Shown piece after piece: positions 1-64,000 of a stretch of 64,000 bases of DNA (its first letter is position 1; each line of letters starts with the position of its first letter). A program made the translations under genes and the position numbers. Origin of the DNA: Deroplatys truncata (Eukaryota; Arthropoda; Insecta; Mantodea; Mantidae); assembly GCA_030765065.1 (NCBI GenBank), contig CM060984.1, positions 97,755,488 to 97,819,487 of the forward strand, in the 5' to 3' direction. The notes beneath the pieces were generated by a model that did no database searches, was not told the origin of the DNA, and saw only the letters and a list, made by a program, of their open reading frames with translations.

Positions 1-35
1 TTGTAAGATTAGTTTGTGGAAGAAATATAAAATAA

Positions 36-879
36 ACCTGATGTTTACATTCATTCATATAGGTTTCTCTAGGTATTATCGTTTATTATTTCTAAAGCAT
101 TCTTAAAAACAACCTGTTTTTCTAACTGGTTAATAATAATCGAGATAAACATTTGCAGAAATAATTTCACTACACATTTCGTTGTAGACACAAAGGCGAT
201 ATAGGATGCCAAAGCGATAGTCATATTTTGGCCCTATGATGACTTTGAAGTTCAATACTCTTTTCAGACTTCACCAGAAACAGATGAAGAACACCACTTC
301 AAAAAAGTGTAAGGTATTGGAAAATCCAAAACAAAGAATTTCTGGCAAATGGTCTATGACAAAATTTTTGACGTAACTTGTATGTTTTAGCGGGGTCAAT
401 TTTTGTGGTTTTAGTCTGTCTTATGGTTTATCAGTTATTAAAAGTTATACAAAACGTATTCGAAATTAAGAAGATTTTTCAGGGTATTCATAGTAAAATT
501 TAAAATTGGATTTTATGTTCATGTAAATATCTTAAATATATCGTATTTTAATAAAAAAATGTAATTTTATGAAAAGCCAATTTGAGAAAATCAAAAATAA
601 GGAAACTTTCTCGGTGTAAAGGGTACCTTGAGGAGGGGGATTTCTTGAAAATCTTCGCGTTACATTTTTGGAGGATGCTGAACTTAAATATGAAATTTAG
701 TATGTATTCGACTTTTTCTTTTTTTTTTTTCATACACGCACACGCACACACATGGACCTTCTTCAATGTTTTCATTCAGAAGACTTAAAAACATGCATAT
801 TTGTTGAAATATCGTTATTGAATTTTTAGATGGAATACAATATTCCTCTACGTACCATAAGTTGGTGCTAGAGAAAGTA
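36..879 (-). mobile_element. HINE-like element, near full length (copy H1)
   Basis: Read on the minus strand it runs from the left motif AGAGAAAGT (about 870-879), through a diverged CA/GT tract at about 733-752 and the core, to the right-end motif at about 48-80. It is an old copy: the core matches the family consensus only patchily, the stem-loop is degraded and a T-run has expanded at 716-730. The short open frames on both strands here are by-products of the repeat. Confidence 0.7.
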
Positions 880-1570
880 ATAATCTTAGTAGGCAGTTAA
901 AGTTACGTGAAGGCAAGATATGACTTCTTTAATGTTGCCGTATCGTTTGTTGTAAGCATAAAGTATCGTTAATGTTGTGAATGAATTGGATTTCGTTGAA
1001 GGCGCTGTTCCATGATAGAACTTTGGAACATTTTACTGAAGAGCATCTGCGCCTGACATGCGGCTGCCCGCTTGGCTGCCGAGTCGGAAAAGTTGTCGGG
1101 TAGTCACGGGGGAACTATTCAATATCGTGTTGAATTGTGTTGCGCCCGTGTTCACACCAATCGCTTGTCAAATTCCATAGCTGCTATTCATTGAGGTGCC
1201 ACTTAATTTTTACTGCGCTTAAAACACCTGAAAGTCAATTTCCAATCTGCACCTGTTATTTATTAATTGAATTACGCGCATGCGTGCGGAGAATGGGTTT
1301 AATTTAACAGGCAATGGGGTTCGACCGCAACGTTTCCGCATTTTCCGAAAGAGCACATTGTTTTGCTACGCTGTGATTGGTTAATTTGTTCCGCGGTATA
1401 CAGCTAGTGCCAATACCACCTACTGTAATTATTGCCAACCACACAGTATTACAATGTTTATGTTAGCACTGCTGTTCAGCTCTGAAAGCAAACATGGAGT
1501 AAGCACCACGCTTTTATCTGGATAACTGATTAAACACACATTCTAATGTGCTTTTTATATGTATAACTAG
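880..1570. other. Gene-free stretch with a GC-richer, promoter-like patch
   Basis: No credible coding frame is visible. From about 1020 to 1420 the sequence is richer in GC and CpG than its surroundings and holds CCAAT-type motifs (accaatcg near 1157, gattggtta near 1375). This could be an old promoter or an unrecognised repeat. No TATA box or exon can be tied to it. Confidence 0.3.
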
Positions 1571-2510
1571 TACGAGGGCCATCAGAAAATTTCTTGGAGT
1601 GCAAAATGATACAAACGAGTTTTTAAGTTGTTATTTTTCAATAAGGCTCCCCCTTAACATCAATACACTTGGTCCAGCGATGGACGCCTTTTTCTCATCA
1701 CGGAGGTCAGATTCCTCCAGGACTGCAAAATACTCCTCAAATTGATAACTTAGGCTCTTAATCGGACGAAAATATCTTTTCACCAAAGCACTTTCTCAGT
1801 TTCGGGAAAAGGTGAAAGTCTGATGGAGATAAGTCAGAGGAATAAGGCGGGTGTGGCAGGAAATCATAAGCTACGCGTCAATTTTCGCCATTACAACAAG
1901 GCATATATGAGGACGAGCATTGCCTTGATATAATATGAGTTATTATTAACCAAATCTGGCCTTTTCTCGCCTATTTTGGTCTCCAATTAGTCCAGAAGGT
2001 TAGCATAATACTCTAAGGTGATAGATTTTCCAGGGGTGGGGGAGATAAGCAATTAGCAAGCACATTCTGGTATCCTGGAAATCGACACCATGATCTTCCT
2101 GGTCAATTTCAGACACATTGCGTTCTTTATTAATGGAGAATCTTGGTGTTTATAGTTTTTAGACTACTGTTTTGTATCAGGTGTGTAGTAGTGTCCCATA
2201 TTCCATCACTTGTTAAAAATCGGAGCATAACGTTAGTGAGATCTCTCTGAAAACGAGCTAAACTTTGTTAGATTCGCTTTTGAGCCAAATTCAGCAGTGC
2301 GGCACCCATCTTGGGGATAGTATTTCATTCTCAACTCCTCTTTAAATATATGACACGCACGTTCCCTTGAAAAGACTAGAGTTTCAGCAATCTGAACACA
2401 TTCGGCTATCGTGCAAAGCCACTTGATGATTTCTTTTGTCGTGGCAGATTTCAGTTTTCCAATGCGTGTGTCATCTTCCAAGCTCTCACGCATGTTTACA
2501 CTACGTGGTC
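1571..2510 (-). pseudogene. mariner (DD34D-type) transposase remnant
   Basis: Cut-and-paste transposase relic. The lower-coordinate end begins TACGAGGGCCATC, as mariner terminal repeats do. Reading upward on the minus strand, the C-terminal tail is recognisable (HRWTKCIDVKG), then LPHPPYSSDLSPSDFHLF with the third catalytic Asp, then NARPH with its preceding Asp replaced by Gly. At 2233-2493 an 86-codon frame matches the linker region (DDTRIGKLKSATTKEII; SRERACHIFKEEL). Frameshifts separate these blocks. The N-terminal DNA-binding half and the second terminal repeat are absent, so it is 5' truncated and inactive. Confidence 0.75.
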
Positions 2511-3911
2511 CACTTAGAAATTATTGAAACTGATGGGAGAGAGTCTTTTAGAGTGTTTTTCGTATCAGTATGAATTTATGTTCCATTCATACTCTTCCTT
2601 ACGACGTACTCAATAACCGCACATGTTCGATATTTACTATGTTTCCCGTATACACACGTCTGCATTGTAATCAACTATGTCTGCTATGATTATTGAACAA
2701 TTTCTGTGTTCCTGCACAGATATTTCAAGTAAAGATGGCTGATTTTGAAAACAAAACTGCTTCGGAGATCATTCAAAGAATGACTCTCTTACATTTCGAT
2801 TCAGGATTGATAGTATCGCCTTCGGCTCATCTTTTTTGTTTACGGGATACCATTATCACTTAACGGACGCAATTTGCAAACTGTTTGGATAAGCGTTAAT
2901 AATAGGATATATTAGTTGCACCACAATGTACATTAACATTGGTTGAAAAAGACTTCTGAAGTATGAAGTCTAGCAGCTGCATACACTCAGTATTGTTAGC
3001 TGGACGATTGTATTATGTTTATCGCTAGGACGACGACCGAGTTTGTCCTTATGCTGGTGAGCAGTAGTGCAGTGTAAGTGAAATTACTCGCATAATATTT
3101 TAAGTACTGGTAAATTAAATCGACAATATTAAGGAATGAAAACGAAGTAAAGACACACAAGATTAAATCCGTATCATTTAGCTAGTGAATCCGTCGCAAA
3201 CAAAGTCGGTTGCGCAGTAGCAAAACCTCCGCGACGTCATATTCACGTAATCTCTTCCTAGTCAAAGAGGTCTAGTTTGTTACAGAGTGTGTTTGTGTGA
3301 ACATTTATTTGTATTTAACACGGAAATTTCGAGCTATATGTTGATTCCATTGTTCGGACACCTCATTGGGGATCCTGTGTTTGGATAAGAGTTCAACAAC
3401 AAAGAATAAGGTAAGATATGCATTTTGTAGTGCATCAACGTATAGCAAAAAAACAATTCTCGCCCGATTAGCGCCAATCTGCTACGTATTATCGACCACC
3501 CCTCTTTCACCTCTGCGCGGCAACTGTCATTTACCGCCATCTTTCCCGACAAAGACAATGACAACTATGATATTTCATACATACAATCGATACTTACTAT
3601 CTAAAGAGAGAAAATATACGCGGACATTACCTTTACACGCTCTCATTAATAAATAGTGAATGTTATATAAAAGTTTAAAATCATGTTTCTGGCAGCATTT
3701 ATAGGATTTCGATTGGGTGGATATTTAAGAAGTGTTACTAAGGTTTCTTTACTATTAGAGTACTTATACGGGTTCAGGATTACTAATTTGGCGAATTTTC
3801 CACTAGGTTGACGTTCTGGCTAATTGTATTGCTGCGAAAAATATGTTATGCCGTCTAGTGGGAATCCTAGTTCTGTTTAAACTAAAATTTAATAAGAAAA
3901 TCCGTATTTTT
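2511..3911. other. Intergenic DNA; possible CpG-rich patch at 3180-3560
   Basis: No recognisable gene. A GC-richer patch at about 3180-3560 contains overlapping opposite-strand open frames (3334-3564 minus, 76 codons; 3366-3656 plus, 96 codons) that resemble no family I know. A GTAAGA donor-like site lies near 3410. The patch could be a first-exon/promoter area, but there is no downstream exon to support that. Confidence 0.2.
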
Positions 3912-4680
3912 ACTTTCTCTACTGGGTACAGCAAATAGGGGAAGCATTGCATTCCACACAAAAAATCGATATCGAGATTTCACCTTAAATACATGTTTTA
4001 AACCCCCTGAATGCCAAAAAAGCATTTTTAGAAAAAGGTCCGCGCGGGCTTGTGTGTCTGAGAACAGCATAACTCAAAAACGAAAATTCGGATAAACACC
4101 AAACTTGATATTTAGGTTCAGTAGCTTTTAAATATGTGACACGATGATTTCCAAGAAAATCCCCCACCCCATAACTAACTACCCTTTACATAGAACATTT
4201 TTCGGAAATTTTTATTTTCTCAATAATAATTACCGATTTTGATTAAAATACTATATGTTTAAGATACTTTCATGGTAAATGAAATGTATATTATACATTT
4301 TCTGGAATATCCCCAAACGTCCTCTTCATTCTGAATGAAATATAGAACTCGTTAAAGCACACAATTTAGTAGTATACATTTTTTTGTCGAGTGAACCAAT
4401 TCCGAGATATTCCTTGTTATTTGTTTGATTTTCCAATACTTATACTTTTTCTCAAATGGGAATTTGTTTTTTCTTTCTTTATGTGGTGGACATACAAGAA
4501 GAAGTGAATGTGCTCCAGCTCTTAAAATATTTGACTCGCTTAAATCCTACAATACTCCCCTTGCACCTATAAGACAATTAGCAACACGATAGTTTCTGCA
4601 AATTTGCTTATCGATTAACGTGAAGTATAGGGAGAATAAGCGTTTGTAAAAGTAGTTTGTACAAGAGTAGAGAAAGTAAT
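3912..4680 (+). mobile_element. HINE-like element (copy H2)
   Basis: It begins ACTTTCTCTACT preceded by a T-run, continues through GCATTCCAC and the GAACAGCATAACTCAAAAAC core, and ends AGTAGAGAAAGT. The microsatellite has shrunk to a few GT units, and the terminal stem-loop is replaced by an A/T-rich stretch (ttattttTCATTTTTTCATTG). Confidence 0.8.
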
Positions 4681-6287
4681 TATTTTTCATTTTTTCATTG
4701 TAGAAGCTCTAATAAATAACGATGTATATTTATATTTCGAAATTTAGGCCTTCAAAAGGCAACGACGATTGTATATTTCCATTGTGTACACTATGTTTTG
4801 GGCAAACGCTATTTTAATCCTCTGCAGTGGCTAGTTGGGCAGTTTCGAAGTCATGATGACATCTTCATACTAAAATCTAGAGGTTTTTCTTGGAAAATTG
4901 TGGGTTTTCGAAAGTCATCTAGCGGGATTCTAATCGCATGTGTTGGCAACGCTGAACCGGTTATAATAGAAGAAGTGTAAAATGGATTGGTTTACAAACA
5001 TAAGGAACGCGCACAATTTGCGTACTCTTAACGTTTGTTCCTGGTAGTATTGATATCCCTGTTTACAAAAGTTACATTATATGTACATTACTCAGAGAGA
5101 GAGGGAGAGAAATTTAGAGAAGTTGAAGGAGGTGAGAGAGATTGATAGAGTGAGACGTAGAGAGAGGAGGATAGTGGAAAAGGAAAAGATGGAGATATAA
5201 GGAAAGTGAGGGACAGGAGAAAAGGGAGGGACAATGAGAATTGAGAAAGAGAGAAATAGAAAAATCTCCATTTAATGCAATATCGCAAGCAGAGGTGCGG
5301 CTTTTGTTAGTGAAGCAGTGCAGTAAGAGACTTCGATTTTAAAAACTTATTTACGCTTTTATGTCGCATTGAAAGTTAACGGTGGTCATTGTGAATCGTT
5401 TCACTAGATAATACGACAGCAAAATTTTCTTTTCCCTCTACATTTACGGTTAATTTTCTTTGGGAATGACCCTTAAAATGCCGGAGAAAATGCAGTTGAG
5501 TGGAACGTTTATAGACTCCAAGTCTGGGGCAGCAGATATTCCGGTGAACTGGTGCGGAGGGCGACAGACAAAGAACAGGCCCTTGTTCTCATAAAGACTC
5601 CCGCCGCCACTATGTCGGTCCATGTGTATGCAAAGAATGCACGAAAATCACTTTATTCCTGCCAGGGAGCGAACTTCTCTTTCTTTCCTGCTCGTTTTCA
5701 TTATTATTGTTCTGTAGGGCGGGTTGCTTGCGAGAGAATGAAGGATTAGACCATAATGAAACGAATAACGTGACGTCAGGAAGCACCAACTAATGGGGAT
5801 TAATATAACTAAGTTTAATGAAAGGTGAAAGTAAAGAAAAGTGATGACGTCAGTAGCCCCTGTTAGCACAAGCTCTTTGGAATTCCTTCTAGGGCAAGAG
5901 CAGAAATTACAATAACAGATTTATAAACAATATGCATGCAATCCAATAGCAAGTGTTGGCGATAGTTTTACTGTTTATTCTCTTACTTAACACGTCATGA
6001 ATCAGTAATCTCAAGATTCATAATATTACTTCATGTTACAATCCAAATACAATTCGTTATATTTGCAAACTTATATTATCATGTTGCATTGCTTTATTTG
6101 TTGAGGAATTATAAATCATCATCAGTTACCTTCAGGGGCTCTTTTAGGGGGGACAGGGTGGTCAATTGTCCCTAAGTCACCAGAAATAATTAGACTACTG
6201 GCTATTATTGCTCTGCCAAAAGAAGAAAATACGAACTGTACGTTTGATACAAATGTTTTAAAGTAAGAACCAATATTTTTGTTTAAA
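4681..6287. other. Gene-free stretch with two TGACGTCA sites
   Basis: Short open frames only (60-73 codons), none with recognisable similarity. Two perfect TGACGTCA palindromes (CRE/ATF-type motif) lie at 5771-5778 and 5845-5852. A purine tract at 5092-5270 is listed separately. No TATA box or coding exon was seen nearby. Confidence 0.3.
5092..5270. repeat. Purine (GA)-rich tract
   Basis: About 180 bases in which the plus strand is almost all A and G, with many GAGA units (GAGAGAGAGGGAGAGAAA and variants). Low-complexity polypurine DNA. The 66-codon minus-strand frame rich in Ser, Leu and Phe is simply its complement. Confidence 0.85.
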
Positions 6288-6476
6288 TTAGAACATTATT
6301 TTCCAAATACTTTTATTATCATTCATTACCTTACACATTACATCATTATCCTTGTTGAACTGTTTTCTACCAAAGAATTTTTTCATATAAAGAAAAAGAT
6401 GAAAATTACTTAGTGCCAAATCCGGACTGTGTGAAACAAGAAGTGCAGACTTGGCTTTCATCACAGGCGGCATCAT
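6288..6476 (-). pseudogene. mariner transposase C-terminal fragment
   Basis: The 62-codon frame contains HSPDLALSNFHLFLYMKKFF and then GRKQFNKDNDV. These align in order with the third-Asp block (PDLAPSDYHLF) and following loop of mariner transposases; Asn replaces the catalytic Asp. No terminal repeats or other blocks were found, so this is a scrap of a long-dead copy. Confidence 0.6.
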
Positions 6477-7211
6477 TATTTGACGAAGGCGTCCAAAACT
6501 GGTTTCCTGTTACGACAATTGTCTGAATAACGGCGGTGACGATGTAGAGAAGTAGTGTAAGGTGTAAGGTAATGAATGATGTTAAAGTATTTCGAAAATA
6601 ATGTCCTGTTATTTTTTAAAAAAATTATCGGTACTTATTTTAAAAACATGTCTCATATTTCACATTTGTTAAATAAAGGAAGATTTTCTAATAGGCTAAA
6701 TGTGTCGTTAAAATTAACATAAAAATTTCAGAAATTGCTACAGGTAATCTTGCTGCTCCCCCCAAGCAAAAACTGAAATGAAACTCTAGGTTTCTTTGTT
6801 GTTTGTAATCTTTCATCCTTATCTGGCAAAAACACATTAATGCGAGCCATTAATAGAAATGCCATTAAAAGAAGCCATTAGGATTTGTTGTAAATCAAAA
6901 TCGCTAAATGCTAAGAGTACTGTTCTATACCATTTTCATTATCCTCAAATTAATTCGCATTGCTTCAGCATACAATATCTCTAATCACATTAATCGAATC
7001 AGAATGTTTTCTGACCCATTGGGCTTATTATAGCTTTTGTATTAACCCGAAGATTATTTCTGCTAATTTTAACTACACATGCATATGTATATTTTCTGTC
7101 TAATCACTTTAATTGATCAACGCACCTTCTGCTATTCACTGTATTTAAGCTAGGTACGATTTACAATACGATGGCATCTAGTACTAATTTAGACACATTC
7201 TTAAAAATAAA
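6477..7211. other. AT-rich DNA without recognised features
   Basis: No open frame of note, no tandem repeat and no clear match to the repeat families found elsewhere in the window. Confidence 0.4.
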
Positions 7212-8060
7212 TCTCATGCATTACAATTATACAATTAAACAACTTTCTCTACCGACTTACTTTTGCACATATTCTACAAATTATTCTTAAAATAAGCTTG
7301 TTTTACTGTTTCTTATTAAGTGTTGCAAATATTTTCCGAAATGGTTTCAATACACATTTTGTTGTAGCTGTATACGAGTAATGGATGGATTGGGTTGACT
7401 ACGGAGGGTCTCGGCGTCGATCCAGAGTGAATATTGTACCTACGTGCCCCAAGGGGGCGTCCCCGAGAGGAAGGATGAGACGAGAGGAGACACCGGGCGG
7501 CCGGAACCAATGAGGTCCAATGCCCCTCAAAAGGTTAGGATAACCCGGCAGCCAGCCGAGGGACGGAGAGAGTCACAAGGAGATAGTTTTCCCTGCACCG
7601 AAACACCATCACCGCCCTTTCTGACCCTGAAAGGGACCCAGGGGATGAAAGATGAATGAAATAAAGAATGGACGAAATGGAGAGACAGGAAATTCGGGGA
7701 TGAAAGAAACCATTCCAGAATTTGTCTGACGACCCGAGAAAACCCCCAAAAAGCCCATAGGTCAGAGTGGAAATCGCCGGGGATCGATCCATCCCGGGAT
7801 CTCTCGAATTCGGGCCACAGACGTTAATGCCTTAGCCATCCTGCTCGCTTATATAGGAGTATGCATATCACTATTATGCCAATTGAATGTTTAAAAAGAA
7901 CCTCGCTATAAGTATACTGGTCTTTATTTTCATTACTCTTTGCATGACCTGATAGGCAACAAAGGATCATATATAACATTTTAAAAGAGTATAGTTTAAA
8001 GTAATGGACATTTTGATCAAAAGCAGGAAATAAAGGTATAAACAGCGAATTAACCATAAT
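7212..8060 (-). mobile_element. HINE-like element (copy H3), split by a SINE
   Basis: A minus-strand copy. The right-end motif ACTTTCTCTACC is at 7242-7253 and family sequence runs to about 7380. It resumes after the SINE at about 7852 (tatcactattatgcc, gaatgttt, cataactctttgcatgac) and fades near 8060. Both flanks match the corresponding part of copy H5, so the SINE landed inside a pre-existing HINE. Confidence 0.6.
7381..7851 (-). mobile_element. tRNA-derived SINE (family C), about 470 bp, with target duplication
   Basis: On the minus strand it starts with a tRNA-like head (AGGATGGCTAAGGCATTAACG, an A-box-like block, then a degenerate B-box around GATCCCGGGATGG). The body has a GC-rich middle and the tail carries ATGG units. 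It is flanked by near-identical 10-mers, TATACGAGTA (7371-7380) and TATAGGAGTA (7852-7861), one mismatch. Open frames on both strands inside it are GC-driven shadows. Its head and adjacent body resemble the element at 38778-39028; its 3' part resembles 49888-50093. Confidence 0.75.
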
Positions 8061-8086
8061 TGTACATTTTAAGAAACTCTATCTTT

Positions 8087-8340
8087 ACTTTTTCTACCAT
8101 GTAGATACATAGTAGGTAGAGAAGGTATTGCATTCCATCCAAAAATTCAATATCTAGACTTCACCGGAAATACACATTTAAGGCCCCCTGAAGGGAAAAA
8201 GCATTTTTACATTTTTATGAAACAGATTTTGCTTTAAGGATCACAAAACGTGACTTTTCGATGAGATATCCATATAGAATTTTTTGGCGGAATGCAATAC
8301 TTCCTCTACCTACTGTAGGCAGGTAGGTAATAGAAAGAGT
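8087..8340. mobile_element. Two HINE left ends joined as an inverted repeat (copy H4)
   Basis: ACTTTTTCTACC at 8087 begins a plus-strand left end (GTAGAGAAGGTATTGCATTCC, TTCACCGGAAATACAC, AAAAAGCATTTTT). From about 8245 the same left-end sequence returns on the minus strand (GATGAGATATC, GGAATGCAATACTTCC, CTACC), finishing with the inverted terminal motif at 8340. The microsatellite, core and right end are missing. The result is a 254-bp foldback. Confidence 0.75.
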
Positions 8341-8431
8341 AAAAAAAAAACTTTCAATTTGGGTCACAACATAAGCGCAAATAGGAACTGTCTGTAAAAT
8401 GTTCCCAAGAGAAATTACTTATAATTAAAAA

Positions 8432-9581
8432 TCTACTGTGATATATTCACTTGACTTTCTTTTCACTCTAACGTTTATTAGTAGAGCTGCAAATTATTCT
8501 TACTAAAGCCTATTTTTCGGCCTACTACATTTTATTCGAGATAAATCCTTGCAGAAATAGTTACAGTACACATTTCCTTATAGATACAAAGAGAATAGCG
8601 ATAGTCAAATGTCTAAGAACTGGACGCTATATGCTGGCCTTAAGATTTCATACTGTTTCCATGCAATCGCCAGAAACAACTGAATGTTGACAGGACTTTA
8701 AGAGAATGACCAAGAAATGAACAATTCCAACCATTAACAACAGATATCTCAGAAATGGCTGTCCTCCATGATCTAGAGGTAGCTCTATTTCCCAAGATCG
8801 CGGGTACAAACTCGGCGGAGGGCGATGTCTTTTTTTTTGGGCGTAAACATCCTTAGCATGGCTTCCTTCGGAAGGGAAATAAAGCCGGTGGTCCCGCGCC
8901 GTAGATTTACGGCACGCAAAATAACCTCAAGCCTGATAAAGAGGCCTCTGAGCAAAATTTCTGATCTTTCACGCCCAATATAGAATGGGACACTAAGGAC
9001 CATAGTAGTAAAGAGCGTCCATAAATAAAACTCAATTTAATTTAATTTCAGAAATGGCTTATGCCACAAAAAACTTATTTGAAATAAAATGTGTGTTTTA
9101 AAGAGTTCTAGATTTCTTGTGCGTGGTAAGTTTTCGTCTGTCGCTAAACGTTTACCAATTATAACGATTATGCAACACTCCTTCCGCATGAGGAAACTCC
9201 CGAAAATTCAATATACATTTTATTTGTCATGTAAATATCTTTAATATATGACATTTTATTCAAAACCGTTAAAGCCACTTTATAGAAAATAAAAAAATTC
9301 GAAAAATGTTCCATGTAAAGGGTAGTGGAGGTGGGGGATTTTCTTGGAAATCTTCCAATCGCATCCTTGGAAGATACTGAACTTAAATACAAAGTTTGGT
9401 ATTTATCCGACTTCGTTTTTGAGTTATGCTGTTCACAGACACACACGGACCTTTTCCTAAACATGATTTTTCTTATTCAGCGGTCTCAAAATACGTATTT
9501 CCGGTGAAATCTCGATATCGAATTGTTAGTTAGAATGCAACACCTTTTCTATCTACTATGTACCTACGTGGTAGAGAAAGT
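8432..9581 (-). mobile_element. HINE-like element, full length with nested SINE (copy H5)
   Basis: A minus-strand copy from a degraded right end (about 8432-8470) to the left motif GTAGAGAAAGT at 9571-9581. The internal microsatellite is reduced to GACACACACGG near 9438. The interruption at 8761-9047 is a SINE. Removing it leaves a continuous element of about 850 bp. Confidence 0.85.
8761..9047 (+). mobile_element. tRNA-derived SINE (family B) with perfect 12-bp target duplication
   Basis: The head carries TGATCTAGAGGTAGC (A-box-like) and GCGGGTACAAACTC (B-box-like), the internal promoter layout of RNA polymerase III. The body contains GGGCGTAAACATCC and CACGCCCAATATAGAATGGG. The tail is AT-rich (ataaataaaactcaatttaa). 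TCAGAAATGGCT occurs at 8749-8760 and again at 9048-9059, an exact duplication. Relatives lie at 23887-24145 (minus) and 38573-38777 (plus). The minus-strand 72-codon frame is a shadow. Confidence 0.85.
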
Positions 9582-10529
9582 AAAAATAGCTGCATTAATA
9601 GTGATTTATATTTTTAAGCCTTCGATATATGTGAAAATATTTCCACGTGTTTATGTTGAACGTGGAAAAAGAGTCTTTAGTAGTGAGATTTGTGTTTTAA
9701 TATAATACATCTAAGGGAGGGGATAAAGATGGTTTAATAAATTATTAGCATCACAGTAAAAAGCATAGTAAGACAACTCAATAGTTTTTTCCGTATTATG
9801 CTTTACATCTATAACGTATACAGATAGCTTTAATGGCCTGTTTAGAAACCTCCTGCCTTAATGCAGTCATTGCCTATTAGATACGAAAGCACTGGGACCT
9901 ATTTAATTTAATAACATCACAATATATGACTTGTTGATGTTCGTAGAACTAATTTATTGATTTAGGTATTTCGATCATTCTGCTTGGACAGATGAACTTA
10001 GTTGCGTGGTGTTGCTATGCTGTTGGCACATATTATCAGTCGACTGCACGGAAACGTGCCGATACTTTTGGTTTCCTACAGTGTATTTATTTATTTAATT
10101 TTGGCAGGAACTCCACATCAACTAAGTTCCACACCAGTCCTCGGTGAACCATTATCTTATTGGTCTGAATTCAAGTCACACACACACGCATTATTCTATA
10201 AACAAAGGTCAGGTCTAGGTGAATGGTAAAAGGGGAGGAGTACGGAAACACTTCATCTGAATTGCTTCGCAACGACGATCCATACATGTTGAGTCCTGTC
10301 TCGTATTGGTTTGATAGCAAACGTCTGGCACACAAACATTAGCCCCTGAACACAGGTCGCTTTCAGACTTAGGAGCGAAAGAAAAGGGAAGAGTAAGACA
10401 AACTTCAAATTGAATGCTAGAACCAGGTAAACCATGGGGACTGAGCATGGCCGAGGCAGTTTCCTACCAATATAAGTCACTGCTCATGATATCGGCATGA
10501 TTCCGTGCACTCGACTGTACATTTTAATT
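9582..10529. other. AT-rich DNA without recognised features
   Basis: Open frames of 60-77 codons on both strands (for example 10002-10229 plus and 10215-10448 minus) overlap each other and match nothing I recognise. No repeat family from the rest of the window is evident. Confidence 0.35.
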
Positions 10530-10760
10530 GATATATATTTATTTTATTATTTGGGTGTAGCTGTAGGGCGTGACACCCAATTCGTTATTAACCTGGCGAG
10601 TAAAGCAACCACAGTAAAACCTCAATTAAATTGGCTGATACACGGGATTTGAACCTCTGACCTCTAGAACTATCGACCACAGAGACATCGTCCTCGATGA
10701 TTCTGTTTATATTTGTCACTATTACTACAGTGTAGTTTCCAAAGCTTTGAAGCAGTTCGG
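10530..10760 (-). mobile_element. Possible tRNA-derived SINE (family E)
   Basis: On the minus strand, TCTGTGGTCGATAGTTCTAG is followed by GAGGTTCAAATCCC, a good B-box at the expected distance from an A-box-like block. A unique body follows, then an AT-rich tail (AAATAATAAAATAAAT). No target duplication was confirmed. It could also be a diverged tRNA pseudogene. Confidence 0.5.
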
Positions 10761-11901
10761 ACTGCTGTAGGATCCACTTTAGGAACTGATTAAATCGTTC
10801 ACATAAAGTGCCCACTCAAGCGCGATATGGTATGAAACAAAAGCGCTGAGACAATTTTACTGTATTCAGAAGGCATTCAGAAAATTTCTTTGGTCCGTTT
10901 TGTGACAGTCGATGAAACGTGAGCGCAATCTGATGGAGGTTGTAAATTCAAAGCATGCAGTGGCGGCGCTCACCTCGTAACTATCGACTACAGCCCTCAG
11001 CATGAAAGCTTTTGGTAAGAATACTGTGACGCTGAAGGAAGGTTCACCGTTTCAACTGATATTATGCCTTTACTGGGCGATATTAGAGGGGATTAATTCA
11101 CCTAAAAGTACAAGTATATGAAAACTTTCAATATTAATTAAAAGGTTTTGTAGATAGAGCAACAATCACATTAGTGTTTTTAGGATATAAACTGTAATAC
11201 AATAACAAAAGACATGAATATAGAAATTCGATCTCTGTAATATAGTTGTGGTAAGTTAAATAACATATGGTAACCAAAAGCTGTTTCCAAGCTATATAGG
11301 TGACGGAAGTGTGTCCATTTTGCTTAGTCTGTTATTCTTTCATAGCTCCTTCACACGCTAATTCTTTCTTTTCTGTAGGCTACACTAGTCCTCTCAGATC
11401 AGATAGCAGTCGGAAGCACACAAGAAGACGGGTTGCGCAGTAGGATTCCTTTGAGTCGCGTGACTGCCAGCGCATAGAGCGAAAATGAAAGAAGAGATAC
11501 CGTAGTAACTCTGTCTCTCTTTCTCCACACAGTGACTTCCCCGAACCGCTTTCTGGTGTGCTCCCGACCAGCCACTGGCTATAGCAACAATGCATCATAC
11601 CGCACTTGGCTCTCGAATGCCTCATTTGACTATAGTCTCCGTTACGAACCAAGGCGGTAAATGACATTTGCCGCACAGACAGTTGCACGGAAGGAGAAAA
11701 TAAGTGGTAATAAGCATATGGTGGTTTAACATCAATACGGCGACATATTATTTTGTTGTTAAACGTGCACTACATAATACGTATCTTACCTCAATCTCCC
11801 TTGCCGGATTATTTATGCCGATAAAAGCAATACGACATAACCTTAACTAACCAACACTCAAGTTTAGAGGAGAAGAAAGAGCATTATACTAGCGCAGTAC
11901 T

Positions 11902-11952
<51 letters not shown>

Positions 11953-12639
11953 GAAATAACATTATACAATTAATTTAAAGCACACAAAAATAGTTTTTTG
12001 GAATGTTCTTTCCTGATAATGCTATTCTATTTTTTGTAAATCCTGTAGTGCCACAAATCTGACATCGTTTCTTTGTTTTGTTTGCTTGTATGTTTAACGC
12101 CCGTTCTTACTGTATACGGTACCACAGGTGATGGGCACTGGTGATACATGAAATTAAATAATTATTGGGAAAGAACATTTGGGAAGGAAACGTTCCAGGC
12201 CTAACTTTAAGGCACTTATCCTGAGTTCCATGCTGGCTGCCTCGAGGGTACGCCTGAGTTGGGTGCAAACTTCCTGGAACTTTATCAATCAATTTCATTG
12301 TCTGTTTTTCCTTGCAGCCTATGGCACTATGTGGAGATTGACTGTTTAGCCTCCCATGTATTATAATTTAATATTACAATCTTTATAAAATTTGAATCAA
12401 CTTTAAATATTATTATACAGTTATTTTAGCAACAGTTTTTGTGTTTTGTCAGCTTGGCATTAGTAATTACATTTTAGGAGAAACTTGAATGACACTGATT
12501 TTAAGAACTCTATCCTCTTTTTGACCATTTCGGTATAGCAGCATCTGTTCACTCAGAAAACGTTTCTTTATATCGGCTTATTTGTTCCTTTGATGGCCTG
12601 TTGATCGTATAGATACCTATACTTCAAGCTGGATGCCCT
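10761..12639. other. No recognised gene; GC-richer patch and a TAA microsatellite
   Basis: The patch at about 11380-11700 is richer in GC and has a 102-codon minus-strand frame (11380-11688) rich in Ser, Arg and Cys with no family resemblance. The stretch at 12060-12340 could be another diverged repeat. The rest is AT-rich and featureless. Confidence 0.3.
11902..11951. repeat. (TAA)n microsatellite
   Basis: About 16 uninterrupted AAT/TAA units. A plain trinucleotide repeat, likely polymorphic. Confidence 0.95.
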
Positions 12640-13813
12640 TCAAAGCATCTACAAATATAAATGTGTTTGGATGTGCGTGTAAAACACCTTTATAGTTTTT
12701 AATGGAACGCTTCGCATCTTTTTGTCGTTAATTGATTGAGGGTCAAATCTTGCCCAGATCTTGGCGAAAAAAGGTTTTCTTCGCTGATGAAAGTTTCTAG
12801 TATATAGTCAGTGAAAATCTGAACATTTGCCACTTGTGGCTATATTGCCATAAGATACTCAACGAAACACTCATCAACTTCTTCTGGCCTTAAAAATGGT
12901 GGACCAAATAAGCATTTCAAGAATATGCTGACTTCCTTGTATTCGTTGTATTTTCTAGTGGGACCCATTTCTTGTATTTTTCGCCACCAGCTCTGACCAA
13001 GATGAAAGCGGCATCCACGAATTTCAGACTCAGGCAACATGTTTTGCACAGCATTATGAATGGCAATTTCGAAATCTACAAATACTTCTTCGGCTTGAAG
13101 CTTAGTCTAAAAGCGGCACATTTGTTATGTTTTGCAACATTTGCTTGTAACATTGTTTACTTTTATTTGGCAATTAGCAGGACCCAATGCCACTGTTAAA
13201 TTATTTATAACTGCGTGCAGAATGAACAGCTGGCAGAAATTTGCTGGACAGTATTTAAATGTTCCATCACCATAAATTTGCAAGACAGCACGAAGTTTGG
13301 TAATATTTGTTGCATTTGAAAATCCCATAATTTTTCTCTCTGTGTCATTAAATAACAATTCCTCACCTGTGTTTGATGTTATTTGCGTCTCTTGGACTGC
13401 TGTTTGAGTTTCATCGATAGTCTTGGGTTGCTTAGGGTACTGTCGAAGTCTCCTTGCAGAGATGTTATTTCTAATCAATGTTATATCCGTGTAATCACGT
13501 TTCCAGTCCTGAGCTTCTGATATATAATTTTGGTTGGTCTAAGGGATGAATCCTCAGCTGCTCACCGTTTCAAAGAATTTGAAATCTTCCGCCTGTTTAA
13601 AATGCTCTCGGGAATTTTCTCTGAATTGTGCAAGATCACTCGTTCAATTATGTCCATCGTAGGTGATAATTTGATGTAGAATTTACACTTATTATTAACG
13701 CAAGCCCACCGTTGTATTTCATGCTTCAGCTTCTTTAGGAAATAAAATTTATGGTCGTCTGTCACACAAAGCAGTTTGTTTTTTTCACCATAAACTACTT
13801 GCATTCCGTGCAT
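12640..13813 (-). pseudogene. FLYWCH/MULE-type transposase, decayed
   Basis: Mutator-like transposase relic read on the minus strand in disconnected frames. First, 13813-13562 (83 codons) resembles a FLYWCH-type zinc finger (DDHKFYFLKKLK; W followed by C-V-N-N-K-C). Second, 13478-13125 (117 codons) contains YGDGTFKYCPANFCQLF, the first catalytic Asp block of MULEs. Third, around 13080-12840 comes VDFEIAIHNAVQNMLPE (second Asp block) and RGCRFHLGQSWW with the conserved Cys/His. Fourth, 12840-12640 is a C-terminal block resembling ETFISEE and RCEAFH. Stops and shifts separate the parts, so it is inactive. No terminal repeats were identified. Confidence 0.8.
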
Positions 13814-13839
13814 TGGATGACGCTTTTAACAACGCACCG

Positions 13840-14150
13840 GATGTTGCTTGACACGTATGACGGGACAATAACAGACACTGTACTGAATCGGCCGAGCTAA
13901 TTAGCAGGGAACCAGGTTTCCACTCGGGTACCAGCGGCACAGAACTCAGGCCGTTTAATGGGCCATCCAGGTAGTTCACACAGAATTCATGACGAGCCGT
14001 TTAAGTTAGTACCTCCACGGCTTTTGCCAGTTATGAGGACTAAGGAAAACCTGGAAAAGCCCCAGTCGGGGAGGACAGACCTGGCAGGATTTTAACCGCA
14101 GACCTCCCATTTACGAGTTTGTGCTTTAACAGCATGTGCAAATCTGATAC
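13840..14150 (-). mobile_element. Possible tRNA-derived SINE (family D)
   Basis: Minus strand: GCTGTTAAAGCACAAACTCG, then GGTCTGCGGTTAAAATCC (B-box-like), a GC-richer body (CCCCGACTGGGGC) and an inexact 3' boundary near the MULE relic. The layout is that of a SINE head and body. No target duplication or second copy was found. Confidence 0.45.
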
Positions 14151-15013
14151 CTTTAATAGGTACCTTGTTTATAAGGTATAGTTTGTCGGCGTGCAACCTA
14201 AAACCGTTAGGTTACTTTTTGCACATCTCTAAACTGTAATATGCAGATCACAGTGTAGATTTGTTGCAGTTTTTAATTTCTAACTCCAACTTTAAAAAGT
14301 CTCCACCAACATAAATTGTTTTCATTGCATTTCCTTCTTGCATTAGAATCTATTTACATTTGAATTTATACAAGAAGGAAGCTAGATCTGCAGTTTATTC
14401 TCCCCCATCCCGTGCTCATTGTGTAAACATTTTCGCATACATATTCATGTTTACAGATCTAGTAGTATTTATGAAGTTCCTTCGTCTCTCTTATGAATGA
14501 AAGTCCAATCCCACACAAAGAGCTTATTCAGTGCCAACATGTTATTGTTTCTCTAAAGTCAATTATTTATCTCTTAAATATTACTTATTTCATCCTGACC
14601 AATTTTCCCTCTTCGGAAGATATCGCGTTTAACTCCGGCTGCTGTGTGTATTTCCTTGCAGTTGCCAAACTCTTAAGGATATATTATTACCCTTAGAACG
14701 GCTTCGGTGCTCTTCGATCCCCTTCCATCCCTTTAGAAATTGGATTTGTCCATAATTGATAGCCTCACGCAGCCTCGAGTTCCCAGTTATGTTTTTTATG
14801 GCAGAACTTACATTTGAACAAACTGGGGTGGTAAAATGGCTCATATCCGCTGGTAGTACACTCAGGGCTATCAATGCTTCCAATGAGGGAAGAGAGAATA
14901 GTTTAAAAGTGTTAAAAAGGAATGCGTCACGGAAAGGCAAACCAGTTGTCATTTCGAAAAATATGGATTCCAGAGTATGGAACGGATATAACAAATAGAT
15001 AATCTTCGTGTTT
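14151..15013. other. No recognised gene; antisense open-frame pair at 14629-14998
   Basis: The longest frames are 121 codons (14629-14994 minus) and 80 codons (14756-14998 plus), overlapping on opposite strands. Neither matches a family I know. At most one could be real, and composition does not favour either. The rest is AT-rich DNA. Confidence 0.25.
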
Positions 15014-15795
15014 CTCTTTCTCTACCATGTACTTGCAGGAAGTAGAGGAAGTATTGTACTACGCCGAGAAATTTTATGTCAAGTTTTTACCGAAAATACA
15101 TGTTTTGAGGCCCTCTGAACCCCAGAAATCTTTTAAACAAAGGTCCTTATATCTGTGTCTGTGAACAGCATAGCTCAAAAACGAAATGCCGGATAAATAC
15201 CAAACTTTGTACACAAGTTCATTATCTTCCAAAGATGAGGCACGAAAATTAAAACAATATCCTCCAACCCCAATTAGCCTTTACGTGGAACATTTTTCAA
15301 AAATGGCTCAACGATTTTGATTAAAATGCAATATATTTAAGTTTGCATTACAAATAAAATATAAATCTTGATTTTTTTGAAAATAACTTGTTGAATACTC
15401 TTCATTCGAGAAAATTTTATATAATTTCCTATAACGGATAAACTATAAAATATAGACAAAAACTTACTGCCCCAAAATGCAGATCTCATTAAAACGCACA
15501 ATTCCTTTCAAATATTTTATTTTCTGTGGCATCAGACTTATACGGGATATCCGTTAGTATGGTTTGAAAGCTCTTTCTCATTTTTTTAAAGTGCTACCGC
15601 TATTCGGTAGTTTCTCGCCATGTCATGGAAGGAATATGGAATTTCAAGGTCAGCATATAAAGACATACAACTATCGATTCTGCTTGTTCTACTGCAAAAT
15701 GTGTAATGAAACTATTTCTGCAAAGGTTTAATTGAATTAACATGAATTAGGTAGAAAATTAATATTTCGTAGGAATAGTTTGTGAGACAGTATTT
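15014..15795 (+). mobile_element. HINE-like element (copy H6), weak right end
   Basis: Begins CTTTCTCTACCATGTACTTG, with the left palindrome variant and AGTAGAGGAAGTATTG. The microsatellite is nearly absent (ATCTGTGTCTGTGAACAG). The 3' half is of the subfamily with GATATCCGTTAG and CTGCAAAGGTTTAATTG. The terminal stem-loop cannot be recognised. Confidence 0.75.
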
Positions 15796-15984
15796 TATAT
15801 CACAACGCTGTGAATGCCAGAGTGATTGTAGTGTAAATTAACATTATTGTATGACAATGATTTTGAGATGTTTGTTAATTATAAGTATTGTTAGGAAATA
15901 AGTTTACACGGCCTCACTGAAACTGACAATAGGAGCGGGTAACAATGAGCGAGGGGGTGAGTTGTTTATCAATTAGAAGAGACA

Positions 15985-16170
15985 AACAAATGACGTCAGA
16001 GTAGCGCGCTTTTCTTTAGAAATGGAGGGAATATCTTCCCTAGAGCATATGTGTTCGTAATTTTGATTGGATAAAAAAATAGACGCTAATGTTGGCGCGC
16101 TTTATTAACCAATAGCAGCTCTGTTATAATTTTAAGGCATATCGGGGTGAGGGAGTATAAATTCTAAAGC
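15985..16170 (+). promoter_or_regulatory. Promoter-like block (CRE, two CCAAT, TATA)
   Basis: In order on the plus strand: a perfect TGACGTCA at 15991-15998, an inverted CCAAT (GATTGG) near 16065, CCAAT at 16109-16113 and GAGTATAAATTC at about 16153-16164. This is RNA polymerase II promoter spacing. The 36-bp tandem repeats start just downstream. It may be the U3/R part of an unrecognised LTR or a cellular promoter. No coding exon is visible after it. Confidence 0.5.
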
Positions 16171-16183
16171 CAGAGACAAGTAT

Positions 16184-16343
16184 CGCCCAGCTCAACAGAA
16201 TCATTCATGGGTTACACGTCGCGCAGTTTAACAGAATCATTCACAAGACACACGTCGCACAGTTCAACAGAATCATCCACGGGTTACACGTCGCGCAGTT
16301 TAACAGAATCATTCACGAAGTACACGTTAAGCAATTCTACATA
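16184..16343 (+). repeat. 36-bp tandem repeat, four units plus a degenerate fifth
   Basis: Units begin at 16184, 16220, 16256, 16292 and, degenerate, 16328. The shared core is CAACAGAATCATTCA, with ACACGTCG at each unit border. Unit length is exactly 36, a multiple of three. One plus-strand frame stays open through all units (Ser/Thr-rich, repeating TES...YTSRS) until a stop at about 16342. Lying directly after a TATA box it would be in a 5' leader, so coding is possible but unproven. Confidence 0.9.
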
Positions 16344-16879
16344 ATCTCTCGCGTCGTAAAGTTAATTAAAAAAATGTGAAATACGCTAATTAATAATGTG
16401 CGGCAAATAAGTGATTATAGTAACATTCGAAAATATAACAGTTTCAGTCGGGCGTGAATCAAGAGATAAATATGTGAAATTAATGGATTGTGATGGCAAT
16501 AAAAGTGTAAAAACAAATTCTTTTATCAGTGTTATTTTTAGTAACAACTCCTTTCCGTTTACACACTCTGTTCAAGAGATTTGCTCGACTGAGTAATAAT
16601 AGCTAGCCGGAGGACAGAACACAAAATTCAAAATAGTAAAACAATAACAGGCGCTCAGCAAATAAGATAACAGAAGGATACCGCGACATTTGTAGCTATG
16701 TCAACATAAACGATAGTGGACAGAGAAAGTATTGTGAATGTAATACATAAAAATCTTTTTAAACATGAACCTATTTCCAGGATGTGTTCATGCGCCGCTA
16801 GCAGAATCTTGGTCTCTGACCTTCCTGGCGGACACTAGAAGCTAGCGATGAAAAAACCTTCATTTATTACCTTACTTTT
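16344..16879. other. Downstream flank of the promoter-like block
   Basis: AT-rich, with one 61-codon plus-strand frame at 16411-16596 that matches nothing known. No primer-binding site or retroelement gene was found that would prove the upstream block is an LTR. Confidence 0.3.
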
Positions 16880-16983
16880 ACTTTCTTTACATCTTATCTA
16901 TAAGTAGAGGAGGTATTGAATCCACCCAGGCTTCGATATCAAAATTTTCTGAAATAGAACGTTTTGAGTTACGCAAATATTAC
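16880..16983 (+). mobile_element. HINE left-end fragment (copy H7), start of tandem array
   Basis: ACTTTCTTTACATC, then GTAGAGGAGGTATTGAATCCACC and about 60 bp of left-end sequence, cut off where the next unit starts at 16984. Confidence 0.7.
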
Positions 16984-17633
16984 TACTTTCTCTACTACGT
17001 ATAGTAAGTAGGGGAAGTATTGCATTCCACCCAAAAATTCGATACCGAGATTTCAGCGGAAATACATGTTTTGAGACCTCCTGAATCCAAAAAAAGCATT
17101 TTTGTAAACATGTCCGTGTGTGTGTCTGTCTGTGTGTCTGTGTCTGTCTGTGTGTCTGTGTGTCTGTGAACAGCATAACTCCAAAACGAACAGTCGGATA
17201 AGCACCAAACTTGGTATTTAGGTTCAGTATCTTCCAGAGATGCGACACGAAGGTTTTCAAGAAAATTCCCCCACCCCAGACTACCCTTTACATAGAAGAT
17301 TTTTCGAAAATTTTAATTTTCTCAAAAATGGCTCTAACGATTTTGATGAAAATATCATATGTTTAAGATAAGGTCATGAGAAATGAAATGTATATCTCGA
17401 ATTTTCTGGGAATGTCTCCAAACGTATTCTTCATTGTGAACGACTTTTGCATAACTGGTAAACCATAAGAGATAGACAAAATTTTACTACACAAAAAATG
17501 TAGATCGCGTTAAAATACACAATTTATGTCATATACATCTCTTTTGTTGAGTGAACCGTTTTCGAGATATTGCTTGTTATTTCCTTAAATTTTCCAATAC
17601 TTATACTTTTTCTCAAATTCGTTATTCATTTTT
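16984..17633 (+). mobile_element. HINE unit lacking its 3' quarter (copy H8)
   Basis: Intact left end (ACTTTCTCTACTACGTATAG), a GTGTGTCTGTCT microsatellite at about 17110-17170, and core through CAAATTCGTTATTCATTTTT, where it stops. The next unit's ACTTTCTCTACT follows immediately. Unit 19292-19912 stops at exactly the same family position. Confidence 0.9.
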
Positions 17634-18529
17634 ACTTTCTCTACTACGTATAGTAAGTAGGGGAAGTATTGCATTCCACCCAAAAATTCGATACCGAGAT
17701 TTCACCGGAAATACACGTTTTGAGACCTCCTGAATCCAAAAAAAGCATTTTTAGAAACATGTCCGTGTGTGTGTCTGTGTGTGTGTCTGTGTGTCTGTGT
17801 GTGTGTGTGTCTGTGTGTGTGTGTGTCTGTGAACAGCATAACTCAAAAACGAACAATCGGATAAGCACCAAACTTGGTATTTAGGTTCAGTATCTTCCAG
17901 AGATGCGACACGAAGGTTTTCAAGAAAATCCCCCCAACCCAGACTACCCTTTACATGGAACATTTTTCGAAAATTTTAATTTTCTCAAAAACGGCTCTAA
18001 CGATTTTGATTAAAATATCATATGTTTAAGATATTGTCATGACAAGTAAAATGTATATCTCGAATTTTCTGGGAATGTCTCCAAAAGTGTTCTTCATTAT
18101 GAACGACTTTTTCATAACTGGTAAACCATAAGAGATAGACAAAATTTTACTACACAAAAAATGTAGATCGCGTTAAAATACACAAGTTATGTCATATACA
18201 TTTCTTTTGTTGAGTGAACCGTTTGCGAGATATTGCTTGTTATTCCCTTAAATTTTCCAATACTTATACTTTTTCTCAAATTCGTTATTCATTTTTTTAT
18301 GTTCTGGACATGCAAAGAGAATGGAATGCCCCACATAGCAACCAGCGATAAAATATTTGACTATCGCTTAAAAGCTACCATATTCCCCTTGCATCTACAA
18401 GAAAATTACAAATAAGATTGACATCTCGATATCTCGATTAATATGAAGCATATGGAGAATAGGCGTTTGTAAAAATAGATTGTACAAGAGTAGAGAAAGT
18501 CATGTGAGTGTAACACATCAGATTTTTTT
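17634..18529 (+). mobile_element. Complete HINE-like unit (copy H9)
   Basis: The best complete example. Left subterminal motif ACTTTCTCTACT at 17634, GT/GTCT microsatellite at 17763-17830, core, right motif AGTAGAGAAAGT at about 18489-18500, stem-loop ATGTGAGTGTAACACAT, CAG and a T-run. The left and right motifs are exact 12-nt inverted repeats of each other. No protein-coding capacity. Confidence 0.9.
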
Positions 18530-18761
18530 ATGTCCTGGACATGCAAAGAGAATGGAATGCGCCACATAGCAACCAGCGTTAAAATATTTGACTATCGCTT
18601 AAAAGCTACCATATTTCCCTTGCATCTACAAGAAAATTACCAATAAGATTGACATCTCGATATCTCGATTAACATGAAGCATATGGAGAATAGGCGTTTG
18701 TAAAAATAGTGTGTACAAGAGTAGAGAAAGTCATGTGAGTGTAACACATCAGATTTTTTTT
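18530..18761 (+). mobile_element. Tandem duplicate of a HINE 3' segment (copy H10)
   Basis: About 230 bp from ATGTCCTGGACATGCAAAG to the stem-loop and T-run, nearly identical to the last 230 bp of the unit just before it. A recent local duplication of the 3' end alone. Confidence 0.9.
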
Positions 18762-19291
18762 ACTTTCTCTACAACGTATAGGGGAATTATTGCATTCCAG
18801 CCAAAAACTCGATACCGAGATTTCACCGGAAATACCTGCTTTGAACACCCTGAATCCAGAATAATATCTTTTAGAAAAATTACGTGTGTGTCTATCTGTC
18901 CCTCTATCTGTGCGTCTGTGAACAGCATAACTCAAAAACGAAAAGTCGGATAAATATCAAACTTTGTTTTTTGGTTCGGTATCTATCATAGATGTGACAT
19001 GAAGATTCTCAAGAAAATCCCCACCTAAGACTACCCTTTACATGGAACAGTTTTCGAACATTTTTGTGTTCTCAAAAATGGCTGGAACGATTTTGATTAA
19101 AATATCATATATTTTTAAAATATTTTCATGAAAATAAAATGTATATTTTGAATTTTCTGGGAATGTCCCCAAAAGTCCTCTTCCTTCTGAATGTCTTTTG
19201 CATAACTGGTAAACCGTAAGAGATGGACAAAATTTTTCTGCACAAAAAAGGAAGAGCTCGTTAGAATCACAATTTATATCATATACTTTTT
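18762..19291 (+). mobile_element. HINE unit, 3' truncated (copy H11)
   Basis: Left end ACTTTCTCTACAACG, with the palindrome partly deleted and only a short TGTGTGTCTATCTGTCC tract. It ends at TTTATATCATATAC where unit H12 begins. More diverged than its neighbours, so of a different age. Confidence 0.85.
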
Positions 19292-19912
19292 ACTTTCTCT
19301 ACTACGTATAGTAAGTAGGGGAAGTATTGTATTCCACCCAAAATTTCGATACCGAGATTTTACCGGAAATACATGTTTTGAGACTCACTGAATCCAAAAA
19401 AAGCATTTTTGGAAACATGTCCGTGTGTGTGTCTGTCTGTGTGTCTGTGAACAGCATAACTCAAAAACGAAGAGTCGGATAAACACCAAACTTGGTATTT
19501 AGGTTCAGTATCTTTCAAAGATGCGACACGAAGGTTTTCAAGAAAATCCCCCCATCCCAGACTACCCTTTACATGGAACATTTTTCGAAAATTTTAATTT
19601 TCTCAAAAACGGCTCTAACGATTTTGATTAAAATATCATATGTTTAAGATATTGTCATGACAAATAAAATGTATATCTCGAATTTTCTGGGAATGTCTCC
19701 AAAAGTATTCTTCGTTATGAACGACTTTTTCATAACTGGTAAACCATAAGAGATAGACAAAAATTTACTACACGAAAAATGTAGATCGCGTTAAAATACA
19801 CAATTTATGTCATACATATCTTTTGTTAAGTGAACCGTTTGCGAGATATTGCTTGTTATTCCCTTAAATTTTCCAATACTTATACTTTTTCTCAAATTCG
19901 TTATTCATTTTT
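19292..19912 (+). mobile_element. HINE unit lacking its 3' quarter (copy H12)
   Basis: Starts ACTTTCTCTACTACG and ends at TTCGTTATTCATTTTT, directly abutting the next left end. The same internal breakpoint as H8, implying that H8/H9 and H12/H13 descend from one duplicated dimer. Confidence 0.9.
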
Positions 19913-20773
19913 ACTTTCTCTACTACGTATAGTAAGTAGGGGAAGTATTGTATTCCACCCAAAATTTCGATACCGAGATTTCACCGGAAATACATGTTTT
20001 GAAACCCCCTGAATCCAAAAAAAACATTTTTGGAAACATGTCCGTGTGTGTCTGTGTGTCTGTGTGTGTGTCTGTGAACAGCATAACTCAGAAACGAACA
20101 GACGGATAAACACCAAACTTGGTATTTAGGTTCAGTATCTTCCAAGGATGCGACATGAAGGTTTTCAAGAAAATCCCCTCACCCCAAAGTACCCTTTACA
20201 TGGAAGATTTTTCGAAAATTTTAATTTTCTCAAAAATGGCTCTAACGATTTTGATTAAAATATCATATGTTTAAGATATTTTTATGATAAATAAAATGTA
20301 TATCTTGAATTTCCTGGGAATGTCTCCAAAAGTATTCTTTATTGTGAACGACTTTTGCATAACTGGTAAACCATAAGAGATAGACAAAATTTTACTACAC
20401 AAAAAATGTAGATCGCGTTAAAATACACAATTTATGTCATATACATGTTTTTAGTTGAGTGAACCATTTTCGAGATATGCTTGTTATTTCCTTAAATTTT
20501 CCAATACTTATACTTTTTCTCAAATTCGTTATTCAATTTTTTATGTCCTGGATATGCAAACAGAATAGAATGCGCCACATAGCAACCAGCCCTTAAAAGA
20601 TTTGACTATCGCTTATAACCTACCATGTTCCCCTTGCATCTACAAGAAAATTAGCAATAAGATTGACATCTCGATATCTCGAGTAACATGAAGCATATGG
20701 AGAATAAACGTTTGTAAAAATAGTTTGTATAAGAGTAGAGAAAGTCATGTGAGTGTAACACATTAGATTTTTT
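19913..20773 (+). mobile_element. Complete HINE-like unit (copy H13)
   Basis: Left motif at 19913, microsatellite at 20042-20076, right motif AGTAGAGAAAGT at about 20734-20745, stem-loop ATGTGAGTGTAACACAT, then TAGATTTTTT. Closely similar to H9. Confidence 0.9.
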
Positions 20774-21097
20774 GTTGTGGAGTGAACCATTTCTGAGATA
20801 TTCCTTGTTTATTGCCTGAATTTTCCAATACTTTTACTTTTTCTCAAATGGGAATTCATTATTCATGTTTTTATGTTCTGGACATGCAAAGAGCACAGAA
20901 TGCTCCACAAAGCAACCAGCTCTTAATGGATTTGACTATGGCTTAAAGCCTACTACGAGTATTCCCCTTGCACCTACAACAAAATTATCAATAATATCGT
21001 TTATCTCATTTACATGAAGTGGGGAATAAGCGATTGTAAAAATAGTTTGTACAAGAGTTGAGAAAGTCATGTGAGTGTAACATATCAGTTTTGTTTT
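20774..21097 (+). mobile_element. HINE 3' half (copy H14)
   Basis: Starts inside the family at GTGGAGTGAACCATTTCTGAG and runs to GTTGAGAAAGTCATGTGAGTG, a stem-loop variant and CAGTTTTG. More diverged from the consensus than H9 or H13. Confidence 0.85.
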
Positions 21098-21348
21098 TAG
21101 AAAAGGCCCGCGGGTTCATTTGTATGTTAACACCACAACTCAGAAACCGAATTTAGGATACATAGTATTTGAGATGAGCATCTTCGAAGGATGCGACACA
21201 AAACTCCTCCCAACATAAACTACACGTTATATGGTAAATGCTTAACTATGTTGGATTTTCTCAAAAATGGCTCAAACGATTCTTTTATTAAAATACCATA
21301 ATTACGTGTAAGATAATTGAATAAATAATAAACTTTGTCTTGACTTTT
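21098..21348 (+). mobile_element. HINE internal segment (copy H15)
   Basis: AGAAAAGGCCCGCGGG, CACCACAACTCAGAAACCG and CTCAAAAATGGCTCAAACGATT identify the middle of the element. Both ends are missing. Strongly diverged. Confidence 0.65.
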
Positions 21349-22210
21349 TAGTTTTTCTACAACGTATAGTAATTAGGGGAAGTATTGTATTCCATCCAAA
21401 AAATCGATATCGAGGTTTCACCGAAAATACATGTTTGGAGGCACCTGAATAAAAATATTTACAAAAAGGTCCGTGTGTGTGTCTGTGAACAGCATAATTC
21501 AAAAACGAAAAGACGGATAAATACCAAACTTGGTATTTAGGTTTATCACTTTCCATGGATGCGACACGAAGATTTCCAAGAAAATCCCTCACCCTAAACT
21601 ACCCTTTACATGGAACATTTCTCGAACTTTTTTATTTTTCTAAAAAATGGCTAAGGATTTTTATTAAAATACAATATACTAAACATATTTACATGACAAA
21701 TAAAATGTAAATCTTGAATTTTCTGGAAATAGCCTGTGAAGTCCACTTTATTTGGAAAAGTTTTTGCATAATCTTGTGCAACTGCTAAACGTTAAACGAT
21801 AGACGAAAACCTACTACACAAAAAATGCAGTTGTCTTTTAAACACACAATTTACTTCAAATAATTTTTTTTCCGGCACAAGCAATTTCTGAGACATCCCT
21901 TATTAAAAGTTCGAATTGCTCATTACTTGGTCATTCTTTAAAGTCTTTTTAGCATTCAGTTGTTTCTCGCGATTACATGGAAGCGGTATAGAGTTTTGAG
22001 GTCAACGTATAGCATCCAGTTCTTAAACATTTGACTATCGCTGTTCCCTTTGATCTAAAACAAAATGTGTAATGTAGCTAGTTCTGCAAATATTTATTTG
22101 GATTAAAATGTAGTAGATATAAAAATAGCTTTAGTAAAAATAGTTTGTCTACCAACTAATAAATTAGAGAGGGTAGAGAAAATCATTGAATGTAAAATAT
22201 CAGATTTTTT
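21349..22210 (+). mobile_element. HINE-like element (copy H16), second 3' subfamily
   Basis: Left end AGTTTTTCTACAACGTATAG, short GTGTGTGTCTGTGAACAG, and a 3' half of the subfamily with GCAATTTCTGAGACATCC and TTTGACTATCGCTGTTCCC. Ends GGTAGAGAAAATCATTGAATG, TATCAG and a T-run. It differs in its 3' half from H9 and H13, so the array contains two subfamilies. Confidence 0.8.
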
Positions 22211-22345
22211 TACAAATAGTCTTTGAAGATGTCCTCTCTTTCTGGATGCATTTTGTGCAACTGGTAATATGGGGTAGACAAAGTTTACTACGCAAAAAAT
22301 GTAACTCTCATTAAACACAATGTATATCTCTTTACCTACTACCCA
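22211..22345 (+). mobile_element. HINE internal scrap (copy H17), end of array
   Basis: AAGATGTCCTCTCTTTCTGG, GGGTAGACAAAGTTTACTACG and GCAAAAAATGTAACTCTC correspond to the central-right core only. Confidence 0.65.
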
Positions 22346-23110
22346 TCTTCAAAAAATTTCTGAATTAAATTTAATTGCAGAGGTATGCGCGGTAGCAAAG
22401 TGTTGTTCGAAAAATCCAGACTGACACTCGACGTCATTCAGCTGTTTAAAAATTGTGTTAGTCATTCCAGTACCCTTCTGCATTGATTTTTTGTTTAAAA
22501 AACATGGTTCTATTGTTTTGTATGCATTTATTGCGCACTAATTTTCGCGATATTCAAGAGAATCTCATACTCAAATCGGGTCCCTCTGTACTCCAATAAC
22601 TGTCATTTTCCGACGAAACATAGCCATATAAATGGAACTATGTTTTGTCGAAGAGGAATATTAAGCATGGGTCAATCACTTTATCATTTCGTAACATACA
22701 ATTGCATAACTTTACCCGGCCCTAATGATCACATGAAATTACCTTATACCGTAAGAACTAAAGGAAAAATCATACGAGAAATTCACTCAATTTCGGATAC
22801 TGAACTCTCGAGTTTGAATGAAAATTTTCCGAAAGCATGCCAGAAACAGGACATTTCCAACATCTCTTATGATAAGGTATTTGCTTCTTTTCATTGGAAT
22901 TGGAATTGCAACTATGCGAGCCTAAGGCGGTTGCGAGGGTATTATAACTGTTTCGGCTGGAGTCCGAGTTGCGCCGGCCGTCACCCAGTATCCGTGCGGT
23001 GGCCACAGTGTGAAAGAAAAGTACTGTACAATTAAATCGCTCTTTTACTCTTTTTAGTTTCAGCATATTACGAGTGTGTGTTTCCTATAGAGGGTAACCT
23101 GTAGTTTTTT
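22346..23110. other. Non-repeat stretch with a 131-codon open frame
   Basis: A plus-strand frame at 22640-23035 starts ATG and encodes 131 residues (Cys, Trp and Arg increase towards the C-terminus). An overlapping minus frame at 22770-23066 has 98 codons. I recognise neither. There is no upstream promoter motif or splice context. Its position between repeats makes it the least repeat-like frame nearby, but coding status is unproven. Confidence 0.25.
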
Positions 23111-23720
23111 ACCTTCTCTGCTACATCTAGTAAGTAGGAGAGTATTGTATTCCACCCAGAGATTCGATATCAATATATGTTTTGATACCCTTTGAATAAA
23201 AATACAAATTCAAAATTTTAATATAATTAAACCATATGATAAATAACGATATCCAACTGCACATCTTAATTTGATTCAACAAAAAAATCTATACTAATTA
23301 AAAATATAAATAATATAAAAAACAAAACATTCTGAATTATCCATCAACTTCTACTTCCAAAAAAAGCACTTGTTGAAAAAGGTGCGTGCACGCGCGAGCG
23401 TGTATATAAACAGTATAAGTAAAAAAGAAAAGTCGAATAAATACCAAACTTGGAGTTTAGGTTCAGTAATTTCCAAAAAATGCGACATGAATATTTTTCA
23501 GAAAATTCCCCACGCCAGACTATTCTTAGCATAGAAGATTTTTAGAAATCTTTTATTTTCCCAAAAAATGGCTAGCGATTTTTATTAAAGTACCATATGT
23601 TTTAAAGATATTTACATTACAAATAAAATATGTATCTTGAATTTTCTGGAAATAGCCTGTAAAGTCCACTTCATTTGGCAGACGTTTTGTATAATCTTGA
23701 ATGTACCACATCAGATTTTC
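23111..23720 (+). mobile_element. HINE-like element with insertion (copy H18)
   Basis: Left end ACCTTCTCTGCTAC with GTAAGTAGGAGAGTATTG. About 140 bp of A/T-rich DNA of other origin follows (about 23205-23345), then core from CTTCCAAAAAAAGCAC to TGTACCACATCAGATTTTC. The microsatellite has become GTGCACGCGCGAGCG. Confidence 0.7.
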
Positions 23721-23886
23721 TTTTCTTGTATTTTTTATTACCTATCTCAAACTTAGATATGCATTTTAAACAGAATAAAAGGTGTATATGCTACGAGCTA
23801 ACGAAATCAAAAGAATGTTTTATGTCGGGGCTATGTAGTGTTCTCACTCGTTTGTTGAATTTATATTACCTATATTTATCCATGGT

Positions 23887-24145
23887 AAATTAAATGAAGT
23901 TGAGTTTTATTTATGGATGATGTTTAACTGCTATGGTCCTTAACGTCCCATTCTATATGGGGCGTAAAAGACCGGGAATTTTGCTCAGAGACCTCTTTAA
24001 TAGGCTTGAGATTTTTTTTACGATCTGCAAATCTACGACACGGGACCTCCGGTTTTACTTCCCTTCGGAAGGAAGTCATTCTAAGGATGTTTACTCCCCC
24101 AAAAAATCCATCGGGTTTGAACCCGCGACCTCGTAAGACGACATC
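23887..24145 (-). mobile_element. SINE (family B), 5' shortened, with 10-bp target duplication
   Basis: On the minus strand: B-box GCGGGTTCAAACCCG, then the family B body (GGAGTAAACATCC, CGCCCCATATAGAATGGG) and tail ATAAATAAAACTCAACTTC. The A-box half of the head is missing. TATCCATGGT occurs at 23877-23886 and at 24146-24155, an exact duplication. Confidence 0.85.
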
Positions 24146-24277
24146 TATCCATGGTGTTGTCAGTCCCTGCATACATCAATTAGAGAGCCATTTGGACATC
24201 ATTAATTTCAAGCGGAGTGAAGTTTGTTTTAATAGGTAGATTGCGTAGGTTGTATAACATTTTTCAAACCTATTTTT

Positions 24278-24460
24278 ACTTTCTGTACTACGTATAGTAA
24301 GTAGGGGAAGTATTGTATTCCACCCAAAAATTCGATACCAAGATTTCAGCGGAAATACATGTTTTGAGATCCCCTGAATCTAAAAAAAGCATTTTTCCGT
24401 GTGTGTGCGTGTGTGTGTGTGTCTGAGTGTGTGTGTGTCTGAGTGTGTGTGTGTCTGTCT

Positions 24461-24517
<57 letters not shown>

Positions 24518-25223
24518 TGAGTGTCTGTGAACAGCATAACTCAGAAACGAACAGTCGGATAAACGCCAAACTTGGTGTTTAGGTTCAGTATCTTCCAGAG
24601 ATGCGACACGAAGATTTTCAAGAAAATCCCCCACCCCAGATTACCCTTTACATGGAACATTTTTCGAACATTTTAATTTTCTCAAAAATGGCTCTAACGA
24701 TTTTAATTAAAATATCATATGTTTAAGATATTCTCATGACAAATGAAATGTATATCTCGAATTTTCTGGGAATGTCTCCAAAAGTATTCTTCATCGTGAA
24801 CGACTTTTGCATAACTGGTAAACCATAAGAGACAGACAAAATTTTACTACACAAAAAATGTAGATCACGTTAAAATACACAGTTTGTCATATACATTTTT
24901 TGTTGTTGAGTGAACCATTTTCGAGATATTCCTTGTTATTTCCTTAAATTTTCCAATACTTATACTTTTTCTCAAATTCGTTGTTCATTTTTTTTGTCGT
25001 GGTAATGCAAAGAGAATGGAATACTCCACATAGCAACCAGCTCTTAAAATATTTGACTATCGCTTAAAGCCTACCAATTCCCCTTGCATCTACAAGAAAA
25101 TTAGCAATAAGAGTGACATCTCGATATCTCGATTAACATGAAGCATATGGAGAATAAGCGTTTGCAAAAATAGTTTGTACAACAGTAGAGAAAGTTATGT
25201 GAGTGTAACATATCAGATTTTTT
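24278..25223 (+). mobile_element. HINE-like element with greatly expanded microsatellite (copy H19)
   Basis: Left end ACTTTCTGTACTACGTATAG, core as consensus, right end AGTAGAGAAAGTTATGTGAG, stem-loop variant (ATGTG...CATAT, allowing one G-T pair), CAG and a T-run. The 133-bp GT/GTCT expansion is listed separately. Three long His/Thr-rich minus-strand frames are artefacts of it. Confidence 0.9.
24398..24530. repeat. Expanded (GT)n/(GTCTGAGT)n microsatellite inside a HINE
   Basis: About 133 bases of GT dinucleotides interspersed with GTCTGA units. It sits at the point where other copies carry only 10-70 bases, so it is an in-place expansion of the element's own repeat. Confidence 0.95.
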
Positions 25224-27243
25224 CACAAATAATGGTAAAACTTCGCCAGTGGAGCCAGAGTTTTGAAAATTCACGAGTGGTTTGCCAGTTTAAAACACCA
25301 CGCACCTGATATTGTCCTACAGACGGTTTTTATTGGTTTTTCTAGAAAGTTCATTATATACGGGTGTCACGAATTTTCTTGTTATTTACATATGTATTAT
25401 CAGAGTGGATTCAATTATCTAAAAGATATCATCATTTGACTAAAGCCTTAAGTTATTTTTCTATATCAGTATCAGCTGCTTACTTTCCCCTTAGTATCAT
25501 CCCATTCATGATTTGAAATCTTTTTCCTTTCAACAAAGTTTAGGTTTGGGGAAAGTCTGGAGTGTGGGGTGGAAGCTGACAGATCAGTTGATGTCATGTT
25601 TTCCCCACACAAAAAAATATGCTTTTAGGGGAAATAAAGAACGGACAGATGCATTGCCATTGTTACCCACTGGCCAAAGCTTCACTAACTTCTCCTCACT
25701 CGTGAGCAGGTTCGATATATGTGGCTGTTAAAAATTACTCTGCCAGTTTGCTTAAACAGAGCGATTCAAAAGTGATGGTGAAAAGTTTGAGGATGAAAAA
25801 TACGAAATAAACCAAGCAAGCCATAAGTGTTCAACATTGCTCTGTAAATGGGCAGTTTTGGAAGTAACATTATTTTGGAACATATTTAACATATGTTTTG
25901 AATACGAGTAATGGCTGAAGAACATTTGAAAATAATGGAATTTGTGTAATGTAGTAAAGGAAGTTTTTTCGGTAGGTAGGAACAAAAACGAAAATGCAGT
26001 AACATGGCACTGAGGCAATATGCCTGACAATAGCACTGTCTAACGAGTGAATACTTGAACGAGTAAATGCCCGTTTCCCAAGAGAGCGCATATAAAACAA
26101 AAGCTCAACCACAGTTCCGTATATTTGTTGCTGCTTTTCGAACGAGTTGGGCTCGAACAAACGAGCAAGTATATTATGTTCTACATGAAACGAACGAGTA
26201 AAACCTATGTCCTTAACAGCCTGTAATCTGCAATTGGGTTGAATGATTGTAACGTCATTTGTATAATAATAATTACATTATAGACATTCAGCTTTGCAGA
26301 AACGCTTCCCAGTTGGTCAGGGTCGCTCACTTGCATGTGTCAAGTCCACACGAAGCATAGAGAACATTTACAAATTGACAGTCAAGACGTAAGCCGAAAG
26401 CTGATTTATAGGCTCATAAAACACACGGTTGAACTGCCTCCTGCCTTGCGGGAAAATGGGACTGTTTAGAGACCGCACGCAAAAAAGTACAACGCAAAGA
26501 TAAACTGGTAGAGAAAATAGATCATGGTAGTAGGGAACGGTGCCTTCAAGCTTCATCTGTTTTAGTGTTTCACTATTTGCATTAACTGCATGTTTAAACT
26601 AACACTATTTCTGTAAACCGAAGACGTTTTCCTCTACTAGTTTTCCTCATGTGCTTTAGAAATAGAATTCCTCTTGTTAGTAACTAACGCTCCATATTTT
26701 ATTGAATTCATAGAATTTGAAATCGTTATGTATACCTATTAATAATATAAACAGAGAAAGTGTGTGTATGAGAGAGAGAGTGAGGGGAGGGCGCACACGC
26801 GTTAATCTCGGAACCAACTCAACCGATTTTAATAATTCTTTCTCCATAAAAAGCGCTACTTCCGGTCCTATATTGGCTACACAGTATTTTCAACATGTTT
26901 CAAACCGGTTTTCATATTCATGTCACCAGTAATCGAGTTCGTTCGGGCTTAGGATTTCCGGATCTATTACTATTATTATCATTAAAATATAATTTAAAAA
27001 ATGCTAATTGTAGTTGAGTGTCTGTAGAGGAGATAAGTTTTTAGTTTAAACAATAAAATCTATATAAGACAATTTATACCTCCAAAACTCAATAAAATAT
27101 TTAAATGAAAGGTTGTAAACTTCTTGCAATAACTGGTCTCTAGCTTTAATACTTCAGAAATTAAGTTTTGCTGCTTCTATTCCCATTAATATGCAACAAT
27201 TATGGAAATGGAGTAGTGCACAGGATAGGTTAAAGTTGGTGCT
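25224..27243. other. No recognised gene; one GT-tract motif near 26750
   Basis: Open frames of 60-96 codons only, none familiar. At about 26755-26850, GTGTGTATGAGAGAGAGAG leads into CTCGGAACCAACTCAACCG and ATTTTAATAATTC, the same order of elements (GT tract, then a 'CTC.GAAC...CGATTTT' block) seen in the HINE core. This may be a distant second family of the same kind. The rest is AT-rich DNA. Confidence 0.35.
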
Positions 27244-27600
27244 GTGGCGGTTGCTCAAATTTTATCCCATCCGTCTGACAGCGGAGAGGAATTCTCTTTC
27301 TTCACTCCAGTGAAAGTGAATTCCACGTATCAACTTTATCTTACAAAAGCTATCCACATGTGCGTAGTGCTTGAGAGATTCAAAGAGATTGTATTCACTC
27401 GGCGTGAAGTTGGGAGTATACGGAGGGTGAGGCTGCACACTCTGTTTGATGACAGTTATGATAAGTTGAAAGAAGTTGTATTTGACCTAGCATTATCGTG
27501 TTGTAACATCGCTCTTTTGATAGTTTCCAGTTCCCTTGATTGTGACACGACGTACTGTTTTATGACGCATTCTAGCAAACAGCTCGTCTTCCACAATACA
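27244..27600 (-). pseudogene. mariner transposase catalytic-core fragment
   Basis: Reading the minus strand, LQHDNARSNTTSF (second-Asp block, Asp retained) is followed after a frameshift by PPYTPNFTPSEYNLFESLKH, which aligns with PPYSPDLTPSDYNLF. There the usual Asp residues are Asn and Glu. About 120 codons are preserved in pieces, with no terminal repeat. The 120-codon plus-strand frame covering the region is its antisense shadow. Confidence 0.7.
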
Positions 27601-28609
27601 GTTTGATTGGTCAACCACTTCATATTTTTAAATGTGGCTTTTGTATTTTATTGAAACTGCGCAGTTGTACATTCCGTATCTTGAAGTACTTATATAATAG
27701 ATTCAAAAGTTCACATTATCGATGCGCTTTCTGGAACTGGTGCATTCTTATAGTTATTTTTGCTCACATTTTACGTTACCAAACTGGAGGAACCAATACC
27801 GGGAAACGTTCGGACCGTAATACTGGGGAAACGACAAGGCGAGTGCAGGGAAAGGATTGTCCAAGAACAGGTGAATAGAGATTTAATGCTCAAAAGTTAT
27901 AATCAAAACAGCACATATAGTACATCTCTTTTCTTCATTACAACGTTACCAACACGTTTTCTCATAGTGATCAACTTGCATTAACATAATTACATTACTG
28001 AATTACAATTGTGACGTACAGGAAAGGAGAATAAAACGAAAACTGTCCTCAAAATATTTGTCCTATTGCCCAGCAACACCCCACTCTCGTAAACAAAAGT
28101 TCCTGGCCATAACACACGCGCCAGCGTAATAGTCTGACGGCGAGGGAAACGGACAGTGCCGTTGAAAACATGCAACGTAGAATACCCTTTAAAAGGATTA
28201 ACACCTATATAAGCTCTAATAGGTACATTAATCATCCAAAAACATTAAGCAACAAGAAAAATAAACTATTAGAAGCACCAACTTGTAAAAGCTTTGAAGG
28301 TAACTGTAATATCATACACATCCAAAATTGAGACACGGCATGGGATTTAGCATGTACACAGAAGGCCAAAGAAAATCTTCGGCGCATTTTGTATCTTTTC
28401 TGGGGTCTTTAGAGGCGTGTCCTTCACCTTACTTATTGTATTCCTATGATCAGCAATATGTTAGTACAGGTATATTAACTAATTATAGTTTGAAGTAGGG
28501 GGAAAACATGCTGCTTTATTTATTTATTTATTTATTTATTATTTAGTTATGTTTGCGTCTATGCAGCAACAAGCATTGATATCATTGTGAGAATTCAGTT
28601 CAGTTTATT
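27601..28609. other. No recognised feature apart from an ATTT microsatellite
   Basis: Short frames (74-91 codons) with no resemblance to known families. (TTTA)n occupies about 28513-28543. Confidence 0.4.
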
Positions 28610-29455
28610 ACTTTCTCTACTACGTATAATAAGTAGGGGAAGTATTGCATTCCACCCAAAAATTCGATACAGGGATTTCACCGGAAATACATATTTTGAG
28701 ACCCCCTGAATCCAAGAAAAAGCATTTTTGGAAACATGTCCGTGTGTGTGTGTGTCTGTGAACAGCATAACTCAGAAACGAACAGTCGGATAAACATAAA
28801 CTTGGTATTTAGGTTCAGTATCTTCCAGAGATGCCACACGAAGGTTTTCAAGAACATTCCCCCACCCCAAACTACCCTTTACATGGAACATTTTACGAAA
28901 ATTTTTATTTTCTCAAAAATGGCTCGAACGATTTTGATTAAAATATATGTTTAAGATATTTTCATGACAAATCAAATGTATATCTCGAATTTTCTGGGAA
29001 TGTCTCCAAAAGCATTCTTCGTTGTGAACGACTTTTGCATAACTGGTAAACCATAAGAGATAGACAAAATTTTAGTACACAAAATATGTAGATTGCGTTA
29101 AAGTACACAATTTATGTCATATACATTGTTTTTGTTGAGTGAACCATTTTCGAGATATTGCTTGTTATTCCTTTAAATTTTCCAATACTTATACTTTTTC
29201 TCAAATTCGTTATTCATTTTTTTTTGTCCTGGCAAAGCAAGAGAATGCAATGCTCCACATAGCAACCAGCTCTTAAAAGATTTGACCATCGCTTAAAGCC
29301 TACCAATTCCCCTTGCATCTACAAGAAAATTAGCAATAAGATTAACATCTCGATATCTCGATTAACGTGAAGCATATGGAGAATAAGCGTTTGTAAAAAT
29401 AGTTTGTACAAAAGTAGACAAAGTCATGCGAGTGTAACACATCAGATTTTTTTTT
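28610..29455 (+). mobile_element. HINE-like element, complete (copy H20)
   Basis: ACTTTCTCTACTACG at 28610, short GTGTGTGTGTGTCTG at 28742, core, AGTAGACAAAGTCATGCGAG, stem-loop variant, CAG and a T-run. Little diverged from H9, so a fairly young copy. Confidence 0.9.
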
Positions 29456-30694
29456 GTTATAAAGTGCTACCTTGCTATGTATTTAATGAACACCATTTTG
29501 CCCGCCTGAACATCTTCTCACACTGCACATTTTACATTTCGCTAACCTGGGCGCTCATCAAGTCTTCCCCTTAGCTTTTAACCCTTTCAAAGGCGTGTCC
29601 TGCACTATCCGATAAGGTATGGGCTACCAATCACGATAAGAGGGTGAATGGCGAAATGAATGCGCTCACTCTGCCTTTTTCTTTAAACATATATTTCATT
29701 TCTTCGCCATTTTGTAACCTTTGTTGTGGTAATTGGTGTAACTATTTAGCAGAAGACTGGCGCACCCTTGTACTGTGGTCTAAAGCAACCAATGAAATGG
29801 CCATGGCTTCGCAAGGCCACGTATAACGATAAATAATGCGAGGTGCAGTGAGATTTTATTTGGCGCTCTTTGACAATAGCAGTTCCCCTCAAATCTCAGT
29901 ACTACATGAGAAATAGTGTGACCTGAAGCGTGTTTGACTGCCGAAAACACAGTATCAATAAACTTGAAATGCTAGTCTGCTTTCGAATATGTACAACAGT
30001 GGCCCCATGGAAGGTCATAATCAGAGTATAAGCCAAGCAAATAATTTACAAAGAGCTGAGCTAGGCATGGACAAACTCACCAAAATTACGTGTACACCTC
30101 AAGATCCGAAAATACATACTCAACCCACTCGTTACAGAGCAGCTCGGACAATCCTCAATCAGCTTTTCTGGCGACAAACGGAACTAAAATTTGCCCATGG
30201 TGTAGCAAGCGGCAACCATTGGTACTAAGAGTGAATTTAATTACGTAAACTTCATGTAAATTAATGTGCGATCAGCACACTGGTATGTTTGCAACTGCGG
30301 CGGCAACATACGGGACATTAGTGAAGAAATTGCGGATTTTCATCTCCAAATCATCTAGAGATTTTGGTTTTTTTTAGACAAATGGTTTCCTTCATGTCAA
30401 TGTGAGCTGTAAGCCATTTATGTGGGCCACGTCTTCCTGTCCACCTTGCGGAAATGAGGCGCAATCAAATGCGAATGCCATTTGCATAATGTAGGAATAC
30501 ACCTTCCAGAAACTGTTGGTTACTTCTCTACGCAGTTCTTTCTACAAATTCCAGGTTTTTGTGGTGGGAACTTCGAGCCCCCTATATGTGGCAGGTCTAA
30601 AAGTTTGTAATATATACAAACAAGTACACCTGGATTGCCAGGCTGAATACATACAGGACAACCCAGTACTGTTGCACTCTGTCCCTGCGTCAAA
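29456..30694. other. No recognised gene; clustered CCAAT-type motifs
   Basis: Three CCAAT motifs in either orientation (near 29618, 29733 and 29789) lie within 200 bp of moderately GC-richer sequence. A 79-codon plus-strand frame at 29989-30228 is unrecognised. Evidence for a promoter is weak. Confidence 0.25.
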
Positions 30695-30868
30695 GACCAC
30701 TCTAAAAATGTTTCTATTTGGAGCAACGTTGCTTCATTAAGGAGCAAAAAATTCTGAACACTACGTATGGAAAGAGATGTCCAACCTAGTCGGATGCTAC
30801 GTACTCTTCCAGTGTGCATCTTAATGAAGCAACGTTGTTGCGATCTGTAACATATTTTTAAAGTGGTC
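30695..30868. repeat. Foldback (inverted repeat), arms about 48 bp
   Basis: GACCACTCTAAAAATGTTTC ... GCAACGTTGCTTCATTAAG (30695-30741) is mirrored by CTTAATGAAGCAACGTTG ... TTTAAAGTGGTC (30820-30868). The unpaired loop is about 78 bp. Arms are roughly 80 percent alike by eye. It could be a small foldback transposon. The open frames here (30516-30740 and 30520-30819) reflect the arms. Confidence 0.75.
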
Positions 30869-30954
30869 CTTCACATGCAGATACGTAACGAAAATAGCAA
30901 CAACTTAAAATTATGTGGACATTCATAATCCTCAGAATATCTCAACACTAATTA

Positions 30955-31754
30955 AAAATCTGAGGTGTAACATTAACATGACTTTCTTTACCCTCTATCG
31001 CCTATCTATTTCATTTTACCGAGATAAACCTTTACGGAAATAGCTACATTACACAATTCATTATAGCTACAAAGGGTATAGCGATAGTCAAATGTTTTAG
31101 AACCAGATGCTATACGCTGGTCTTAGAATTCCATACTATTTCCATGACATCGCGAGAAACTGCTGAAGATCGACAGGACTTTAAAATAATGGCTAAGAAT
31201 TGAACAATTCGAACCATTGATAACGGATATCTCAGAAATGGCTGATGCCACAGAAACGTTATTTTAAATAAATTGTGTGTTTTAAATAGATCTACATTCT
31301 TGTGTAGCACGTTTTGGTCTGTCACTTAACGTTTACCAGTTATATAATATTATACAACATTATTTTCGAACGGAGAGGACTTCAAAAGCTACTTTCAGTA
31401 AATTCAAGCTATAGATTTTGTCACGTAAATATCATTAACATATAGTATTTTAATAAAAATCGTTGGAGTCAGTTTTTAAAAAATAAATATTTGAAAAATG
31501 TACCATATAAAGGATAGTTGGATGTAAGAGGATTTTCTTGAAAATCTTCGTGTCACATCTTTGGAATGTACTGAATCTGATACCAAGTTTGCTGTTTATC
31601 CGACTTTTCGTTTTTGAGCTATGCTGTTCACACACACACACACAGACACACACATGGCGATTTTTTCTATTTTGTTTTTCATTCAGGGTTCCGGAAAACA
31701 TGTATTTCCGGTGAAATCTCGATCTCTACCTACTAGGTATGTGGGAGAGAAAGT
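30955..31754 (-). mobile_element. HINE-like element, complete (copy H21)
   Basis: Minus strand: left motif GAGAGAAAGT at 31745-31754, microsatellite (GTGTGTCTGTGTGTG) at about 31627-31655, core, right motif and stem-loop variant at about 30960-30995 (AATCTGAGGTGTAACATTAAC on the plus strand). Confidence 0.85.
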
Positions 31755-31812
31755 AAAAATGCAAAAGGAGATTGCTTCACACCGTGCTATATACAATTTT
31801 ACAGGTAATATA

Positions 31813-32697
31813 CGAGGTCTGATCAACAAAGACTGAGACTGATTTTTTCCTGTAGCTTCCGTAATAGTTTCGTATCTGTAACATATATATTTGAAAAGAG
31901 CGGGTTTTTATGTAAAATGTTGGTAGGCGGCAGCACTCTCGTGTTGGTAGGTTGGTAGTAATGCTCTATTTTGTAGACCCTACGTGCATTTCGCATACCA
32001 GACTATGGAGGTGATGCATTTTTTAAATCGATTATCACCGGTGATGAGTCATGGCTGCATCATTATGATCCTGAAGGAAAACAAGCCAGCACAGTGTGGA
32101 AATCGCCAGGTTCTCAAACACCAAAAACGGCAAAAGTTGTTCCATCTGCAGGGAAAGTGATGGTGATCACATTTTTTTGAATTAATGGAATGATTTACCA
32201 GCATGCAGTTCCCCCTCACACTACTGTTACAGCAGCATACTACACGTCAGTATTGGCTACACTGAGAAAGCACATTGCAAAGAAACGACCAGAGCTTTCT
32301 CGGACTGGGTGGCGACTTCATCATGACAATGCACGGCCTCACGTCGCAAATCAAGTCATGCAGTTTCTGGCTGGATTAAACATTACCTGTGTACCACATC
32401 CACATTATAGCCCCGATCTTGCACCCTGTGACTTTTTTTTTATTCCCATCACTAAAGGCAAAGCTTAGGGGTATTCGATTTGAGAACTCTGAAGCAGTGC
32501 TCAAGAAAAGTGAGGCGATCCTCAAGGACCTGATAAAGAATGGTCTGTAGCACGTGTTCAAGGACTGGCAGAGACGCTATAAAAGGTGCATTGAAGTAGG
32601 AGGGGACTACTTTGAAAAAGATCATGTAAACATTGAATTGGAGTAATAAACATCTGTGAAAAACAAATCAGCCTCAGTCTTTGTTGATCAGCCCTCG
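31813..32697 (+). mobile_element. mariner element with intact terminal repeats and 5' internal deletion
   Basis: Flanked by TA at both ends. Terminal repeats begin CGAGGTCTGATCAACAAAG (left) and, inverted, CGAGGGCTGATCAACAAAG (right). At 885 bp it is roughly two-thirds of a normal mariner, and the N-terminal DNA-binding region is gone. The catalytic core is readable: ITGDESWLHHYDPEGKQ (first Asp), HHDNARPH (second) and YSPDLAPCDFFF (third), with 34 residues between the last two, the DD34D spacing. A poly-T expansion near 32433 and further indels break the frame. Inactive. Confidence 0.9.
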
Positions 32698-32738
32698 TAA
32701 AACATATGTTATCTTAAAGTGCAGGATGAAAAGTGATT

Positions 32739-33115
32739 GAGGCGGCGCCGTGGCCGAGTGGTTAGACCGCTCGCCTCCCACCGAGGCGGCCCGGGTTCAA
32801 TCCCAGGGACCTGCATGTGGGATTTGTGGTGAACGAAGCGGGCGGGCGGGTCTTCTCCGGGTTCTCCGGTTTCCCGCGCCATTCATTCCACCAACTGCTC
32901 CATCATCACCTTTCATCCATTTCACCAACATTTCGTTTCATCTACTTCCTTCATCCCATACCAGGCATCGGGCTGATCATCCATCCTGGATGCTCTGTCT
33001 GATCCATGAGTGTCTGCTCCTCGACGGGCCTCTGACCCCAGGCACCCGCTTGTAAGTCCTGGGGGTGTAAGTCCTAGATAAGAGGAGGGTAAACAGATAA
33101 TGAATGAATGAATGA
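32739..33115 (+). mobile_element. tRNA-derived SINE (family A) with perfect 13-bp target duplication
   Basis: Head GGCGGCGCCGTGGCCGAGTGG with A-box TGGCCGAGTGG (32751-32761) and B-box GGGTTCAATCC (32793-32803), closest in type to a Ser/Leu-like tRNA. The body is CT-rich, and the 3' end GAGGAGGGTAAACAG is followed by (AATG)n. ATGAAAAGTGATT is present at 32726-32738 and 33116-33128. Open frames inside are by-products. Confidence 0.92.
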
Positions 33116-33128
33116 ATGAAAAGTGATT

Positions 33129-33794
33129 CATCGATAATAAGCAAGTTAAGCTTAATAAATACGGAAATGTACATCATGCAATCGCCTCAGACTCCCGCTA
33201 ATACTATGGGTATAGCAGGACTACTATGACCAGATATAGTATGGGTTATTATAAAATTCAGAGCAATTTTTCCAAAGAATGAATTAAAAACACAGTACAA
33301 CAACATTGTAATTGACGTTGAAAACAAAACCACACGTTTAATACTACACTTCATTAACCACTTATGGTTCTTTCATGCATTATGTACATGACAATGTCAC
33401 CGAAAAGAAACTGGTAATATTAAATAAAACGTATTATTGATACTATGTACTAATGAAAAATATATTCCAAGAGTGACGGCAACATACCAGAGTAACATTA
33501 AAATGTACAGCGTTAGTTTGTTGTTTCATCAAAGTTGTCAAAATATGACAATCCATGATAAAGTAAAGAATAAACCAACTCACTACTCACTATCTCCCAC
33601 TTACGAAATACTGCACAGTCAACGATAAATTTACAGTTAAGACTGACTGTCTCTTTTATTGTTTACAGTTGCGCTAACTCGGAATTAAAATATACCTCGA
33701 AGTTTTTTTTTGGTATTCACGATAACGTAATTTAAATTTTCAAGAAGATTTTACAGTCTGTTACATCATACAAAAATAATTACTATTTTATATA
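33129..33794. other. AT-rich DNA without recognised features
   Basis: A single 63-codon plus-strand frame at 33437-33628 with no resemblance to a known family, and no repeat structure. Confidence 0.4.
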
Positions 33795-34032
33795 GCCTGC
33801 CTATGGTAGGTAGAGGAAGTATTGTATTTGGCCCAAAACCTCAGTATTTAATTGCAAATACTACTTTTATCCTTTGGTAAAAACCAGAATTATCAAAATG
33901 GTTCAGTTTCGTGCATAGCTTAAAAAAATTAATTTCAAAGCTCATATTTAAATCCAGCATATTTCAAGAATGCAAGAGGAACACATTCATAAAATTCCAC
34001 CCACCACAAGTAAAATCCCGCATGGAAATTAC

Positions 34033-34081
<49 letters not shown>

Positions 34082-34315
34082 TACTTTCTTATAATTAGCT
34101 CTTATGATGTTGACGAAAATATTAAATTTCATTCATCATGCCAATGTCTTAAGCATGTTATACCTTGAAACTGCTCTAAATGATCTATAAAGTCTCTTTC
34201 CTTCTAACTAAATTTTACATACTAGGTAATTATTACGAATAGATAAAAACTTACTACAAGAAAGATACAATTCATTTAAATAAACAACTTTATTTATAGT
34301 ATTACCATTTAGGAA
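33795..34315 (+). mobile_element. Highly diverged HINE-like element (copy H22)
   Basis: GGTAGGTAGAGGAAGTATTG (left end), AAAACCAGAATTATC, CCAGCATATTTCAAGAATGC and ACTTACTACAAGAAAGATAC follow the family order, but identity is low. An (ATT)n run replaces part of the middle. The boundaries are estimates. Confidence 0.5.
34034..34083. repeat. (ATT)n microsatellite
   Basis: About 16 TTA/ATT units, giving poly-Asn or poly-Ile open frames on either strand with no coding meaning. Confidence 0.95.
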
Positions 34316-34394
34316 GTATTCCATGCTATATGCTTCAATTTTTCCGAATTGAAGTTTGATGCAGCATTTATGTATGTTGCATGTTTGAAAATGT

Positions 34395-35324
34395 TGTTAA
34401 CATTTGAGGCAGTGTATTAAACACTTAAACAACTTCTGTCTAATTATATAATGTATAAATTCAATAACAGCCCGCCTTAAAACAATATGTGTATGTAACA
34501 ATATCTAAAAACTGTATATTACAGTCATTGTATATGTTTATATTATTGTATCCATGTGTACTAATGTTATGTGAATGCATTACGTAATTTAATAATGTAC
34601 GCTGTGAGAAATTGGTCAAAAGTTGCTAACAAAGAGGTAACCTTGAGGCAATAATGAGTTTGAGAGTTTAAATGTTATTTGTGATTCTTGGAAGCATTAA
34701 TGTAATTTTAGTGACAGTTTATAAAAAATAGCCAATCAACAACCTGAAAAAGCTTTAGTTAAATGCAAGGATTCTATTGGAGTAAAAATAGCCAATCAGA
34801 GACTTGAACTTTACAAGTTTAGACGGTTGAAATCTATTCAGTTGCCTGTGGACAGTGTTTGTAACTGGATACGTTGCTTGTGCGTCCTTGAGAGATTTAA
34901 TACGTACTCATGTGAGACGAAAATAGTATACATGTTAAAAAAATGCAAGTATTAAATAAAAAAATCTCACAGCTCTCGATATCAGTGAAGTGCTATTTAA
35001 TTTGTGTCGAGGATTAATAAAAAGCAGTGAATTGAAACTTAAAATTTGTGTAAGCCTACATTCTTGTCGCACCACAACCCTGCCAAGACATCGATGTCTC
35101 TAACAATAATACTGACGCAGCCGAGGCAAACAAAAATATATAATATTTAAAGAAACAGTAAAATTACAAAGTTAATATTTTTAAACTTGGAGCGAAGGCT
35201 ATCGGAAACTTTTACCATACGTGCGGTTGCAACTACTTCAAGTTTGGCTCCCCAACAGTTTAATTATAATACAACTCCTTCAATACAACCTACTTCAAAT
35301 TGGCTTTCCATACGTGAAGCAACA
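34395..35324 (+). mobile_element. LTR-like repeat, copy 1
   Basis: Begins TGTTAAC and ends GCAACA, the TG...CA border typical of long terminal repeats. Sequence of the same family returns on the opposite strand at 55666-56404, matching at ACAGCCCGCCTTAAA, GAGGTAACCTTGAGGCA, AAGCTTTAGTTAAAT and AAGCCTACATTCTT. Two CCAATCA boxes (34732 and 34792) are shared by both copies. The copy is about 190 bp longer than its partner because of A/T-rich material around 35125-35190 and repeated primer-site-like sequence. No gag or pol was found. Confidence 0.65.
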
Positions 35325-35357
35325 ACCAACTTCAAATTGACGCCCAAAGCGTGTTGC
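35244..35357 (+). repeat. Three primer-binding-site-like motifs in a row
   Basis: The known tRNA-Lys1,2-type primer site is TGGCGCCCAACGTGGGGC. Related sequences occur at 35244 (TTGGCTCCCCAACAG), 35301 (TGGCTTTCCATACGTG) and 35338 (TGACGCCCAAAGCGTG), each preceded by a CAAC(CT)(AT)ACTTCAA-type lead. The third is placed as expected just outside the LTR end. The first two look like extra degenerate copies. Confidence 0.5.
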
Positions 35358-35855
35358 AATAACGTAATAACAACAGTACTTCTTCACAGCTGCGTTGTTT
35401 ACTGATCGTGCATGTAACTAAGTTTATATTGCCTAAGTTTAAACCATTGTTGTATCGTGGTTAATATAAATTCTATAGAAAAATCAGTTGAGAGGTTTTG
35501 TACAAACAATATCAAATATAACAGGCAATATATGATCCTTAATTCTGTGGTATTAATAAGTTTGTATATGCTGATAAGCAAAATCGAGAGTCAAGTGCCT
35601 TTAAAATCCTTTCTGGACATAAAAATGTCGGCTTTCAATGGCGCATTATCAAAATTTTGAGGATTTACTGGCAAAAGATCTCTTCAGCCTCGATCCAGTC
35701 ATCTAACAGTACGCTATTGAACAACGTTTAACTGTCTTATTGTATTGTTTAGTTTTGTATAGAGCATTGCCAGCCAACTGAACGCTTTGTGACGTCAGTG
35801 TCTCTTCTTCTTTCCGGCCCCAGCTAACGAAGGCTAAGTTACTACGCATGTAAAC

Positions 35856-35889
<34 letters not shown>

Positions 35890-36483
35890 TAATAATAATA
35901 ACAATAATAATAAACATAGTCGCACAAGTACTGCAATTCTAATTAAAGGATTCTCATTATTAAGTATAATTCGAATACATAACCTCGTTTTACTCTAAGC
36001 TAGTGCCATTCCCACCATAGAGAAGCACAGAGAAGCGTTAAATAAATTTGCCTGTTGTTGATGGACCGACTGTTTACCGCACCATAACATACTCTCGACT
36101 AACAGGGGATTTTCGTTAATGTCTGTAATTTGAGTTGTTAACAAGATCGTACTGGTCCAGTAACTGCTATACGTTCGTGATTTGGAGGTTAGAACCCCAG
36201 ATTCCTTTGAAAGGAAAACGGCTCTTATTATTTTTACATGGCAAGATAGAATTTTTATTTCTGTATAACTTATTGCACCATGAACTCCAACAAAACGTAC
36301 ATTTAATAGAAGGTAATTCGCGGCATTTCTCTCGATGGAATTAAAGCACATCTAATACTTTTTCAGGATTTGTTAAAACTTACCTGCCATTCTTGAAGCT
36401 CTGTCCTTAATATGTCCTCTGGTGCCACTCAAACTTTAAAATGCAAAAACTGATTTAGGAAAGTCATAAGTCACGATTTTTTT
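35358..36483. other. Leader-like and unrecognised DNA after the LTR
   Basis: No retroelement protein motif follows the primer site. A minus-strand 118-codon frame at 35995-36351 (Ser/Leu/Val-rich) is unrecognised. TGACGTCA is at 35790-35797. A microsatellite lies at 35856-35913. Confidence 0.3.
35856..35913. repeat. (ATT)n followed by (AAT)n, a palindromic microsatellite
   Basis: About eleven TTA units switch at CTAATAATAATAAC to eight TAA-type units, so the two halves can pair as a hairpin. Confidence 0.9.
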
Positions 36484-37330
36484 ACTTTGTCTACCACGTG
36501 CATAGTAGATAGAGAAGGTATTGCATTCCGCAAAAAAAATTCCATACCGAGATTTCATTGTAAATGTATGTTTTGGGTCGCCCTGAAACCAAATAAAGCA
36601 TTTTTAGAGAAAGGCCCGTGTGTATGACTGTGAACAGCATAACTCAAAAACGAAAAGCTGGATAGTCAGCAAAACTTGGTATTTAGATTTAGTACCTTCC
36701 AAAGATGCGACATGGAGAATTTCAAGTAACCCTCACATGGAACTACCCTTTACATGGAACAATTTTCAAATTGTTTGATTTTCTGAAAAATAGCTCTATT
36801 TTGATTAAATTACTATTTATCAAAGATATTTATATGACAAATAAAATGTATATCTTGAATTTTCTGAGAATAGCATGTGAAGTCCTCTTCATTGGGAAGT
36901 AAATTTTGTATAATCTTGTATAACTGGTAAACGTTAGGCGATAGACGAAAACGTACTACACAAAAAATGTAGATCGCTTTAAAACACACAATTTATTTCA
37001 AATAACTTGTTTGTGGCATCAGCCATTTCTGAGATATCCGTTATTAATTGTTCGAATTGTTCAACACTTAAGCCATTTGTTTAAATTCCTGTCGATTTTC
37101 AGTTGTTTCTGGACTTGCATGAAAAGAGTATAGATTTCTAAAACATTTGACTATCGCTATTCGCTTTGTATCTATAACGAAATGTGTAATTCAGGTATAT
37201 CCGGAAAGGTTTATCTCGATTTAAATGAAGGAAATAGGAAAATAAGCTTTTGTAAGAATAATTTGTATACCCACTAATAAACGATAGAGAGTAGAGAAAG
37301 TTATGTGAATGTAATACATCAGAATTTTTT
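36484..37330 (+). mobile_element. HINE-like element, complete (copy H23), second 3' subfamily
   Basis: Left end ACTTTGTCTACCACGTGCAT with arms CTACC/GGTATTG of the palindrome. The microsatellite is reduced to GTGTGTATGACTGTG. The 3' half carries CAGCCATTTCTGAGATATCC and TTTGACTATCGCTATTC. Ends AGTAGAGAAAGTTATGTGAATG with a paired ATGT...ACAT stem, CAGA and a T-run. Confidence 0.88.
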
Positions 37331-38087
37331 CCGCAACCACCTTGTTGTTGCCTATACAAGGTACAACACATGTATAATAAACTGTATAAACTGAGATGGT
37401 CGGGATGCAAAGTTGTAACTCTTGCAAACCTTCGGAATACACATAGCAGCACGTATTTAAGGCAGAGCTGCCAGTTATGATGGGAACCTAACAATTCAAA
37501 TAGGTATTACTAGATTCTACTGACATCCCATGACGGTGAAAAAATGCCAAACTTGTACTTTAGTAACCTATAGTAAAACATAACCAGTATATCAGCAAGC
37601 ATCTGATTAAACGATGTTTAGAGAAAGAGGGCCTTTAAGATACCCCGTAAACACATCAGAGTAACTGCACAGAGTAGTAAAAGCTGCAGTCGGTCAGTTG
37701 TGGTGCGCTTGCTGTGGCAGTCCTTTTAATTTCCGTTAAAACATTACGCCGCCTCCTTATCTAGCTTGTGTCTCTACACCATCTGAACCCTGTTTCTCTC
37801 TTCTAACAAATTGGACGTGTCTACCATTTCTCACGGGGTAAAAATAGCGGAGGTAAAGAAAGTGCCGACAGGCCTTTGTTCATTTGTGCCGCATTAATTG
37901 CGCGAGCTAAATGGAAAACATACACAAGAAAAATAGAATACTTTCCACAGATAGAACAGAGAAATTTATAGGGCTTGCTATTAATTTATATTATCAGTAG
38001 ATAATTAAATCTTCCATGATGTTTCCTGTAAAAGTGGCTCGGAGGGCTTGAGTTCTATCCCCTGCTGGAAGGAGCTGCCGTTTGGTA
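37331..38087. other. AT-rich DNA without recognised features
   Basis: Frames reaching into it from the neighbouring HINE (37138-37494 minus, 118 codons) are not credible genes. No repeat structure was noticed. Confidence 0.35.
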
Positions 38088-38225
38088 TCTAAAGTAGAGG
38101 AAGTGCTTCATTCGGTCTAAAAATTTAATATGTAAATTTCACTGGAAATAGACGTTTTTGCGTTCCCTTGAATACGAGAGAGTGCGCATTTGTGTGTATC
38201 TGTATGTGTCCATCTGCTTATCTGC
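38088..38225 (+). mobile_element. HINE left-end fragment (copy H24)
   Basis: AAAGTAGAGGAAGTGCTTCATTC, AATTTCACTGGAAATAGACG and a decayed TGTGTGTATCTGTATGTG tract mark the left third. It is cut off by the GC-rich block at 38226. Confidence 0.7.
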
Positions 38226-38572
38226 TAACATAAGTTTAAACATCTGATGTTTTAAAGGTAAAGATATGGACGAACAGAGGCACAACTGGGTCACAACCTC
38301 GCAAGGTCATACGGCCCTTTTTGCTTCTACCGCGACTCCTGGGAGGGATGAATGGAGAGACTTGAAGATCCGGATGTCGACGGGCGCAAGCATGGACGTG
38401 GTCCCTAACGTTTTCAGATCGAGTGCATCCGACGTCCCCCGAACTCGCCCACAAGCCCCTAACGCCCAGGTGTACCCCAAAAGGGCGCCCGCCCGAGAGC
38501 ACCCAGAGACGGCTCCTAACTGAGCCCTTCCGCAACGACGCTAGGGAAGAAATTTCTACACAGTGCGGCCTG
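38226..38572. other. GC-rich island of unknown origin
   Basis: Clearly richer in G and C than any neighbour (CCCGCCCGAGAGCACCC, AAGCCCCTAACGCCC). Both strands are open: 85 and 102 codons on plus, and a 188-codon minus frame (38236-38802), the longest in the window. The minus frame runs through the SINE at 38573-38777, which argues against a gene. It may be the 5' part of a composite repeat. Confidence 0.35.
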
Positions 38573-38777
38573 GCGATGATTTTTTCGGGCGTAAAAATCC
38601 TCAGCATGGCTTCCTTTGGAAAGGAAGTAAAGTCGGTGGTCCCGTGTCGTAGATTTACGGCACGTAAAAGAACCTCAAGCCTGATAAAGAGGCCTCTGAG
38701 CAAAATTACGGGTCTTTCACGCCCAATATAGAATGGGACGCTAAGGACCATAGCAGTTAAACATCGTCCAAACAAAA
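38573..38777 (+). mobile_element. SINE (family B) body, 5' truncated
   Basis: GGGCGTAAAAATCC, GATTTACGGCACGTAAAAG, CACGCCCAATATAGAATGGG and GCAGTTAAACATCGTCC match the body of 8761-9047. The tRNA-like head is missing. It ends with a short A-run where the next, opposite SINE begins. Confidence 0.85.
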
Positions 38778-39028
38778 AAGTCTCTACAGAGCGCACAGCC
38801 ACCGTCGCCTGGTTCTACATCCCGGAAATAGTTCGCAAGGAAGATGATTGGTACAGGGAATTGGGGGCAGAAAAGTCGTGGTAGAAGATGAACCACCTCA
38901 GTATTCACCTGCCGACCCGGGGAAACCACGAAAAACCCATGGGTCAGAGCGGGTGGTCGCCGAGGATGGATCCCGGGACCTCCGGAATGCGAGTCACACA
39001 AGTTACCGCTGCGCCATCTCGGTCGGTA
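38778..39028 (-). mobile_element. tRNA-derived SINE (family C relative)
   Basis: Minus strand: ACCGAGATGGCGCAGCGGTAA (A-box TGGCGCAGCGG), then GGTCCCGGGATCC in the B-box position, CATGGGTTTTTCGTGGTTT and CCCCGGGTCGGCAG as in 7381-7851, with a different 3' end. The two SINEs are tail to tail (A-run against 3' end). No clear target duplication. Confidence 0.75.
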
Positions 39029-39827
39029 TCTGAAGTTTTGCATTCACATGACAGTCTCTATCCACTGCCGTTTATGTTAATATCTCTACTACGCACTAGT
39101 CTTTTGAATGTTTATTTTTCTGTCTACTTCATCACGAGATATACTTTGCAGAAATAGTTTCATTATACAATCTCTTATAATTACAACAGAGATACAGCGA
39201 TAGTCGCTTCTTTAAAAAGCGGGCCGCTTTGAAACTCTATACTCCTGGCACCCCATCACGAGAAACAAGAGAATGCAATTGTCTTGCAAGTGGTTAATGC
39301 TACAAAAAAGACATAAATCGTGTGTTTTAAGGGGATCTACATATTTAGTGTAGTAAGTTTTTTGTCTTATCTCTAATGGTTTACCAATTATACAATATTA
39401 TATAAAATTCATCCAGAATGAAGATTTCAGAGGCTAACTATAGAACATTCAAGATATACGTTTTATTAGTCATGCGAATATTTTAAACTTATGCTGCTGT
39501 TTTAATCAAAGCAGTTAAAAACGTTGTTCTGGGAATACAAATAACAAACATATTTCCATATAAAGGCTACTTTAGGGTGGAAAAGTTTTGTTTAAAATTG
39601 TATGACGCAGCTTTAGAACTGATATACTAATGGTATTTTACTGACGTTTCATTTTTTGGAATACTGTTTACACACGCACGCACACACACACACACACACT
39701 CACCCACGAGGATGGACCTTTTACTAAAAATGCATTTTCAAGGTGAAGGCATCTCAAAACACGTTTTATTTTGAGTTCTCAATATGAAAATTTTGGTTGT
39801 AATGCAATACTTCCTCTATATTCCATG
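39029..39827 (-). mobile_element. HINE-like element (copy H25), left end cut
   Basis: Minus-strand copy from a right-end variant (TTTTGCATTCACATGACAG at about 39036) through core to GCAATACTTCCTCTATATTCC, lacking the final left motif. The microsatellite is (CA)n with CACGCACG at about 39670-39705. Confidence 0.8.
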
Positions 39828-39897
39828 ATATACAAGGCGATGACTTTCAGAAAATGTCCCCAAACCCAAACATTTACATGGAAAACTTTGGTTGTTT

Positions 39898-40003
39898 TTT
39901 CTACTGTCTCTACCTTTTATCTGTGTCAATTAGAAACAGTATTGTATTCCACCGTAAAATTTAGTATCAAAATTTCGTTGGACATCCCCTGAACTCACCC
40001 CCT

Positions 40004-40061
<58 letters not shown>

Positions 40062-40190
40062 GTTTAGAGGAAGGGCCGTACATGTATCTGCGAAGAGCAT
40101 AGCTCCACAGACGCATCGAATTAACACAGAAAAATGGAGTGAACACCAAATTTGGTATTCAATTTTATCATCTTTCAGGCTCGTACTGTT
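39898..40190 (+). mobile_element. HINE left part (copy H26) carrying an AT microsatellite
   Basis: ACTGTCTCTACCTTTTATC, CAGTATTGTATTCCACCG, then a (TA)n tract in place of the usual sequence, then GGGCCGTACATGTATCTG, GAAGAGCATAGCTCC and CACCAAATTTGGTATTC. Ends near 40190. Confidence 0.7.
40006..40058. repeat. (TA)n microsatellite
   Basis: About 26 uninterrupted AT units. Self-complementary. Confidence 0.95.
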
Positions 40191-40199
40191 TCGATGAAA

Positions 40200-40610
40200 G
40201 AGTTCGTAGTCAACTCAGAACGATACCAAAAGATATTCACTATGTTGAAAATTCCTGACGAAATTGATTTCGATGATAAATTATGGTCTCAGCAAAATAG
40301 CACCAAGCAAATACTGCTCGTGATTCAATGAACTGTCAGCGAAACATGTTTTCGGAACGCATAATTCCACGATTTGGAGATATTGCCTGACCGAGAAAAA
40401 CTCCTGACCTGATTGCAGCTGATTACTTCTTATGGGATGGGAAAGGTCTTGCATCATCATCGAGCTGAAAGAAAACAAAAGGAATGAAATTAGTACCATC
40501 AATCCTTTTTATTGGGGCGAGTTATGCAGGCTTTTTATAGCAGATTGCATAAATGTATTTCTGCCGTGGAGACTACATGCGGAAATTAGTTTTTAAAAAG
40601 TAATCAGACT
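40200..40610 (+). pseudogene. Tc1/mariner-superfamily transposase 3' fragment (arthropod type)
   Basis: Broken frames give ERIIPRFGDIA, then PDLIAADYFLW (third catalytic block: in families of this type, PDLTAPDFFLWG), and downstream VMQAFYSRLHKCI, the family's C-terminal 'MR.F..RL..C' helix. Stops interrupt. No terminal repeat identified. Confidence 0.6.
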
Positions 40611-40929
40611 GTACTGGATTACTTCCACTATGTGTTTTCTTTTAATTCGTTCTGAGTGTCCCACAACATGGCTATAAAAACCATCATATCTCACTTTCGC
40701 ACTCTATATTTCAAGTTTCACAGCAATCAATTCACACACATGCGCGCACGCACACACGCAATATACAGACATTCACACATACACATACATGTATACAAAT
40801 ACATACATTGTGATTCAGCTAATCTGAATGTTTACAATAGTCTTATAAATGATACTTGTTATTTGTGTAAATTAATAGGTAGATCAATGCCAATCATATG
40901 CCTTTGTATGCAATAAAGCAAAGCATTCC
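40611..40929. other. Short gap with a CA-rich tract
   Basis: CACGCACACACGCAATATAC at about 40746 and neighbouring CA/TA units. An 86-codon His/Tyr-rich plus-strand frame is a by-product. Confidence 0.5.
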
Positions 40930-41300
40930 ATTTTGTGGTGATAATCTGCCAGCCTGCGATGCAAACCTTCAAACGAGTATAATAATATTTCAATCGAAAT
41001 AGCTTCTCCGTGAATATTGTTGTCTTCTAGGCCTACAAGCTTTTGCGAACAATTCAAATAACTAAAGAGAAAGTAGGCACAGGCTGAAAAATCCGGGAAT
41101 CTTGGAGGCTATACAGTGTCTCCAATTTTCGAGATAACTTCATTCTTAAAAAGCCGACATGCGTACAGCTGTCACGGAAATTCTAGCACTAAGTACTGTG
41201 GCAACTTCTTGCTGGAAGCATTTCGGCTGCTCCTTTGTACACCTTAAAGACAATATTCACAGAGCAATTAATGCTATTCTACTTGAAATTTATCGAAACT
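40930..41300 (-). pseudogene. Tc1/mariner-superfamily transposase fragment, antisense to its neighbour
   Basis: Minus strand: FQQEVATVLSARISV (in the family, FQQDGATCHTAR; here Glu stands at the second catalytic position), then PPRFPDFSACAYFLF (family PPRSPDL...DYFLWG; Ala at the catalytic position), then FEGLHRRL. Stops and one shift interrupt. It faces the fragment at 40200-40610, so the two are separate insertions or halves of a rearranged locus. Confidence 0.55.
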
Positions 41301-41986
41301 AAAGGATAATGAAGTATTTTGCCACGAAGTGCAAACTATGGAAGTTACATTAACATTATCACATCGTTTCAACTCGCAAGATGAATAATAAGTTTGGTTC
41401 AAACCAGTACAAATGGAAATGAGAAGCAAACAAATAGTACGAAGTACAGAAACTTTAATAGAGCAGCAAGCGTGCCAGGGTATCCCTACAGAGTGGCTTT
41501 TTATGACCCATTTAGCGAAGAGTTTCTGAATTAACTACTCGGTAGAATGTGTTTACGTTGGCAACAGTGCAACTTGGAGAAACCTCACCTCGTCGGAACG
41601 TTTGATACGGCCATCAATATTAGGAAAGTACTTTTGGAGTTTCTTTGGCAAGTTGAAGGAGAACGTATTATATTAACTGAGTGACTTTATTGCCTTTCCG
41701 TGACGCGATTCAATTCAAGAAAAATGAAACTGTTTAATATTATATGAAGCGAGGAAATGGATCAGGAAAAATATGAAAAGACAAGAAAGGTTGGAGAGGC
41801 AAATTGCTTTAAAATGTTACCACAAGAAGTAAAATTAATAAAAACAGACTTTATGCCTTCTTTAAGTGTATCTTAAGGACCTTGCTGATGTTTTACCTGA
41901 TGAATGTAATATTACTGTCAGCAATGAAAAAGATTAATCAATAGATGTAAGTTCTATATTTTATATAACAATTTATTTTTGTCTTT
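41301..41986. other. AT-rich DNA without recognised features
   Basis: No open frame over 60 codons and no recognisable repeat. Confidence 0.4.
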
Positions 41987-42644
41987 TCTATCGTTTACCT
42001 AATAGTAGCTAGACGAATTATTGCAATTCACCCAAAAAAATCGATGTCTGTATTTCATTGGAAATGCACATATTGAGATATCCCGAACCCCCCTGCATGC
42101 GTATGCCTGTGAACAGTATTACTTAAAAACGAAAAGTGGGATGAGTACCAAACTTGGTATAAAGTCCAGAATAGTAAAACGATACGACACGGATCTTTCA
42201 AAGAAACTTCACCGATTTCAAACTGTCGTATATATGCAAAAATTGTCATTTTTTTATTTTTCAAAACTGACTCTAAGGATTTTGACTAAAATAGTATATG
42301 ATTTACAGATTTATATGACTAATAACGGGTATATCTTGAATTGTTTGTGAATAGCCTGTAACTGGTGAATCATAAGAGCTAGAAAAAATATACAGTACAA
42401 AAATTGTTGAGCTCATTAAGGATATAATTTATGTTAAATATTTTTTCTATAGTATTAGATGTTTTCCGAATATTCGTTGTTACGTCTTTAAGCTTTACAA
42501 GGCTGAACTATATTGCATAATTTGAGATTATTTATGGTCAAGAATGTAACGTAATGAATTACATTGAACTTAAGAATAGCTTTGTATATGGAAACTATAA
42601 TGTATGAATTGTGATGGACGGAGAAAGTCGTGTATATTACATAG
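41987..42644 (+). mobile_element. HINE-like element, diverged (copy H27)
   Basis: Left end TTTTCTATCGTTTACCTAATAG, GATGTCTGTATTTCATTGG, no GT tract (GCATGCGTATGCCTGTGAAC), core ACCAAACTTGGTATAAAG, right end GGACGGAGAAAGTCGTG. The 109-codon plus-strand frame is a shadow. Confidence 0.75.
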
Positions 42645-42910
42645 ATTGTTTTACTGTGGAAAGTGTTTGTCATTTAATTTATTCAACCCAATCAAAAATA
42701 AGCCCTTGTTTTTATCCTATCACGTTTAATTTCTTAATTATTATAGTATTTGTAACTAATAAGTATTTAGTATCTATGAATGGAATGGTTGTGTGTATAT
42801 TTATTTTAAACTGCCTCTTGTGGTGCAGATATCGGCGTACCGGGATTATTCACGGCTAGTATTGGGGAACTTTTACAAATATTTCCCTACATTTTGACTT
42901 GTCTTGTTTT

Positions 42911-43620
42911 TACGAGGGTAAGTCAATAAGTATCCGCACATAATCTTTTGAATTTATTATAACAATAATAGAAACTTACAATTGCCTAATTTTTTAACGT
43001 AGTCCTCTTGCTTCTCAATGCACATGGTCCATCGTTGCTCAAGCTTTCTGATGCCCTCAGTAAAAACGTTTTTCGGTTGAGCAGTAAACCAGTATGCACT
43101 GCTTCCTGCACTTATTGGTCTGTGGTAAGACTACGGCCCCTTAAGGAATTTTTAAGTGCAGCAAAAAAGATATGGTTTGCCACTTCATCGACAGTCGGTC
43201 ATCGGTTATGTGAATGAGGATACGGACTTGCTCATTGTTGGCGTCACTGGTGGATATGGATGGGCGTCCTGCTCTTTGTTCGTCCTTCACATTTGTCCAG
43301 GCAGTTTTTAATTTTTCAATCCATTCGTACATTTTGCCGGGGTAAACATTGCGCCCATATTGCGTGAAAAGTCTTCGATGGTTTTTGGCTCCTGGTACAC
43401 CTTCAGACGACGAAAAATGGATATCCGCACGCTGTTCTTCTTTGGTGCAAACGGTGAGGGGGGCAACCATGCTTATTATGCAACAATGCAACACTCACTG
43501 GAATGATAATGGTCAAACTCCACAAGCGGAGACAGAGGAACAACATGTCGACGTGCGCGCGCACAAGCCGATACCGCAAACCTTCACAAAAATTAAAAAT
43601 AGTGTGCGAATACCCTCGTA
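42911..43620 (-). mobile_element. mariner deletion derivative (N- and C-termini joined)
   Basis: Ends TACGAGGGTAAGTC (42911) and, inverted, TACGAGGGTATTCGCACAC (43620). At 710 bp it is about half-size. Minus strand: EEQRADIHFSSSEGVPGA, NHRRLFTQYGRNV, MYEWIEKLKTAWTNVKDEQR and GRPSISTSDANNEQVRILIH are the N-terminal DNA-binding region. After a jump comes LKNSLRGRSLTTD, then TFFTEGIRKLEQRWTMCIEK, the C-terminus. The whole catalytic domain between them is missing. Confidence 0.88.
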
Positions 43621-44645
43621 CACTATGTACACAAGTTGCAACTGAAACGAAGCTCTCACGTTTTACTCTCGATAGGGGATATATTTCTTATCAATTTAGG
43701 ATAAATACAGGTTTAAGATCAACAAAATGTTTTTATTTGATGTTTCTGATTGGTCTGCCCGTTCGGCAGACTGCAAAGTACATCTAACCCGTGTCAGAAA
43801 AGTATTGCATGTGACGTTATAAGCTAGACTCATTGCTAAAAAGCATTACCTGGATCAGTATAGTTACGTAAAGCTCTTTGATAAACAGCGAGATAAGTCC
43901 AGAAAACTGCCTTCAAAACTCTTGTAATTCAATGTAAAAATGACCCAACTATCACCCAAAACAGTTCAGCTATTACAATGTAAACAAATGCGACATTTTC
44001 TCATGATGGTTACTGTAACATATATGTTATTTTATAATCTGTAAAATGTGGTATTCCATACACATTTTTTCAGGTAGAGATATATTACCTGTATAAATGC
44101 ATTGGAAGATATAATTGTTATTAAACATTTAGGATGTAGTGTACAACTACAGGCAGTAATCTACATTTTTGCAGAGCATTTTGAAATTTTTATACACCAC
44201 CAGAAGCACTACATTCGCAGCTTTGTTCTTGGTAGCTAAGTTTCCACGAGTCTGATGATCGCTGTTGTATGTCCTTTCATGTGCATGTTTAACACACGAT
44301 TGCTGTAGCTTACATTGAAGTCGCTACCTTACCTCTGCTGAACCATGAATACTCTCACGAGTCGGGTTTTACAACCACATTCTGTGTTTATATGCACACT
44401 AATAATATTAAGCTTTGATCAAACTCCAGGGTTTGGAGTTAGCCTGTTTTCATAGGTCAAAAGAAGATGAAAGCCAAGCGAACACTGCCTATGTAGCGCG
44501 GAGTCAATCAACTCACTTACTTGTGACGAATCACAGTCGTGTGACGTAACATCTTTTCAGAGATATCGTACGTAGGCAAGGGGTGTGTAGGGAAGAGAAG
44601 GACAGGTGTTGTGTCTTACAAGCACAGACACAGAATAGGGAGCAT
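43621..44645. other. AT-rich DNA without recognised features
   Basis: No credible frame and no repeat family seen. A GC-neutral stretch before the hAT-like element. Confidence 0.4.
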
Positions 44646-46622
44646 CAGTGGCGGCTCGTGATTTGTAATTTTGGGACGGAGGCAGGTGATGGTTTCTTAT
44701 TAAGCACCTTTACACAACAGGTTTTATTCTACAATTTACCAAAATATATATGTAATCAAATCAACCACACAAATCAAAATATTATTCATATAATTTCTAA
44801 TTTAGTTTACTGCATGTATTATTCAGCACGTACAAAATCCTATGCATTCGTGAAATTCAGAAATAAAACGTGCCATAAAACGCATATATCAGAGCCAGCG
44901 TAAATTAAATTAAACTCGTAATTATAGTATTATTCCCTTGAGTAACAGGAACCCTTTTGTGATTTATATTATTCTGTGCAACCGTGTGTTAATGAATCGG
45001 TTAAAATTTCAATGGAGAACATACAGTATTGTAACAAACGGCTATTCAGTGCTTTTTTCACAAAATAAATGATTTGTAAATCTTGTTCACACACACCTAC
45101 ACATCGATAAGTCTCCATTTCGTGAGCACATTTCTTAAGTTGGCGGCGCCGTGGCTGAGTGGTTAGACCGCTCGCCTCCCACTGAGGCGGCCCGGGTTCA
45201 ATCCCAGGGACCTGCATGTGGGATTTGTGGTGGACGAAGCGGCGTCTGGGCGGGTTTTCTCCGGGTTCTCCGTTTCCCCCACCATTCATTCCACCAACTG
45301 CTCCATCATCACCTTTCCTTTCATCCATTTCACCCACATTTCGTTTCATCTACTTCCTTCATCCCATACCAGGCATCGGGCTGATCACCCATCCTGGATG
45401 TTCTGTCTGATCCATGAGTGTCTGCTCCTCGACGGGTCTCTGACCCCAGACACCCGCTTGTAAGTCCTGGGGGTGTAAGTCCTACATGAGAGGAGGGTAA
45501 ACAGATAATGAATGAATGAATTTCTTAAGTTCCTACCTTCTATTCTATATTCATTCAGGCGTCAGAGTAAGAACATAAATGCTTAAGCGGGAATGCTTGG
45601 AGTTTATATTTGCTGTTTGCCAAATGTATCTGTATCTAAATGTGTATGTGAGGCAAGCAATTAATATGCATTGCAAAATGTTCAGGAGTATAAAGTGACC
45701 TGTAAAAAAATTATTATTCATCTTGCATCCATTGGCTTCAAATAAAATAAAACAAACCTTGACTATAACTAAACTAACTGATTAATATTCTCATAGATGA
45801 AATCCATTCTCCTCTCCTTTTGTTCAGCAAAATGGTTGAAATCAGGGCCTTCTCAATATAGCATGTGGCTAAAGCATTAAGTCTGCCTTTTTTCTATTTA
45901 CACTGTTCATTAGGATTTCGTAATTAATTAATTTGCACTGTATTAACTGTTTAAGCCAGGTATTTTACACAACCCTGCACGCAGCTAACCTGTACGCGTG
46001 TGAATCGCAGCACTATGTGAGGGCGCGTGCACTGCGATTATGTGACGTGCAAACAAAAGTCACCAACATAGATTGTAGTATAAGGGGAATTATTTATTTT
46101 CTGCTGTGAATCGGTTTAACTCTACAATGTTATACTTGAAATCACAGTATAACTTAAGAATTTAATTAAGTTTTAAATCAGTTCATACAACCAATTAAAT
46201 TTTAGATAGGACTGACTACATTTTTTTCTATGGTGGCGGCAGTGAAATTCAATGACTCCACATAGAAAGACCGCTGGAGAAAAAACCATTAGCGAAGCGT
46301 CTCGGACTCCGCCAAGCTGTTATACCTCTCTGCACCCCTCGCCTCAATTGAATCCCACTCCTGCGCAAGTTCTCAACGCTATCAGTATCTACAAACGCAA
46401 GGTTTCCCAGACGGACTTGGTGTAGTCCGAAATATACTCCGTAATGAAAACATTCGCGCTACTCACTGTATAAACTTTGCAAAAACATTTCAAACCAAAC
46501 AAAATCTAAAGAATTAATCGAGGAGTGCATAGATATCTGGTTTTATCCGTTCTTTCATGTTTTTATTTTTTATTTATGGGGGAGGGCGCTGCCCTAGAGT
46601 CCTTCATCACCAGCCAACACTG
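44646..46622. mobile_element. hAT-like non-autonomous element, with nested SINE
   Basis: Left end CAGTGGCGGCTCGTGAT and inverted right end CAGTGTTGGCTGGTGAT, 17-nt terminal repeats with 14 matches. Flanks GGGAGCAT (44638-44645) and GGTAGTAT (46623-46630) fit an 8-bp target duplication with two changes, the length hAT transposases produce. Removing the SINE (45142-45519) leaves about 1.6 kb. No dimerisation/BED or catalytic motif was found, so it would depend on a transposase elsewhere. Orientation unknown. Confidence 0.7.
45142..45519 (+). mobile_element. tRNA-derived SINE (family A) with 12-bp target duplication
   Basis: A-box TGGCTGAGTGG (45152-45162), B-box GGGTTCAATCC (45194-45204), CT-rich body, GAGGAGGGTAAACAG and an (AATG)n tail. 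ATTTCTTAAGTT occurs at 45130-45141 and 45520-45531. Very close to the copy at 32739-33115. It sits inside the hAT-like element, so it is younger than that. Confidence 0.92.
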
Positions 46623-49600
46623 GGTAGTATATACAATGGATGAACAGTATCCGCCATTTTGAGAAAATGCTAGTTTTAACCTTGGAGAGAAATACCTTTT
46701 CGTGTGCTTTTGCATTATATTTGATTTTCTATTCGTCATATTGTGGGCGTTTCGTAATGCATGCTAATAGTAGAAAAGGAAACCGATTGTGTTCAGAATT
46801 CTAGACATGGAAATTAACTTTTTGCATTTTTTCCGAAATATAGACTGAGATAAGTAAACGTTAAGTTTAATTGGTAATGCATAGTTATGAACAATAGGAT
46901 ATTAATTCCAACCAGAGTAACGTAGTATTCAAGTTATAGATGCAATTAAAACGTTTGCATTGCCCCAGTGAAAGGAATCATTACCTTCATTTATTTTCAT
47001 TATTGCACCTGTCGTATGTAAACGCTTAGCTGGGAATTCATTGATGTGCATTTAATTCAATGCTAACGCCTTTGAAAACAAATGCACCAGATTGCAATTG
47101 TTTTTAAAATCGGGGATTAATATGCTGGGAAACATGTCTACGTCCTTCACTAACTTGAATATGTTTAGGTTTGCAAACTTATATCTACCGCCTTGGATTA
47201 TTCAGTGCAACTTCCTTCCATTTTGCTGTATGTACTATTAACAAGCTTTTTTCAAAACATTTTTCAGTTGATATAAGCACATTTTAATTGGATTAATTAA
47301 TGTATTTCCGATTTTGTAGAATTAACCTTTTTAAAATTCTTGCTTCGAATTTGACTGGGATTTTCCATTAGGTTTCATACATAAAAAAATATCTTAAGAG
47401 CTAAAACTGGTTTGCTGCCCCTTGTGCTGGAATTCTAATCTCTTTGTGGTTTATTTCATTGCACTGCAGAAAGTAATCGGCAGCTGTTAATGGGTAATTT
47501 GGAATTGTTAAGCTGTAAATAAGGTATTCTTGTCCCAAGAAAGTTTCATTGAAATTGAAACAGCTGTCCTCTTGTGCTTTCTCGATTTCAACATGGAAGT
47601 CGACGTTGCGCCTGGGCCTCATACTGATTTAAGAAACCGCCTTTGAGTGTCCGATCAATATGTTCTTTAATTTGTGACATAGGTATAAAGTACAACATAT
47701 ATTCCTTTAAACACTTTAGTCCAGCGAAGCCCAATCTGTTCTATTAAGAGCTAATGTTCAAGGTCCGTAGTTCACCCCACCTACCATATTTGAAGAGAAT
47801 AACAAGTTAAACCAATGAAGTTTCAGTTCTTGGCAGCACGAGTGGAAATAGTGGGAAGGGAAGCTCCCTTCATCCCCTATGTCTGTAAGGTTGCGTATCC
47901 CTGCTCTAGTCCTTCGCTAACAGTAACTTCACCTTCCCCTTGACTCGCCTCCCGAGCTTCTAGCTGAGAGACGGGAGCAACAGAGAGTTGCTAACTGACG
48001 TTAGGGATCATTCAGTTGGCTGATGCTGGTGTATTGTCTTACAGTGTCTTAACATTCAACATGAATATCTGCTATTTTATATATGTGATTTTGCATGCCT
48101 TAAAGACAGACTAATTTGTTATTAATATTCAGAATGAGTGTTTTCAACGGTATAAATGAGAATTACACTTCGTATTAGTAATGACACCATACTTAAAAGG
48201 ATCCAATACCTATCTTTTGTTTTATCGATGAAGTCCTTTTACGCCATTAGAAAGATAAACATCGTAAAAGACGTCTGAAAACTTACATTCTCTGTAACCC
48301 TTTCCCTTAAATGAACCTGGATGATTTTGTATCCTTTACCATCTTGTAACGACCATGGGAAGGTACTTATCCACCCAAAGAATAAAGGCATCTGGTTGTT
48401 TTCCGGCGCCGCCATAAACTTGACATATTGTATAGTTTTACTTGCTTGTTCTTCTGTTTATTCTACCAGTGAGTTCTAAAATGGTTGCTCCAGCAGCAGG
48501 TGGTCCATTTTTTGGTCCGTGCCTTTCAGCGAAAAGTTCTTCTGGTAAAACTTGAAAGTTTCCCTTGGAAAATAAAAAAATGGGGAAGTTACCTTTCTAT
48601 CGATGCGCCATTCTGCTACGGAGCTATTATTGTGGGGATGGGGGAAGCTGGATTCTTCTGTGTGTTAAGGAAAAGTAGGACGTGAGAAAATAAAAAGAAG
48701 CCAGCCAAAAAGGGGCAGTAAACCAGTTGATGCGTCTAGTCCGACTTTGTGCATCCCACTTTTTTCTTTCTTTTTCCGGTTTTCCTTTCTTTGAAAACAA
48801 GTCCTTTTGACCGAAAATTGTAGCCTGCTTTCTTGTAGACACTTTATTTTGATTTCATATCTCCTAAATAAGTTCACTGTTTAGACGAACATAAATTCGA
48901 GGATCCCTGGCACAGGTAGAACAGAAGATTTTTACTCGCCAAAATAACGGAGAGAAGATTCTAAATTATATGCAAAATAAGGTACAATGAAGCATATGGT
49001 GATGTACATAAGAATAGTACGTGATTTAACAGAATTGAAAAAAAGACTTTAAAATGCGAGGAGAGGCCATGTAATTTTTATTCTGCTATATGTACACATG
49101 ACACATGCATAGGTATAGGTTATACAACGGAGGGGTATACCTCGCGCACTGTTACCTATATATTATAGCTACCACTCCCCTAGGAGGAAAGAACGAAGTA
49201 AAGGAACCACAGAGGCCTTCCAGACCACAGAAAAGTGCGGAAGTCCCTAACTGTTGCAGGCTGCCTAGAGAGGGCTATGAACAACCCGCCTACCAAGCAG
49301 CCCCCTAGTGTCCACTTAAGACGTGTACATTCCATATTATTTTGGGGTCATCGATGATAACTATGTTAACTGTAATGTTATCTACTTGAGTGCTCATTAA
49401 GAGCTGGCTGAAGCATCAAAATGGCGACCAGTACCACTTTTAAAACGCAGTGTATATGTATACCTGAACTAAATTTATTTTCAAATAAACATCAGATCGA
49501 TTGCAGTGTTGCCACATTCATTGTCATCGATTACTGGTATTAAAAAAACATTAAGAAGTTGCTATCATGGTGGAACATTTTGAGCCGAAAATTGAAGAGG

Positions 49601-49688
49601 CATGGCAAATAAGTTGTGCTACTTTGGTTTCTAATAAATTAAAATCAAGTACAATAGAGCATTATCGTGCATTAAAAAGAAAGATGAT
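46623..49688. other. About 3 kb without a recognised gene
   Basis: Frames of 60-73 codons only (for example 47401-47622 minus, Asn/Glu-rich, with a soluble-protein-like composition but no known match). A GC-richer patch at 47860-48000 and one at 49100-49320 could be unrecognised repeats. No terminal repeats or catalytic motifs. Confidence 0.35.
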
Positions 49689-50690
49689 GCGTTACATTGA
49701 CATGACTTTTCTACTCACTCTTCCATAAACTATTCTTACCAAAGTTTATTATTCTGGCTACTTCTTGTAGCTATAGAAAATCTTTCAGTTCACATTTACA
49801 CATTCCTTTGCGGGATACAGCAGGTAATCAATAGTCAAGTCAGATGTTTAAAGAGTGTGCCGCTATAGGATGGTTTTGAAACTGCATCTTACCTTATCTT
49901 CCTTAAGGGAAGAGAGGAGATGTGCACCTATGCCCCACGAGGGGGCTCCCCGAGAGGAAGGATGTGGGGAGAGGAGATAACGGGGGACCGGATCCAGGAG
50001 CGATGGTACAGCAATAACAGGGTCCTTTATTTTCCAGAAGCAGACACCCCGGCAGACCGGGGACCTGCCCTACACAGAGGGTGTTCAACGTCCTTGAAAT
50101 TCCATACTCTTTGCATGACTATGAGAGAAAAGAAAAGGAAAAATGACTTCCCATTTGCTTAAGTATTTAAAAATTAAAACCAATAGAATACGTATCTAGG
50201 AAATGGTTAACTCAAAAAGGAACAAATTGTGTGCTGCTTTAACAAGATCTACATTTGTTTGTGGTAAGATTTTGTCTATCTCTTAGGTTTACCAATTATG
50301 CGAAACTCATTCAAAATGAAGAGGAATTCAGAGGCTATTCCCAGAATATTCCAGATATATGTTTCATTTGTCGTGAAAATGTCTTAAACTTGTGGTATTT
50401 TAACTCGTTAGAGCCATTCTAGAGAAAATGAAAATTTTCTAAAAAATGTCATCTTAAGGTTAGTTTGGGGCGGGGGGACTTTATGAGAATCTTCGAGTCG
50501 CACCTTGGATGATACTAAGCTTAGTACTTAAAAACCGATTTTTTGTTTTTGAGTTATACATTCGCAAACACAGACATGCACACCCGGACCTTTTTCTAAA
50601 AATGCGTTTCTGTTTTGCTTTTTTTTGTAGGGGATTGGATTCAGGGAGTCTCAAATCTTTATTTCCGGAGGTGAAGTGTCGGAATTTTAA
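49689..50690 (-). mobile_element. HINE-like element split by SINE-like sequence (copy H28)
   Basis: Minus-strand copy: right-end motif GACTTTTCTACTC (about 49702 in plus orientation), core up to about 49887, SINE-C piece, then core again from GAAATTCCATACTC (50095) to the left third (ATTTCCGGAGGTGAAG at about 50661). The final left motif is lost. The microsatellite is decayed (GCAAACACAGACATGCACACC). Confidence 0.75.
49888..50093 (-). mobile_element. SINE family C 3' fragment
   Basis: On the minus strand, CTTCCTCTCGGGGAGCCCCC followed by GTGGGGCATAGGTGCAC matches the 3' part of 7381-7851 with a few changes. The rest is GC-rich and unrelated to the flanking HINE. The tRNA-like head is absent. 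Confidence 0.65.
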
Positions 50691-50939
50691 CGAGACGGAA
50701 GACAGGCTACGGCGCGAATCAGAGTTGCTTAATAATGATAGTCTTAACATGGCTAACATTGAATAACTTCATGATATAACCGTAAGTTTTTCATGCATTT
50801 AACGATAAATTTATTTTTTGTTTAAAATATGGATAAATAAGGCGACTGTTATTTCATTTTCTCGGGCCATGATTGGGCTAGAAGTGCAGCGTGATTTATG
50901 AAGAACGGACACATTTATTTCTCTAATTGTTTCAAAACG

Positions 50940-51966
50940 AGTTGTGCTAGTGACAACTTATTATACCTGAAATGCAGAGGAACTTTGGGAGAGTATTTAT
51001 CTCTATAGCAAATGTTGAAAATGTCCTCTATCCTGCATAAGGCACAACTCAACACGTTGTTCCATGTTACTGGCCACGCGTTGGAGAAGTCTGTTGTCAA
51101 TAGCTTGAATCTCCTGTGTAATGTTGTGGTTCAGGTCGTCCAATGTCTGGGGACGTGTGGCATAAACCATGTCTTTTAAGCAACCCCATAGAAAGAAGAC
51201 CAACGATGTCAAATCCGGAGATCTCGGTGGCCACCGGTTCTAGGAAATTATTCGGTCGTCAAAGAAAGTTGCAATTAGTGCCATGAATTCATTTGATGTA
51301 TTGCATGTAGCGCTGCCCTGCTGAAAATATCCTTGACTCAGCCCTACATCGTCTAGTTGCTCAGCAAACTCCATGAAAATCCGTCGGTACTCTGAGGTGT
51401 TCACATTGTTTTAAAAAAAATGGTCCTACTATTCTCTATGCGGATATTGCGCACCAAACTCCGATTTTAATTTTAATTGAGTTACTTGAGTTCACATAGC
51501 CGTATAAATGGAAACATGTTTCATCTGAGTACAACGTGATGAACAATATGGCAGGACTTTGCACAATCAACGCCTGAAACCAACGACAATAATTCAGGCG
51601 TCTATCCTTATCTGGTTCCTGTAACTGATGGACAACCGTAATCCTATACGGCTTTAGGTCTGCAATTTTCATAGCTCTCTGACACATTGAGTAGTTGTTC
51701 CATGTACCCCGCGATAAAAGTCTTAATGATATTTTGGGTGACTGATCCAGTCGTGCTCTTACGTCAACAACAACAACCGTGGGAAGCCTAGATGAACGAG
51801 TTTTGCCTTTTTCACTCACCGAGATCCAGTTGTTTCCAATTTGTTTACCAGTTCCAGTATTGTGTTTCTTTGGGGAGGGTCCCGAACACCAAATTCTCTC
51901 TAGAATGCCCTTTGAGTACCTGTAATTGAATTCGTAATCTAGTATTGCTTTACAAGAAAGAGTCAT
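50940..51966 (-). pseudogene. Tc1/mariner-superfamily transposase, arthropod type, catalytically dead
   Basis: The most complete transposase here. Minus strand in three frames: 51966-51436 (176 codons; LSLRLLSRGTWNNYSMCQRA helix-turn-helix, PYRITVVHQLQEPDKDRR, LYSDETCFHLYGYVN with the first Asp); about 51435-51213 (FMEFAEQLDDVGLSQGYFQQ, then GSATCNT, where the family has QQDGATCHT); 51212-51003 (WPPRSPDLTSLVFFLWGCLK, where the family has Asp for the Val; then MEQRVELCLMQDRGHF). Two of three catalytic acids are replaced (Asp to Gly, Asp to Val). No terminal repeats found. Confidence 0.82.
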
Positions 51967-52233
51967 TCATTTAATGTGTACTGCATTTTCACGTTGACTA
52001 GAATAAAATCTCAAAAATAATTGCCGACAATAAAACTAACAATTACGAATAAAAATGAACATCTGCGCATCTAGTAACAGGCAATCGAAACTTGAGAACA
52101 TTCTACTTAATTTGGTGCTAAAATTGGGGCATGGAGTGAATTTCGAACAGAATAATTAAAGAAAGAAATGTGTCAGTTCTTCATAAATATAAGGTGATTT
52201 CAGTACGCGCGGTACCGGTCTATCTTGTTAGCA

Positions 52234-52287
52234 CTGAATTTTCGGTGAAATGCAATACTTAAATATAGGTAAGCAGCGGAGAAAGTA
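52234..52287 (-). mobile_element. HINE left-end scrap (copy H29)
   Basis: TTCGGTGAAATGCAATACTT and GCGGAGAAAGTAAAA on the plus strand are the reverse complement of the family's left end. About 55 bp only. Confidence 0.6.
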
Positions 52288-52744
52288 AAAAGTGGTTAGA
52301 TGTGAAGTTCATTTGCTTAGCTTCGCCTGGTATGCTCAAGTGAATATCTATATATGTGTAAATTAAATGCATATTAAGAAATGAAAGCATAAGTAAAGAT
52401 ACTGAAATGATAAAATTTTAACTATAATATGACTTATACTCCATGTTTGAAATAATGAAAAGATTAAACCTTATAGCTGAGATATGAGCAGCGCCTTAGA
52501 AATAGTAACGTAGATGGATAGTTTAGGTTGGCTGCAACGAATGCGAGAAAAGCAATTCCCGGGCAAGCTAGTTAACAAACACGATTGCCCAAAAATTCAA
52601 TATACGTGTTGTAGTAATTTTCAATATTTTGAATTTTATAAGGTATACATTCTTCGGAAAACAGCAAAGGCGTTTCAGTTTTTTAGGTTCAGTATTTTAA
52701 CATTAACTTCTTAGTATTAACTCGTAATACAACTGTAATGAGCT

Positions 52745-53029
52745 ATGTTTAATCAATTACCAAATGCAGAGACATGTGATTCATTGTGTGTCAAAACCCA
52801 GTACGACTGTGGGTTAACTTCCACGTGTTGCCCATTCTGCACGTTGTTGCGCCCCCATATAAACGGTTGTTCGTTGAAATATCGGAAACCTGTTAACTTG
52901 TGTGCAGGTATCTCTGTCTCTTGTCCTGCAGGAATCATTAAACCGTTATCACTTGTTGGTTTCGGTACTCCAAATACGGGGCTTTTAATGAGAACCACGC
53001 AAGGAAGGAGGGCATTTCGATACGAGTGA
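52745..53029. other. Overlapping open frames of unknown meaning
   Basis: Plus strand 94 codons (Cys-rich) and minus strand 81 codons (52753-52998). The minus frame has an ordinary soluble-protein composition (for example GQHVEVNPQSYW and QETEIPAHKLTGF) and is the more protein-like, but I do not recognise it and see no introns, promoter or element ends. It may be a relic exon or a transposon piece. Confidence 0.3.
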
Positions 53030-53206
53030 TAATTAATGTCATACCCTGATGAAAACTATAGGCCCATTACTCAGTCAACCTCGAGGAAAAGTATCCCAAA
53101 TCGTTAACGTAGGCTTGCTCCTGGTTCAAGTCAAGAGTCATTCAAAAATCTGTGACAGAGTACACAGAAATCAGCTTCTTTATATATAACCAGCGTTTAC
53201 GTTACA

Positions 53207-53579
53207 GGCGGTGCCGTGGCCGTGTGTTTAGACCGCTCGCCTCTTACCAAGGCGGCTTGGGTTCGATACCCGCATGTGGGATTTGTGGTGAACAAAACAG
53301 CGTCTGAGCTGGTTCTCCGGTTTCCCCAACCATTTCATTCCACCGGTGCTCCATCTTCACCTTTCCTGTCATCCATCTCGCTCACTTTCATGTATCATCT
53401 ACTTCCTCGCTTTCATCCCAGGCGTCGGGCTGATCACCCAGCCTGGCTGTTCCCTCTCTCCGATCCAAAGAGTCTCTCTGCTCCTCGACAGGCGTCTGAC
53501 CCCAGTCATTGGCTTGTAAATCCTGGGGGTGGAAGTCCTACATAAGAGGAAGGTAAACAGGTGCAGAAGAAGAAGAAGC
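53207..53579 (+). mobile_element. tRNA-derived SINE (family A), older copy
   Basis: A-box degraded to TGGCCGTGTGT; B-box GGGTTCGATAC (53259-53269). Body as in the other two copies with many substitutions. Tail GCAGAAGAAGAAGAAG instead of AATG units. Flanks TTACGTTACA (53197-53206) and TTAAATTACA (53580-53589) match at 8 of 10, consistent with an aged duplication. Confidence 0.85.
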
Positions 53580-53603
53580 TTAAATTACAGTTTGTCACTT
53601 TTT

Positions 53604-54454
53604 ACTTTCTCTACCACGTATATTAAGTAAGAAAAGTATTGCATTCCAACCAAAAATTCCATACCAAGATTTCACCGGAAATACATGTTTTGAGGCCTCC
53701 TGAATCCAAAAAAAGTATTTTTGAAAACATGTCCGTGTGTTTGTCTGTGTATCTGTCTGTGAACAGCATAACTCAGAAACGAACAGTCGGATAAACACCA
53801 AACTTGGTATTTAGGTTCAGTATCTTCCAGAGATGCGACACAAAGGTTTTCAAGAAAATCCCCCACCCCAGATTACCCTTTACATGGAACATTTTTTTAA
53901 AACTTTAATTTTCTTAAAACGGCTCTAAAGATTTTGATTAAAATATCATATATTTAAGATATTTTCATGGAAAATAAAATGTATAACTTGAATTTTCTGG
54001 GAATGTCTCCAAAAGTATTCTTCATTGTGAACGACTTTTGCATAACTGGTAAACCATAAGAGATAGACAAAATTTTACTACATAAAAATGTAGATCGCGT
54101 TAAAATACATAATTTATATTATATACATTTATTTGTTGAGTGAACCATTTTTGAGATATTGCTCGTTATTCCCTTAAATTTTCCTATACTTATACTTTTT
54201 CTCAAATGGGAATTCGTTATTAATTTTTTTGGGCCTGGTAATGCAAAGAGAATAGAATACTCCACATAGCAACCAGCTCTTAAAATATTTGACTATTGCT
54301 TAAAGCCTAGCAATTCCCCTTGCATCTACAAGAAAGTTAGCAATAAGCTTAACATCTCGATATTTCGATTAACATGAAACATATGGAGAATAAGCGTTTG
54401 TAAAAATTGTTTGTACAAGAGTAGAGAAAGTCATGTGAGTGTAACACAAAAAAT
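53604..54454 (+). mobile_element. HINE-like element, complete (copy H30)
   Basis: ACTTTCTCTACCACG at 53604, short GTGTGTTTGTCTGTGTATCTG, core, AGTAGAGAAAGTCATGTGAG at about 54423, with a stem-loop whose last base pairs are replaced by A residues. It begins 14 bp after the SINE's target duplication. Confidence 0.9.
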
Positions 54455-54710
54455 TTTGTATCGAGGTGGAGAAATGTAATAAACTTTAAAACAGAATATG
54501 CAAACAATCTTTCACAGAAAAAAAACATTTAATTTGTATGCATTTACTGTGCGTGCTATCTACTGAGACATGCTGGAAGTGAGACGGAGCTAGGTATACT
54601 TACATCTATGCAACGGCGCTGAAAGTTTTTCTAACAACTTGGATTTTCGTTAAAAATAGGCATTATCTGGAAAGGTCGCATCAGGGGAGGATTGGATTCC
54701 TTAATAATCA

Positions 54711-55040
54711 TATTGCTGTGCTACTCTTAAGGTTAACATGCGGCTACCTTTGCTTCTCGGAAACCTCTCAAGCACTGATAATCCATCGTGGAGTAAAACG
54801 GTTCTTCTGCTTTCAGTGACTGAACTGACGCGTTTATTGGTGCATTGTGAAACATCAGTAATATCACAATGTATTGTGAGAGGTTGCTGATGTTTCACAT
54901 TGCACCAGTGAGCATGTTGTTTCAGCCAAAGTAAGCAAAGAAATCGCTTCATTCCACGTGGAGCTAACAATGGCTGAGAGGCTACCAAGATGCAAAGGCA
55001 AGAGGCATGTTAACCTTTAGAGAAGTATAATAGCATTGTT
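54711..55040. repeat. Foldback element, about 330 bp
   Basis: Centred near 54871. The inner arms are TGGTGCATTGTGAAACATC at 54838 and its inverse at 54887-54907 (20 of 21 paired). The hairpin tip TCACAAT-GT-ATTGTGA is perfect. The outer arms, AAGGTTAACATGC on the left and GCATGTTAACCTTT on the right, continue to the ends. This is the shape of a palindromic MITE. The 95-codon minus frame is a by-product. Confidence 0.8.
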
Positions 55041-55631
55041 TAATATACACGTTTCCTATCAGCTAGTGGCATAATTTCTGATCTGAAAAGTCTGCGTGGT
55101 TCAGTCATTCTCGTCAGTTGTGTGTGTCTATTTAGAAGTGATGGATTAATTTGTTGTAAGAAAGAAAAGAGAATGGAGCTCTAATACCAGTGAGATGAAA
55201 CACGAAAATGCGAACGAAATAAATTCTGATTGTAAAACAGGCCCACCAAATAAAGCATTAGTGGAAAAGTGGAAAGCGTAATATAATTGATGCATATTTC
55301 GATATCTTGAGGAGACACCACTATTTGTATGTCGTTTGTGTGAGAACAGGAAAACGAAATGTATAATGTCATCATCAGGTAAGATGTAACATTAACATTC
55401 GCAACAAAGACGAGAACTCCACCGTTTAATTTTTTAATATAAACGGAAAAACAATAACATTTAATTAAGCATATTACTGTTTGCTTCAATTCACTATACA
55501 TAGTTCACTTCTGGAAGCCTCATTAATAATTATCATTTGGAAAATTTCGTATAAGATTCTCTGAAAATTTTTCAGTTTGCACAAATTTAAGTTTTGTACT
55601 ATGAAGAAGATGGTTTGTTGTATTGTTATTT
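55041..55631. other. Sequence beside LTR copy 2
   Basis: On the minus strand this would be the retroelement leader/interior, but no gag or pol motif is visible. The frame at 55181-55501 (106 codons minus) is hydrophobic and unrecognised. Confidence 0.3.
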
Positions 55632-55651
55632 GCCCCACGCTTTGGGAGCCA
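55632..55651 (-). other. Primer-binding-site-like motif (tRNA-Lys type)
   Basis: Minus strand TGGCTCCCAAAGCGTGGGGC, against the known tRNA-Lys1,2-type site TGGCGCCCAACGTGGGGC. It lies about 14 bases outside the end of LTR copy 2, where reverse-transcription priming sites sit. Confidence 0.6.
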
Positions 55652-55665
55652 ATTTGAAGAAGGTT

Positions 55666-56404
55666 TGTTGCTGCTACAGTATTTATATGTATCAGAGACA
55701 TGAATGTCTTAGCAGGGAGTGTTGCGACTGAAGAATGTAGGCTTACACATATTATAATTTTACTTCACTCCTTTTATTAATGCTTGACACAATTTAAATA
55801 ACACTTTCACTGATATAGAGAGCTGTGAGATTTTTTTCATTAATTACTTGCACTTTTTAACACACAAACTATTTTTGTCTCACTCTGAATACGTATTAAA
55901 CTTCTCGAGGACGCATCTCGCGTCCGGTTGGGAACACTGTCTACAAGCAACTGACTTCTGAATTTGTAAATTTTGCTTCATTTTTGTTTCCGATTGGCTA
56001 ATCCTAGTCCAATAGAATACCTTCATTTAACTAAAGCTTTTTCTGTTTGTTGATTGGCTATTTTATAAACTGTCACAAAAATTACATTATTGTTTCCAAG
56101 AATTACAAGTAGCATTGTTAAACTTTCAAATTCATTACTGCCTCAAGGTTACCTTATTGTTACCTCATTGTTAGCAAATTTTGACCTATTTCTCACAGTT
56201 CCTACATTATTAAATTACGTAATACATTCACATAACATTATTAAACATGTATACAATAATATAAACATATACAATGACTGTAATATACACTTTTTATATA
56301 TTGTTACATACACATATTGCTTTAAGGCGGGCTGTTATTGAATTTATATATTATATAATTAGACTGAAATATTTAAGTCTTAAAAATACCGCCTCAACTA
56401 TACA
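55666..56404 (-). mobile_element. LTR-like repeat, copy 2 (inverted relative to copy 1)
   Basis: On the minus strand it starts TGTATAG and ends GCAACA, about 739 bp, homologous over its length to 34395-35324. Both CCAAT boxes are retained (inverted ATTGGCTA at about 55993 and 56053). The two copies differ by many substitutions and indels and are 20 kb apart in opposite orientation, so they are not a single element's pair of LTRs. Confidence 0.65.
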
Positions 56405-59400
56405 TATTTGCGACCTTTAAAACCCATGGATAATAATGAGCCATTTCCACATAGTTACGCAAACTAGTAAAACTAGATTTCCTAAATTTGAAAATCCAAC
56501 TCTGGCTTGTACATTCGTATTCTGTATGTTCAAGAAAATGTAGGATGATAGGAAAGGTTTACTTTTTACTTAGCGGTAATAATTAGAGCCATAGTTTGCT
56601 TAGAAACGCAATTACAATTCATTTCTTAACTATAAAGGGTTTACGTTGACGAACACTGTCTATATGGTAAGAAAAACATTATAAAATGTATGGTATTTAA
56701 TGAAGCTATTATTATGTAGTGTATTGGTATTTACTTCAAAATTGAGTAAACTTCCTTGTTTTTCGTTCTGCTAGATCAGGGATCACAAATTGGCGGATCT
56801 TGTTTTGAATCTGGATAATAAATACTTGATTTGTTCATTCTACTAATTTATTAATTAAGGCTAAATAACGAAGTGATTAAAAGAAAACACGTGTTATATT
56901 TTGCTTTACGCTATCATCTGTTAAGCTAAAATTTATCCTCAGAATAATGAGCAGTCAGATCGGACTTTTGACATTAGTGCCACAGATTTGATGCGACCTG
57001 CTTCACTCTCCTACAACTGGAGATCATCCAAATCAAAGATGATGCAGCTTTGGTAGAGACATTTAAAAAGCTACTCTCCGTTATTGCCAATGAATGGTTG
57101 TGAGGTATACATGTGTCAGTGATAAATATCCAGAATTTCATAACTTCTGGTTCAGTAAACCCTCGTGAATCTGCGTGTTCAAAAATGAACTTTATATAGC
57201 ACAAATTTAGATCACAATAAATCCATGTACACTCAGGAATGTTGCTGCAAATAGCTTGCAATCATTTAGATTCAACTTATGTATCGTCTAAAAGAAATGC
57301 CACTTTTCATGCTGAATAATGAATAATAATTAAGATTTTAATAACGTATAGTTTTATGTAAACTTTGTGCTCCGGATTTAACTGCATACCGTGCGTTGTG
57401 TCAATTTTGTATTTAAAATACTTTTGTTATAATTTGTCAATTCATTCCAATAAAATAAAATTATTTTCACTATTAATTTTAGAATAGGTATTCTATATTT
57501 AATATTACATAAATCAAATCATTTCAGTAGCTTCGTATACTTAATATTTCTGGACTACAGCTTCGTTTACTACTTTAAAAATGGACCTTCATGACATCTA
57601 ATTATTAGTGACCGCTGTCTTAGATCTTAGGTAGCCTTAGGCTGGCGGATTTTAAACCGCTGCGGTAATTAAAACCTGTGAGCCATTCTAGATGATTTAA
57701 GTGATTATGGAGTTAAGAGTTCGGTCGGAAATAAGTTTCACGGAGCATCCTAATATACGTAAATCTAAAGAGTATAAATTAAATTATTTTAAACAGAAGC
57801 GGATTAGTTAGACATGATCATAGAAGAAAGGAAATATAATACAGAAACTGTTACTGGTCAATGGAATAAAGCCAAATTGAACTAACAAAATTAAGAAAAA
57901 GGCAGTAAGGAATACAGCTGCAAAAATCGTTAGACGAAAACAAACAAAAGACAGACAGAGTGGAAAGATGAATTTATGGAGAAGGAAATTAAAAGCTTGG
58001 AAGTGGGGCGGTAAGATATCCGATTTCCGGATCCGTGGTGGAAGTCTAATGCGAGTTGGAGGTTGAATTATCTTCAGGGAAAGTGGAGTTGTAAGAATTG
58101 AACTACAGCCCACAATCCTCATTTTAAAGAATGTGTTTGGGTTACAACACTTACAACTGCCTAAAACAACCTGTGTAGAGGCTTAACAGTGGACACCAAA
58201 TACGACAGCGTGATGTACTCCATGTAAAATTACGTAGTTGATCACCTGACCGGTTGGTTTACATTATGTAGTGAAGATTTGCCTGGATGGTAAATTACTG
58301 TAAAGTGCAATTTACGCACAACCAAGTGCATAAAATCGTTTTGTATTGGCAAGGAAATACTAATACATTCTGCCACTCCCATTAACTGGTTCTAGCACTC
58401 CACTTAATGGTTGTCTTATTTCCTCCTTTAACCTTTGCTCCTTAGTCTGAAACCGACTTGTGTTCATAGGTTGTTTGAGTAGCAGACTTTTGACATCAAA
58501 CGCAATACGAGACGAACGCAGCTGTTATGGACCGTCGTTGCGAAACATAGCTTTCAGAAGAAATCTTTCCGTACTCTTCCCCTTTCGCCGCTCACCTAGA
58601 CCTGATCTTTGTTCATAGGCTAATACGTGTGTGTCGGACTTATATTCAAACCAATGAGACATTGACTTACCCAGGGCTGGTTTGGAACACAAATGATAGC
58701 GAGATTCTGCCTACATTAAATAAAGAAAAACGCTATATCAAGTCAAAAGCATTCGTCAAGTTTCCGTGTACTCTACTTTATACAGCATTATAAATAAAAG
58801 ACATTAACTGAAGTAGGACAAAATTAAGGGATGGTATGAAGGAACAGGATGGTAAATGTGTATGTAGCGGCAAATTTCACGTATATTTGCTTGTTTTGTA
58901 GGTTAAATAATTGATAGTATTGTCGTCATTTATTTCTTAGGTATTTCGGCAAGTAGTACTAAAATTACTAAGTTTAGTGGTTTTCCATATAAAGAAATAT
59001 GCTTTTATGCAAACAGTTTCAACCAAATTTTAAATGCTTCCAAATACGTGCTCCTTTTTACACATTTATATGTAAAATTCAACCCTGTGGTCCAGCCGTT
59101 TACTTAAACTCGTAAATTTATAAAAGGCTCTCGATTTAAACTGCTCTTAAGTTTGTATCGATTTCAACAAGCTGTAAATATGTCGATAAATTTTATTAAA
59201 CCTCTTATGTGTAAAATTTGTGGAACTGAATATGTGGAGTGTAGGTCTAGAAATCCTGTATTTATACTAGGCACCCATTGTGTATCGATTTTAAAGTACT
59301 TTTGAAATACCTTTATATAAAACTTTAAGCTTATACACGCAGCGGTTCTTGAATGATTTCATACGTATTCAGGTATTCAGGGATGGATGGACAAGGCGAC

Positions 59401-59519
59401 CATAAGTACTCCGCAGGAGCGAACGCTGCCTACAGAGAATTCCAGACAACTTGTCAAAAATGAAGATTTTGCGTTATACAAAGGTCCGCGGTTTCATGCC
59501 CGACCGGGAAGTGATTTTT
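56405..59519. other. About 3 kb without a recognised gene
   Basis: AT-rich. The longest frame is 104 codons at 57808-58122 (minus), hydrophobic in its middle and arising opposite an A-rich strand, and not convincing. 56974-57261 (minus, 95 codons) is also unrecognised. No repeat family of the window appears. Confidence 0.35.
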
Positions 59520-60386
59520 ACTTCCTCTACCACGTACATAATAAGAAGAGAAAGTAATGTATTCCACCCAAAAATTCGATATTGAGATTTCAACATAAAT
59601 GCGTGTTTTGAGGCCCCCTGAATCCAAATAACGCATTTTTATAAAAATGCTAGTGTGTGTTTTGTGTCTGTAACAGCATAACTCAAAAAGGAAAAGTCTG
59701 ATAAATGCCAAACTTGATATTTAGTTTCAGTATCTTCCATGTATGCGACACAAAGATTTTCAAGAAAAGCACCCCACACAAACTACCCTTTATATGGAAC
59801 ATATTTCGAAATTTTTTATTTTCTAAAAAATGACTAATGATTTTGATTCAAATACATTATATTAAAGATATTTACATGAAAAATAAGATGTATATCTTGA
59901 ATTTTATGGGAATAACCTAGGAAGTCCTCTTCATTCGGAAGGAATTTTGCATAACCTTGCATAAGTAGTAAACGTTAAGGGAGAGACGAAGAGAGAGATC
60001 AACACAAAAAAGTATAGCTCTTTAAAACGCATGCTTTATTTCAAATAAGTTTTTATGGCATAAGCCATTTCTGAGGTATCCGTTATTAATGGTTCGAATT
60101 GTTCATTACTTAGTCATTCTTTTAAAGCCACATTCAGTTGTTTCCCGCAATTACATAGAAATAGTATGGGATTTTAAGGCCAGCATGTATTTTCCAGTTC
60201 TTAAACATTTGACTATAGCTGTTCTCTTTGTATCTATAATGAAAAATGTAATGTAGTTATTTCTGCAAAGGTTTATTTGGATTAAAATATAGTAGAAGGA
60301 AAAATAAGTTTTTGTAAAAATAGTTCGTATACTCACTAATAAAGATAGAGAGTAGAGAAAGTCATATGAAGGTATCACATTTTTCT
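59520..60386 (+). mobile_element. HINE-like element, complete (copy H31), second 3' subfamily
   Basis: Left ACTTCCTCTACCACGTACAT, GT tract TGTGTGTTTTGTGTCTG, core, GCCATTTCTGAGGTATCC and TTTGACTATAGCTGTTC in the 3' half. Right end AGTAGAGAAAGTCATATGAAGG, then a weak stem and T-run. Confidence 0.85.
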
Positions 60387-60448
60387 AATCTGATTCCACC
60401 GTCTAACCTACGAAAGAAGAATTAACAGATATAAAGGACAGTCTTTAT

Positions 60449-60680
60449 ACTTTCTGTGCTACTTTAAATAGAGGAAGTATTGCATTGCACCCAAAATATT
60501 CCATATCGAGGTGTTACACTGGAAATACACCTTTTGAGGCACCTGAAAAAAAAGGAAAAGCATTTTTAGAAAAAGGTCCGCATGTGTGTGAAGAGGATAA
60601 CTAAAATCGAAAAACCGATTTAATATTAAACCAGGATGTCTACTGATACTGGATATCCTGGAAATGTACTTGCATTTTTT
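60449..60680 (+). mobile_element. HINE left part (copy H32)
   Basis: ACTTTCTGTGCTACTTTAAATAG, GAGGAAGTATTGCATTGC, ACTGGAAATACACC, AAAGCATTTTTAGAAAAAGG and a decayed core. Ends in unrelated AT-rich DNA. Confidence 0.7.
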
Positions 60681-61394
60681 TACATACTGCATATACTGGA
60701 ATTAATGATTGCGTACTGAAAATATGGATAAATATCCACATAAGATTGATTTATTTCAGATTAAATTTTAGGTGATATGTTCTTGAAAAATCTTGTTAAT
60801 CAAATATATATTTTTGAGTAATTTAATGTTTGGTATGATATCTGTTTTCCATAATCTTTTATCTAAAATAATAACTCAAACATTTAGATAATCTTTTACT
60901 TCTAACATCTTATAAAAGCTATAAAAAATTTCTAGAATTATGAATATTGTTGCAGGGGAGAGGTGGAAGGAGGTTAATGCTAATATTTCATTCCCGTTTT
61001 TGTGAATATCTGTAAACATTTTCATCCATTATTATCAAAAGCATAGTAATTTTATGAAATTACTGTTCTAGGAGGTAAAGAGGGAACTCGGCATAAAAAT
61101 TTTCTAGAACATTGCACAATAATTTCCTAAAGAGTGCAGAGAGTACATTTAATTACATCGCACTCCAGATTTAAAAAGCCACCTGTGCAAGATGGGACAT
61201 AACAACTAATTACAAACACAACTTCGTATTGTGGCTGTGGAAACAAATGCAGTCATTAAAGATGTTAACCTAGCCACAATACGCATTTGAATATTGCTGC
61301 ATTTTTACTTCAATATGATTCGATGCAATACTGGAAGTTTGTCAAAACTTATACTGGAAATACTGGAATTTTAAACTTTCAAGGCAGAAGATAC
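60681..61394. other. AT-rich DNA with a short hairpin
   Basis: CGTATTGTGGCT (61225-61236) and AGCCACAATACG (61272-61283) are perfect 12-nt inverted repeats with a 35-nt spacer. Nothing else was noticed. Confidence 0.5.
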
Positions 61395-62039
61395 CTTGTA
61401 AACTTGGTAGTTAAGTTTAGCATCTTCCAAGGATGCGACACGAATATTAAAAAAGAAATCTCCTACCCCAAGCTATCCTTTACAAGAAAACATGTTCGTT
61501 ATTTTTTATTTTCTCAAAATCCCTCTTTGGTTATAATACCACATGTATCAGATATTTGCATGACAAAAGAAATATACTTCTTGAATTTTCGGTGAATAGC
61601 CTGTCAAGTTATCTTCATTCTTAATTTCTTTTTTATAATTTCAAACCTAAGAGATACATAAAACCTTACTGCACAAACAAATGTAGATATCGTTAAAACA
61701 CATAATTTATGTCAAATAACATTTTTGTGGAGTTAAACATTTACGAGATGTTCCCTGTTATTGTTTTGAATTTTCAAATACCTACACTTTTCGCAAATGG
61801 GAAGTCATTCGATTTTTGTTTTGTTTTGTTTTCGTAGTCATGCTAAGAGCATGAAATTTCAAAACCATCACCAATCGACACGCTCCTACTATCGTTTTAC
61901 CTAGTATATCGTACAACGTAATGTATACATTTAAATTGAAATCTAGATTAATAAGAAGTAGTTAGAATAAGTTTTGTAACAGCAAGGTGTAGAAGAATGA
62001 GTAGAGAAAGAAATGAGAATCCAAAGTATAAGATTTTTT
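61395..62039 (+). mobile_element. HINE-like element, left end missing (copy H33)
   Basis: Starts in the core (CTTGTAAACTTGGTAGTTAAG, GCATCTTCCAAGGATGCGAC) and runs to GAGTAGAGAAAGAAATGAG with a degraded stem-loop and T-run. The left end and microsatellite are absent. Confidence 0.75.
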
Positions 62040-64000
62040 ACTTCATAACACTTTAGGACTAAGCTAATACTAATTGCTTGAGACAGGGAAAGGAATCCTC
62101 AAACTCCAACATGAAAGGTGTTCATTGAAAAGGCGCTCCGTAACCACAGGCAGGACCAATAACATTAAAACTGAGCAAAAACTTCTGTTGTCTTTATCAT
62201 GGTTTGTCCATATTCGATACATAAATTGTGGAAAAGGCAAGAAATTTTACTCCCTACCCCTAAAAATTTGCTGACTTTTTCGAAAATACTCCCTGTCGAT
62301 TTTTTCCGTTCCATAAAACAGGCTTCTTGGGAGAAACCAAAGTTTACGGTCAACCCAGTTAGGAAATATTCTTGCACTATGACTTGTTAAATAAATTGAT
62401 ACATAAAGTTGTTTTATGCATAGATGCACGCGTCGAGTTAATTAGTTTTCCTATTAAAATAAAACTCGAGATTATGCACACCTTTTCTCAATCCACCATA
62501 TCATTTTCCAAAAACACAAAAGCTAAACATTCTGTCTGTTTCCCCGCTATATTTGCAGCTTCCCATTAGCATCTTTTCTGCTACAGTCAAGCAATTAGTC
62601 TGCTTGTTAATGCCATGTTGACGAGGAAGATTCAAACAACAAAAACTGACCAAATGCGCAGATGCAGTTTCCCGCAGTGCCATATGTATATTTTGTTTTC
62701 ACTGCAGAAAAAGGTATGATCGAATGCTTGTCCCAGATCCTGTTTTATAGCTAGTAAACCCATACCCATTGGCGCTAAGTTTTAGCTTTCTGTTGCTAAT
62801 GTCGAACTTATCAGAGTGATGCCTTCTTTGGTAGTTGCCATTTGCGGTTCATTTTGGTTTCTTCTTCCTTGTGATGACAGCTATGTGTTATAGCATCACT
62901 CTGCCTCCATGGCCTATTTGTTGGCTTTCGTTTTTGCTTTTTTTACAGATTCTATTTTGGATTTAGCCGCTTATACCTAAGGAGTGGTTTATTACTATAG
63001 TAGGTTATTACCATTATACAGAAGTATTACTTGTCTGGTTTAAGCTGCCAATAAGTGTACTAGCTCTTCTGAACTTTTCATGGCTTCTACTGAGTTTCTG
63101 TGAATGCAGGATGGGATAAACAGAAGGTGTAACGTGTAACGCATCGTATCTCGGTAAAAATTCCATATCCAATTTATATTTGTAGCGCTTCTGCATGTAC
63201 ACGTGCTATTTCACCTGGTCTCAGAAGTTCTTTGCTTGGGGTGCCAGTCGGTAGAGCTAGGAGTAAATATATCCTAGTTACCTATCTTTGGTGAATCTCA
63301 GGATACTGTGGGTGAAGATGATTAACAAGCTGAATTCCTTCAAGGATTTGATTTATTCTAACATAACAAGCATCAAAACGGCTGAAAACTGTTCCCCTTT
63401 GAATAACATTGAAGTAATCCATAAGTTGTACTTTACATCTTCCCACCACTTTGGATATTGCAGTGGATCTAGCTATCTCTCACCCACACGCAAACAAGTT
63501 AACTCACAGAGATATATCAACGAGTAAGATGAGAGTGACTGACCAAGTAAATGTTGATATTTGGGGATGAACCTTTATTTTGCACCCTGTTGCTATGCCG
63601 CTAACATTCGCGCCCTTTTACCTAATCTCTATCCTTATTGCTGATTTACTTGGCGTGATATGAGAACGAAATCGCCCAATTTTAGAAGTCAAGCTTCTGT
63701 CTGATTCCTTGGGTAAAACCCATTATCTCTGTCTCACTCAGAAGCTTGTTTCTCTTTCTAATTGCTGACTTCTTATCCAACTCCCTCGAATTTCCTGAAA
63801 TTATCCCCCTATCTCGGCCCTTGCCTCTCCTCGGACCTCTCTCTCTCTCTCTCAGCTCGATGCAATTCTGCCTAATCCTATGTCCATTAGCGTGTGTTTG
63901 TTGCTTAACTTTTAACCATGCTGCTAACTCGCTTCCTGGCTAATTACAATGTTTCCTTACATAGGCCTACGTGTTAGGATGCAAGTTATTTTAGATTATA
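62040..64000. other. No recognised gene to the window end
   Basis: Overlapping short frames on both strands at 62074-62683 and 63288-63943, none familiar. A pyrimidine-rich tract (CTCTCTCTCTCTC) lies at about 63838-63854. Features may continue beyond the window. Confidence 0.35.

What the first reader, a model, noticed from the sequence alone, without database searches (positions are those of the whole stretch)
36..62039. A HINE/INE-1-like Helentron-associated repeat family makes up a large share of the window
About 33 pieces share one plan: left subterminal motif ACTTTCTCTACT overlapping an imperfect palindrome, an internal GT/GTCT microsatellite preceded by ACATGTCCGTGTG, a core (GAACAGCATAACTC...), a right inverted motif AGTAGAGAAAGT, a stem-loop ATGTGAGTGTAACACAT, then CAG and a T-run. 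The order and even the CATGTCCGT-microsatellite-GAAC wording recall Drosophila INE-1/DINE-1 (known: subterminal inverted repeats, GTCY microsatellite, 3' stem-loop, T-rich target). The sequence features are seen directly. Assignment to Helentrons is inference. No Rep/helicase protein is present in the window.
Basis: partly seen in the sequence, partly recalled or inferred. Interest (0 to 1): 0.75.

Follow-up and report, generated by a model that had tools for sequence, protein, structure and literature searches.

The report
Mantis Helentron family nesting within itself
The repeats are short passenger copies of a rolling-circle jumping gene, present in very large numbers in a praying mantis genome; intact driver elements with the same ends are found elsewhere in that genome, and some of them have landed inside older passenger copies.

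Summary
Confirmed. An ~861-bp non-coding element with the described plan, plus fragments and relatives, covers 24% of the window. The Helentron reading, offered as inference, is now well supported. The genome matches Deroplatys truncata (C4 length equals its published scaffold N50). Ten fetched ~10-kb elements there have open frames of 2,182-2,543 codons with Helentron-type Rep (GSPHEH), PIF1 helicase, endonuclease and VTD-protease motifs. They share the repeat's 5' end, about 690 bp, and its 3' subTIR-hairpin. Exact 21-nt 5' starts: 169,330 genome-wide.

Additions: 16,993 of those starts directly follow the left half of a HINE's internal T7 run; autonomous copies sit in that run in 8 of 31 junctions. 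Nests give composites with two 5' ends that move as one unit: 8 of 10 autonomous copies, and window 19292-20773.

Against: insertion into HINEs overall is no more than their T-run content predicts; only that one run looks enriched. HINE and driver fail the same-subfamily rule. A known kind at unusual scale.

The parts
16985..17633 (+). left part (consensus 1-629) of outer HINE copy A
   Evidence: blastn to consensus, 94.3%
17634..18528 (+). full-length HINE copy B, inserted in the internal T-run (consensus 625-631) of copy A
   Evidence: joined flanks align across the junction to consensus 510-752, 96%
18522..18759 (+). tail (consensus 624-861) of outer copy A
   Evidence: 98.3%
18762..19290 (+). 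left part of copy C, whose 5' end abuts the 3' T-tail of copy A (head to tail)
   Evidence: 5' motif ACTTTCTCTACA at 18762; consensus 25-536 from 18779; junction read
19292..19912 (+). first 5' arm (consensus 1-629) of a composite HINE unit inserted in copy C near consensus 535
   Evidence: joined flanks of 19292-20767 align across the junction to consensus 417-652, 84%
19913..20773 (+). second 5' end and complete body of the same composite unit; its 3' end is the 3' end of the unit
   Evidence: consensus 1-861, 95.7%; what follows is consensus 534-861, the tail of C, not 624-861 of the arm
20769..21095 (+). tail (consensus 534-861) of copy C
   Evidence: 80.8%
28610..29452 (+). full-length HINE copy, left flank TTATT, right flank T-run; no repeated flank
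24278..25223 (+). near full-length HINE copy with expanded GT/GTCT microsatellite
53604..54457 (+). full-length HINE copy
   Evidence: 90.9% to consensus
3912..4680 (+). HINE copy with internal deletion (consensus 440-491 not matched)
36484..37329 (+). diverged HINE relative with both ends
   Evidence: 72.9%, then 83.9% and 90.5% towards the 3' end
59520..60329 (+). diverged HINE relative; a 3' subTIR follows at 60351
   Evidence: 73.2% and 76.8%; motif
61400..62039 (+). diverged HINE fragments
   Evidence: 73.9% and 69.5%
21352..22210 (+). diverged HINE copy in three matched stretches
   Evidence: 72.0%, 75.9%, 87.2%
163..862 (-). old HINE copy, consensus 13-752
   Evidence: 64.2%
9045..9559 (-). 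HINE left part, consensus 17-564
   Evidence: 74.9%
31080..31726 (-). HINE part, consensus 57-701
   Evidence: 70.8%
50099..50523 (-). HINE middle part, consensus 215-660
   Evidence: 73.9%

Best explanation
The pieces are HINEs: non-coding derivatives of a Helentron (endonuclease-bearing rolling-circle transposon) in the genome of the mantis Deroplatys truncata, mobilised in trans by intact ~10-kb Helentrons there. Inferred mechanism: the HUH-Rep nicks at the 5' end (T-rich terminus plus ACTTTCTCTACT palindrome), the helicase peels off one strand until the 3' subTIR-hairpin-T signal, and the AP-type endonuclease opens a T-run where the strand is joined without target duplication. HINEs carry their own T-runs (consensus 603-607, 625-631, 3' tail 856-861), so new copies, autonomous ones included, can land in old copies. 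A later round can start at the outer 5' end and stop at the inner 3' end, which makes a mobile composite with two 5' ends. Shown: shared ends, open frames with the expected motifs, flanks that rejoin into a HINE, the same composite at different sites. Inferred: the chemistry, that this lineage drives this HINE, and that it is still active.
For: Autonomous copies: ten pieces with frames of 2,182-2,543 codons open; 5' ends as in the HINE; positions 1-694 of window copy 28610 (1-692 in copy I) shared at 82-87%; over 6 kb nine copies are 99.0-99.9% identical to each other and the tenth (A) 97.9-98.1% to the rest. Domains, copies B and J: PF14214, PF20209, PF05970 and PF04843 over cut-off; PF14529 E 3.4e-5, 24.1 bits, below its cut-off of 27.4. 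Motifs: VTD, Rep, Walker and helicase VI patterns in 10 of 10; the four endonuclease patterns complete in 8 of 10. Relatives: of the 120 listed homologues (192 found) 100 read GSPH, 2 GTPH, 18 no readable motif, none GLPH. Empty sites: joined flanks align to the HINE across the junction for 6 of 10 Helentrons and 2 of 7 window units. Composite: the extra 5' arm is 97.8-99.8% identical in 8 copies with different flanks, while the outer target HINEs of C, E, F and J differ from each other by 2.2-6.4% in their left parts and 1.9-7.5% in their tails. Host: C4 = 248,405,437 bases = published scaffold N50 of D. truncata; total 4,289,915,091 against 4,290,792,545.
Against: By the published rule (at least 80% over the last 60 bp) HINE and this Helentron are different subfamilies: 61.7-63.3% in ten copies. 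About 100 nt of the HINE before its 3' subTIR (roughly consensus 725-820) had no match in the fetched Helentrons, so its immediate parent was not found. Five Ts precede the 5' motif in 35 of 40 ends; in pure T sites a TTTTT duplication cannot be told from Ts owned by the element. Two units with TTATT on the left (28610; autonomous copy I) show no repeat on the right. The 3' hairpin is not unusually stable. No expression or movement data.
Confidence: 0.93

Rival explanations
1. A MITE-like family moved by a cut-and-paste (DDE) transposase; the resemblance to HINEs is structural coincidence.
For: Subterminal inverted repeats; a dispersed inverted-repeat family with HINE pieces in it exists.
Against: Elements with Rep, helicase and endonuclease share the ends and about 690 bp of the 5' region; no fixed TSD. 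The inverted-repeat family holds HINE pieces inside and shows no ORF over 120 aa in the 11.9 kb read, but its ends were not reached and no genome-wide DDE search was made.
Confidence: 0.03
2. Canonical Helitron derivatives (ends TC...CTRR, as recalled; insertion between A and T).
For: Canonical Helitron Reps (L type) also lie in the genome.
Against: The elements found with these ends are all of the S type, 10 of 10. The 12 canonical-type loci fetched carry stops in the match in 10 of 12; their own ends were not looked for. The HINE ends in a T-run after a hairpin plus CAG, not CTRR.
Confidence: 0.03
3. Nesting at the internal T-run is only chance use of T-runs: HINEs are T-run-rich, so any T-targeting element would nest in them this often.
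For: 42-50% of T-runs of at least 5 to 8 in the window lie in HINEs, against 11 of 31 autonomous insertions inside HINEs: no excess.
Against: The 625-631 run alone takes 8 of 31 autonomous insertions, against 1.9% of T>=5 runs (P 7e-8), 4.9% of T>=6 runs (P 9e-5) or 8.8% of T>=7 runs (P 0.004) in the window. The null comes from one window that has about 1.75 times the genome's density of the 12-mer (14 per 64 kb; about 8).
Confidence: 0.4

Closest known systems
HINE-Mo / Helentron-Mo of the mite Metaseiulus occidentalis (Thomas, Vadnagara and Pritham 2014, PMC4067079; abstract, Results parts 1-2 of 3 and Discussion read)
   Same: 12-15 bp subTIRs, 3' palindrome, T-run targets without TSD, variable terminal Ts, longer Rep/Helicase/Endonuclease partner with S-type Rep.
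   Different: No RPA ORF seen (no separate second ORF over 250 codons on the + strand inside the element; minus strand not scanned); VTD protease at the N terminus; 5' end doubled in 8 of 10; HINE and partner share 62-63% over the last 60 bp, not 80%.
DINE-1/INE-1 of Drosophila (same paper)
   Same: subTIRs, 5' inverted repeat overlapping the subTIR, 3' stem-loop, T-rich targets, clusters.
VTD-bearing Helentrons (PMC9741609; passages read)
   Same: Herpes-tegument-type deubiquitinase domain with an Asp-x-His motif in one ORF with Rep, helicase and AP endonuclease.
   Different: That paper assayed zebrafish elements; the mantis one is untested.
Composite FoHeli Helitrons of Fusarium oxysporum (PMC5148889; passages and Fig. 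7 legend read)
   Same: Self-insertion, then start at the outer 5' terminus and stop at the inner 3' terminus, giving two 5' termini.
   Different: Fungal Helitrons with short (<200 bp) doubled 5' ends; here an arm of about 620-660 bp in an animal Helentron, and the composite is the commonest form among the ten fetched copies.

Membership tests
Helentron/HINE (Thomas 2014) | subTIRs of 12-15 bp, palindromic or paired with a 5' inverted repeat | tested here: met
   ACTTTCTCTACT / AGTAGAGAAAGT; 5' hairpin z -2.43
Helentron/HINE (Thomas 2014) | 5' subTIR about 2-4 nt from the 5' terminus; 3' subTIR about 38-60 bp from the 3' terminus | tested here: inconclusive
   Ts on the left blur the 5' terminus; at 3' the subTIR starts 34 nt and ends 22 nt before the T-tail, shorter than the mite values unless Ts are counted
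Helentron/HINE (Thomas 2014) | short palindrome near the 3' end | tested here: met
   ATGTG-loop-CACAT followed by CAG in most copies; present, but not exceptionally stable
Helentron/HINE (Thomas 2014) | insertion in T-rich sites without target-site modification | tested here: met
   8 of 17 units could be tested against a HINE empty site and align across the junction, 6 at 91-97% and 2 (D, 19292) at 82-84%; a duplication of Ts alone cannot be excluded
Helentron/HINE (Thomas 2014) | partner encoding Rep + PIF1-type helicase + C-terminal endonuclease, Rep with S before PH | tested here: met
   the endonuclease Pfam score is under its cut-off, its motifs are complete in 8 of 10
Helentron/HINE (Thomas 2014) | same family: at least 11 identical bp of subTIR | tested here: met
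   11 identical nt at 3', 12 at 5'
[quoted passage not shown]
   61.7-63.3% in 10 of 10
Canonical Helitron | 3' CTRR-type end (recalled), insertion between A and T | tested here: not met
   3' ends read CAG(A) plus T-run; insertion in T-runs
Drosophila DINE-1 | sequence similarity to INE-1 models | not testable with these tools
   no Dfam/Repbase or Drosophila genome on hand

The most novel reading that the evidence does not exclude
The Helentron machinery prefers one T-run inside its own derivatives, so the family is its own main landing pad: each HINE carries a reusable safe site, the nests make composites with two starts, and one such composite is the commonest autonomous form among the copies examined, in a genome where the family may hold about a seventh of the DNA (one-window estimate).
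Probability: 0.35. Interest if true: 0.65.

Novelty: new member of a known kind. Interest (0 to 1): 0.5.

Why it matters
It offers a candidate identity for the Helitron bursts reported in this mantis without a family description in the passages I read (PMC12908712), and it ties a very large HINE family to intact, near-identical driver elements in the same genome. The nests supply many built-in empty sites. Composites with two starts and one stop show which ends the machinery uses, so the rolling-circle start/stop model can be tested by counting rather than by argument.

Tried and rejected
Rejected readings: a DDE-driven MITE (a Rep-Hel partner was found; no fixed TSD) and a canonical Helitron (ends and Rep type differ). 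I first read the frequent nesting as self-targeting; the T-run count showed that nesting in HINEs as a whole is not above what their T-runs predict, so only the 625-631 run is kept as possibly preferred. I considered that C, E, F and J could be copies of one triple composite; their outer HINEs are too different. A structure prediction was not run. A search of papers for the 12-mer gave four unrelated papers; searches for stick-insect and for nested or self-inserting Helitrons gave background only.

Dropped or corrected rows: the script chose the outer HINE end for L037; its Helentron junction is the one (HINE tail from consensus 624). L055 and L058 (a HINE 5' end directly after the Helentron T-tail) were called HINE by the script and are left out of my 11 of 31, because a HINE may have landed in the Helentron's tail. 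L049 looks like a decayed 625 site and is counted as other. L044 and L056 gave no 3' end. Five of these flanks are only 26-49 nt long (L041, L042, L050, L051, L055), which lowers sensitivity. The 20 copies were picked from the PF14214 list for a near-complete Rep match, without sight of their flanks; other rows of that list were not fetched, and itself scored only 150 of 291 candidates. In one search, 8 of the 58 5' ends are the inner ends of the composite and are not independent; G at 3524 was called 'other' there but lies in a HINE. L088 was called 'other' although its last letters match the 625 site (it is among the places).
Full report
WHAT IS THERE. The window is G000:C10:97755488-97819487 of a 4.29-Gb assembly. 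An 861-nt majority consensus from 17 full copies finds 47 stretches covering 15,341 bp (24.0%) of the window; the same consensus read backwards gives 41 matches, all with its positions 680-764, the microsatellite part and its neighbourhood. The forward stretches range from 98.3% to 61.2% identity, so the family has a long history. Genome-wide, the 12-mer ACTTTCTCTACT occurs 537,760 times on the two strands against 2,012 for its letters read backwards, and the 21-nt 5' start occurs 169,330 times against 0. The window holds 14 exact 12-mers; the genome average is about 8 per 64 kb, so scaling 24% by 8/14 gives roughly 14% of the genome. That is an estimate from one window, not a measurement.

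HOST. The publication of five mantis genomes (PMC12908712; section 5 and passages read) gives for Deroplatys truncata a total of 4,290,792,545 bp, 15+X chromosomes and a scaffold N50 of 248,405,437 bp. Contig C4 here is 248,405,437 bases long, and C16 is 707,006,351, which would be the X. I take the host to be D. truncata. [quoted passage not shown] a full-text search for Deroplatys with Helitron found only this paper, and I saw no family description in the passages read. Its supplementary tables were not open to me.

THE DRIVER. A search for the Helitron Rep domain (PF14214) reports 152 matches, with 150 of 291 candidates scored, so a lower bound. They fall in two kinds. Of the 12 best-scoring loci 10 carry stops in the match; the Rep motif could be read in 10 of the 12, always with L before PH or LH (canonical Helitron type). 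A second set is nearly identical, lies in frames of up to 2,543 codons, and reads QMRGSPHEH in 10 of 10 fetched copies, the S being the published Helentron diagnostic (PMC4067079). In copies B and J, Pfam finds in order a herpes-tegument-type protease (PF04843), DUF6570, Helitron_like_N, PIF1 helicase and an endonuclease (PF14529 at 24.1 bits, under the 27.4 cut-off). The endonuclease patterns are complete in 8 of 10 (missing: A, two; E, one); the other tested motifs are in 10 of 10. Such protease domains (VTDs) in Helentrons are published and active in zebrafish elements (PMC9741609, passages). The closest proteins are at 58% identity (Cacopsylla) and 50-53% in spider, snail and hoverfly; of the 120 listed, 100 have GSPH, 2 GTPH, 18 no readable motif, none GLPH. 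The frame carries a 21-residue repeat of variable number (8-21 by a loose motif count).

SHARED ENDS. Each of the ten Helentrons starts with ACTTTCTCTACT and ends with TGTAGAGAAAGT-TATGTGAATGTAACACAT-CAGA-T-run. Positions 1-694 of the window copy 28610 align to its 5' region at 82-87%, and two further HINE-like pieces, one inverted, follow. The last 34 nt before the T-run match the HINE consensus at 31. By the published rules they are one family (at least 11 identical subTIR bases) but not one subfamily (61.7-63.3% over the last 60 bp; 80% needed). So the driver type is found; the exact parent of this HINE is not.

EMPTY SITES. For 10 Helentrons and 7 window units I removed the element in a script, trimmed the right T-run and aligned the joined flanks to the HINE consensus. 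Six Helentrons and two window units sit inside a HINE, and in all eight one alignment runs across the junction: C, E, F, J, G and window 17634 at 91-97%, D and window 19292 at 82-84% to older target copies. Lengths on the two sides differ by 2-13 nt, which includes Ts, untrimmed bases and, in D and G, the microsatellite. The left junction reads TTTTT|ACTTTC in 35 of 40 ends sampled on C1; a minority read TTATT|ACTTTC, and for two of these (window 28610, autonomous I) the right side begins with a T-run, so TTATT is not repeated. A five-T duplication cannot be excluded in pure T sites, but no fixed-length duplication is seen across copies.

NESTS AND COMPOSITES. The stretch 16985-21095 is a stack of four elements: B (17634) inside the internal T7 run of A; C (18762) at the 3' T-tail of A; and inside C, near consensus 535, one unit 19292-20773 that consists of a HINE left part (1-629) followed by a complete HINE. 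That unit has two 5' ends and one 3' end and lies as one piece between the two halves of C. The autonomous element shows the same: 8 of 10 copies (not A and I) carry an extra HINE left part (about 620-660 bp) before their own 5' end. This arm is 97.8-99.8% identical among the 8 copies although their outer flanks differ, so it travels with the element; four of the eight (C, E, F, J) lie in the T7 run of four different HINEs (left parts 93.6-97.8% alike, tails 92.5-98.1%). Self-insertion followed by start at the outer 5' end and stop at the inner 3' end is a published model from Fusarium (PMC5148889, passages); here it has produced the commonest form among the copies I fetched.

IS IT SELF-TARGETING? 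Of 169,330 exact 5' ends, 16,993 (10.0%) have the exact left half of the HINE internal T-run in front of them. This is a lower bound for sites (exact flank asked) but not a count of independent insertions: composites repeat the junction, and 12 of the places listed for C1 form three inverted groups of four, two of which are shown to belong to the palindrome family described below. For autonomous elements, 33 copies were examined and 31 gave a 3' junction; 8 of 31 lie in the T7 run (C, E, F, J, L037, L039, L042, L051) and 3 more elsewhere in HINEs (D, G, L053). In the window 42-50% of T-runs lie in HINEs, so 11 of 31 is no excess. The T7 run itself makes up 1.9% of runs of 5 or more, 4.9% of 6 or more and 8.8% of 7 or more, giving P of 7e-8, 9e-5 and 0.004 for 8 of 31. 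I read this as suggestive of a preference for this run, with the null resting on one window. Of the first 40 HINE 5' ends listed on C1, 13 are inside HINEs by the script: 7 at consensus 607, 3 at 861, 2 at 629, 1 at 558; 4 of the 7 at 607, perhaps 6, come in inverted groups. In the window and the ten Helentron pieces, 28 of 58 5' ends lie in HINEs by the script, 4 of 12 in the window; 8 of the 28, and window 19913, are inner ends of composites.

HOW IT WORKS (inferred). The HUH-Rep opens the 5' end, the helicase displaces a strand to the 3' hairpin signal, and the AP-type endonuclease, as Thomas and co-workers proposed, opens T-runs. HINEs keep both signals and are carried in trans. Because they also carry T-runs, the family builds on itself, in stacks and in head-to-tail rows: three in a row lie at 1-2513 of the piece of copy H, the first cut by its edge, and two at 14275-16058 in copy C. 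The bodies of nine autonomous copies are 99.0-99.9% identical, which speaks for recent movement; present activity is not shown.

VERDICT. It is a known kind of element. What is unusual is its scale, the intact drivers of the same family in one genome, and the nest-and-composite behaviour.

Noticed in passing
L003 (G000:C1:15000-24999); regularly spaced 12-mer hits from C1:20511 to 119361: 12-mer hits spaced about 3,408-3,410 bp near the start of C1; in the two units read (L003) each holds one HINE, 3,409 bp apart: a HINE apparently captured in a tandem array.
   Followed up: partly
L099-L101 (G000:C1:26122300-26134200); second copy L102/L103 (C1:13832700-13834600 and 13842300-13844200): An 11.9-kb stretch that is 97% identical to its own reverse complement over an 8.1-kb alignment, made of HINE pieces and 76-bp tandem repeats, no ORF over 120 aa; two 1.9-kb pieces of a second copy are 98% alike: a dispersed foldback-like family with HINE passengers. 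Its ends were not reached.
   Followed up: partly
L018/L019, L034/L035: The Helentron frame begins with a herpes-tegument-type deubiquitinase domain (Cys and Asp-x-His motifs kept in 10 of 10) and carries a 21-residue charged repeat of variable number.
   Followed up: partly
L004-L012, L014: Canonical Helitron Reps (RGLPH or RGLLH), mostly with stops, in the same genome as the intact Helentrons.
   Followed up: no
L087, L090, L091, L095: Four HINEs on C1 share one non-HINE left flank (ending GTCGATGTTTTT), so another repeat also carries HINEs along.
   Followed up: no
window 16183-16325: A 36/72-bp tandem repeat that no HINE match overlaps.
   Followed up: no
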